Part shown: positions 1 through 64,000 of the stretch, one piece after another
How the letters are laid out: the number at the start of each line of letters is the position of its first letter
How positions within the stretch are numbered: position 1 is the stretch's first letter
Assembly: GCA_028753945.1 (NCBI GenBank)
Contig: JAPNXP010000003.1
Location: 3,596,001-3,660,000, forward strand
From: Hexactinellida sp. DTS-2022
Taxonomy: Eukaryota > Porifera > Hexactinellida
Length of the DNA stretch: 64,000 bases
Reading direction: 5' to 3'
Position numbers and translations under genes: made by a program
Notes under the pieces: model-generated
The model's input: only the letters and a program-made list of their open reading frames with translations
Told to the model about the DNA's origin: nothing
Databases searched by the model: none

Positions 1-3000
1 TTGAATATTAAATCGAATCGCATTAATTGTGGGGATGTCTCATCACTTATATACAAATCAACGATTCGATTGGTAACAGGTTTCGATACAATACCGTTAT
101 GATCGAGAATGAAACCAATAGCGAGATTTATAAAACTAGTTGATTTATTAGAGAAAAGAGGATCTTTTCTCCTAATTTGAACAAGGTCAAAGTTACTGAT
201 ATACACCACGACTTCACCATTTTCTTGTATTGAGCTGTTAATAAGCAAATATGGATTAGCAGAGTAAGGAGAATCAAGAAGGTATAAAAATTCTAACCTA
301 GTAGTAGAAGAATTTACTATTTCGCTGAACTTCAAAGTAATTATAGCTGTATTCATATCTATAGTTAAATAGATAAGTTCAGGCTGAATAAAGTCAGCAT
401 TGTGTCCAGTGACCTGAATAATTGATTCTAAATTGGAATTTCCGGAAGTATCTTCAGTAGCATTAGCTAGGAGGTTAATGAATGTGGTATTAATATTATT
501 ACCCAGTGGATCTCTATTAATTATCTGCTCAATATCACTGGAACTTAGAGAAATATAGACTGTAGTTGTATACTCAGTAAAAGGTATCATACTAGAAGTG
601 CTAAGAGCATAGGAGATTGTACCAGCTTGATCGCGCTGAATAACGATCTTTGTAATGTCCAGAGTACTTGGATCGATTACCTCATCAAATTTAATAGTTA
701 AAATGTAATGGTTGGTGCTACCAACTTCAAACTCGTCAGTAGAGACATAAAATTCATTCAAAATAGGGCCGCGGGTATCAGGAATGAGATTGATTGAGGA
801 GATAATTTGACTACCGGGCATAAGTGGATTGTTGGTGTAATCATACACTGCATTCCCTTGGAAATTCAGAGTACAAAATGATAGGGTTGGGGTACAAAGT
901 AAGGTGTCAGATTTAATTTCATCTAGAGTGTGGGATGTTAACATAATATCAACAGCAATCTCGTCAGAACTAAAAACTGTTCCATTTATTAAAACAGCAG
1001 ATAAAGGATTACTAAGCGAAAAACTTCCGACAGTGAGAGTAGAAAGTCGAATTACTTCATCAAAAGTAATACGCAATATACCAATAGTAACATCAAATTC
1101 GAAAGAAATAATGAGAGGGCTCCTGAAATCAGGAGTAAATATATCAACAGATCTCCCATCGAATCCACTAATAGAATCAAGAAAATTATCTGAAATATCT
1201 CTAGCAGCATTTGGTAGAATAGAGAGAAACGTATTATTATTTCTTGAAGCTATATCAGGTGAAGACTTCAACCTATTCGTATCAGTAGCGCTGAGTAAAA
1301 CACGAATTATCCTCTGATCGATAGTAGGTTGTTCTCTTGGAATTGTTAACTGAATTAGAGTAAGCTGCACTGATTGTCTCTGGTTTTGAACAATAAAATT
1401 GGGCAAGTAGATTGAAGAAGCTTTAATTGCCTCAGAGAAAGTGAGGGTAAGCATACTGTCATTAAGATTAAGAGAAAATCCTTCTAGAATAGGTTGAGTA
1501 ATATCCCGATACACTTGAGTTGCTGGGCTTGGAGAACCATTAGGAATAGCAATAATTGGATTACCGTGAACGTCTTGAACAGCTGCATATTCGACACGCA
1601 TAAAAGCATTTGATATATCATTAATTAAATCTGTTCTAATCTTAATTTGATCTAGATCATCTCTAGAGAGAGTTAATTTGAGAAGTATATCGTCGACATT
1701 AAGGATACTACCACCTCCCATTAATGTATAAGGATCAGAAGAGGTGAAGGTCTCTTGAAGAATTAACCTAGTTTGTAAAAGGCTCGATGCCAATACTACT
1801 TCATTGAATGACATAATAATTAATCCATTATTGAGGTCAATTGAAAAGTCAATGAGAACAGGAGCAATTAAATCAAATAAGTAACTGCTTACATTGAGCG
1901 TTGACCCAGGATCAATAGCCACTAAAGGATTGCCTGTAACATCAGAAACTGCGTCAAAACTGGCAATGAGGTACGTATCATCAGCATTCTCTGTTGCAAG
2001 ATCGGAGATTCTATTAATTCTGTCAATATCTAATTGGGATATTTGAACAAAGTAAACATTAGGTTGAAATGTAGGTTGTAATATACCAGAGGTTAGAGAT
2101 ATATTTGAGGTAGCCAGTGTACTCTGAGCATTGTTTAAGAGAGTGATGAGTTGGGGCTGGAAAGAATCTGGATCTAGAGATTCAGAAAAACTGAGTGTCA
2201 GCTGATAACTATTGAGGTCAAGAGTGAATTCAAGAAGCTCGGGTTGTGTAATATCAGTAGTGAAATTCGTAACTTCAAGACAACTCTCAATTGCATTTAT
2301 TCCTGCTGTATCAGATATAACTTCTGCAGTTATACAGAGAAAGGTATTATCTCTTCTCAACGCAATATTGGGATTCGCTTTGAGGGAGTTGAAATCCAAT
2401 TGTGTGAGGTTAAATTCTACAATATAACCATTAGGACTATTAGTTACTCCACCAGTTAGAGAGTATTTTAAATTGGAGGGTAGATCACTAGTAAGTGAGC
2501 CATTGCTTTGAAGAGTGATGCGGTTAGGCTGGAAGGTGTTTGGAAGAATTATATCGTTGAATGTAAGTATGATAATTCCGGAATCTGCATCAAGCGTATA
2601 TTCAGTTAATGTAGGTGGAGTAGTATCACCAAAGTAAATTTGTACAGGTAACACCGAGGTAAAATTGTTTGGATTACCAGCAACATCTTTAAAAGCGTTA
2701 GAATAAATTTTGATAAAAGTAGTGGAGTCTGAGTTAGCAAGTGCTGTATCAAGCTTCAAAAACTGGATATCAAGGGGATCTAAGGATAGTCTTATTTGCT
2801 GCTTTGTCAATGAATCTACATAGTTGGCAATGGTAGATGAGAGCCTCAAGTTAGAACCACCAGTCTGGGTTGATTGAAGAAGAAATTTAGTACTGTTCAA
2901 AGTTGTATTATCTATAGGTTCATTCGAAGAAAGAACAAGTGTGCCTTGATCAAGATCAATAGAAGAAAATATAATGTCAGACGGAGGTGTTTTATCTGGT

Positions 3001-6000
3001 AAGTAATTAGATGCTGCGAGTGCATTACCATCAAGTCTAGGCTGAATACTATTAGCTGAGGTACCAAATGGCCCAGCTCCAACATCAAAAATTAGATTAG
3101 ACGAGTAGGTGATGAAAGTATTGTTTAAATCAGATGCTAGATTTCTGATCGCCTTGATGTAAATAGAGTCAATTTCTGTCAGGATAAAAGTAACTATAAG
3201 TTCTTGATCAGCAGTTAATCTGTTACCACCAGTCAATGTATAAGAAACATCAGCAACTAAGTTATTTTGAAATGTAATTTGATTCTCACGGAGAGTAGGA
3301 GAGTTCACTACTTCATCGAAAGTGAGTGATAACAATAGAGTGTCCATATCCAAAGACAAGGCAACTAGCTGAGGTGGTGTAAAGTCTCGAAGGGTTTCTT
3401 GTGCATGCTCCGTAGGTGTAAATAAAACTGTTTCTACTTCAGTAATCGGGTTCCCAAATAAGTCCTTGATGAAACCAGATTTTAAACGAATAAAACAGTT
3501 CACGTCCTGCCTACATAAAATTGAATTACTCTTGACATTATTTAAATCATTTGAATTTAAAGTGACATTAAGTAAAACGCTATCCACTTGAGAAACGTTT
3601 CCACCTGTTAGAGTTACTCCTTGAGCATCTAATCTTGAGTTAGTGCGTAGGCTAATTCGAGTAACATTAGTTGTCGAAACATCAACTATCTCTGAAAAAG
3701 AAAGGGATATCTGTCCACTATTAAAATCGAAACTAAGAAATTGAGCAAGAGAAGGCCTTTGCGAGTCAGCAGTAAAATTAGTTGCAGGGAATGCATTATT
3801 TTTTGATATTCCCACAACCTGATTACCGCTAGAATCGGTGACCAAATCAGGAGAAAAAGTGACAAAACAATCAACAATGCTGAAGCATAGATTTTCCAAT
3901 AGGAATATTCCTTGTATATCTGAAAGGAGAAGGTCAAATTGCAGTTCTGTACTATTCTGAGGAACAACAGCCGTAGAAGGAGATAATACGTAAGTGGATA
4001 TGTCGGAATGTAGAATTTGTTGATGATTTTGTAAGCTCAAGACAAATGGATAAGCAGAAGCAGATCTAACTGGCTCATTAAATACCAGGATAATAATTCC
4101 TTGTTCTAAGTTTATAGTAAATTTTAATAAGAATGGAAAAGTAGTATCAATAACAACTTCAGTAACCTGAAGAGCTTCATTAAATGTTCGCTTAGTGATG
4201 AAATTAGTGTTCATATCTTGTACAAGCTGATCGGTATAAGATATATATGTGTTAGTGATAGAGGTAGCCAGTTCAAAATTAGATTTAATAGCATTGATAT
4301 CCTGAGTAACAAGATATAAGTTAAGAACTGTGGAGAAATTAGCAAAGGAACCATGATGCTGGACAGTGAATGAAGTCGTGGGTGAGTCAGTTTTGTTACT
4401 AAGGAGAGTAATTGCTTTAGAATAAAAAGTAAAAAAATTAATCGTTTCAGAAAAAGTCAATGTTAGAAAGTTGGAATCAAGATCTAGAGTGAATTCCACT
4501 AAGATAGGAGGTACGGTGTCTTGTATGAATATAACTGGTGTAAAGGAGGGTTCTGTTAATGCAATAGAAGGATTGTCAAAAACATCTAACACAGCAGCAT
4601 TACCGATTGTCAAAAAGGTTGTGTTGATAGATACAGCTAGAGCCAACTGGGATACCAAGGTATTAAAATCGTAATTACTTAGGGTTACTATAGATACAGA
4701 AGCATTTGCGTACCTCAGGATTTTAGCCGTAGTCAATCGTTGTACTACAGTAGCATTTTCTGGCCCGTTTTGAAGTGATATAGCAGACACAACAAGAGTA
4801 TCAAGTTGGATTGCCTCTGAAAAATAAATAACTAGTTCTCTGGTAGAGAGATCTAAAGTGTATGATCTTACAAAAGGTCTTGATGTATCGCGAATAAACA
4901 TAGCAGCCTGTAAGCCAGTAGATAATTCCAAAGAAGGGTTATTGTTGTAATCTGACACCAAGTTGCTATCGAGGAGAATGTGTGTATTTTCCCTTTGTGT
5001 GGCAAGGAAGTCAAACATCGATAAAGCAAGAATATCGTTGGCATGTATAAATATGCCCACAATGTGACTGTTCATTGTAGTGATTAGTGAGAGATCGCTT
5101 AGTCTGTAGGTATCTCCATTCTGAGCGTTTGAACTAAAAGATAGAGTGGATAAATTTAAGGTATTTAGCTGTATAATTTCACTAAAGGTGAGAGAGAATC
5201 TCGTAGTATTCATATCGATACTAAAGGACATTATAGACGGGGGAATATTGTCAGGAATAATCGATGTAGAAGGAAAGAGGGTAACGGGAAGGACAGGATT
5301 AGTGTTTGTATCATCCGCCATAGTTGAGGGAAAAGATAAATAAATAGTAGCTTGACCAAAGCTAGGGTTAGATTTTATATAATTTGCGTTACTGAACAAC
5401 AGAATTATATCCACCACCTCCGAGTCAAGTCCTATTGATTCTCCTCCAGTTAACGTAAAAGATAGAGTTCCAGCCTCATCAGCAAATAGAGAAATGGTAG
5501 AACTGTTTAAAGTCTCTAAATTTATGACATCATTGAAAGTAAGACTTAAAATTGTGTTTGACAAATTTAGCAAAAATGAAAGCAGGCGTGGTCGAGAGGA
5601 ATCTGGGATAAAATAAGAAACACGAAGGGCGTCATCTGGTAGAATAGCAATGACAGGATTATTGGAAAAATCTTGAATCATAGCAGAAGGAAATGTAATA
5701 TATAGATCTTCAATTGAAGTAGCAAAGTTTTTAGTTTGTTGAATAGTATACTTATCTATATCGAGTAATGTAATATTGAGGACACTCCCATCAGCTATGT
5801 AACTCTTAGCACCTGAAAGAGTGAGAATACTAGAAACGCGTCCAGGATCATTCATTAGAGTAATAATATCAACAACCAAAGAACTAGAATTAACTGCTTC
5901 TGAAAAGGTAAGGGAAAGAAGAACCGCGTCACTAATATCAAAGCCAAATGATATAAGAGAAGGATCTTCGTTGTCGTCAATAATATCAGATGACGCCAGT

Positions 6001-9000
6001 GTTACTGGTTCAATTCCATTCTGAGAGAAATCACTTATACTGCCCTCTGGAAGAAATAAGAAAGTATTAGTTAGTAATGTTCCAAGTTCAGAATTTGCTT
6101 TTATTATATCAAGATCACTCTGAACAAGATTAATTGTGATAGTAAGACCATCTTCTTCTCGTGAAACATTAGGTGTAGGTGTAATTAAAAAATAATAAGA
6201 TATTGGAGGGATATTATTGTCATTAATATAATTTTGTAAAGTGATACTTCCAGTGGGGCCAATAAATGTAAGGCTATCAGGATTCACAGGTTCAGAAAAC
6301 AAAATTTGTAAAAGGCCTTCATTTAAGTTCAGTATAAAGCTCCGAGGCACAGGTATTTGCATGTCAAGTACCACTTCTGACGCAGTGAGAGCGTTTCCAT
6401 CAGTTATCGATAATACATCGATCCCAAGTAAATCATCGACAGTAGAAGCTTGAATGGTGACAAATGTGTCATTAGTAGAAAGACCTAAGTCCGCAATTGT
6501 GTTGATTGCAAAAAGGTCGACAGGAGAAATTATAACAACAACAATAGATCCAGAAACGGAAAATGTTCTAGATGAGGGAGTCAGTGTGTAAAACTTTCCA
6601 GGTACTCGAGTTTTTGAATTTTGTAGGGTAATTCCACTAGCATCAAAAGTGGCGGTGTTAGCTGCATCGTCAAAGGTTAGGGTGATAATACTTGAATTAA
6701 TGTTAAGTGTAAATGAGAGGAGTATCATACGGTTGCTGTCAGCTATATATGAACCAGTTTTGAGACAAGGTACAAAAGTAACATTATTATTGGCATAGTC
6801 ATGTGCAACGTTAGATGTTATCTGTATGTAAGTACTGTTATCGTTGGTAGCAAGTCCAATAGTTCCAACAATCAATGATATGTCTGAAGAAAGGATCTTT
6901 ATTGGAATAACTAGAGAGTCGCTAGATTGATCAATTATTCCACCAGATAGGGAAAGGTTTAAACTAGAGTTAGTACAACTGGAACGCAATGTAATACCAT
7001 TCAAATTAAGCTCAGGGAGAAATAATGGTTCATCAAACGTTAGGGTCAATATTTCATTAAATAAATCTAATACGAAATTAAGAAGACGAGGGGAAGTTGT
7101 GTCAGGTATAAATTCGGTGACAGGAATGGCGTTATGGGTAAAATTATTCCCAAGTGAATCGATCGACTTATCTCGAATAGTATCAGCTGCTAATGAGATA
7201 AAGGTATCTGATTGTGAAGAAGAAATATTAGCTTTCTTTATACGATTCAGGTCAAAATCAGAGAATACAACTTTAATCACAAGGGAGTTAGGATTAGATA
7301 TAATACTATACATTAATTGGTAGCTAGATGTGGGAAATATTGAATGGCTCTGAAGTGTGACACCAGTAACCAAGAATGTCTCTGGTATGATAGGCTCATC
7401 AAATGTAAGTGTAAGAGTACCATTTTCCATATTAATTGTGGAATTGATAAGCACGGGAGGAAGATTATCTGAGACAAATGTTGTTACAATTAATGGGAAA
7501 CCCGACAATACGAAACTATTTTTTTGGTAATCACTTACCAAAGAACTAACAGCTGATAGGTAACAATTACCTCTATATCTACAAATATGGTTATCAAATT
7601 TAATAGCTAAAATATCTTCCCTTGAAAGAAAAATTGTAACTGTGAAGTTGTTGTCAAACATGAATTGGCCAGATGTTAGTGTATAAGTGCTAAGCGGGTT
7701 GAGGAAAAGTGTCTGGAGAGTAACAGACTGCAACCTGAAAGAAGAAATATTAATGATCTCTGAAAATCGGAGAACTAGCGATCCAGTAAGAAGGTTAAAT
7801 TGAACAAATTCAATTAAGGTAGGGGGAGTAGTATCATCAATGAATAATGATATCATTTGGTTGGAGGGAAACTCAGTGTTGGGCAAATTAACCATATCTT
7901 TGATTGTGCCAACTGGAAACGATAAGAAACAATTCTGGCTGTTTCTAAATGTACAAATAGGCAGAGATTTGATAGAGTTGAGATCATCATCAGATAATAA
8001 AATGCGAACAATAGGATTATTACTAGAAATAGAATAACTTGTGGTAAGTGAGTGTGTAGTATTGAATGCAAAAAGAGCTATGTTGGGAATAGAGAGCGAT
8101 GTTACGTTTACAGTTTCATTGAAATACAAGGTAAGGATGCCTTGATTAAGATCAAATTCAAAACTGTTCAATTTAGGTTGAATAGTATCTGATATATAAA
8201 CTGAGACCTGTTTGCCTCTAACAGATGCGATAGGATTGATTCGATTACCATTAAAATCAAAGATAGCGATTGAACTGATTATAAAGAATGTGTCCGTGAT
8301 ACTAGTAGCAAGATTAAATTTCTTAATTTCATTCAAATCAGTCTCTAACAATCTAAAGTGAATTATATTGTTCGGGAATAGTGTAAGAAGTTCAGCACCA
8401 GTGAGAGTTAACGATGAGCCAATTACAAATGAGTTTTCTAAATTTTGTAAACCAACCATTTGGGGATCAAATAAGGTAGTGTTAATAGTTTCTGAAAAGT
8501 AGAGGGTAATAATTCCAGAATTCATATCCAAGTCAAAAAAATCAAGGGAAGGACGGATATGATCTTCAACATAAGATGTAACTTGAAGAGCATTTGCAAT
8601 TGAAATTTCTTGGGATAAAATTCCAACTGAATCCTCAATAAATCCACGCGGGAGGACAAGGAAAGTAGAATTTACGCTAACTGCCAAGTAAGTAAGTGCT
8701 TTGATCGCATTGAGGTCCTTCAATACTAGTCGAATCTCGATAATTGTATCAGTAATTGAGAGAGCAGAACCTTGAGTGAGAGTGTATGTATGATCAGAGA
8801 TGCTATGTGAAGCTTGCAGTGTCACCAGTGATATATTTAGAGTACTTGGACGAATAGTCTCAGAGAACGAGAGAAGGAGTGTTTCAGTTGTGAGGTCGAA
8901 GTTGAAGCTGGTAACTTTGGGTCGAATAACATCGATGGTTATAGAGATGGGAGATACAATTTCGACAGGAATAAAATTTTCAAACATATCTGCAATAAAT

Positions 9001-12000
9001 CTTGGGGGATATGTTAGAAAAGTAGAATTTTCTGCAATAGCAAGAGGGGATAGGTTGACAAGAGATTCTATATCAACTATTTCAAAATCTACTGTTATTA
9101 AGTTGGAGTCAAAATTGCTTGCAATTCCAGTGGTGAGTGTATAGTTCATAGTAGAAGAAAAAGAAGGTTCATTTAGTAGTGTAATACCATTAACATTGAG
9201 GCTGGAGACATTAATAGTTTCAGAGAAACTTAATTGCACGGTGGCAAAATTCAGAGATAAAGTTTCTAAAATGAACCCTATCAGTTTGGGAGGAGTTGTA
9301 TCACTGGTGAAGTTAAATACCTGGTGGTTGCTAAACACAGCCACATTAATTTTATTACCATTGGAATCAGATGCGGTATCTGCTTGTACAAAAACATAGG
9401 AATTAAAAGATGAAGTGACGAGGTTAGTGATCTTCTTCAATTCATTTAGGTCCACATTGGAAATTAGAATACTGATTTCATTAGAATATAGAAGATCAAT
9501 GTTGGCTGTTACAATAGTATATTGTGCCACCACTGTATTGAGGAATGGTAGGTTACTAAAAGTAATTGTATTGATATTGAAAGAAAATGGGTTCATTATT
9601 TCGCTAAATGTGAGAATTAGGATACCTGTATTCATGTCAAGACTAACGTCAGTGTAGATAGGTAACGTTGTGTCACTGATAAACAATCCTACTTGCTGAC
9701 CAGAAGAAATGGGAATAGAAGAGAATACATTTCCAGCTTGATCAAACAAAGCAATAGGTAATATTGAAATATAAGAGTCATCGATAGAGGTTGAGAAATC
9801 ATTTGCTTGTAAATACATTAAATCCGATTGGACAAATTGTAAATTTAAGTTAGTAATCGTCGTTGAGGGCAAAACTATTGTTATAGTAGAAAGTTGAAGG
9901 CTAAAAAACTCTAAATGTCCTTCCGTTATGAGGATGGATAGTGCGTTGCCAACATTTTGCAAGATAAAAGCTGACCCGTTGAAGGATGAAATGTCAATAG
10001 GCTCATCAAAAGAAAATTTTAGAATTCCTAAATTCATATCCAACGTAGTATTCAAAAGAATGGGTGAAGTTAAATCAGGTGTGAATACAGTAACCTGTAA
10101 TGCATCGTCAAATAAGTAGGGTACGATCGGATTCGTAGCTAAATCTAATACTGAGGAACTCTGAAAAGAGAGAAATGTAGTTGATTTATCTGTAGCAATG
10201 TCCGATGAAAATTTAATTCGATTTAGATCTTCAATACTAATTAAAATTTCGAAGAAAATTTCTGGTTCCGATGTCAGAACTTGACTTGTATCGAGAGCTA
10301 TCTGTTCACCAGAACCTGTTAATGTCTGTGCTCCTTGGAAGCGGAATTCACTAAGGCGAATTGACGAATTATCAACAGTTTCAGAGAAGGTCATGGTCAA
10401 ATTACCAATGTTCATGTCAAGTGAGAATGATAGAAGACGTGGCCGCGTATTATCTCCAATAAACACGATACTTTGTAGAGAACTAGTCGAAGATATTGAA
10501 ATGACTGGATTACCACTTGTATCTGTTATAATTTCGGAAGAGAAACTAATAAAAGTGTTATCAATAATACTTGCAAGATTCCCAATTGCTTTGATTGAAT
10601 TTAGATCTATTATCGATAAATAATAAATAAATGATTCACCAGCGACTTGTGGATCATTAGTCCCACCACCAATTAGGGTATAGGACAAGGAAAAAGAAAT
10701 GTTCTTAGTGCTTTGTACAGTTAAAAGGTCAGGCTTAAAACTAGAAATAAGTACTGGTTCGTCAAATGTGAATATTACCGATCCTTGATCTAGATTGAAT
10801 CTATATGTCAATAGGTTGGGTTTAATTGTGTCATTAATAAATTCAGTTACCTGTAAAGCATTGGATTGTATTATAGAACTTACGGGCTGATCAAACAAGT
10901 CCAAAACGAGATTTGATGTAATGGAAATGAAGGTACTTTCCACACTAGTAGCCAATTGCAAATCCGTTTTAATTGCGTTCATATCGACTCCAACAACGAA
11001 GATAGAAATAGTTGAATTGTCACTTGTAGTAGAAGAACCTCCGGTAAGTCTAAATGATGAAGAACCAATAGGCGTTTTATTGCTTTGGATAAAAATCGAA
11101 GTTGGATTAACTGAAAATAGCTGTACAACATCGTTAAAATATAGAGTCAGGGTATTGCTATTAATGTCCAGATCAAAGCTGCTAAGTTCAGGACGGGTGA
11201 TATCTGGACTGAAGGTTTGGACTGATAGAGCTTGACTAGCATTAATAGGTAAAAGTCGGTTACCAGCAGGATCTGAGAAAGCACCAAGTGATATTCCTAG
11301 ATAAGTATTGGAAGTACTGCTAGCAACTTCGTTACTTAGTTTCAATGAAATGAGATCAATACTATTTAGTTCGAGAGTAATAGAAAATAAATCCGAAGAA
11401 AGGTAAGCTGTCCCATTAGTGAATGTAATTGAAACTGCAGTAGAACTATTTGATGAGAGGATAGCAATTTGATTAAACTCCACATTATTAGCATCAATCG
11501 GCTCTGTGAAAGAAATTTCAAGAGTACCTAAATCAAGATCAAGTTGAGAGAACTGAACTACACTTGGTGCAATCCTGTCCTTTAGTACCAAAGAGGCCTG
11601 TAGAGAGTTTACGCTATCGGATCGAGGCAAAGCACCGTTGTCGAATACATCCAATATGATGCCAGACGTGTGGGTGATAAAGGTGTCATTTATGCTATTC
11701 CCAAGAAATGAGTTTGCTTGTAGTCTAGTGAAGTCTCCAAAGAAAAGCATAAACTGAATAATCGAGTCTATTTGCATGGTTATTCTATTACTAGGATTTA
11801 TAGCTGATAGGCTAATACTACTTGTAGCAGTTGGGGCATCTTGAATTGTAATGAGTTGTGTAACAAGAGAGTTGAATTTGACAACTTCACTAAATGTAAG
11901 ATTAACTGTCCCTTGGTTCATATCAAGTGAAAAGGCTTCAAGAAAAGGTGGAATCAAATCAACAGCAATGTTATCAGCACGTTCATACGGATTATCAACA

Positions 12001-15000
12001 GTATTATCACTGAGAGCAACTACATAATTATCGTTCATATCTCGTACAAGACCACTTGAAAAACGTATGAAACAGTTAGTAACAAGGACACAAAGGGTGT
12101 CATGCCTTTTTTTTAACTCGTTTAGGTCAGAAGCAATCAATGAAATAATAATTTCAGAGCCATTGGGAGTGAGTGAGAATCCACCTTGAAGTTGATAAAA
12201 GATAAAACCTGGGATGACACCAAACGAATTTTGTATAATTATTTCACTAGGAGAAAGGGTATCAACATTTACTGCTTCATCAAAACTTAAAGTTATAGTT
12301 CCACTAGTGAAATTGAGTAAAATGAAATTATTGAAAATAGGTCCTTTAAGGTCACTTGTGAAGCCATCGGAAGCAATCAACTTCAGGTCTTGAATAAAAG
12401 GGTTTGAGAAAGAGTCACGAATAGCATCATCGCCAAGATTCAAGAAACAATTGCCAGTATTAGTGCAAATATCTTGTAGAAATACCTTATCCAAGTCCGT
12501 TTGGTTGAATTCAAACGACAAAATGGGGTCAATTTGTGTTAACGTTCGTTGGCTTGGGCCAAGAGTAACAATAACGTTGATGCCACTCGATTCGTCTTGT
12601 ATTGTAAACTTTGAGTAATCAACAGTAAAAACGTCAATAGTTTCAGAGAAAGTAAGTGTCATTGTTTCAGACGTGAGGTTGAGAGAGAAATTTAATAACG
12701 TGGGACTAGTGACGTCAGGAACGAATTTTTCCACATTAATAGCTAAGTTAGTTGGGATGTTATCTGTAGGATTTCCATCAATATCAGTAGCAAATTGATC
12801 AGTATAAGTAACATAGGTTGTGTCCTTAGACTTAGCTAAGTTAGAAAGAGCATTAATGTTATTTAGGTCAGATTGAGATAGCAAAATCAAGATGATAGAA
12901 CTATTGGTGGGAGGAGGAATGAAACTACTGGTCAAAATGTAGGAAGTAGCACTGAAACTTCGACCATTTAGAATTGTAATACCACTTGGATCTACACTAG
13001 TGCGGGCAACTTCCTCAGTGAAGGTCAAACTAAGCAGTCCATTATCCATGTCAAGGGAATAGGATACAATCACTGGACCAATTCCTTCATTATTGGAGCG
13101 CAAGTCCACAACGTTTATAGGTACAAGACCATTCCCAGAGTGGTCAGAAACAGTCATATTTGAAACAGTGGCATCTGCGCCCAATGAAGATACCCCTCCA
13201 GTATCTTGACCAGAGAGGCGAATTAAAACAGTGGAGCTTTCGATATCTATAGAATCAATTGAACTACTGGTTAAAGTGTATTCAGAGGCGTTGATGAAAG
13301 ATACAAGTTTGATGGAATTTAATTGGAGTGTTGAAATATCAATTATTTCATTAAAAGTGAGGCTTAGTAGACTTGCAACGGTATCTACTCGGAAACCAGT
13401 TAGTCTAGGGTTAGTTGTGTCTGGGATGAAGTTAGTGAGATTGACTAGTTGAAGTTCGGAGAAAGATAACGCAATATTTGAAGTGTCTTCAAAACCTTCG
13501 GGTTCAATGTTAAGGTATATAGGCATTATTCCAATAGTTTCCTTTATTTGATTTAGCTCAGCAGTGGAGAAATTGAATTTGAGAATTGAATTAAATAGTA
13601 ATTGCTCAATGTTAGTGTTAGTAGACAAAGAAAAATTTCGACCAATGGAATTTTGGATAGATACAGAAGTAATATCTCGCACAATCATCACTTCACTAAA
13701 AATTAGGGTTAGTAGACCATCGTTTAAGTCATAAATGAAGTCAGTGAGGTTAGGAGGGGTTACATCTTCGACATAAGATAATGCCTGGAAAGATGGGATA
13801 GTTGGATTCGTTAAACCTCTAGTATCAGTAATAGAGTTCGTTTGCAAAGTGATAAAACTTGAATCCCTATTTATAGCCAATGAATCAATAATCTTAATTC
13901 GGTTAAGGTCCTGCAGGGAAAATAAAACTGTTATATTAAAAGAGTTCAGAAATGAAATATATCCGCCAGTTAGTTTGACAATACTTGTTGCCAATTCATT
14001 TTGAATGTAGATAAGTGTAAGGTTTATTGAAGAGGCATCAACAACTTTGTTAAACTCAAGTTGTAAGCTTCCCAAATCCATATCGAGATTCCATTCAATT
14101 AGAATTGGCTTTGTAGAGTCAGCAGTAAAAACATTAGGGTTCAAACCACTTGCTTTACTAATTGAGAGTGCCGAATTATTGTTCATGTCCTGAACAAGGT
14201 AAGATACATGCGACAAGAAAATACTCGATTGGCTAAGCCCAATTGTTTTGAGTAACTGGAGCCTAGAAATGTCATCATTAGATAACTGGAGAGTAAGAGA
14301 ATCCATATATAAACCTAGTGGGAAAGTTCCAGAAAACAGAGTATGTGATCGACTAAATATATCGGAAGAGTTAGCCATGTCTGACAGAGTTATAGCAGTT
14401 AAATCAAAAGTAGTGGAATTGATTATTTCGTTAAAATACAGTGTAATAAAACCAGAATCCATGTCAATGTCAAATCTAGTAAGGATAGGCTTAGTAAGAT
14501 CTGGTAAATAAGAACTCGCTTGCTGAGCAGAAGAGAATTCAATAGAAACCAACGGATTTTCAAAAAAATCTAAAACTGCGCCCCCCAAAATACTGATAAA
14601 GGTGTTGCCAGTTTCAGTACCAAAATTAGGAATACGTTTTATAAAATTTAAATCTGAATTAAGTAATGAGAGAGATAAAATAGTCCCATCAATAGAAACA
14701 GAATAAACGGCGGTTCTAAGGTCAAGTGGGAGAGGTGAAAGGGAAGATAAAGTCTCCAATAGGAAAATCTGTTGAACCAAAAGTGTAGACAAATTTACAG
14801 CCTCAGAGAAAACGAGGCCCAACAATCCGCTATCCATATCAAATGAAAAGGAGTTCAGTGTCGGAGAACTTAAATCAGTAACAAATAAATTGACCATCAT
14901 AGCACTACCATCAGTAATAGCCAGCACGTCATTACCAAATGGGTCATCAATTGTGGATGCTAACAGGGTGAGAAATGTGTTATTAATATCTGTAGCAATA

Positions 15001-18000
15001 TCCATTTTATACTTGATATTAAAGAAGTCAGCGGGAGATAAATATACTGAAATTAAGAAACCATTTGGACTGGCTGTTTTACTAAAACTTGTCAAAGTAT
15101 AGTATGCGTTACCAGTTCTCGTATCAGAAGATTGCACTGTTATTCCAATAGCTCTAAATGTAGCAGATGCAACAACATCATTGAAAGTGAGATTAAGTAT
15201 TCCTGAATTCATATCAATATCGAACATTAGGAGTTGTAACAATTCAGTATCACTAATAAAAAGTACTGGAGAAATGCAGTTGGTTAACAATAACTTGTTG
15301 AAAGATACGTCTTGTACTGAAGTAGTTGAGAGTATAAGATTGCTGCTGGAATACGTTCTTCCAATAAACGGATTAGATTTTATAGCTGTAAGGTCCATCA
15401 TAGTTATGCTTGCAGTCAAAAGAGAAGTATGGAGATCTGTATTAACTGTGAACACTCCCCCTCGTAGTGTGTAGCTACTTAAGGATAAGTCGGTACAGTT
15501 CGAATACAATGTTACACCACTGAAATTAAAGCTTGAGCGGAATACGGGCTCGTTAAAAGAGAATATTATAATATTTTTGGATAAATCAAGTGTAAAAGAA
15601 GTCAGGGTAGGAGGGCTAGTATCAGGAATATAGATAGAAACTTGGAGACCTACGATCTCTCCTGTAAATGAGTTAGGGACACGAGCAAGGTCATTTAGAG
15701 AATTTGGAAGAATAAACAAAAAAGTATCATTACTTGATTTAACGAAATTAGATGCTTTGATAGTGTAAATATCCTGTAAAGAGAGTTGAATAGCAAGTAT
15801 AAAGGTTGATATTCTCGAGATAGTACCAGAGGTGAGAGGTATCTTCGTAATCGCATTGGTTGTAGCTCCAAAAATAAAGCCATTTAAAATTATGTTCTCA
15901 GTGGAAATATCAACAGGTTCATCAAATGTAAGCAAAAGGATTCCAATATCCATATCCAATTGATACATTTCCAACAATGGGCCGTTAGTATCAGGTATCA
16001 ATGTGTTCACAAGTATACCGGGTTCCAACATTAGTATGCTGGAGAAACAATTTCCAGACTTGTCTTTGATCAAATCAGAGGTTGCAAAAATATAACAATT
16101 GCCTCGAGTTGAACATACATACTTATCAAGTTTTAGTAACCCTAGATTCTCTTTAGATAATATAATCTGTATTTCATTCTTTGAAAGCAGCTCCGTGTTT
16201 GCATTTGTGAGGAGGACAGCATTCATGGGTGATTGAAACAAGCTTTGTAAAATTATTGTTGATGAGTTCAAGGTTGAGAAGTCTATCGTCTCTGAGAATA
16301 GTAATATCAAATAACCGTTTGTTAGATTAAGCTGCACAAATTGAATAAGTTCAGGTGGAGTTGTATCATTTACCACTTTAATACTTAATCCAACATTGAT
16401 ATGATTAACAGGCAAACCAACCATATCTTTCGCTAAATAACTTGCTATTGAAATAAAACAATTATTTGAATTTGAATTGTCACAAAGAGTTCGTTCTTTA
16501 ATCAGATTGAGATCATCTGTCAAGAGAGTAACATTTATTACCACACTGTTGTAGATAGGAAGAGGCGTAGCTGGGGATAAAGTTAACTGAATAAGGGAAG
16601 AAGAGTTAGAGCTAGTTAACAATATGTTAATGAATTGAAAGGAACTTGCATTCATTGTCTCGCTGAATGAGAGAGAGAGAACACCAGTGTTGAGGTCTAT
16701 CAAAGACAATGGTACATATAAGGAAGGGTTTGTTTGATCATTGAAAAGTGCCATAACTTGAAGGGGATTGTTAGATCGATGAGCAAAAACACGATTTCCA
16801 ACCAAATCCATAGCAAAATCTGCATCAATAATTAAGAAAGTGCTATTTAAATCATTACCAAGTTGAGGCAATGATTTGACAAAGTTTAAATCTGTAACAG
16901 TGAGGGTAAGGGCAACAATTGGACGGATAATTGACTCAAAAAAACCACCAGTGAGCGTATAACTGACTGTATCAACATATTGATTATTGGTTAGGGTAAG
17001 TTGTATGGGATCAAGTTGAGTTGCATTCACAGTTTCAGAGAAAGTAAAGATCAGTTGAGAATTCTCAACATCAAACGTGAAGTTTTCAATAACTGGTCTA
17101 ATTCTGTCAACCTGGTGAGCAGTAGATTGAATTGAGAAGTTGAGGGTTAAAAGAGTGTTTGGATTTTCAGCAATATCATACACAGCACCCTGATCAGTGC
17201 GAATAAATGAGGTGTCCATATTAATGAAGAGAGGGTATTGTTGTTTGATATTATTGAGGTCATCTATGGAGATTAGTATTGAAATAAATTCGTTCGAAAG
17301 AGATAATACATAACTTGATGATAAACGGTATTCTTTAATGTGGTTTCCGTTTGCTTCCTGTAGAATAAACAATGACAAATTAATTGAAGAAAGGCTAATA
17401 ATTTCGCTAAAGGTCAGAATCAATTTTCCTTCATTCATATCTACTGAGAATGCTGTCAAGAATGGTGGTATTAAATCTGCTGTATGAATGCCAGAACCTA
17501 TTGCAGAGAAAGAATCAATGCCTTCAACTTGATTTCCGGATCGATCACTTACGAAATTAGCTACAGCTGAAAGCCAAGTGGTAGCAGGGGTATGACCGAG
17601 TGGGGCAAGTGTTTGAATTAATTGGAAATCTGTGTCCGGTATTGTTAGCGTAATAAGACTATCACGAACAAGGGTAATGATAGTTGAACTAGTTAGCTGG
17701 AATAAATTACCTAAAGATTGGTTGGAACTTTGTTGAATGGTCAGTTTAGTTGGGTCAAATTGCGTGAGAGAAAAGATTGAAGCATCAACAGTTTCTGAGA
17801 AATGTAAGATGATATAAAGAGGGGTGGTATTGTTGACCATGATAAAGTCAAACGATTCAAGTATAGGATTGGTAGTGTCAGAAACATAAGAGGTTACCCT
17901 AATGGGAGAAAAAATAGCACTAACCTTATTACTATCGAGATCTCTAACAAAATCGCCTGTGATAGTTAAGTATGTATTGAAGGAATTTAATGCGATTTGA

Positions 18001-21000
18001 GGATCGAGTTTTTTCAGTTCATTCAGGTCGTAGCTTGTTAGAGTAATGTTAAAGATATGACTATTTTCCGGAGGAATGATTCCACTTGTCAATATATAGC
18101 TGTTAAAGTTGGGATTGTCAGGGTTTTCTGTACTGATCAGAGTTAGTTGATCTAAACTTAAAGTATCCCTATTAACTGTTTCTGAAAAATTGATTATAAG
18201 AGAATTTGTATTCAAGTCGAAGTCAAAGGAATCAAGAGTTGGTGATTGTGTGTCTCTATTAATTTGTCGAGCTGAGACTGCGGACTGAAGAATTAAAGAA
18301 TAAGAAGGGTTAGAACTCATATCTTCCACGACTCCAGATTCATGTATAAGAAATGTATTAGAAGGATCAGTACCAATGGTGGTAAACCTTTTCACTTCAT
18401 TAAGAAAGTCTATAGTTAATTCAATAGACAATGTACTTGAGTTGACAGGTGTAGTAACAATTTCTTCAACAGTAATATTGACAAAACCACCGAAAGAGGT
18501 GTTAGCATTTACTAAAGTTAGCTTAGATACGTTAAGGCTAGAACCACGTACAGTTTCGTCAAAAGTAAGAATCAATACTTCAGTACCAAGATCTAGTGTA
18601 AAGCTAAGCAACCTTGGAGCCTTCATGTCTCCTGTGAAATCAACAGCTTGAATAGCTTCTCCATTACCGACTGCATCGATTTGATTCGAGTTAAGATCTC
18701 GTACAGCACCTGTTTGAAAACGTATGAATGAGTTGGTCTGTGAAGTAGCAATCTCTACTTTGCTGGTAAGAGCATTTAGATCATTAGGAGGAATTGTAAA
18801 AAACATGATAGGATTATCTTGTGCGGCTTTCAATGCTAGTGAGGATATAATTTGAATTTGGTCACCAACAGATAGAGTTGAGTGTTGTAGAATAAATAAT
18901 TCTGGTAAAAGACTTTGTGCAGACACACTCTCAGAAAATGTAAGAATTACCATACCACTGTCCATATCTAACCTCCATGCAAAAAGTGAAGGGGGTTGAG
19001 TATCTTGCTCGTGTGTTGAAACAGCAAGTCCAGCATCAATTGGAATTTCAACCACTGGGTTACCATTCAAATCGGATATCGTATCAGGAGTAATTGAGAT
19101 AAATGTATTGTTTGCTTCAGTTCCAAGAGTAGGTTGTTCCTTTATGGCATTTAGATCAGATGCATTTAAAAGAATTGTAAATATTGCTGAAATATCAGAA
19201 GGAAATGTGGAGCCATTTGAAAGGGGGATGGAGAGTGTAGTTGGATCATTCCCATTGGCCCGGTTTTGTATTAGTAGAGTGTCAAATCTAAATGTACTAA
19301 TATTCACTGTTTCAGAGAAGGTTAACTTAATTGTACCTAACCCGACATCGAAAGTGAACATATTTAGAGTAGGCGCAATCTCATCTGGAGCAAATTGTGA
19401 TGCTCTAAGGGCCAGTGATGTGATAATAGACCTGACTGGTTGACCAAAGTTGTCCATAATAGCCTCAGATTGAAGGCTGAGGAAAGTATTATTTTGGTTA
19501 GTAACCAAATCTGAAACAGCTTTTAATGAATTAAGATCTGAATTAGTCAATTGAATAACAATAAAATAATCATCGCTATCGTTCGTTATTCCACCGGTCA
19601 GTTGATAAGAGCTTCCAATTCCTAAACCAGAAGATTGGAGCGTTATCTTTGTAGCATCGAGGGTGTCACTGGTGACGACATCATCAAAGGTAAGCGATAA
19701 AAGACCGAAATTCATGTCAAGATTGAAATAAAGTAAACGAGGTTGCGTGATATCGGGAAAGAAAGTCACAACCTGTTGCGGTATAACAATTACATCCAAT
19801 GAATTTCCACTAAAATCACTGATTAAATTCGAGGCAATAGAAACAAAGCTGTCATCCCTGCTCGTGGCAATTGAAGAGTCGAGTTTAAGATTTCGATAAT
19901 CTGAGTCGGATATAGTGTACTGAAGGACGGTGGATACAGAATCAAGTGCTTCGACGCTTCCTTGTGTAAAGTTAAGGACTTTCGAGCGGGAAATATCATT
20001 CGTTAATGTTAAACTCTGAACAAAAAAAGTCTGAACAGCCACAGGTTCATCAAAAAGAAGTTGAAGCTGAGCTGAATTTATATCAAGCACTAAGAAACTG
20101 ACAAGAGTAGGTTTAGATACATCGGGTATAAATAAGGAAGCTTGAGCTAATCGCCCAGTAGTATTATGAGCAACGACTGGGTTAGAAGCCATATCGTCAA
20201 CCAGCTCATCGCTGAAACTTATAAAAATATTTCCCAGATATGTAGCCAGGTAAGGGCGCGACTTGATAGTAAAAGCATCTATAGATTGCAAAGTAAAAGA
20301 AACAGTCTTGCTAAAACCAGATAAAATGTCATCAGTCTCAAGTCTATAAGACAAAGCTGAAACATTGGAAATGTTGAAAATTGAAATATCTGAGATCTTG
20401 AAAGTGTCAAGGCGGAGAGGTTCATTAAATGTTAGTACAAATCTGTTAGTATCAAGATCGAGTGAATAATTAGTTAGATCAGGATTAATGGTATCTTGAA
20501 TGAATAAATTTGGAATATGCTTAACATTTAGTTCCGACGTGACTGTGATAGGCGAAACACCATTGCCGGTTGTATCCTTCAAAAAAGACGAAGTGAATCT
20601 TACCCAACAGTTAAACTGGCGTGTACAAAGCTGTTCGTTAAGCTTGATTTGTTCGATATCAAATGGTGTTAGAGTAATGGTTACGTTGGTTGAAATATCA
20701 CTGCTGAATGTTGCATTGGGTGAAAGTTGATAACGATTAGTTTCTGTAGCAAAAATATGTAAAGTTAACAATTCAGGATTTAAAGAACTAGGATCAATAG
20801 ACTCATCAAACACAAGTATGAGTGAACCTCGATTAAGGTCAAATATATCGAAGAAATCAATTTCAGGTGGAGTGACATCTGCTATTATGGAAACTACAGG
20901 GAGCGCTTGTGAAAATGGGGTAGCGATAACATAATTCATACTTGTGTCATGGATTGCTGAGGATGGAAGGGAGGCAAAACAGAGAGATTGTTCAAAACAG

Positions 21001-24000
21001 AGTTTTAATGTTTTAATCAAATTAAGATCAACTATAGTGAGTTTAATTTTAAGGATATTGCCATCACCATTCTCCTCTGATCCTCCAGAGAGCGTTAGCA
21101 CTGTACTTGTATTGGTGATGCCACTTTGAAGTGTAATGTATGTAACAACCAATGATCGAGAGTCTACAGTCTCAGAAAAGGAAAGTAAGAGCTCACCTGT
21201 ATTTAAATCTAATATGAATTGATCAAAGGTTGGAGGAGTGGTGTCTGGAATAAAATCAGACACTTGAAGTCTACGAGGAGAAATATTATTTGAACTAGTA
21301 TCTTGGATAAATTGAGCAGTGATCGAAGCAAACGTAGTATTTCCAGAGGTACAGCATGAGGGACTAAAGTTATGTCTTTTCTTAATTTCATTGATGTCAA
21401 AATTTGTCAATTGTACAGATATCAGAGTAATGAATTGTTGTGATGACACGAAAGAAGTGAGGGTGTAAGAAAGTGTTGGAATATTCAAAAGGTTCTCAAG
21501 AGTAAATTGTGAAATAACGAGAGTTGAGATTTCTAAAAATTCAGAGAAAGTAAGGTTGAGTAAGCCATCATCAAGGTCAAAATTAAAAGAATCAATGTTA
21601 GGTGAAATTGTATCAGGAATCAGAAAATCAGATTGTTGAGCTTGAAGAGAAGTAATTTGATTGACAGGGTTTGAGTTCATGTCTTCGATTGTCTGTTGTA
21701 AAATAGTTAAAAAAGTATTCGGGGTATCAGTAGCAAGGGTAGGTCGAGATTTGATTCTGTTCAAATCTTCTTCCGAAAGAGTGATCATAACCTCTGAGGA
21801 TGGAAATCCTATAACAATACTACTGCTATTTCTCAGTGGAATTGAATCACTTGCATCTGTAAGAGTGCGTTGAAGTGTTATGCCAGGAATTAGTACATCT
21901 GAAGGGTTGGTATTCATCGTTTCATCAAATGTCAGTCTTAATTCACCTATATTGAGATCTAGAGCAAATGATAGTAGAGTTGGGTTTGTTGTATCTGGAG
22001 TAAACATTTGAACAGGAATGGGAGTTGTTTCTAAATAATTTCTAGATGCCATGTCAGATAAAGAGTTACTTAGTAGACGTAAATAAGTCGTACCACTATC
22101 CCGAGCAATGGCAGTATTCGATTTCAGAGTATTAAGCAGGACATTACTAATAACGAATGATATCAAATGTGCATTATCTGCCACATTGAGTGAAATATCA
22201 CTAATAATTGTAGGATTGTCTGTGACTTGGATACCACTAAGGAGAAATATAAAATTCGTATTAATAGTGGAAATTCTGATGATTTCATTAAAATCAATTG
22301 TTAATATGCCCTCATCCAAATCAAGATCAAAATATCTAATTAATGGGGAGGATATATCTTCAGTGAAGAGAGATACTCTGATGGCTGTTTGGTTCGAGAT
22401 ATAAATGACTGGAGTATTCGTAGTATCCGAAATAGCGCCCTGGAGAAAACTGATAAACGTAGTAACCTGAGAAACTGCTAGTTGGTCCTCAAGCTGTAGT
22501 GCGAATAAATCCAAGTCGGATAGTGTAATCCTCACAGTGGAAGATTCAATTTGTGAGATCTGACTTCCTTGAAGGGTATAAAAATAGGTACCTGATTCAT
22601 TGATATTATTAGAACTTTGAATCGTAATTAGTTGAAAATTAATAGAAGAAGGATCCATCGTTTCTGAGAATGAGAAGATCAAAGAACCACTGTCAATATC
22701 CAAATCGAAAGAGTTGAGCTGGGGTGGATCAATATCCGGCTGATACAGGGTAACATTGATACCATTCGCAATGTTCCGAGGTAGAGCTGAATTACCATTC
22801 ATATCTCGAATTAAAAGAGACGTATAAGAAAGAAAGCTATTTGTGCCATCAGATGCAAGTGTTGTAATTGCCTTGATGGCGTTAAGATCATTAAAAAGCA
22901 AAATAATAGTGACAGTTGGTTTGTTACTAGTTGACGCAGAAGTTTGACCATTTAGTGTAAATGATTCATCCACTCGATTAGTAGAATCAAGTTGAGGTTG
23001 TAATGTCATTGAAGAAGGATTGATAGTGGAAGCGTTTACAGTTTCACTAAAGGACAGGATGATGCTACCTGTATTCATGTCCAAATTAAACAACAAAAGT
23101 GTAGCCCCAGTTGTATCATCAATGAATGATGATAAAAGAATTGGAGTTAGTAATTGAATTTCAGGAGCTGAATTCCCTGACAGATCTACAATAAAATCAG
23201 GCAGAGCAGACAGATAAAGTGTAGTATTAGAAATACCTAGAGTGGTTTCTTCTTTGATAAGATTCAAATCATTATTGTCCAAAGTTAGTGTCACTTCATT
23301 ACCAAAGATAGACCTTGAGACAGTTCCGTTGGTAAGAGCAACTCTCTGAGCAATAATAGTTGCAGAATTACTTAGAGTTAAAGAATTAATTTTCAGACTA
23401 TTAGCATCAACAGAGTCAGTGAATGTTAGAATTAATATACCTAGATCGAGATCAAAGCGAAATTTAGATAATTCAGGAGGGATATCGTCAGGGAAGAAAT
23501 TGCTCGCTTGAATCGCTTTCCCGTTTGTAATTGCTAATACATCAATGCCTAACAAGTCGTCTATAGCAAAAGCTTGCATAGCAAGATAAGTAGTAGACAC
23601 ATTCAGTGCGAGGAATGGTATTTCCTTGATACGGATAAGATCCAGGACACTGATACTAACTATCAGTATGAAATCATTTACTAGTGAAGCTGCGGTTGAG
23701 CTAGTGAGAATTACCTGGTGAATAGGTAATGAGAAAATATTTCTTTGTATCGTCAAGGCAGTAGGATCAAATGTACTAGCACGTACTACGTCGTTAAAAG
23801 TCATATTGAGTTGGCCTTTCTGCATTTCTATAGAGAATTCAATTAATTCTGGACGAGTTATATCTTGAATATTGATTATTGCTTTATGCCCAATCGTATC
23901 AACGATGTTATTCCTGAACGAATCTTCCATAGAAAACGATAAGATATTTATGTAAGTGTTGTTAGGTTCGGTACCAAGGAAGTTGTACAATTTAATGTTG

Positions 24001-27000
24001 GTAATATCAATATCTGTAACTAAGATTGTAATTGTTTCAGAAAAGGTTGATTGCTCGAGTATTGTACCTCCAGTAAGATTAAATACAAGTAACGGAAATG
24101 TTGTAGAGTTTTGTAACGAAATAGAAGTAATGTTTACAGTGGAAGTAGTGATAGGTTCATCGAAACTAAGTAGGATCTGGTGTGAATTAAGATCAAGTTG
24201 GAATGTCTTCAAAAGTGGAGGAACTGAATCAGCTGTAAAATTAGTTACTTGCATTGCGCTGCCATTAACAATGCCTACATTTTCATTCCTATTAATCGCA
24301 GAGTCAGTAATACTACCACTTTTTATTGTAAGGAAAGTAGACTGTGTGGATTTTGCAACAGTACTAGATTTAAGTGCATTTCGATCAAAATTTGTGAGGA
24401 AGAAGTCAATAGTAGGGGAAGTATCGCTACTATTAGAAAATCCTCCAGTGAGTTGAATTTGATATTGAATTTGAGAAAGAGGTGAAATTTGTAAAGTAAT
24501 ACCCGTAGGATCTAGAGAGGAGGTAAGTATAGGCTCATTGAAAAAGAGTGTCAACATTGAATTATCAATGTTAAGATTGTAGCGTAATAAAATAGGTGGA
24601 GTAGTGTCTGTGATAAATCTTGTGACCACAATACCAGGGCCCCCATTTGCAATTGGTTTGTTGGCGTTGTTTGCGAAATCACGTATAAAGAAGGATGTTA
24701 ATGTAATGTAGCAGTGACCACGTCGGTCACAAATGTCTCCAAACTCTTTTATCCGCAAAATGTCAGTTTCTCCTATAATAAGATCCAACTCTGTAGAATT
24801 TGAGGAATTAATTGAACCAGATACCAATGTTCTACTCGAATGAGGAAATTCAAAAAAGGACTGTAAAGTGATAGCTGTGATGTTTGTTGTGCTTGAATCG
24901 ATGATCTCAGAGAAAGACAACTTTATTGTACCTGAAACGAGGTTGAATTCAACAAACTCAATCAATGATGGAGGAGTGGCGTCTCGTGTGAAATTAATAG
25001 TTTGAATAGCAGCACTTTCTGGGATATTGATAACCGGCCTATTGACCATATCTTGTACGAGACCAGAACTAATAGATACAAAACAATCATATTGTGAGTC
25101 ACATAATCTCAGACCTTTGATTGAATTTGAGTCAAAAGGTGATAAATAAATTTGGATTACTTCTGAATTAAAATTAGTGTGTTCACTTTCTTGTAGACTA
25201 TAGGCAATGTTACCGCTAACAGAATTCAAAATAGTTATTTTAGTCAAATCAAAAGTATTGATTTGAACAGTTTCATCGAAAGAAAGGGTCAATAGTTCGG
25301 AATCTAAATCAAGAGAGAAATTTCGCAAAGATGGATTGGTAAGATCATCTCCATATAAAGAAGCAATTATATTATCCCTTTGATTCAATAGATTTCCAAA
25401 TGTATCCTTAACCCCACCAATTCGGACTGAAATGATGCTGGTAGTTAGATTCACAGCTAGATTATCCAGTGCCTTGATACTATTAAGATCATCGATACTA
25501 AATTTAAGGGTGAGATTGGTTGAATAACGTTGTAAAGTTTCGATACTTCCACCCGATAAAACCAAGTTCTGCATTGAATCAGAATTGTGCATAGTGAATT
25601 GAGAAGGATCAAACGTAGTTGTATCCACAGTTTCGCTGAAATAGAACTTGAGAAGGCCGACCATTAGATTAATAGTAAAGCTTTCTAAATCGGGATTTGT
25701 AGTATCCGAAATAACTGGAAGCAAAGGCAGAGATGAGTTAATAGTAGGCTCTGAAGGGTTATTTGCAGTATCTCTAATGAAATCATATCGTAAGCCTAGG
25801 TGGACAAATAAAGTGTAGAATATATTCGGAAGAGCTTTAATTGTATCAAGATTATCTTTCCCTATAACTATATACACTGCTTGCAAATTAGATATAGCTA
25901 AAGTGGTAGCATTGAATAAAGTGTGTCTAGCATCAGTACTATTTAGAGTATTGTGAAATGAGACGTACTGGATTCTAGTCGTTTCAACATTAATGTCATC
26001 GTCAAAAGTAAGAGATAGTATACCAGTGTTAAGGTCGAGCGTTCCTGGCATGAGCAAAAGTTGGGGATTTACTAAATCTGCAGTGTAGTTGGATACTTGA
26101 ATAGTATCCTCTATATTGAGGAGAAAATTAGTATCTTGAATGCAATTAGCCTCAATGGTTAAGTATGTGAGAGAAATAGATTCAGCGAGTGGCTTCTGTG
26201 CCCGGATGCCAGCGATGTCAAGATCAGAAATGTCTATTCTAATAATAGAGGGTGAAACTTGAATAAGTCCGGCTCGATTTGTGAAACGATAGCTAAATAA
26301 AGAAACAAATTGGTCTTTCAGCACTAGATTAGAAATTACAAGAGAATTTGAGAGAACGGTTTCTTCAAAGTACAATATAAGTTCAAGGGGCTCTGTACCT
26401 TGAGTCATTAGAAGGTCGAATCGAGTAAGAGATGGAGGAGTAGCATCGGGAAGGTATTCAGAAACTCGGAGCGGATTTGATTCCGGAATTGTTATCACCT
26501 GAAGTCCAGACATATCACGAGCTAATTGAGGAGAAAAGGAAATGAAAGTAGTTAAATCTGTCGTAGCAAGATCTAAATCTTCCTTAATAATATTTAAATT
26601 TTCTCGGCTAATCAGAATAGAAATGACATCACTGTTAAAAGATGTAGTTACAATACTTTTATTCGTCAATTCAAATCTACCAGTACCACGACCATCTAGT
26701 AAAATTATGTTGTCAACAGCAAAGCTATCCAAACGAATAGTTTCAGTGAAGGTCATGTTCAGAAATCCGTTATCAAGATCGATAGAAAAAGCTGAAAGAA
26801 GAGGTGAAGTAGAATCTGGTATAAAAGAGTGTGCTTTAAGAGCAGAGAAAGGTGGAATCGGTTCGTTCGGATTGAGATTCATATCCAGAGCAAATGTTCC
26901 TCCAAAATAAATAAAGGTTGAGTTCAAATTGGTTGCAAGTGAGTCTAATATTTTTATCTCATTACTGTCAATCGTAGATAAGCTAACCTGGATTATATCA

Positions 27001-30000
27001 GAATTAGATGTGGAAGAGAGTGTAGAAGTAGTGAGTTGGTAGGCTGAGCCAATAAAAGAAGGGCTACTTTGAATGATAATCTCACTGGGGACAATACTAC
27101 TTGAATTAATAGTCTCGGAGAAACTCAACAGAATGATATTCTGATCTAGGTTAAAAGTAAAGTTATAGAGTGATGGATCAGTTTTATCAGGAGTAAAAGG
27201 GTTTAGTTCTATGCCAACAGTTGCTGAGGCAATGCTAATCCCAACCATATCTTGTATTCCATTGGATATTACTGTGACAAATCCAGGGTTTAATGGTGTA
27301 GCAATATTTTCAATAACTTTAATAATATTTTGGTCAAGAGGAGTTAGACTTAGGGAAATTATAGTATCATTGAGTATTGAAGAGTTTCCACCAGTCAATC
27401 GATAAAGTGTAGTAGAGGGTGAAGTTAAACCTATCTCACTACTTAATTCAATTAAGGTAGGTGCTAAAGACAAAGCGTAAACAGTTTCACTAAAAGTTAA
27501 TTTCAGTAATCCGAGGTCCATATCAATAGCAGCAGCAATGAGTACAGGTGCGTCGTTGTCAGGTAGGTATAAAGACGCTCTCAAGGCTTCATTTGGATCA
27601 ATTGCTTGTACCAGATTATTGTTGAAATCAAGAATTAACGTGTCTGTAATGCTAAGGAATGTTGTATTAATACTGACTGCAAAATTAAGGTCAACCTTAA
27701 GGTAGTCAGAATCCGCATCTGTAAGGGTAAAGTTAATTACGGTATCACTGATAAGAACAAGCTTTTGTCTACCAGTGAGAGTGAGAAAAGAAACTCCAAA
27801 TCCGAAAACACCCATACTGTCAGACTGAAGTGTCAGTTGGAGCTCGTCAAAAGTCTGCTCATTAACTGCTTCAGAAAACTGTATACTCAAAATTTTAGTA
27901 TCAAGATTAAATGTAAATCTCTCGATTCTAGGAGCACTAATATCAGGATAGAATTTCTCAACCTGAATAGCCGAAAGAGGAGAAATACTGCTCAACGGGA
28001 TAGAAGATACATCAGTAATGAATGAAGGAGCTATCGAAATGAAAGTATTGTTCAATAATGATGCAAGATTCACTTGACGTTTAAGTTTGTTCAGGTCAAA
28101 GTCAGAAATCTGATAAATAAAGTATAAATTATTATGATCAAGGGTTCCACCCCCAGTGAGAGAAAGTGTAGATGAAGGTGTTACAGAGCCATTAGTATTC
28201 TGGAATGTAAGATGAATAGGATTTACAGACGTGGTTCTAACAACTTCAGTGAATGTCAAATTTAAAATTCCAGAGTTAATATCTAAAGTATAGTTTGTTA
28301 ATTCAGGAGCAGAAGTATCAGGAACGAATGAACCAACTTGTATAAATCCCGATGGATCTAAACTATTCTGAGCAACATCACGAATTGCACCTGCTTCAAT
28401 AGTTATGAAAGTATCGCCACGACTAGTGCAGAGAGAAGGGTCCAGTTTGATCCTCGTAACATCCTGATCAGTGAGAAAAACTAAAATATCCTTTTGATCG
28501 GTGCTGGCAACTATACTTTTTGCGCCTGTAAGAAATAAAAGCGAAGTACCAATTGCATCACTCGAGAAAAAAATACGAGAGAAGTTAAGTGTGCCATTAT
28601 TAACTGGCTCATTAAAACTAATCGTGAAAGATTTGGTATCCAAATTAAAGTTCATAAATGATGATAAAACAGGATTCATAGTGTCGCCAAAGAATCTTGA
28701 TACCAAAAGTGGATTAATACCATTCACTCGCGCTTGTACATTGTTTCCCGACATATCCTTTATAAGAGTAGAAGAGTAACTAATATACGTAGAGTTTGGA
28801 CTAATAGCAAGTTCAAAATTAGATTGGATATTTTCCACATCTGGGTTGAAAAGAAGCTGACCATTAAGCACTCGACCGTTGGGACCATTAATTTGTATCG
28901 AAGAAGGAACGTAGAGAGTTGTCCTTGCAAAAGTGTTTTGCAAAGTAAGAACTTGTTGTTGGAAACTACTAGTATCTACTGGCTCATTAAATGTCATATT
29001 AATAATACCAGTGTTGACATCTATATCGAAAGAAATAAGTTGAGGGGGCTCAATATCCGGTATAAATACTTGAGGGTACTCTAACGGAGTTGGAGTTTCG
29101 TTTTCCTCAACGGGAGTAATGAAATTGGAACCAGTGTCAACTACCAGGTCAGAGGGAAACCTGATATAGCAGTCCCTCCGTTTAGTACAAATGTCAGTGT
29201 CAAGCTTGATTCTGTCTAAATCACTGGTAACAAGTTCTATCGTAAGGTAAGTATCGAATTGACTTGAGTTTACGATACCATTAGTTAAAGCAATAGTAGA
29301 TTCTGAAAGAAAGAAGTCACTGTTTAGTGTGATCACAGAAGGTCGAACTGAGCTAGGATCAAGAGGTTCATCAAAAGTTAGTATGATCAGGCCGATGTTC
29401 AGATCAAAACTAACGAATTGAAGCAGTGAGGGTGGTGCTTTATCAGGAATAATGTTTGCTGGAACATCATTTACTGTTGTTATTTCTTGAGATGTTCTAG
29501 GAATTGGAGCAATATCTAAAACTATTCCAGCAGTTCCAGTAAGCGAACAACTAAATAAACATACGGAGACCAGGCTAAGCGTTTTCAGCTTAAATTCATC
29601 TTGTTTGTCTAACACAAAATATATTTCTTCATCTGAGAATTCTGACTGAATCAGTACAGATGAAAGGGTAATACTTGAGCTCATATTGTTTGAGAGTTGA
29701 ATCAAATTGGTAATTAAAGTGCTGGAGTTAACTGGTTCATCATAAAGTAGAGTAACAACATTGTCAGTAAAGTTCAGAGTAAGATTAAGAAGAATAGGGC
29801 CTGTGATATCTGGTAGAAAAAGAGAAGCTCGTAACGCATCATCTGCAGTGATTGGTCTTGTTAATGAGCCTGATAAATCAGTGATGAGGTTTGCCGAATG
29901 AGAGAGGTAAATGTTGTCCGTGGATGTAGCAATGTTTCTTAATTTCTTTATATCAGATATATCAGAAATTAAGAGTATAAAGTCTATGGCTGAGGGAGAT

Positions 30001-33000
30001 ATGTTGATTATGGAACCTCCTCTTAAATTAAATGTGGATACAGATATGTCACTCGAATTGTGACTACGTAGTACAATAGTAGAAGGGTAAAAGTTAGATA
30101 TATTGACTGCCTCGCTGAAAGTCAATGAAATTAAACCTAAATCCATATCGAGTGAAAAGAATTGAAGTGAAGGTGGGATAGTATCAGTTAGAATCTGGGC
30201 GGCTTGTAAAGCAAAACTTATGAATCCTATCGATCTACTAGGTACAGATAATTTATCAGTTGCTAGTGTAGATGTATATGCAAGGAAGGTATTTGTTGTA
30301 GTTGTTCCTATTTCGGGACTTGACTTCAACTGACTGAAGTCAGAACTAATCATCTGTACAGTAAATATGATGGAGTCTGAGCTAGTAAAAGCTGTTTGAG
30401 ATGATAAATGGATATATTTTGTAGATGTTGAAGTTAGATTCGTGTTAATGAGTGCAATGGCAGAAATGTTAATATTTAATTCTACAGGTTCAGAAAAGGT
30501 TAATATCAAAACTCCGGTTCCAACATTGAAGGTAAAACTCTTAACAAAGGGACCAACAGTATCTCTGTAAAAATTGAGAACACGCAACGTCATTTCAAGA
30601 TTATTATTAGTTGATGTATCAAAAAATGAACCAACAGGAAGATATAGAAACGTTGAATCTGTTGAAACAGCAATATTTGAGTGAAGCTGGAGTGCGAAAA
30701 AGTCGGATTCTCCAAGAATAATATTAATAACTCTGCTGTTACCACCTGAATAAAATGTATCTTGGAGAGTATATCTTTGGGTCCCTTGGGTGTCACTGCG
30801 GAATTCGAACATTGACAGATTCAAGGACAGACGTTCAATCACTTCTGAAAAGACTAATGAAAGTAAGGAATTTGACATATTTAAAGAAAACTCTACTAAA
30901 TAAGGTGAACTAGTATCCTCAGTTACATTTAAAGCCTGCAAAGAAGACAGAGGGAAAACTGGATTGGAGAATACATCTTTAATAAAATCTGAGCTAATTG
31001 AAATAAAAGTATTTGATATATCAGTAGAGAGACTAGTATCGCTTTGAATTATATCCAAGTCAATAGTAGAAAGCTGTATATTGATGAGGTCACTGTCCGA
31101 AGAAAATATTACTCCATCAGTAAGGGATGCGAAAGAGCTACCAATAAGTGAAGAAGATTGAATATCCAACTCAAAAACCTGAATAGATTGAGATGATATT
31201 ACTTCATCAAAGCTCAATGAAAGAATGTAAGTATTCAAGTTTAAGGTGAACAAGATGAGATTAGGACGGGTAGTATCGGGTGTAAACGTGGTAACAGCAA
31301 GGGCACTCTCAATAGAGACAGAAGCAATGAAGTTGAGGCTCATATCCCGGATTAATAATTTATCAAAGGAGATGTAAGTACGGTGCGTAGTTTTAGCAAC
31401 TAAATCATACTTATTCAAAGAATCAATATCAAACTTGGATATCTTCAAAGAAAGTATAAAATTATCACTAGACATAACTTCAATAGAAGTCAAAGAGTAT
31501 GTTAGGATGGGAATAGTGGATGAATTAACAAAGGGCTGCAAGACAATATAAGACACATCAAAAGAGTTTACCAAGACAGTTTCAGTAAAAGTGAGAGTGA
31601 GTATAGCAGTATTCATGTCCAAGTCAAATGAGAGAATTGCAGGTGGAATTGTATCATTAATAAATGTATCAATTACACGATCTACAACAGGAATTACGTC
31701 TAAGCCAGCAAAGTCTTGTATGAATCCCAGTGCAGCAGAAATAATTGTGTTATCTCGCGAAGTGGCGAGGTTAGCTTGGCGTTTGATTTCGTTCAAATCA
31801 GCCAGCATTATGTAAATGGATAACGTGTAACCATCATCAGATACTGATAAGCTCTGGGGAGTTTCAAAAGAAAATATAAGGTCTGGGGTAGAAGTCGCAT
31901 TTTTCATTACAAAAAAAGAAAAATCAAATGTGCTTTGGTTTACAAACTCACTGAAAGTAATTTCGATAAAACCAGAACTGAGATTAAAAGAAATGTTAAG
32001 AACATTCGGAGGAAGCTTATCCGGAGTAAATTCAGCTACTCTCAATCCATTCCCATCAGTTATAGCCAACACATCCAATCCATTAAACCCGTCAACAGCA
32101 AAAGCTTGCATTGTTAGGTAAGTAGAGTTTCTGCTAACAGCAATGTGAGGATTAGAACGGATACGTAAGTGATCATTTGGAGATAATTGACTATATATAA
32201 TGTAGTTAGATTCATTGCTTAAAGTGAAAGAAGTAGTTAAGGTATAACTAAATGCTGCAGTAGCGTAATCTTGAATTGAAAATGCAGTGAGATCAATAGT
32301 TGTAATATCAATGAGATCGTCAAAGGTTAGGTTTAAGCCACCAGTAACAATGTCCAGTGAAAAAGAAACTAGCTGAGGTCTACTAGAGTCTGGAATTACC
32401 TCTATAGCTTGAATAGCGACGGTAACCAAGTTCAGGTTAGCACTAATATCAGTATATACGGAGGGTGAAATTGCTAAAAAAGTATCATCCACACTATTAG
32501 CTAGATTCGAAATTAATTTAACATTTACTAAATCATCCAAATTAGGTTGAATTGATAACGTTAGAGAGTAAATGGCCTGTGTGATAATTATTCCTTCAGT
32601 CAAAGAAATATTTGAAATCATAGGTTCATAAATATTATTAGTGGATGCTAAAGAAATAGTAGAGATGGCAAAATTGTTAACAATGATTAGTTCCGAGAAT
32701 GTTATGAGGAGTGTGTTAGTGTTGAGATCCAATATGAACCCAGTTGCAAATGGAGGTATATAATCGATTATAAGATTGCTTACTTCAAGTGCTACCTCGG
32801 GAATAATTGGCTTAAGAACATTCCTCCCAAGGGCAAGGTCAGTACAAGTGATATTAGTTACAGACAGGAAGACTACTGAAACAATATTGGGCTCAAGAGT
32901 TAACTTGATTGCAAACACATCCTCAGAGGAGAACAAGAGGTAAATAAATTCAGAATCAATCGATGTTAGAAAAGTTCCACCAGTTAGGGTGTATGATATC

Positions 33001-36000
33001 ACTGATTCTATATATCCCTGAGAAATCTGGATTGTAAGCCCAGAAGAATCGAATGAATCTTTAGAAATTGGCTCAGAAAAATTTAGAAAAAGTTGCATTG
33101 CGTTTAAATCTAAATCCCAAGTTAGTAATTGAGGGGCCAAATTGTCTACAATAAATATGGACACAATAAAACCCGGGAAAGAATTAGATATTGGCTCATT
33201 AAGATTACCCGCTAAATCTCTAATAGCAAATGAATCCAGCGTGATATAGCAATTCCCTCGCATTGTACAAAGATTATCGAGCAACCGGATACGATCCAGA
33301 TCGTATCGACTTAATTTTAAAGAAACATAAGTGCTGTTAGGCGTGAGGATTTCGGCCTGGGACAGGCGAATAGATTGTTCTGGCTCTTCAAATAAGGACT
33401 GGAGTTTAAAAGAAGTAAAGTTAAGAGTAGTCGGATTAATAGGCTCTGAGAAAGTAAAATTTAATAATCCATCGATAATGTTAAATGAATCAAATTGAGT
33501 AAGTTTTGGGCTAGTTATATCATCAATTATCGTACCTGCTGTCGAGTTTAGAGTAGCAGGTGCTGTAGCTTGACCAAAAATATCAACAGTAACTCCTTGT
33601 AAAATAGAGAGAACACAGGAGTTCGTATTTACACAAATACGACGGAGAGTTAGTAGAGTGAAGTCCTCGTCACTTAATTGGATGACCGCATTCTGAGTAA
33701 TTTCAGGGATTGGAATACTGTTAATTAACTGCAAGCTGTTTACTGTAGAATACAAAGTCAATAAGCTAACTCTAAACTGAGTTGTATTCACTTGATCATC
33801 AAATTGTATGGTGAGTGTCAGGCTGTTGAAGTCCAGAGTAAATGATTTCGGACTAGAAGGAAAATCTTTGGCTATAAACAAATTTGCTTGTATGGCATCG
33901 GATTGAGAAATCCTCTCTAAGGGATTGGCATCCACATCTGTAACAGCTTCAGGATCAGAAGCAAGATAAGTATCCTCTCTTCTGGTGGCTAAGGTTGCCA
34001 GTGATTTCAAGGTGGCAGAATCATCAAATGTAACTTTGAAAATAATTACAGTAGAAAAATTTGAAGAAGTGACTGCAATCTGTTTTTGAAGAATGTATGA
34101 TACAGTTGGAAGAACGGCAGGCGCGTCCAATAATGTAATGTGACGTGCATCAAAAGAAGTCTCACTTACTGGCTCAGAAAATACAAGAGTAATTTCATCT
34201 GTCAATAAATTAAGAGAAAATGAGAGCAGTTTAGGAGAAGTTTGATCTCTTATCACTCTGCTTGCCCTAAGTGCATTTGTGTATACTATTTCTCGAACAA
34301 GATTACGTGACAAATCTAGAAGATTTCCTGAGAAAAGGTTAAGGAATGTATTGTTAACAAATACTCCTAGATTAGTATTATTTTTGATCAATGTGAAATC
34401 AGTAGAAGATAAATAAATCGTAATAGTAGATGAATTTAGAGGAGCAACTGAACTAGCATTGAGATAGTGTGAAACAGTGTTATCATAGGATAAGGACTGT
34501 AATGCAAGATTTGATGCATCAAATGTTGACCCTTGGACAATCTCCGTAAAAGAGAGTACAATAATCTGCTTATCGAGGTCAAGAAAAAAGCTAGAAAGAA
34601 TAGGGGATATAAAGTCTGCAGTGATTATATAAGATTGAAGAGCTGCCGAACTAGGGATAGCTAAAATTGGTACAGAAAAGACATCCTGCACGGAATTATT
34701 CTGAAAACTAATAAAGGTTGAATTCGAACTTAATCCAAGTGGAGGTTGATTTCGTATTTCATCCACTATTATTGTGTCTAAGTATAATATAATAACAAAA
34801 TCATTTATCGTTGATCCGAATCCAGAAATGGAAACTGTATTAGCACCAAGATATGTTGAGTGTAATGAAAACAATCCAGGAATTATTGAACTAGCGAGAA
34901 CAGTTTCAGAAAAAGTAAGTGTAAGAAATACTGTCGGAGTACTGCCAGTCTGATCAAGAGAAAAGTTTACAAGAAGTGGAGGAGAAGTGTCAATTGTATA
35001 ATTACTGACTTGTAAATTTGCTCCATTATTTGGGTTGGTGGACGTATCTGTTACAATGCTAGCTTTAACGTTAAGATAAGTAGAGTCACTGCTACTTGCC
35101 AAAGTTAAATGTATATTAAGGTAGTTAACGTCAGATTGTAGCAAGGAAATAACGATAGTTGCTCCTAAAATTTGACTAATACTACCACCAGTGAGAGTAA
35201 CAAATTGAACAGGTGTAGTTAATGAATCCTGAATAGTGATACCACTTACATCAAATTGACTGGGAACAACTGTTTCAGAGAAAGTTAACGAAAGAGTGTT
35301 GATATTTAGGTCGAGGTCGAACCGTGTAGGTTCAGGATAGGTATTATCTGGGGTAAATTTGGTTGAAATTATTGGATCTACAATAACTTCGATACTGTTT
35401 CCAGACATGTCTTTCAATGCTGTATTTTGTATAGATAAAAATGAATTTGATTCTGAAGTATAAAAGTTATCTATTGACTTGACAATGTTAACGTCCTCAA
35501 AACTAAGTGTAAATACCAATATATTAGAGGGTACAATACCGACACCACCACCAGTAAGGTTAAGTATACGCTGTGTAGGAGAGACACGGTTATCGTTATA
35601 AAGAGTGAAGCCAGAAGGAGTGACAGAAAGAGGGTTAATAGTTTCAGAGAAAGTTATAGTAAGTGTTCCGAAATTCATATCTACTTCAAATGCAAGTAAA
35701 ATTGGAGAAGTTGTATCATTAAAGAAGCTGGAGGCTTGCAATCCAACAGATCGAGCAAGTATTGGCTGAGCATTTGTATCTGTTACAGCCAGAGATGTAT
35801 AAGCAATAAATGTTGTATTTTGCGTTGTAGCAAGTTGTCTATTGCTCTTAATTAAATTAAGATCAATTAAACTGATTAACATTTCAATGATAGCAGAGTT
35901 ATCTTTGGATGATTGGGCGGATATGATTCGATGGTCTGCAACGTCTAAAAGACTAATGACATCTTTCCCTTGAAGAGTAAATGCAGAAGGTTGAAGATTG

Positions 36001-39000
36001 CTAGCATTAACAGATTCACTAAAAGTCAACAAAATCAAACCAGAATTTAAATCAAATGAAAAAGATTCGAGTATTGGAGATGTAATGTCGCGGAGAAGAT
36101 TGGATGCTTGTAGAGCGTTTGAAGATGGAATTTCTTTAAGTGGATTATTAAAAGTGTCATTAACCAAACCTGGAGTAATTGCTAGAAATGTGTTATCATT
36201 AGTGGTTCCAATTTTAAGGTTTCCTTTGATAATGTTAATATCAGGAGTAATGAGTGTTAGATTGAATTCTCTAGATGGGAATGTGGTTGATTGAGTGCCT
36301 CCATTCAAACTAACGACTTCTGTAGAGGAAGAAAGTTCTTGTGTAGATTGGACAATTATATTAATTGGATTAAAAAATTCAGTAACAACTACTTCTGTAA
36401 ACTGCAACTGAATGATCCCAAGACCCACATCAAATATAAAGGATACCAATTCAGGAGGAGTAGTATCAGAGATAAAGATTGTAACCTGTTGAGCATTTTC
36501 AGGCAATACTGGGACAAGGAGAACACCTGCGACATCCAAGACTGCGTTTGCACCTAATACTATAAAAGTAAAATCGATTGAAAGTGCGATACCGTTAGCT
36601 TTCATATAATCCAAATCGGGAGGAATTATTTGAATTGTCATTTCATAATCAGGAGATGTAGAAACATTTCCTGCGGTCAGATATACAATAGTGGAGGTAG
36701 CGTTATTTTGTTTTGAATTTTGGAACCCAATTTGAGCAAACCTAAAAGTACCAATGTCCATCACATCATCAAATGTTAAAAACAATTCCCCAGTGTTCAT
36801 ATTAAGGTTAAAGTTGAGCAATTCAGGACTCTTCGTATCCGGAACAAGAGATCTAACCTGCGTAGGATTCAAGGGAGAGATCACAGTAATTGGTATTCTT
36901 GAAGTGTCTTGGAAGGAGGAATATTGAAGAGAAATAAAACTATTATCTATGCTGGTGGCAATGTTAGGACTTCTGACTTTAATTAATCGAATATCATTGT
37001 CAGTCAGTGATAGTATTATTTCAGTATTAAATACAAGTGCAGTAATGGACTTGGCGCCTGTTAAACTGACATATGTAGTATTTGGGATACCATGGAGGGT
37101 TATTTGCGAAAAATCTATCATGTTTTCATTAATTGGTTCATTAAAGGATAACACAATAATCTCTTGGTTCATATCCAATTCAGTAAACTGGACTAAGATG
37201 GGCGGAGTTATATCATTAGTGTAAATATTAACTTGTACACTAATGTTAGTAGAGATTATTGGGTTGGAAGTAGTATCTACGATAAAATCACTAAATGTTA
37301 TTAACGTATTAGTTTCGCTTGTTGCTAGGTCGTCATTAGCCTTGAGAGCAATCAAGTCAGGTTCTAATAAACGATAAGCTGATGATATTCCATTTCCAGT
37401 AGTAATTATATTAGAGCCAGTCAAGGATAGAGTTATGTTACCGATTAAATTAACAAATGTAATTTTAAGAGCATCAAAGGATTGGACATCAACTGTTTCA
37501 TCAAATGTAAAAACAAGAATGCCAAGATTGAGGTCTAGGTCAAACAGGAGAAGGTTAGGTGGAGTAGTATCGAGAATGAATTGATTAGCATTCTCCGAAT
37601 CCTCGAAAGTAGTACTATTCTGAACAGCGACGATTTGATTACCACTCATATCTTGAATAAACATACGATAGAAGCGTATCCAACAAGTTGAGCCAATATT
37701 GCATAATGTGGAGTCTGCTTTTATGAAGTTGAGATCATTTAGAGAAAGCCGAATTTTTAAGATTGAACTATCAGAAGTAAGTATTTCAACCTGCCTAAGT
37801 TGAAGAACCGAATTTAGGCTATTATCATCTTGATACCAATCTTGAAGGTAGACATTGTATATGTTAACTGAAGAAGCGTTTATTGTCTCCGTAAAACTTA
37901 GAACTATTTCGCCGGTGTTCATATTAAATTGAATGAACTGAGCCAATCTTGGTGGCGTCGTGTCTGAGACAAAATTATCTATTTTGAGACCTTGATTAAT
38001 TGTACGAGGAACTACAGAATTGCCAAATGTATCACTGCTAGAAGTATTAGGATATGATATAAAACAATTTTGACGAGAAGTGCAAAGCTGTACTCTTTTA
38101 AATTCATTCAAGTCAGAAGTATTGAAAGATATTACAACATCAGGAGAATTAGCAGAAGGTTTAAAGCTGAATGAGGGAGATAAGACTACTGTAGGAACAA
38201 ATTCTGAAATTTGTATCCGTATTTCTGATAGGTCGAGAGAATATATATCAACCGTCTCTGAAAAATGGAGAGTGATGTTTCCTGAACCATCTGTATCCAT
38301 GTCCCAAGATAGAAGATTAGGTGGAGATACATCACTCGCGAAATTGAGGACAGGGATAGCGTTGACCGGTAATATACTATCAGCAGAATTACCAGATTTG
38401 TCTTTAATTATGTCAGAAGTAAAAGAAATGAATGTGTTACTTGAATTGAAAGCCAAGTTTTGAGTAATCTTAAGTTGATTGAGGTCATACAAAGGTATCA
38501 CAAAATTAACAGTAGTTTCAGAAGGTTTAGAAGTTACAATGGTATTAATTTGAAGGGTGTAAGAATCAGCGTTGCTTTGGTTAGCAGCGTGAAATGTGAT
38601 AGCGGTAGATTGGAGGGATTCTTCATCGATACTTTCAGAAAATATTAATGTTAACAATGCAGTGTCCATGTCGAGATCGAAACTAACCAAGGTTGGGGCG
38701 GTGAAATCTTCCAACACTTGAAAAGCTCTTAATAATTCAGGTAACATAATACCGATGAGAGGATTCAAAGAAATGTCAAATAAAGAGCCTTCTTGTATAG
38801 AAATAAATGTGTTATTAATATCCGTTCCTATTGATAGTTCATCATTTAGTTTGTCAACATCAATAGCACTAAGTCGTACAGTTATGACATCTGAAATAGG
38901 ATTTGAGATAAGAATACTAGAAGTCAACTGAACAAGGTCTGTGGTTGGAAAGGATGCGTCGTTGTAGATGCTGATGCTGCTAATATCGTAACTAGTAGCA

Positions 39001-42000
39001 TTAATTATCTCAGAAAAAGTAAGAATAATTTGATTCAAATTAAGATCTAAAGTAAAAGAGTCCAAAGTTGGACTCTGATTGTCAACAACTATTTGATAGG
39101 CTTCCAAAACAGCAGAATTATTAATTTGGTTGCCAACCATATCAACTAGCCCGCCATCAATTATTCTAAGAAAAGTTGTATCAGGTTGAGTTGCAATGTT
39201 CATATCAGCTTTAAGATAAGATAGAATTGAGTCAAGAAGGATAAACTCAATCCTCTGACTATTAAAACTTGTAATTACATAACCACCAGTAAGATTGTAA
39301 GATTGACCTAAACTTACATTCGAAGAAGGATGAAGAATGAACTTAGAAAGTTCAGTAATGGTAGTGACTCGAATAACTTCATCAAAATACATCACCATAG
39401 AACCAGTTTTCAGGTCAAGGTTAAACTTAAGAAGTTTTGGACTTGTGGTATCAGGTGTAAAGTTTCCTACTGCAATACCACTTGTACCTCCACTAGAGGA
39501 AACATAGTTCCTAATCAAACTAGTGTCAACAAATGCCAATGAAGAACCACCTGGAGCAGCATTATCATCCAGGAACAAAAAGGTGGAAGTATTGCTTACG
39601 GCGAGGAGAGTGTCTGTTTGAAGATTGAAAAAATCTGTCTCATCCAATAATACGGAAACAACCCCAGAGTTACCAGTAAGAACTAACCCACCACCTAAAG
39701 GGTACTGACTCTGTGTTTGAATAATGTTATTGTCCGAGAAAATTATGATTTTAGAATAGTCAATATCAGAGACCAGAACCGGTTCATCGAATAAAAACGT
39801 GATAATTCCTCGATTCATGTCAAGATCAAAATCTAACAAGTTGGGGAGAGTAACGTCTACAATAACCGAGGAAGCCAAAAGTGCAGAATCAGGAACAATA
39901 TTTATAATTGGATTTTCATTATAGTCAACAAAAGAAGTATTCTGAATAGTGAGAAAAGTATTCGACTGAGAGGACGCAAGTTGGGTTCTTGCTTTAATGG
40001 CATTAAGATCAATAATGGACAGTTTTATGTTCAATATGAGTCCAGTTGTTGAGAGGAGGGTACCATTAGTGAGTGTATAGTTCTGCAAAGAAAGAGAGAT
40101 TCTTGAAGAGGATTGAAGTGACATGGATGAGTAATTTATTTCAGTGGTAACAGTCTCCGTGAAGGTAAATGATAAAATGCCAAGATCCATGTCCAAATAA
40201 TATCCTGTAAGCTGTGGAGAAGTAGCATCATTAAATATAAAAGATGCTTGAAATGGCAAAGATATGGTAACAGCAATTATAGGATTGAAAGATAAATCTT
40301 GAATTATATTGTTAGGGAAGGAAATGAAGGTGTTGTTAAGAGAATTACCAAGATTAGAATTAAGAACCAATGAATTCCTATCTTGAGGATTTAGCAAGAT
40401 ACTCAAACTTTTTCCATTAGATGAACGTAGTGATGTGCCGGTAGTTATCAACAGTAAATTAGATGAAGAAGAGGCATTGAGAAGTGAAAGACCAATCGCA
40501 AGATTGAAAGAAGACTCAAGCACAAATTCACTAAAACTGAGTAAGATAGATCCATCGTTAAGATCTAAAACAAATTTTGAAAGATAAGGAGGAGTTGTAT
40601 CAAAAATTAGAGTTCCATTCAATGCTTTTCCATCAGTAATTGCGAGCAAATCAATTCCATCCACATTATCGATAGCAAAAGCTTGTATTGTGAGGAAAAG
40701 GTTACTTTCACTAGTAGCAATCATTCCATTGTCGCGAAATCTTAATAGATCGTAATCAGAAAGATGAATTGGGACAACAAATGCATTATCAAAAGTTGCG
40801 ATTAAGGTAGTTGTAGTCAACTGATAAATACGGCCGGGAATAGCCAGTTCAGAAGATTGCATAATAATAGCAGTTGGATCAAAAGTAGAAACATTCATTA
40901 AATCATCAAAAGTTAGAATTAGATTGCCATTCTGTACATTGAATGTATAAGAAAACAGTATAGGCCGTGTTGAATCAGGGGTAAATAAAGCTACAACAAT
41001 TGGACCAATGTCAGAATTGAAGTTATTATTATAATCAGAAATAGAATTTATCGAAAAAAATAGATAAGTGTTAAACCTTGAAGTAGCCAAGTTATATATG
41101 CCTTTAATTTGTGTAATATCATCTGGAGTTATCAGGATAGTAGCGACATCGTCAGAAGTAGAAGGAATTGACAAACTTGCCTTGAGTGAAATGTTAAGTG
41201 ATAAACTATTCAAATTGGAAAAAAACGAAATTCCTGGAATGATTAGCGAAGAGATATTAATTGGTTCGTTAAATGTAAGAGTTAAGATGTAAGTATTTAA
41301 GTCTAAACTGAAACTATCCAAGGTTGGACCAGTTATATCGGGTATAAATAATGATACTTGAAGTGGTGTGGATATAATATTTTCTACAGGATTCGCACTC
41401 ACATCAGTGATGACCGTTGAGAGCAGAGAAAGAAAGGTGTTGTTCAAAGAAAAAGAGGGTATGGTTGATTTGATTGAATTGAGATCAGCCTGTGATAATG
41501 CCACAAAGATGATCTGATCAGAATCAGAAGAGTTTGTCACGCCTCCTGTTAAAGTAATAAAAGGATTAAGGGGTGTACCAATCCCAATTGTTATGCCCGT
41601 TGCAATAAGAGATGAAACAAGCATTGGTTCTGTAAATTCCAATATCAAGATACCACTATCTAAGTCAATCTTATAATTCAGTAGTGATGGACGACTTGAG
41701 TCCGCACGGAGCGAGAAAGAAGGATAACCTGGGAATTCCAAAGTGAATTCTGAGATAGGGTTGCCAAATACATCAAAAACCGAACCTTCCTGTAAGTAAA
41801 CGTAACAACTTCCCGGATTAAAACAAAGGTTCACTCTTTCTTGAATTACAAAAAGATCTGACGGTATAACACCGATATCAATTATGACTGAATTTCCTTG
41901 TGTAAGGTCAGTGCCAGAACTGAGAAAGTGAGAATCTGAAATATCGGAGAATAAACTTTGAATCCGAATCTTTATGAAGTCAACTGAAGATGAGTTCACA

Positions 42001-45000
42001 GGTTCGTCGAATTGAAGGCGAATTAAGCTGGTTACATAATCAAATAATAAGAAACTTTCAAGTTTAGGTGAGGACACATCCGGAGTTATAGTACCTACTG
42101 ATAAAGCTTCAATGGTAGAAACAGGTTGTAAACTAATACCAACTTGATCCAGTATTGCACTGGACCCTTGGATAGAAAGAAAGCAATCTAACGCAGGGGT
42201 TGACGTACATAGTAAAGGTTCTAATTTGATGGAATTCAATTCATCATTGCTGAGTATAAGAGAAACGGTTGATGAGGGTTGAACAGTAACTATATAGGAC
42301 GTATTCAGAAACAATTGAACATTAGGAAAGATAGATCTAGTATTGATCAGTAGAAACTGGGCAGACATCAATGTAGATACGTTTACTGTTTCGTCAAATA
42401 TCAATAACAGCTCTCCAGTATTGAGATCAATGTCAAAACTGGTCAGTTGTGGATTAAAAGTATCGTTAGCGAAGTATCGAACTTGAATAGCATTATTTGG
42501 TCGGATAGTGGAAACATAGTTAAGTGATGAGTCTTTAATAAGATCAGCCTGGATGGATACCCATGTAGTGGAAATAGAGGAAGCAAGTTGAGGAATAGCT
42601 TTAATATTATTTTTGTCCGTCTCATGTAATTCAAAATGGAGATACAATCCGCTCAAATAAGCGCTCTTATATCCGCTGAGGGTATATGAGAAAGAAGGAA
42701 ATTGAGCACTAGAATCTTGAAATGTCAAGAACCTCGCATCAAATGAAGTTAGTGAGACTACTTCATCAAAAAGTAGAGATACAAAGCAAGTGTCAAAGTT
42801 AAAGTCAAAGAAATTAAGGTTAGGTCTAGTTGTGTCTGGGATAATTAGCTCAACTCTTAAAGCAGTTAAAAGAGAGAGAGCATAATTACCAGCAATATCA
42901 GAGACAATTCCATTAGTAAAGTTTATATATGTATTGTTAATATTAGTAGCAAGAAGAGAGTTATTCTTGATTGTATTCAACTCATTTGATGACAGAACAG
43001 CTTGAAGAATATTCAAAGAAGAACTATACGCAGATGTACCTGACAATAAGAGAGAATCAGAAACGCCATTAGTAAGGATAATTAAACTTGGAACAAAAGT
43101 ATTTTGTACCACATCTTCGTTAAATGTTAATAAAAATGCTCCGACATTTAAGTCTAATCTGAAGTTGCTTAGTCGAGGAGGGATAAGATCTACATTGTAT
43201 ATGTTTACAAGAAAATCGTTCAGAATTAAATTTGAGTTTGGCACAGCCGAATTATCAGTAATCGCCTCAGCATCTAGTCTAATGAATGAGGTATTATCGT
43301 AACGGAAGAGAGGAGACAGGTTACGGACTGCCTCTAAGTCCGATGCACTCACAGATATATTAATTATCACACTCCCAGTAGTTATAAGTATACTAGATGC
43401 AGAGAGTCTGAAGCGAATGCTGGGTAAAAGTGGACCAGCAGTTAACTCCAAATTAGTCATAATAAAGCTACCAGGATTAATCGGTTCATTGAAAATTAAT
43501 TGAAGTAAAAGTGGTTCAGTTTCTAGAAAAGCATTAAAAGAGACCAAGTCAGGGGAAGTAGTGTCTGGTATAAAATCAGTTTCGAGAATAGATAAAGCAT
43601 CACTCAAAAGAATCTCCCTTATTCCGTTATTGCTTATATCAAAAACAGTATCGTTAAGGAGAGTGAGGAATGTAGTAGAGACAGAGTCTACCAAAGCAAC
43701 TATGGATTTTATTGAAATTAGATCATACACACTGATATTTACTTCCAGTACAGTATTCAAGCCTTCTGATACAATAAAACTATCAGAAAGTGAGATACTT
43801 GCAGTCGCGATTACTTGATTGTTTTGTAATGTAATGTCACTGATAATGAGAGACTCGGCTAACACGCTTTCAGTAAAGGTCATCAGCAAAATTCCTTCAT
43901 CAATATCAAGGTAATACCGCTGGAGTACAGGAGGTACGGTATCTGGTATAACAACACTGGCTTGTAAGCCTTCATTGACACCACGGGGCTGCAAACCTAT
44001 TTCTGACATATCGATGGTCGCATTGGAAGAATAGGATATATGAGTGTTTCCCAATGCCGTAGCAATGTTGCTGTCTGTTTGGAGAGAAACTACATCGGGT
44101 GGCGTAAGATTAAGAGTAAGGGTACTAGAGGGAATTACGCTAGTTAACAAGCCACCAGAAAGAGTTATAGAAGAGATTGAATTGGCACGAGAACTCTGGA
44201 ATGTAATTGATGGAGGGCGGAAAGTGAGAGGATCTACAGTCTCCGAGTACGTTAGGATTAGAACATTCAAGCTCAGGTCAAGTGTAAAACTCTCAATAAT
44301 GGGACCTGTAGTGTCAGGAATATAGCTTCCTTGGATCGCTTGACTTGTTCCAATAGGAATACCAATATTTTCAGCGGGGTCTTTAAACGGGTCTGTAGAT
44401 ATCTGAAGAAAGGTTGACGATTGATCAATAGCTAATATTCTATCAGACTTAATAGCATTTGAGTCGTATGTATTTAGAGCAATTACTAGAATTGGAGAAT
44501 CTAAAGTTGGTTTATCTCCACCAGTGAGCGTATAATATTTAGAAGATGTGCTTTGACTACTCCGAAGCGTAAATTTAGTCAGGTCGAGGGATGATACTAA
44601 TATTGTTTCAGAAAAAGTAAAGGTTAAAGTATTTATGTTAAGATCTAGTACAAAAGCACTAAGAGCAGGAGAAGTGGTATCGGAAACAAAGGAAGATGCT
44701 CTAAGAGCGTCGGTCGGGGGTATAGGAACAACATTTAAAGAACTCATATCACGAATTGCTTCGGAATTAATAGAGAGAAATGTGTTAGATTCATTGGTAC
44801 CGAGATTACTTAGTGATTTTATTAAGTTAAAATCATCTTCAGTTATTCTCACAAAAAGAACATTAGTAGGTATATCAGATGGAGGAACAGAGCTAGTGGA
44901 TAGAGTGAATACGGTAACATTTACTCCAGTAATGTTGCGGGCACTCTGAAGAGTAACAGCCTGAGGATTAAAAACAAGGGGGTCAACAGTCTCACTGAAT

Positions 45001-48000
45001 GATAATTCAAGGAGAGAGGTTTGGAAGTTGAGACTGAAATTTTGGAGAATAGGAGGCAACTGATCAGGTGTAAATATTTCTACTTGACGCCCATTTCCGC
45101 TTGAGATTGAAATAACCTCCACGCCACTCACATCAGCAATAGTATCAGATGTCATTGTCAAATAAGTAGTTGTCTTATCTTCCGCTAGATATCGGGTTGC
45201 CTTAATCCGATTTAGATCAAATGCCGATAAAGTTAGATTCACGACAAATCCATTCTCACTACTATGTATACCGTCAGTAAAAGAATAGAAGTTTGTCGAA
45301 CTCGAGTTTGCTTGAATGGTAATTCGTGTAACAATTAAGCTAGTAACATCCATTATATCATTGAAGAATAGAGTAAGCAAGCCTTTGTTAAGATCAAAAT
45401 TAAAATTGGTGAGCCTGGGAGGAGTGGAGTCAGGAATGAAAAGTACAACTTTTGTTGCATTAAGTTGTGAAATTGCACTAACATTGTTTCCAGACACGTC
45501 ACGTATAAACCCTCTAGACACATACAAGTGAGTATTGGAAGTAGCAGTAGCAAGATTGGGAAGAAGTTTAATTTCTTTCTCGTCTTCTGCGCCAAATTCA
45601 ATGGAAATAATTAATTTATTAATCGAAAGGGTAGAAAAAGAAACTCCAGTAGTGATCAGGGTATGGTTATCGCCGGAAGAAACGCCAGATTGTAAAGTTA
45701 TTTTAGAAGAATCGATGCTTGATATATTTACAGGCTCATCAAAAGACAAAATGAATGTTCCTGTATTTAAATCGAATTGAGTAAACTCAACCAAGTTTGG
45801 ATCAGTTATATCAGCGTTAAATGATGTTACTAACAGTCCTTGGCCATTTGGACGTGGCTCAATCGGGTTTCCAGTTACAGAATCAGAATCAATCTGGAAT
45901 GTATCATCAATAAAATCATCGGTATAAGTTATGAAAGTTGTTTCATGGTTGGAAGCAAGGTTATCTATAGCTTTGATTCCAATTAGGTCGGGGCCGCTAA
46001 TTATAAACTGGAGAAGCGTAGTATAGGCAGTTCCAACAATGGTCCCTCCCGTAAGAGTGTATTTGACAGAAGAAGTAGCAGCAGATTGGACCGTTAATGC
46101 CTCTCTTACTAGTGTCTGAGGATTTACTGGCTCATCAAATGAAATGAAGAAAATTCCAGAATCCATACTTAAGTTGTAAGATAGAACACGGGGAGATGTT
46201 ATATCAGGGAGTAATGTCTGGGCATATTCGTTCTCAACAAAAAATTCACTGGTAAGCAGTTCTTTAATAGGTTGTCCACTAGTATCTTTAATAAAGCTGC
46301 TAGTAACTCTAGCCCAACAAGAATTAGGAATATTACAAAGCCTAGTATTTGCTTTAATCGCAGTCAGATCTTGATTGGATATCGTAATATTGATAGATGG
46401 TCCATTCTGACTATTCGAACTCCCAGAGGTAACATTAATTTGAACAAAAGAATTTATGGGTTGGAACCAACTGTGGAGCTGTAGTCCATTGAAATTTATG
46501 GAAGAGACATCAACAGCTTCATCAAATGATAATGATAATAACCCGTTGTCTAGGTCGAATAGGATAAATTGAGTTAGAATGGGTGGAGTTGTGTCTGGGG
46601 TAAACATACTGATATTAAGACCACTTAGCTGGGGATTGACTTGGTTGCCAGCTAAATCCATTACAGAATTCATAGAAAATACAATAAAACAATTTTCAAC
46701 AGATGTGCAAAGAGCTTTTATCTTAATTTCATTCAATACGTCAAGAGTAAATTCAACAGTAACAGTTGATGAAGAGAGGTCAGGTGGGATTCCATCTAGT
46801 TCTCTGACTAATAAGACTGTAACACTGTCTTTATCTTGTAGAGCAAATTCACGCATTTGAATAGTGGTAGAATTGACAGCTTCGTCAAAGCGGAATGTAA
46901 TAGTGCCTTGGTCCATGTCAAGATCAAAGTTTATCATACTAGGACGTTTACTATCAGTGATGAAGCTGGAAGCAATCAGAGGAAAAATAACTGTGGCAGG
47001 ATTTCCAAGTCTATCAGTAAAAGCAGCAGATGTATAGGAGAGAAATGAATCATTTATAGAACTAGCCAATTGTTTAATTTTTAGATTATTTAAATCATTG
47101 TTCGTGATCAATGCAATTAATGACAGAATTGAATCCTCAAATTGATCTGTTTGAAAACTTAATTCAACTTTTTCGGGTGGACTATTAGTATTATCACTTT
47201 GAATGGAAAATTTTGAGAGATCAAAAGAAGAAATGTTGATAGATTCACTAAAAGTCAATAGTACAAGACCATCATTAAGATCTAATTCAAACCTGGTAAC
47301 TAAAGGACCCACTACGTCTGGAATTACACGGGATGCCATTAAAGGACTTGTGCTTAGCACAGCTAGAATTCCGTTTCCAACCATATCTTCTACCATATTC
47401 TTGTCGAAAGAAATTAAAGTAGTAGCCTCAGTTGTCCCAATTCCTTGACCTTTGATTGCATTTAAATCATCATTACTTAAATCAATAGCTTGAATAACAC
47501 CATTTTCGGATACAGTAAGTCTACTGTTAGTAGTAAGAGTGTAAGGGTTGGGGGACGTTATAGAACCCTGGATGGATATAAAAGGAAGGTTTAATGTGGA
47601 AGCAAGTACTGGTTCATTAAACGTGAGGTTTAGTTGACTAGTACCAAGGTCTAATAAAAAAGAGTAAAGTATAGGGCGAGTAATATCTGTTGTAAACTGC
47701 AATGGTATTAAGCCGAAATTCGAATTAGGAACTGAGTTATCTGCAAAATCTTTTACAGCATCCAATTCTAAACTTAGATAAGTATTCCCCAGTTCTGTAG
47801 CGAGTCCTTCTGTAACTTTAATATTGAAGTGATCCTGCAGAGTTAAATTCAAGACAAGGGTGGGAGATGGTAAGAAAGAATAGGTTGACTGGAGTCGGTA
47901 AATTTTGTCGCTCATAGATAAGTTGAGTTTATTGTGTAGAATAAATTTAGAAGGATCGAGAGTTGCAGTATTGATTGCTTCAGAAAATGAGAGTACTAAT

Positions 48001-51000
48001 ATACCCGAATCAACATCGAGAGTATAATAATCCAATAAGGGGAGTTGAGAATCAGCAATGAACGTATCAACTATGAGAGCAATACCATTAATGACTTGCG
48101 CAATGCCATTACCCGAGGTGTCCGTTATTGTCCCTTCGGCAAATATAATAAATGTATTTGAGCTCGAAGTGGCTAAATTAGTGTTTAGTCTCAGAGCATC
48201 CAAAAATTCGGTAGAGAGCACTATCTTCAGGGAAATAGTAGTGAATTCGGCATAAGTGCCTCCGACTGGTTGATAATCTAATGTTGCTAAGCTGTTTTGG
48301 ATCTTAAGTTGATCAATTTGCAAAGTTCGAGGGTCTATTGTCTCTGAAAATGTTAAAATTAATTGACCAATATTAAGGTCAAGAGTATACGAGTTAAGAA
48401 CAGGTTGTACCAAATCAGGAGTGAAGAGATTTACAAAGAGTGCGTTGGAAAGGGGGATAACCTCAGTTGGATTTCCACTGGTATCTTGTATTAAATCGCT
48501 AGTTAGAGAAAGATAAGTGTTAGAATAAACTTTAGCAACCGATCGTAATGCTTTGAGACCTTCAATATCACTATTGGAGATGGAAACTAGGATAGTAACA
48601 AAATCAAGAGGTAAAAATGTACTATTTTGAGTGAGAGCATAGTATTCGTCCTCAGTGCTGTTTGATTTTCCCTGAATAGTAAGAGAGGTTGTATTAAAAC
48701 TAGTGCTGAGAACAGTTTCTGAGAAAGTCAACAATAATATACCAGCATTAACATCTAATGAAAAATTTGTCAATTGCACTGGGAGCGAGTCGTTCTTGAA
48801 GATAGTAACTTGCACTGCATTACCATTATTAATTGAGGGAGAAAATAGGTTTTCTGCAAGATCTGAAATAAATTCAGCCAGAATAGTTATAAATGTGTTA
48901 TTACGACTTGTAGCGAACTGAGGATCAGCAAGCAATTCGTTATGATCAGATTCCAATAAGGTGATAGTAACCGTCTTACCATCTTGAGTCACATTAGCCT
49001 CCCCACCATGTAGATTAAGAGAGCGAGAAGCAGTAGGGGCATCCTGCAGTGTTATGAATGGAATTACTAATGTTGAAATATTTATGGTATCTGTAAATGT
49101 CAAAATAAGTTTACCAACATCTAAGTATAAATCAAATTGTGCTAGACTTGGAGATACATCATCAGGAATAAATAAGAACACTTGAAGGGCTTTTCCATTA
49201 GTGATAGCCAAAATATCAATTCCCTCAAAATCATCTATGGCAGACGCCCGCATTATCAGGTAAGTGGAATCAATAGATTCAGCCAATCCGGAGATTGAAC
49301 GAATTCCAAGTAGATCTTCATTAGAAATTTTAACGCTTATGGTATATGCATCCATTGGCATTACAATAACAGTGGAATCTGTGAGTTCATATTGATTTTC
49401 TGGGTTCGAGTACTCGCCAGCTTGAATAGTAAATGAAGTAGGTTGGAAAGTAGTGATATTGATTGTATCATCAAAAGTTAAGTATAGTGTCCCAGTGAGC
49501 ATATCTAAGTTAAATCTGAGCAGTGATGGTCTGGATGTGTCCAGAATAACATTGCTAGCTAGCGTATTATTAATGATATAAATTAAATTTCCGGCAAGAT
49601 CAACAATGCCACCTTGATAAACTGATAAACAAACATTATATTGAGAAAATCCCAATGACTTCAGTTGAGTGACATCTGAATCAGTAAGATCAATAAGAAA
49701 CTCTATTAAATCGGGTGATTGATAAGAATATACAGTTAAATTATAGTGGTTTGGAATAGGGAGGAAACATGTAGTCAAAGTAATAACTAAAATTCCCAAG
49801 GAATCCTCATTGATTGGTTCTGAAAATGTTATTAACAATAAATCAGTATTAAAATCCAAAATATATTCGACCAGAAAGGGTGGGGTAATATCATGGATAA
49901 ATTTATCTACTTGTAAAAGCAATGGTGGTTCAATAGGATTGACAGGATTAGCATTTGAGTTAGTGGTAACATTTAAAGCTAGATCAGTAGAAAATTGGCT
50001 GGAGATCGAAATGAATGTATTAGAATAGTTGGTTGCAATATAACTGTTACGTTTTAAATCATTCTTATCACTTTGATCCATATGAATTGTAATGTTTTCT
50101 GAATCAAAAGGGATTACATAACCCCCAGTGAGCGGGATACGAGATCCAGAACCAGTATTATCTGAGTAAATAGTTAACTCGGTAAGCATAACTGAAGAGT
50201 AAAGAATAGGCTCATCAAATGTTAAGATGATTGTACAATTGTTTAAATCAAAACTGACGCTGATGAGGTTTGGACGAGTCACGTCTGGTAAGAGAGATTT
50301 GAGTGCTAGCCCCAGGTTATTGAATGGGTCAGCAGGGATTGGACAATTAATATTGTTAGAAGAATCTCGAATGGCTCCCTCTTGTGCTATTATAAAGCAA
50401 TTGGACTCGTCTATACATAAAAGCTTGTCAAGAACAATGTTGAACAGCGTAGATTTAGATATAGTTAAATTTAGAATGCGGGAAGGAACATAATCCACAG
50501 ACTGAAAAGTCAATTGGATGAAGTTGAATAATAGAAGCTCTCTTAATGGAGATTGGAAATATAGGCGTGAAGGCGTGAAGGAAATTGAGATAACTGGTTC
50601 CGAAAAGCTGAGTCTAATAAACCCACTATCTAAATCTAACAAGGAGAATTCGATGAGATAAGGGCATGTAGTGTCCAATAGGTAAATTTCACATAATCTG
50701 AGAGGTGAGACCTCACTTAAAAGGTCATCAAAGTTAGATACAACGCCTTTAGAAGTCTGATAAAAACAGTTAGTACTATTGGTACAAATGGCATGGACTT
50801 TCAGTTGGTCTAGATCAAATTCTCCAATTTGAATTCGTATATAAAAATCATTTACCGCCTGCGAGGGAATGTAGGAACGAACTGTAAGGTTGTAAGTATT
50901 AATAAGTGTTGTATCATTTGCAAAGAGAATTATAGATGGGAGAAAAGTAGCTCTATCTACTGGATCGTCAAATGAGAGAAGCAGGATACCCATGTTCATA

Positions 51001-54000
51001 TCCAACTCCATGGATAAAAGTCTAGGTGGAGATGTGTCCGGAATGAACCTATCCACACCAAGTGCATCATTATCAAAAATAGGTTGAACAGGGTTCCCAT
51101 TATTGTCCTGAATAGCTGAAGGAGATATTGAGAGAAAAGTTGTTGAAGTCGAAACAGCTAAACCTGTATTTATCTTAATATTTCGAATGTCCGTGTAATT
51201 TAAGTAAAATGATATCACATAACCATTAGGTGAAAGTGTAACAGCAGGATCAAGTTGCTCAACAGAGACTATTCGTAGTAAATTAGATGCTCTACTCTGG
51301 ATCAAAATATTAAAGGAGGGATCAAAGGTAGATGCGTTCATAACTTCATTGAAAGTGAGAGTCAAAATATTATAATTAAGATCTAGAGTGTATGATAATA
51401 AAGAACCGGGAGTTGAGTCACGTATTAGTGAACCGGTGATGGCACTGTTGTTAGGGGATCCAAAGGCCTCATTGGTAGCAATATCCTGAATAGAAGCAGC
51501 TAGGACACTCACAAATGTTGTAAGATTGGAAACAGCAAAATTACTACTGTTCGTAATAAACGCAATGTCTGTTGTTGACAAGAGGATTAACACTAAATTG
51601 GGTGAGGAACTGGAAACAGTAGCATTTGATAGTGTCAAGAATAAAGTAAAGTTTTGGATTTTGTTTCGAATGCTAACAGTTGATATATCAAAAGTATCAA
51701 TGTTCACAGGCTCGTTATAAGTTAGAATCAAAGTATTGGTATTTAAGTTCAGTGAAAAAGTTACAAGAGTGGGAGGAATTAAATCAGCAGTGATGGTCCT
51801 TGCTTGGAGGGGGGAAGGAAAAGAAATAGGTGCAGAAGGTAGGTTTACACTGTCCTTTGCAACACCAGAAGGAACAGTTAAAAATGTAAAGTTTTCAGTC
51901 GATCCCAGTGGATATAGACCCTGAATGTTCAGTAGATCAACTGTAGAAAGTCGAACTATTGCTACATCAGAATTAGGCGATTCTACAACTCCTGCGAGGA
52001 TAGTGTAAGAGGTTCCGGTGTTGTCACTCGTGTCATAGAGAGTGAAATTGCGAGTTGGATCAATTGAACTACTCAAAACTGACTCTGAAAATGTAAGAAC
52101 GAGCAGTAAAGGAATAGTCCCTTCCTCCATTCGTAGTTCAAAGTCAATCAAACTTGGAGGGGTCGAATCTGGGAGATGCTCTTCTGCCTGAATCGCAGAT
52201 GCATTTGATATTCTAGCAATTGGGTTTCTGTTCACATCAGTCAAAGTTTCTGGCTCAAGGATAATGAAAGAGTTTGCAATGTTAGTAGCGAGGACTGGGT
52301 TTGCTTTCAAGTTATTCAAGTCGCTTAATGTTAGATTAAAAGTAAGAGAAGAAACCTCTGAGATCTGATCTGTACTACCACCAGTCAATCGGTAAAATAC
52401 AATACCGTTAGGTGCATTAATAAGAGTAATAAACTGAGCCTGTAAATTTGCTGGAATAATACTCTCGTTGAAATTCAAAGTTATTTTCCCATTGTCAATG
52501 TCTATATCCCAGGAACGTAGGAAGGGGCCTGAAAAGTCATCAGTAAGAATATTCACTTGAATGGCATCGTTTACATCTCTTGCAATATTACCATTACCAT
52601 ATATATCTGTGAATGCATTTTCGCTAAATGTTAGGAATGTATTATTTAAAAATACACCAATATTAGGAGTGTCCCGTAAAGCGAAAAGTATAGATTCGGT
52701 ATAGACAGCTGTAATGACTTCGCTGTCTGGTGAAATAATTCTATCAAGAACGAGAGTGAAGGAAATAGTTCCGGGTAATCTTGTAGCTCGATTGTTGTGT
52801 ATGGTGAATCGGGAAAGATTAAGCGAGGACACACTAACAGGTTCACTAAAGCTAAATGTAATACTGTCGTCGGTAAGGTTGAGATTATAGAGAAGAAGAG
52901 TGGGACTCACTTGGTCAGGGATAACAGAAGCAGCTCGTAGAGCTAAAGATACTGCTGTAGCAGATTGGTCTCGCATGTCGTTAACAAATCCCGAGTTCGC
53001 AATTAGGTATGTATTGTTGACCTCGGTTCCAAGATTACGAATTAATTTGAGTGTGTTAACATCTGATGGGTCCATAGGAGCAGTAATGATTTGAGAGTTC
53101 TCCTTAGGAGAATTGAATACATCAGAGAGACGAAGGGATGAGTCAGTATTATTCTGGGCATTCTGAAGTTGTATATAAGTTTCCGAGAGAGAATTTCCCC
53201 TAACAGTTTCATCAAATGTAAGGATAAGAGCACCTATATCTAGGTCTAGTGTAAAATTGAATAAAGTTGGTTTAGTTGTATCAAAGACAAAGTTAATTGC
53301 TTGAATACCGGTACTAATTGAGTCAATAGGGTTTTCGGAAGTATCAGAAATACCTGCAGCTCTATGAGTAATGAAACAATTAGAAAGCGATGTAGCTAGC
53401 AATTCATTGGCTTTGATCTGGTTGAGATCATCTGTCAAGAGGTTAGCTGTCAGAAAAGTGAGATTTGCATTAGAACTAACTGCTATTTGACGACTTAACT
53501 GAACAAACTGGATAGGACTTTGGCTACTAGCCTGAATGGTGAAAAAGGAAACATCAAGGGTAACATCTTTTACAGGTTCATCAAAACTGAGGGTCAATTG
53601 ACCAATGTTCAAATCTAATCCAAAACTTTGCAATACGGGATGAGTGTTGTCTTTAAGATATTGAGATGCTTGTAGCCCATTACTGTCAGTAATAGCCCTA
53701 ACATCAAATCCTGAAGCGTCATTAAATGTGTCAGCACGCATTGTAAGGAAAGTATCATTCTCAGAAGTAGCAATAAATATGTTACTCTTAAGAGAAACGA
53801 TGTCAATAGTTTCAAGTTTTATAATCATAGAGAGGCCTGTAGATGCAATCGGAGTGCCGCCTGTTAGAGGAAGCTGGATATTAGCGATAGCAGCATCTTG
53901 TATAATTATAAACTGGAGTTGAGGGCTTGAAGAATCTACAATATCGTCAAAAGTAAGTCTAAGCTCTTCCTCTTCTAAGTCGATAGTGAAAGAAGCTAAG

Positions 54001-57000
54001 ATAGCAGGTGTTGCATCGAGAACAACTGATGAACTTGGAAAATTTGATATTAAAAGGTTAGGATTATTACCTACATCAAAAAATGAATCAGATTCGATGG
54101 TTAGAAAAGTATCAGTTGATTTGGTACCAATATAAGCGTGAGTTTTGATAAAAGAAAGCGTTTCCCCAGAAAGATCTATGTAGATAACACGGGAAATAAC
54201 TGGTATAGTAGAACCATCGCTGTCAACTAAATTACCACCAACTGTGACATTTAATTGAGAAGAAGAAGACGAGTTGTGTAGCAAAAAACTGGATGTAGCA
54301 ATACTTGCACTATAGACTAACTCTGAAAAGGTGATGACGAGCTGGTTGGCGTCAAGGTCAAGCAGAAATGATGAAACAGTGGGAGGAGTGGTGTCTTGAA
54401 TTAGTCGATCTACTCTAAGTCCGTTAGAAGGCAGTATCTCAGTGACAAAGTTGGGAGTTGAAGCTAAGTCTGTAATAGCAATAGGGTCAATTAAAAGAAA
54501 AGTACTGTTTTGATTAGAAGCAATAGGTGATGATTTTATCAAGTCGGAATTTAAACTGATGTCAAGTATCACTTGTAATGAACGGGTGTTAGAAGAAGTA
54601 GAGCCTAACAAAATTATTTTATCTCCAGAGTTCGAGGATTCTTGTAGAGATATAGCTGACACATTAAGAGTTGAAACATCCATAGGTTCGTTGAATGTGA
54701 GGACTAGAATGTCTTGATCAAGGTCTAAATCAAAGCTTTGTAGAATAGGGTCCGTGACGTCCTCGATGAACTCACCCAAAAGTCTCTCAGTTATAAGATT
54801 TCTCAAATTGGGAATTTCGGTTACATTATTAGGAGCTTTAGCCACATCTGTAATGAAGGATTCACTAAATGCTGGGACACAGTTCGTGGCTAGAACGCAT
54901 ACGCCAGTTCGCAACTTAATTTCGTTCAATTCAGTTTGTGATAAACCAAATGTAAGAAGACTAGATGTTAAGCAGCCAATAGAATTAGTACAAATTCCAT
55001 TAATGAGGGTATATGACAGCTGGAAATCCAATCTATCAGTTAAGAAGTCATTTTGCAAAGTAAAGCTTGAGAATGTTGGCGGAGGTAGAACAGGTTCATC
55101 AAAGCTCAGCGTTACCAAACCTGAATTTAAATCAAACAGAGGGAAAGAGACTAATGATGGTCTTGTTGTATCTGGAATGAATGAATACACAGCCTCTCCG
55201 AGATTAATAGCCAGTATGGGATTACCACCTGTATCACTTAGAGCATTATACATAACGGTTAAAAAGGTAGTGCTGTCATCAATAGCAAGAGAACGATTAG
55301 TTTTAATGAAGTAGACATCCTGTAGAGATAAAGTAATTGTTATGTATGTTAGATCTGAGTTGAAAATGAGAGATGTAGAAGTGGAAAAAACAACAAATTG
55401 GGAAGGATTAGTAATTGAACTTTGCAAAGTAAATGCCCTGAGATCAAATGATGATAAAAGTATTGGTTCATCGAATTGCAAGGCTAGTTCCCCACTATCA
55501 AGGTCGAAAGAAAAATTTGATAAACGTGGGTTGATACTATCATTTACATAGGATGATACAAGAATTGCACTACCATCTGGAATTGGGATAACGTTTCTTA
55601 AGGCAACATCTTGTATTCCACCCAGTCTAAATGAAAGGAAGGTATTTAGAGGTGAAGTAGCAAGGTTAATGTCCTTCTTGATCTCAAGTATATCTTTACT
55701 CGAAATTAGAACTATTATGTTGAGGCTGGGAGAAGAGGTAATTGTAGGATTATACAGAAAGGTATGTCTTTGTGTAGAAAGGGAAGCGTCCTGGATGGTG
55801 AACCTAGTTAGGTCGAGGGAACTGGGTATGACTACATCATCGAATATGAGTGTAAGTAGATCACTATTGAGGTCCAGGCTGAAGGAAATCAAGCTTGCAG
55901 CAGTACTATCCAGGATAACAAAGGATGCTTGCTTATTTTGCTCTAAATTTGGTTGGTCATTCATATCAACAAAAGAATTGGCTTGAATTCTTAGGTATGT
56001 ATTACTCGTAGATGTGCCGACATCCACAAGAGTAATGAGTGCTAATACAGTGTTATTTAGCATTTGAATAAAAACAACACTTATACCATCTATAGCTGGC
56101 CCCCCAGTGCTGTTCAAGAGATCCCCAGTAATGTAAATAACAGAAGTTGATATAGTTGAGTTGTGAATGTAAAGGAGAGTTAGGTTGATTGCGGAAGCTT
56201 TAATATTTTCAGTAAAGGTTAGTCTAAGTTGATTGTTGTTTAAATCCAGAACGAATGACGCTAAACTGGGGTCAGTAATATCCCTGATAAGAAGTTGGAC
56301 TTGCTGAGCTCTGGAGTTCAGAAATGATTGTTCCAGAGCGAAATTAGGCGGAATTGCAACGTCTTGAATAGCTGGACTAAAAATGCTAATAAAGGAGTTG
56401 GACTCAGTTGTAGCAAAGTTTCTTGCTTTCAACTCGTCCGCATCAGTGTTAAGATTGAGAGTAATTGCTGTTAAATTCCTGTACAATAGAGTTGATGCAG
56501 AAAGCGAAAACAATTGACCACCACTAGACAGTTCATGAATTGTTATAGAACTAACAGAGAGACTAGATTCACTGACAGGCTCATCAAAAACCAAGGTCAA
56601 TAGGTTAGCATTAAGATCTAAAATTGACTGATTGTTAACCAAAGAGGGGCTTGTAGAGTCAAGTAACAATTGAGATAATAATTTATTGGAAGCGAGGTTA
56701 AGGCCAGTAACGACAGGCGTTATATAATTTGGGATAAGTGCGTGGTCATGAGCAAATGTACCATCAATTACTGGCAAACAACTTTCCTCAGTAAAACAAA
56801 GTGAAACGCGAGACTTGATTTGATTCAGATCATAATCAGTCAGTTTGAAAGTTATGATATTACTGTCAACACAAGTTATACTTGCAGTGCAAATTCCCCC
56901 GGTTAGCAAATAGTAGTTGTCAGGATTTGAGAAATCCTCATTAAAAGTATGAGTTAGGGTAATTGCCGAAAATTTTAATGTTTGTACAACGATTGACTCT

Positions 57001-60000
57001 GAAAAGCTCAAGGTCAATAAGCCGGAGTCTAAATTAAAAATAGGGAAAGCGAGTAGATATGGAGGTGTGGAGTCGGGAGTAAATTGAGTAACAGAATCGC
57101 TAGATTCTAATATGCTATTATTGAAAGTATCTCTAACTGTGTCAGTGGGAAATGATAGAAAAGTGTTGCTTGGTTGAGTAGCAATCAATGTATTATTCTT
57201 AATTGATTCCAAATCTCCCGAATTAGCTAGTGCTAATGTAATTTCAGTTAAATCAGAACTAACTGTAAAATCATTAGTTGTTAATATTTGTTGATCAAGA
57301 TTGAACATAACTCGATCTTGCAGGACTAATTGACCAACTTTCAGCGTGGATACATTTAAAGGCTCATCGAAACTAAGAACAAGAATTCCAGAATCTACAT
57401 CCAAGTCAAATGCAGTTAACTGGGGTGGGGTAATATCCGGAACAAATGTATCCACTTGAATATCAGAGGCAGCAACTATTGGCAATAATGAAGTATCTAA
57501 AAAGGACGTACTCAAAAGAGATAAGAAAGTTGTATTTTCAGAAGTGGCTAGATTTAGGGAACTTTTTATTCTGATCACATCCGCTTCTGAAAGAGTTAGT
57601 ACTACAATAAAATCATTAGTTGATTCAGGAGTAATACCTGAGAGCTGAACAGATTCATTGGGACTGAGTGAGGAGAGAGTTATTGACGAACTGATTACCG
57701 AGGTTGAAGAAATTACATCATCAAATGTCAAAGTTAAGGTGTTTGAATTAATATCAAGGTCAAAGCTAATAAGCGAAGCGGGTATAACATCTTGTAAAAC
57801 ATTGCTTGCTTGGATGGGAGGACTAATTTGTGAATTTATCTGTCCGAAGATATCGCTGAATGATCCGGCTGGAAAGGATATAAATGTGTTAGAGGTAGAT
57901 GTGCCAATACGATCATCTCCTTTTATTTTAGTTGTAGTGGAGCTGTCCAAAAGTACCTTGAGTGAAGTGATGCCATCCGTAACAGGATTACCATCAATAC
58001 CAACCACAGTTCCTCCAATTGGAAAACTAACTGGAGCAAAGTCGCTTGGTTGGTTCAGCAGGAGTGAGTTAGCTAGATTAAATCCCGTTGCTGCACGAAC
58101 TGCCTCAGAAAATACTATAAGAATTGAGCTCGTGTTCAAGTCAAGCTGGAATGAGCTAATTTCTGGGTTTTTATCATCAGCTGTAAAAAAAGAAACATTA
58201 AGAGCATTGTTAGCAAGAATAGGTACAATTGAATTTGGTGGGATTGCTAAATCACTGATAGCAAATTGTGAAATAGAAAGAAAGGTATTCGTTGCAGAAT
58301 TAGCAAATCCAGATGATCGGATAGTCGCACCATCCCCTCCCAATTGAAGAATTAGTGATGTTAGTCCTACACTTAGTATAGTTGAGAACTGTAAGGAAAC
58401 TGAAGAACCAGAACCATCTTGTACATCATGAAAATTTATTTGATTGATAATTAAAGTTGAGGTGTCAACTGCTTCACTAAATTCCAATCTAAGCTGATCG
58501 TTGTTGAGGTTTATATCGAAGGCTATAAGCTGGGGACTTGTAGCATCGGGGATGAACGAACTGAGAGAACGTTCTGTTGAATTGGCAACAACATTCAGCA
58601 AGGTTTGTACAGGATTACCAGAATGGTCTCGAATGAAAGGACCATCAATTGTCAAAAAACAGTTCAAATTACTAGTACAAAGTGAAATACGAAATTTGAT
58701 ATTGTTGAGTTCAGATTCACTCAATAAGAAGGTAACATTTCTCCCGCTAATACAACTATATGCTGGTGGACAAGTGCTGGAACTTAAGGAAAAGTAAGTT
58801 TGAGATTCGCTCTGATTTATAGACAGAGAATTCTGCAAGGTTAACGATGAGAATGTTATGGTGGAAGTATCAACTGGTTCATTGAACCGAAGTTGAATAG
58901 TACTATTGTCCAAATTGAAAATAGCAAAAGAAATAAGGGATGGAGCAGATATATCAGGAAAATAATTGAATGGAGATATACCAACGTTACGTCCAATGAA
59001 AGAATTGTTTGCTGTATCGTTAATTAGTCGATCGAGGAATAAAATAAAAGTATCGAAATTATTTGTAGAAAGTGATGTATTCAATTTTATAGAATCTATA
59101 TCATTTGTTAACAAACCAATTGATAAAATTGTAGACTTTGATACCGTAGAAACAGCAGAATTTCCAGTTAAAATGAGAGAAGCTGTAGGAGACTGAGGTA
59201 GATTTTGTATAATAATTTTATTAGTGAGAAGTGAAGATAATATTATTGGTTCATCAAAAGTGAGAACAAGAGTGGCTGTATCTAAATCAAGTGTGTAACC
59301 ACCAATAACAGGTGGTGAGGTATCAGGAATATATTGTTGGACCATTAGAGCATATCCATCTAGTATTCCCACGATATTAAGGCCGTTAGTATCCTTAGCA
59401 GCATAAGAACTTATTATTAAGAAAGTATTCGACTCGGATGTAACAAGTGATGAGGTGTCTTTTAAGGAATTAATATCATCTTTTGATAATGTAATATTGA
59501 GGTAGAGAGAAGGAATAGTTGGCAGGGATCCTGTTGTTAAGTTAACATATACCGTAGCTGTAACAGCATCTTGGATACGAATTAGAGACAAGTCAAAACT
59601 ATTCGGTTCAACAGCATCTGTAAAACTTAGTGTGAGTATTTCCTGTTGCAAATCCAAAGAAAAATATTGTAACTGTGCGGGCGTCGTATCTTGAACTACA
59701 TTAGCTGCTCCTATAAAGTCTGCTGTGTTAGAATTTCCAGCAATATCACTAAATGCGTTTGAACCAATAACCAAGTATGTATTCGTGGTGTGCGTTCCAA
59801 GAGTTACTTGAGATTTTATGGAACCGATAGTTGCTGTACTCAAAATCAAACGTACTTTATCAATTCCATCAGTCAAGTTAGCACCAGTACTACTAACCAG
59901 ATTCCCGTCAATGGAAATAAAAGGCATGCCCATGCCGAAAGCAGTGCCTTGAAGATTGAACTGCAGCAAGTCAATAGAAGCTGTGATAAATTCAGAAAAA

Positions 60001-63000
60001 GTAAAAATTATTTCGTTTGCTTCCAAATCCAGAGTAAAAGAAGTTAATTCAGGTGCAGTAAGGTCAGGCTGCAAGTTGCTGACATTGATGGCTGATTTAA
60101 TTGAAATCTCGTTCACAGGATTACCAGATACATCTTGTATAGCAGACGGTTGAATAGAAAGGTAAGTATTAGAATTATTATTGGCAAATCCAGATGCTTT
60201 AATAAGATTAGCATCGTTGTTCAGCTGAATATCAAAGACAGTAGCGAAATCAAACGTAGAAGTACTCGCAGCGGACAGATAGAGTTGTGATGAACTGTTG
60301 GCAGTCGATTGAAAAGAAATTGAGAAAATATTTAAAGTGCGAGGGTCCACCGGTTCATTGAAAGTAAGTATCAATTTGCTAGCATTCAAATCTAAGTCAA
60401 AAAATATTAGAGTCGGATTCGTTCTATCTGGAAGTAATTGACCTAAAACTCTTTCATTGAGCTGAATGGCTCCATTGAAGACTGTATTCAAGTAATTAGG
60501 TATTTCGGCAAGATCGCTAAGAAGAGTGCGGGAAATGACTGGGAAACAATTGATAATAGATGTACATAAATTAGGTCTGAGTTTTATTTGATTAAGATCA
60601 TAATAAGAGAGTTGGAAAGTAATATTAACTCCATTCTCACAACCTGACATCACAGAGCAGGTTCCATCGGTTAAAGGTAAAAATGCAAGAGGATCCAAAT
60701 AATCAGATAGGAAGTTACTTTGAAGAATAAGAGCAGAATAGTTGAGTGAGGATACAGAAATAGCCTCATCAAAATCAAAACTTATCAGTCCATTGTCCAA
60801 GTCAAAAGATTTGAAAGAAAAAAGATTAGGAGATGTACTATCACGGGTGAAGTTAGAAACAGGTTTCCCAGTGAGCGAGTTAATTAGAACTAATGAAACA
60901 TCAGCTACTGCTCCTGCTCTGAATGATAAGTAGGTGTTGTCAACCCGTGTTGCGAGTTGTGTATTTGATTTGATTGCGTTTAGATCATACTCAGATAACT
61001 GAATAAATAAGGTAGTTGAATCTGAGATTACCGAAATTTCATTATCAGTCAAATTGACTTTTGGTGCCAGGGGAACTGTAGATCCCTGGATAGTAAAATA
61101 TTGAATGCGGACAGTAGATTCTTCAATAGGCTCGTTAAAAAGAATAAAGAGTCTACCTAAATTCATATCAAGATTAAAGGAAACTAAAAGAGGAGATGTT
61201 GCATCAAGTGTAAATATGGAAACCAATAATGCACTGCCATCAGGTATACCCACTATATTCTGTCCAGTAGGATCTAAAAAAGTATTTTCACGAAGAATGA
61301 GATAAGAATTTGTCCGTGAAGTTGCAATAAGTGTATTAGCTTTGATTGAAATCACATCCTGAGGATTAAGGTCTATAATGATAGTGAAATCAATTTGGGT
61401 TAAAATAGGACCACCTGTTAGAGGCACACTTTGAGAAGATAAGAAATTATTTTGGAGAGTAATAGATGTTAACTGTGCTGATGATATGTTTACAACGTCA
61501 TTAAATTTGAGAGAAATCTGATTAGAATTCAAATCGAGATTGAAGTATTGCAACTCACTAGATGTGGTGTCGGAAATAATACGAAGGGCAGTTATTTTCT
61601 GTTCTTCGTTGTAATGTCCAGAGAGGTCAGAAAATGAATTTGACATTGTAGAGAGTATAGTATTTCCTGTAAAGGTGCCAATGTTAATATCATTTTTGAT
61701 AGCAACAATAATAGATTCAGAAAGAAAAGCATAAACTTGGACAGCCTGAGTAAGTGGTTGACCAAAAGAATCTGAAACGTTTCCATTGAGCGGAATAGAA
61801 ATAGTGGGGCTTAATAAGGAATTATGTAAGGTAAAATTCTGAATATTCAGAAGAGATGCTCTAGTGATTTCGGTGAATGTGATTATGAGCAAGTTTGAAT
61901 TTAAGTCGAGAGTGAATTGTTGAATAGCAGGAGTACTGTTATCCTGTGTAAAGTTAGTAACACGAAGTGCATCTGAAGATAAAATAGCCTGCACAGGGTT
62001 TGGTAGAACAGCCAAATCAGAAATAGTTGTGGAGAGAATAGAGATATGAGTGTTATCTTGAAACTGGGCGGCTCGTATATTATTACCGTCCTGATTCAGA
62101 TTGAGCATAACTAATGTCGCAATAGTCTGATTAGAAGCAGCTAGGTCTAGAAAGACCGAGTTTCCCCCGGTATTATTTTCCTGGAGATTGATAGCTCCCA
62201 CATTAAGACTACTCACATCAACTGGTTCGTCAAAGTAAAGGCTAAGGAAGTCCGTATTTAAATCCAGGTCAAAACGATATAAACGTGGATTTGTTACATC
62301 TTGCGAGATAACTTTCAGCTGTCGTTCTAAATTGTTATTCAAATCGTTTGGAAGAGGTAATACCTTATTTGGAGGAATTGCGAGGTCAGTGATTAAATTT
62401 GCACGAAATGAAATGAAGCAATTTGAAAAACCAGAACAAAGTGAAGTACGAAATTTAATTTCATTGAAATCATTGGCAAGTAACTGAAGTGTTATATTGA
62501 GACCATTAATACAAGATAAGTTTGGTGTACAATATCCGCCATTCAGAGAATAATAAGTTTGAGGATTTGAAAGAGTAACTTGGAGAGAATTTTGCAAAAA
62601 GATTTCTTCAAAGTTTAGTGTCGTAATATCGACAGGTTCATTGAATCCTAGGGTGATTAAACCTGCATCAAGGTCAAACTTGTAAAAAGAAACGAGATAT
62701 GGTGATGTACTATCCGGAATGAAGAACTTAACAAGCTTGCCACTAAAAATTTTCTGGATTGGATTACCAGTTGTATCAAAAAATCCAGTATCTAGAGTTA
62801 GATATGTAGAATCGCTAACGGCAAGATTTGTAATATTTTTAAGGTTTAGTATATCAAATAATGATAAACGGATAGTTGCAACCCTAAAATCAAGACTGAA
62901 TGTGATAATTTCAGCTTGAGTTAACTGATAAGTTTCGTTATTTTGGCTATTTTGCAATGCAATACCAGAAATGTTGATTAAATCGTTTCTAATAGGTTCA

Positions 63001-64000
63001 TCAAAATATAACGTAATATCGCCAAGATTCATATTCAAATCAAATTCTAAAAGTATAGGGCTAGTGGAGTCTGCTGTAAAGTTAGAAGCTTGAATGCCAT
63101 TTCCGCCTGTAACAGCAATTAAATCTTGATCGGCAATATCCTTAAACGCGTCAGCACGAATCGTAACAAAAGAGTTAGATAAATTAGTGAACAGTTGAGT
63201 TTGACGTTTGAGAGAAATTAAATCAGATCCACTTAAGTCAACATTAATATAATATCCCGAAGGACTACTGGTAGAACCACCTGTCAATTCAAATGTAATT
63301 GCAGCAGTAGAAGCATCTTGTAGAGTAATTGATGAAAATATAGCAGTAGTAGGATTAATAACATCAGTAAAAGAAAGCACCAAAAGGCCTAAGTTCATAT
63401 CAATGGAAAAAGCGTAGAGCCTAGCTGGGGAAGTGTCTGAAATTACTTCAGAAGCTTGGATAATAGAGAAAAGATTCCCTTGGTTTCGAGTATCCTGAAA
63501 AGAATCTGCAGATAATCTGAGGAATGTATTAGGAATACTCGTGCCAGTAGTTGTATCTGACTTCAGATCAATTACAGTCTGGTCGTTCAACAAGATATAG
63601 ACTATGGTATTTCCATCGACAACTGCATTTTCGTTCTGGTCAAAAAGATTTCCAGTAATTACGAGAGGCTCCGGAGTCAGACTGTTCGAGCTCTGTAAAC
63701 TAAGTTTAGTGACGTTAATATTAGTACTCAAAATTGCTTCTGAAAACGTTAAGCGAAGCGTGTTTGTGTTAAGATTGAGAATGAAGGAAGTTAACGTAGG
63801 TAAAATGAAATCAGGATTCACGTATCCAGCTTGCAGAGCATTGGAAGTAAGAATTGGTTCTATATCGTTTGGGGAAGGCTGAGCCACGTCCTGACTAGCA
63901 TTGGGAGATATTGCAAGGAAAGTATCAAGAGTGGTAGTTGCAAATGGCTTGGCTTTCAATAGATTAGCATCTGATTGTAAATTTAAAGTTATTGTTTGTG
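1..64000 (-). CDS. Giant tandem-repeat protein, internal fragment (both ends outside the window)
   Basis: One minus-strand frame (plus-strand triplets starting at multiples of three) runs through the entire window; whole codons span 3-63998, i.e. 21,332 residues, with no start or stop in view. Seen directly: 171 copies of a roughly 124-residue unit, all in the same phase, with anchor spacing 333-417 nt. No sampled stretch contained an in-frame stop. The units are beta-rich (alternating hydrophobics, many Ser, Thr, Asn, Asp, Leu, Ile), poor in Cys and Trp, with no membrane segment, coiled coil or catalytic motif noticed. The pattern F-S-E ... I-x-D-x-x-G-N resembles bacterial Ig-like domains of the Big_5/SbsA type; that assignment is inference. 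A regular string of small beta domains with disulfide-type Cys pairs suggests an extracellular adhesive or structural fibre. I know no named gene that matches, so I give no symbol. It could be a eukaryotic single giant exon or a bacterial giant gene. I am very sure of the reading frame and unsure of the function. Confidence 0.95.
3321..4082 (-). other. Tandem Cys-pair units U11 and U10 (12-unit half of L6)
   Basis: U11 has Cys codons at 3885 and 3867, with local sequence L-C-F-S-I-V-D-C-F-V. U10 has them at 3513 and 3495, with L-C-R-Q-D-V-N-C-F-I. Both loops are C-x5-C. The pair sits just after D-L-N-x-I-K, where ordinary units have L-A-T and T-F-L. The short loop suggests a local disulfide, which would imply an oxidising, extracellular location (inference). 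Confidence 0.85.
6387..6425 (-). other. D-type unit signature in U18
   Basis: The sequence reads G-I-D-V-L-S-I-T-D-G-N-A-L in the part of the unit where ordinary units have G-N-P-x-x-x-I and A-L-x-V. The same unit has F-D-D in place of F-S-E. Copies recur exactly 23, 46, 69, 92 and 115 units further up. Confidence 0.85.
7404..8123 (-). other. Tandem Cys-pair units U22 and U21 (opening the 11-unit half of L6)
   Basis: U22 has Cys codons at 7953 and 7929, with an unusually long C-x7-C loop. U21 has them at 7581 and 7563, reading I-C-R-Y-R-G-N-C-Y. The R-G-N-C-Y form recurs 23 and 69 units away (U44, U90), and a close variant occurs at U67. This supports true homology of units 23 apart. Confidence 0.85.
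11895..12650 (-). other. Tandem Cys-pair units U34 and U33 (12-unit half of L5)
   Basis: U34 has Cys codons at 12465 and 12447 (I-C-T-N-T-G-N-C-F-L). U33 has them at 12090 and 12072 (L-C-V-L-V-T-N-C-F-I). Both loops are C-x5-C. They lie 23 units from U11/U10. Confidence 0.85.
14898..14933 (-). other. D-type unit signature in U41
   Basis: The sequence reads N-D-V-L-A-I-T-D-G-S-A-M. It is the homologue of the U18 site one super-repeat away. The unit anchor is F-N-D (15177). Confidence 0.83.
15927..16667 (-). other. Tandem Cys-pair units U45 and U44 (opening the 11-unit half of L5)
   Basis: U45 has Cys codons at 16482 and 16458, with the long C-x7-C loop, Asn/Ser rich. U44 has them at 16113 and 16095, reading V-C-S-T-R-G-N-C-Y-I. 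They lie 23 units from U22/U21, and the same long/short loop order is kept. Confidence 0.85.
20430..21179 (-). other. Tandem Cys-pair units U57 and U56 (12-unit half of L4)
   Basis: U57 has Cys codons at 20997 and 20979 (L-C-F-E-Q-S-L-C-F-A). U56 has them at 20625 and 20607 (L-C-T-R-Q-F-N-C-W-V). Both loops are C-x5-C. The Trp after the second Cys of U56 recurs at U102 and U125, which occupy the same position in other long blocks. Confidence 0.85.
23514..23549 (-). other. D-type unit signature in U64
   Basis: The sequence reads G-I-D-V-L-A-I-T-N-G-K-A. It is the homologue of the U18 and U41 sites, with N in place of D before G. The unit anchor is F-N-D (23790). Confidence 0.83.
24543..25280 (-). 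other. Tandem Cys-pair units U68 and U67 (opening the 11-unit half of L4)
   Basis: U68 has Cys codons at 25101 and 25083 (L-C-D-S-Q-Y-D-C-F). U67 has them at 24729 and 24711 (I-C-D-R-R-G-H-C-Y-I). Both are C-x5-C, so U68 lacks the two-residue loop extension seen in U22, U45 and U114. Confidence 0.85.
28992..29744 (-). other. Tandem Cys-pair units U80 and U79 (12-unit half of L3)
   Basis: U79 has Cys codons at 29187 and 29169 (I-C-T-K-R-R-D-C-Y-I). U80 has them at 29559 and 29547, reading V-C-L-F-S-C-S-L. That is C-x3-C, the only shortened loop in the window. U80 also has Y-D-E in place of F-S-E. Confidence 0.85.
32043..32081 (-). other. D-type unit signature in U87
   Basis: The sequence reads G-L-D-V-L-A-I-T-D-G-N-G-L. 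The unit anchor is F-D-D (32316). Confidence 0.84.
33081..33803 (-). other. Tandem Cys-pair units U91 and U90 (opening the 11-unit half of L3)
   Basis: U91 has Cys codons at 33633 and 33615 (I-C-V-N-T-N-S-C-V-L) and an F-D-D anchor. U90 has them at 33267 and 33249 (L-C-T-M-R-G-N-C-Y-I). Both are C-x5-C. Confidence 0.85.
37506..38264 (-). other. Tandem Cys-pair units U103 and U102 (12-unit half of L2)
   Basis: U103 has Cys codons at 38082 and 38064 (L-C-T-S-R-Q-N-C-F-I). U102 has them at 37701 and 37683 (L-C-N-I-G-S-T-C-W-I). U102 is nearly matched by U125 one super-repeat away (L-C-N-I-P-N-S-C-W-A). Confidence 0.85.
40620..40658 (-). other. D-type unit signature in U110
   Basis: The sequence reads G-I-D-L-L-A-I-T-D-G-K-A-L. 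The unit anchor is F-D-D (40902). Confidence 0.84.
41637..42398 (-). other. Tandem Cys-pair units U114 and U113 (opening the 11-unit half of L2)
   Basis: U114 has Cys codons at 42207 and 42183, with a long C-x7-C loop (L-C-T-S-T-P-A-L-D-C-F-L). U113 has them at 41823 and 41805 (L-C-F-N-P-G-S-C-Y-V). Confidence 0.85.
46140..46889 (-). other. Tandem Cys-pair units U126 and U125 (12-unit half of L1)
   Basis: U126 has Cys codons at 46707 and 46689 (L-C-T-S-V-E-N-C-F-I). U125 has them at 46335 and 46317 (L-C-N-I-P-N-S-C-W-A). Both are C-x5-C. Confidence 0.85.
49185..49223 (-). other. D-type unit signature in U133
   Basis: The sequence reads G-I-D-I-L-A-I-T-N-G-K-A-L. The unit anchor is F-D-D (49467). 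It is the last copy of this exact signature in protein-N-terminal direction. The 5-unit blocks carry shorter D-G or G-N-G relatives instead. Confidence 0.84.
50220..50972 (-). other. Tandem Cys-pair units U137 and U136 (opening the 11-unit half of L1)
   Basis: U137 has Cys codons at 50784 and 50766 (I-C-T-N-S-T-N-C-F-Y) and an F-D-D anchor, like its counterpart U91. U136 has them at 50415 and 50397 (L-C-I-D-E-S-N-C-F-I), with a third Cys at 50343 in N-I-N-C-P-I. This is the first two-Cys doublet met in protein order after the four-Cys region. Confidence 0.85.
50973..55103 (-). repeat. Transition block (U138-U148), 1,377 residues
   Basis: Anchors are 51345, 51711, 52083, 52464, 52842, 53208, 53577, 53943, 54321, 54687 and 55095. 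It opens with four-Cys unit U148, typical of the 5-unit blocks. The distance from U148 to the next Cys unit, U136, is 12 units, the normal spacing of the 12-unit half of a long block. D-type unit U145 (F-D-D at 53943, T-D-S-N-G-L near 53685) sits three units after U148, the same offset as in both block types. This block is the junction between the two higher-order architectures. Confidence 0.85.
54696..55103 (-). other. Four-Cys unit U148
   Basis: Cys codons at 54990, 54972, 54897 and 54879 give C-x5-C-x24-C-x5-C. The second pair lies where the two-Cys units have theirs; the first pair is added in a segment before D-L-N, with local sequence I-C-T-N-S-I-G-C. The unit is 408 nt, about 12 residues longer than the average. 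It is the last four-Cys unit in protein order and marks the junction to the long-block architecture. Two disulfides are likely (inference). Confidence 0.87.
55104..57005 (-). repeat. 5-unit super-repeat block S4 (U149-U153), 634 residues
   Basis: Anchors are 55467, 55836, 56208, 56580 and 56997. It opens with the four-Cys unit U153, which at 417 nt is the longest unit in the window. The fourth unit, U150, is D-type (F-D-D at 55836) with a P-D-G-S-A-I motif near 55575. This is the last complete 5-unit block in protein order. The next block also opens with a four-Cys unit but keeps long-block spacing to the following Cys pair. Confidence 0.88.
56589..57005 (-). other. Four-Cys unit U153
   Basis: Cys codons at 56889, 56871, 56796 and 56778 give C-x5-C-x24-C-x5-C. 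Local sequences are I-C-T-A-S-I-T-C and L-C-F-T-E-E-S-C. The unit is 417 nt, the longest in the window. Confidence 0.87.
57006..58886 (-). repeat. 5-unit super-repeat block S3 (U154-U158), 627 residues
   Basis: Anchors are 57363, 57717, 58104, 58473 and 58878. It opens with the four-Cys unit U158. The fourth unit, U155, is D-type (F-D-D at 57717) but lacks a clear D-G motif. The block is 1,881 nt long. The plus strand here is open for 229 codons (57658-58347), which I read as an antisense shadow. Confidence 0.88.
58482..58886 (-). other. Four-Cys unit U158
   Basis: Cys codons at 58770, 58752, 58677 and 58659 give C-x5-C-x24-C-x5-C. Local sequences are T-C-P-P-A-Y-S-C and L-C-T-S-N-L-N-C-F. 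The unit is 405 nt. Confidence 0.87.
58887..60773 (-). repeat. 5-unit super-repeat block S2 (U159-U163), 629 residues
   Basis: Anchors are 59250, 59616, 59991, 60354 and 60765. It opens with the four-Cys unit U163. The fourth unit, U160, is D-type (F-T-D at 59616) with an L-D-G-Y-A-L motif near 59365. The block is 1,887 nt long. Confidence 0.88.
60363..60773 (-). other. Four-Cys unit U163
   Basis: Cys codons at 60657, 60639, 60564 and 60546 give C-x5-C-x24-C-x5-C. Local sequences are T-C-S-V-M-S-G-C and L-C-T-S-I-I-N-C-F. The unit is 411 nt. Confidence 0.87.
60774..62645 (-). repeat. 5-unit super-repeat block S1 (U164-U168), 624 residues
   Basis: Anchors are 61131, 61497, 61869, 62226 and 62637. 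In protein order the block opens with the four-Cys unit U168. The fourth unit, U165, is D-type (F-N-D at 61497) and carries a P-D-G-S-A-L motif near 61245. U166 has F-T-E. The block is 1,872 nt long, and its unit order matches the three following 5-unit blocks. Confidence 0.88.
62235..62645 (-). other. Four-Cys unit U168
   Basis: Cys codons at 62529, 62511, 62436 and 62418 give C-x5-C-x24-C-x5-C. Local sequences are Y-C-T-P-N-L-S-C and L-C-S-G-F-S-N-C-F. The unit is 411 nt. This is the most N-terminal four-Cys unit in view. Confidence 0.87.
62646..63998 (-). repeat. Partial 5-unit super-repeat block (U169-U171), N-terminal edge of view
   Basis: Anchors are 62997 (U169), 63363 (U170) and 63738 (U171), with part of a further unit running off the top edge. 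U170 has F-T-D instead of F-S-E, as expected for the D-type unit of a 5-unit block. U170 also carries a G-G-N-G-I motif near 63100, at the position where other D-type units have D-G. The four-Cys unit that should open this block would be U173, beyond base 64000. The codons up to 63998 are open, so the gene continues upstream. Confidence 0.85.

Follow-up and report, generated by a model that had tools for sequence, protein, structure and literature searches.

A 147-kb open reading frame in an animal genome, probably glass-sponge-like: a candidate extracellular two-zone ruler of Ig-like repeats on a plan resembling that of titin

Does the window analysed here, a stretch of 64,000 nucleotides (C12:3596001-3660000), lie within a single giant gene, and what kind of protein would such a gene encode? 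The initial annotation had proposed that one uninterrupted reading frame fills the window. Translation bears this out, since all 21,332 codons of the minus-strand frame from window position 63998 down to 3 are free of stops; each of the other five frames of the window contains 692-2,707. We fetched 100 kb on each side of the window, so that 264 kb was examined, and the open frame was seen to close on either side within this sequence. The complete frame has 49,073 codons between stops (147,219 bp, window -69042 to 78176, C12:3526958-3674176), of which 21,332 lie in the window (3..63998, minus strand), and it is free of in-frame stops throughout. From composition, between 1,449 (by codon position) and 2,987 stops would be expected over 49,073 codons. 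A separate whole-genome search also returned a 49,073-residue open frame. These results confirm that one giant single-frame gene is real in this assembly. The genome comprises 112.4 Mb in 18 contigs, and the contig that carries the frame, C12, is 6.57 Mb long.

The predicted product of the frame has a mass of 5.39 MDa and a pI of 4.2. Titin, a sarcomeric, intracellular protein of about 36,000 residues with a kinase domain near its C-terminus, had been taken as the benchmark for its size class. The placement in that class was sound, and at 49,073 residues and 5.39 MDa the product exceeds both titin and PKZILLA-1; it would be larger than any known animal protein, judging from the predicted sequence. 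The bacterial benchmark of about 36,000 residues offered at the same time was too low, as bacterial giants of up to 85,800 residues have been predicted, according to the part of the source consulted (PMC12057145).

It is on size alone, given these comparable or larger predicted bacterial proteins (PMC12057145, as far as consulted), that an assembly artefact, a pseudogene or a contaminating bacterial gene might be suspected, but we consider such an origin highly improbable. The longest exact DNA repeat in the 147 kb is 23 nt, and comparison of the frame with itself at E 1e-5 gives three pairs of matching stretches, of which the longest covers 111 bp with 71% identity. Because the copies of the repeat are only about 26% identical and the longest exact repeat is so short, collapse or chimerism of the array is unlikely. 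There is no N in the 264 kb examined around the frame, and the contig extends over megabases. A pseudogene is difficult to reconcile with an intact frame that also carries a signal of selection. At two columns of the repeat that are 97% Asp, the ratio of GAT to GAC is 67:33 and 75:25, compared with 72:28 frame-wide, and in the 13 columns conserved at ≥70%, every codon's share is within 9 percentage points of background. Thus, the protein has been kept while its synonymous sites were randomised, and by this codon evidence the protein sequence is under old, long-standing selection, a pattern characteristic of translated genes.

A bacterial contaminant is also disfavoured by the surroundings of the frame. 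A gene on the same strand, about 0.6 kb downstream, encodes a PDZ domain (E 5.8e-7) and matches PH weakly (E 0.002), and paralogous loci are present on two further contigs. A scan of bacterial and archaeal genomes with six peptide patterns matched 44 stretches, none of which is a relative, and a tblastn search of phage records gave no relative either; both searches have low sensitivity for a family at 26% identity.

The frame is tiled by tandem domains. The repeat profile, started from 80 sampled units and rebuilt with every unit detected, gave 396 hits; one of these, a 7-residue fragment, was merged with its neighbour to leave 395 domains, with a median spacing of 124 residues. All 395 recognised domains belong to one repeat type. 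The mean pairwise identity among the repeats is 26%, and the highest identity between any two of the 392 near-complete repeats is 50%. The conserved columns include D1 (97%), P5 (91%), F23 (95%), E25 (85%), D74 (85%), and D102 (97%). The window contains 171 whole repeats, and this number is what survives of an earlier count of 171 F-S-E anchors. In the window, there are 72 literal F-S-E triplets and 200 occurrences of the looser motif F[STND][ED], while 165 of the 171 whole repeats have F-x-[E/D] near position 22. Similarly, the 58 cysteines assigned earlier to pair and four-Cys units become 68 by our own definition of four-Cys and adjacent Cys-pair domains, out of 90 cysteines in the window frame.

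To what domain family do these repeats belong? We found nothing above threshold among Pfam families in the sampled sequence, among PDB sequences, or for Big_5 genome-wide. Three 2,000-residue pieces, of about 25 possible, and 60 individual repeats gave no Pfam family above its cut-off, and the Ig and FN3 families are absent from their matches. A PDB sequence search with the repeat profile gave nine weak matches, and titin is not among them. In the sampled sequence, the nearest Pfam family is Big_5 (PF13205), at a likeness below threshold. Its scores are 17.2 and 13.6 bits in two of the three pieces and 16.2 bits in a piece of a paralogue, and 10 of the 60 repeats match it below threshold (E no higher than 0.1, lowest 0.0049). 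The cut-off of 23.6 bits was never reached, so that membership in Big_5 is rejected, and a Big_5 search of the whole genome gave no matches.

The fold was predicted with AlphaFold2 for three consecutive repeats (2256..3386, minus strand), using an alignment of these repeats with 84 other stretches from the window. The model has a pLDDT of 96.3 and a pTM of 0.88. It shows three Ig-like domains rich in beta structure, and each of them has a single helix around a D-L-N-x-I-K motif. A Foldseek search with the model gave 381 matches at E ≤ 0.001, with E values down to 7.8e-8, and the top rows are mostly Ig and FN3 tandems, including contactins, titin, and NCAM2. By this model, the fold of the repeats is an Ig-like beta-sandwich in the general sense. 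The TM-score over the three domains is at most 0.31 in the best 50 of the 1,828 Foldseek rows, so the predicted arrangement of the domains matches none of those solved tandems.

The array is organised in two zones, the first of 5-domain super-repeats and the second of 23-domain (11+12) super-repeats. Zone 1 comprises repeats 1-61 (window 77801 to 54762), and its part in the window is at 54762..63998 on the minus strand, as are all of the features that follow. Its marker is a four-Cys domain that recurs at every fifth repeat; of the 13 places expected, 12 have it, and in repeat 6 a single pair is left. Within the window these domains are repeats 41 (62301..62714), 46 (60429..60842), 51 (58548..58955), 56 (56661..57074), and 61 (54762..55172). 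The register is also seen in the identity between repeats, which is 0.350-0.359 at lags of 5-30 in steps of five, compared with 0.261-0.282 at other lags. A transition of ten repeats (62-71, 51039..54761) separates the two zones.

Zone 2 starts at repeat 72, and its part in the window is at 3..51038; its register continues outside the window to repeat 371. Here, the markers are adjacent Cys-pair domains, spaced alternately by 11, 12, 11, and 12 repeats. In the window, pairs at phase 3 of 23 are formed by repeats 72-73 (50286..51038), 95-96 (41703..42464), 118-119 (33147..33884), 141-142 (24609..25346), 164-165 (15993..16739), and 187-188 (7470..8189), and pairs at phase 14 by repeats 83-84 (46206..46955), 106-107 (37572..38333), 152-153 (20496..21245), 175-176 (11961..12716), and 198-199 (3387..4148). 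Over repeats 72-371, which form 13 units of 23 domains with 2,829-2,871 residues each, all 24 of the pairs with the fixed motif are at phase 3 or 14. The three places missing from the motif list, of 27 expected, are 129, 313, and 348, and at these the motif is present in the second domain only. A wider count, of adjacent domains with 2-4 Cys over the whole frame, gives 34 pairs; 26 of these keep to phase 3 or 14, and the eight off-phase pairs are at repeats 0, 151, 266, 289, 314, 365, 380, and 381.

The 23-domain period is likewise evident from identity. In zone 2, the identity is 0.283-0.295 at lags 23, 46, 69, 92, 115, and 138, while the zone mean is 0.263, and none of 2,000 permutations gives more than 0.270 at the first of these lags. 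Among sliding windows of 60 repeats, all 20 that start at repeat 60 or beyond have their highest identity at lag 23, although the last 40 repeats on their own do not. Since identity barely drops with distance, the super-repeat units look old and would not have been homogenised recently.

The initial annotation had called for extension into the flanks to find the ends of the gene and any membrane anchor. Such extension reached the stops that bound the open frame and revealed no membrane anchor; for the start exon it gave weak candidates. The frame begins without a Met, eight residues ahead of the first recognised repeat, and upstream of it there is only AT-rich sequence and a polypyrimidine-like tract. 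There is probably a small upstream exon that provides the start codon and a signal peptide. A hexamer scan for this exon gave no clear candidate, and a scan for signal peptides over 24.8 kb upstream found two weak places, at window 82234 (with two donors) and 92158. The three combinations of place and donor are all weak, and all are in a phase compatible with the acceptor. The first repeat of the frame, repeat 0, was also considered as the equivalent of the first domain of the paralogue on contig C18, and this was not supported, with a similarity rank of 141 of 395.

At the other end, the frame stops with LTGN-stop, 55 residues into a repeat, and a donor-like GGTAAC lies just before the stop, so that this sequence may instead act as a splice donor that leads to a further exon. 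Neither the rest of this last repeat nor further pieces of the repeat were found in about 31 kb downstream, where all scores are below 9 bits. For these reasons, we regard the C-terminus as tentative. The 3' flanks after the stops of the giant frame and of the paralogue on contig C4 are weakly alike, with 11 of 500 shuffles reaching their score. However, the comparisons of C12 with C18 and of C4 with C18 score about as well (20 of 500 and 9 of 500 shuffles, respectively), so the likeness of these AT-rich flanks says little about the stop.

The repeat family was found at only three loci, on C12, C4, and C18, in a genome search that gives a lower bound. A first search gave at least 109 stretches, with 37 of 125 first-look candidates scored, and a second gave at least 62 stretches, with all 68 candidates scored. 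Although the repeat family is common to all three loci, their organisation differs. At the C4 locus, 90 repeats lie in an open frame of 11,202 codons, and the super-repeat is of 18 domains rather than the 5 and 23 of the giant gene; Cys pairs are at repeats 5, 23, 41, and 59, and the three highest lags are 36, 54, and 18. As far as the C4 sequence was examined, no membrane segment precedes its stop. The C18 locus has a stretch like a signal peptide, as judged by eye, directly before its first repeat. The first part of C18, unlike the giant gene, is broken into many frames, with the repeats changing frame again and again, as introns would cause. Its end has TIG domains (three stretches, E 4.9e-28) and a weak Calx-beta match (E 0.02), followed by a stop at which no donor-like site was seen.

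We propose that the gene, consisting of the 147-kb open frame and the probable upstream exon, specifies a modular protein of 49,073 residues or more that is secreted and would serve as a rod-like extracellular tether, fibre, or molecular ruler, and we consider this reading somewhat probable. We infer secretion from the signal-peptide-like start of C18, from an excess of N-glycosylation sequons (952 in the whole frame, compared with 823 ± 27 in 100 shuffles), and from hydropathy, which reveals no convincing membrane segment across the whole frame; the highest 19-residue mean, 2.15, falls in what looks like part of an ordinary repeat. An Ig-like domain contributes 4-4.5 nm to the length of a tandem. 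If the roughly 395 modules fold in this way, the rod would be about 1.6-1.8 micrometres long, the 5-domain unit would measure about 20 nm, and the 23-domain unit about 100 nm, with half-steps of 11 and 12 domains. These units may space binding sites regularly, in the manner proposed for the super-repeats of titin on the thick filament, and the Cys-pair domains may mark or stiffen fixed stations along the rod. In the animal, such a rod could conceivably belong to a mesohyl fibre, a spicule sheath, the collar mesh, or a flagellar vane.

Could the protein instead be a giant adhesion or recognition molecule? Sponge aggregation factors act in adhesion, and Calx-beta is a defining part of them. A comparable role here, with many weak, glycosylated, and perhaps calcium-dependent binding domains giving avidity, great length giving reach, and the regular spacing arising as a by-product of unit duplication, would agree with the acidic pI, the excess of sequons, and the terminal TIG domains and weak Calx-beta match of the C18 paralogue, and the near-invariant Asp could be guessed to bind calcium. 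We nevertheless think this unlikely. The 11/12 register kept over repeats 72-371 would exceed what avidity needs, and the Calx-beta match is below threshold and confined to the paralogue, since scans of three 2,000-residue pieces and 60 repeats from the giant frame reported none. It is also conceivable that the frame is coding but yields several smaller products, through exitrons, alternative starts, or proteolysis. A chain of this size would need hours of translation, and in the first part of C18 the repeats change frame in an intron-like manner. However, the nearly unbroken domain spacing across all 395 repeats and the conserved register point to selection on the array as a unit, and there is one furin-type motif in all 49,073 residues (RGD occurs twice). 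A set of smaller products therefore appears to us quite unlikely.

The closest likeness of organisation is to titin. In titin, seven domains are repeated six times in the D-zone and 11 domains 11 times in the C-zone of the A-band, according to the part of PMC10862085 consulted; here, there are likewise Ig-like tandems in two consecutive super-repeat zones, of five domains about 12 times and of 23 (11+12) domains 13 times. This two-zone plan is a likeness of organisation and not of family membership. The domains of titin are recognisable by sequence as Ig (I-set) or FN3, whereas the sampled pieces of the giant frame match no Pfam family, and because they match no titin domain family we do not file the protein as a titin. 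It further differs in the helix around the DLNxIK motif in each modelled domain, in being probably secreted, as predicted from its sequence, with Cys pairs and sequons, and in having one 147-kb open frame, compared with the 364 exons given for the titin gene in the part of PMC12580133 consulted. Descent from titin is not supported; the resemblance is in plan only. A fuller claim would be that this is the largest predicted eukaryotic protein and the longest coding exon of an animal, and that it is an extracellular two-zone ruler of an undescribed Ig-like family, in which an animal without muscle has reached the plan of titin independently. We hold this fuller claim as a possibility, to which we give slightly less than even chances.

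Other giants resemble the protein less. PKZILLA-1, which is also eukaryotic, is a polyketide synthase of 4.7 MDa with 140 enzyme domains, as described in the part of PMC12194139 consulted, while the present product, of 5.39 MDa, would be built of repeats. Extended arrays of Ig-like modules in a single chain are described for MpAFP and BAP in the consulted parts of PMC4083281 and PMC4647330, and the Omnitrophota giants share this feature. However, MpAFP has roughly 120 identical copies of 104 residues (PMC4083281, same part), whereas the copies in the present protein are 26% identical and are arranged in nested super-repeats, and its host is an animal. In the openly licensed PMC literature, searched by titles and abstract openings with preprints excluded, we found no description of such a sponge giant.

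If the frame is translated as one chain, the upper size of eukaryotic proteins would move past PKZILLA-1 and titin, and questions would arise as to how a 5-MDa polypeptide is transcribed, translated, folded, and secreted. The 5- and 23-domain registers make the idea of a molecular ruler testable outside muscle, as the nested period would predict spacings of about 20 nm and about 100 nm in some extracellular structure. The locus also adds a domain family that has no match at a Pfam cut-off in the scanned sample, as well as a set of three related loci, among which two differ in super-repeat period.

What is the host? The ETS, Frizzled, and TGF-beta families mark animals, and the genome contains seven ETS stretches, two Frizzled stretches, and four TGF-beta domains. 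No Wnt match was found in the genome, by a search that may miss multi-exon genes and that had no positive control for Wnt. A silicatein-like site is absent from the six cathepsin matches inspected, of 32. Aphrocallistes vastus is reported, in the part of PMC10282587 consulted, to be without Wnts while keeping much of the pathway, and to be without silicateins. The host is thus an animal, probably a glass-sponge-like one. The GC content around the frame is 35%; a value of 36% G+C is given for Oopsacas minuta in the part of PMC10280926 consulted.

When the giant frame was tiled with the repeat profile, only two spacings were flagged as falling outside 105-150 residues, those of repeats 206 and 228. 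Repeat 206 (window 819-1130) is short, at 104 residues, and the profile match of repeat 228 is split (window -7329 to -6928). The mean identity between repeats drops to 0.245 in the sliding windows covering repeats 255-330 and then climbs to 0.282 towards the frame's end, showing that the array is unequally diverged along its length. In window coordinates, repeats 255-329 run from -17008 to -44931 and thus lie beyond the window itself.

The paralogous locus on contig C4 lies at C4:3194066-3229643 (pieces L022:7066-8763, L022:9038 onward, L033, L034, L035, and L021:1-2643). This paralogue has a super-repeat with its own period, 18 domains, and its Cys pairs are separated by three exact steps of 18. 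Parts of the locus on contig C18 were found in pieces L025:8046-8561 and L023:6998-8470. The C18 paralogue has a signal-peptide-like start and a C-terminus with TIG and a weak Calx-beta match. Its frame changes many times in the first part, whereas the giant frame is without such changes.

About 0.6 kb past the end of the giant frame lies a minus-strand open frame that carries a PDZ domain, together with a weak match to PH (window -71105 to -69567; L003:8895 to L004:433). We take this neighbour to be syntrophin-like. On the upstream side, about 24 kb from the giant frame, a plus-strand FLYWCH match (window 102071-103393; L014:8071-9393) is accompanied by weak PHD and weak MULE transposase matches; the locus is probably a mobile element.
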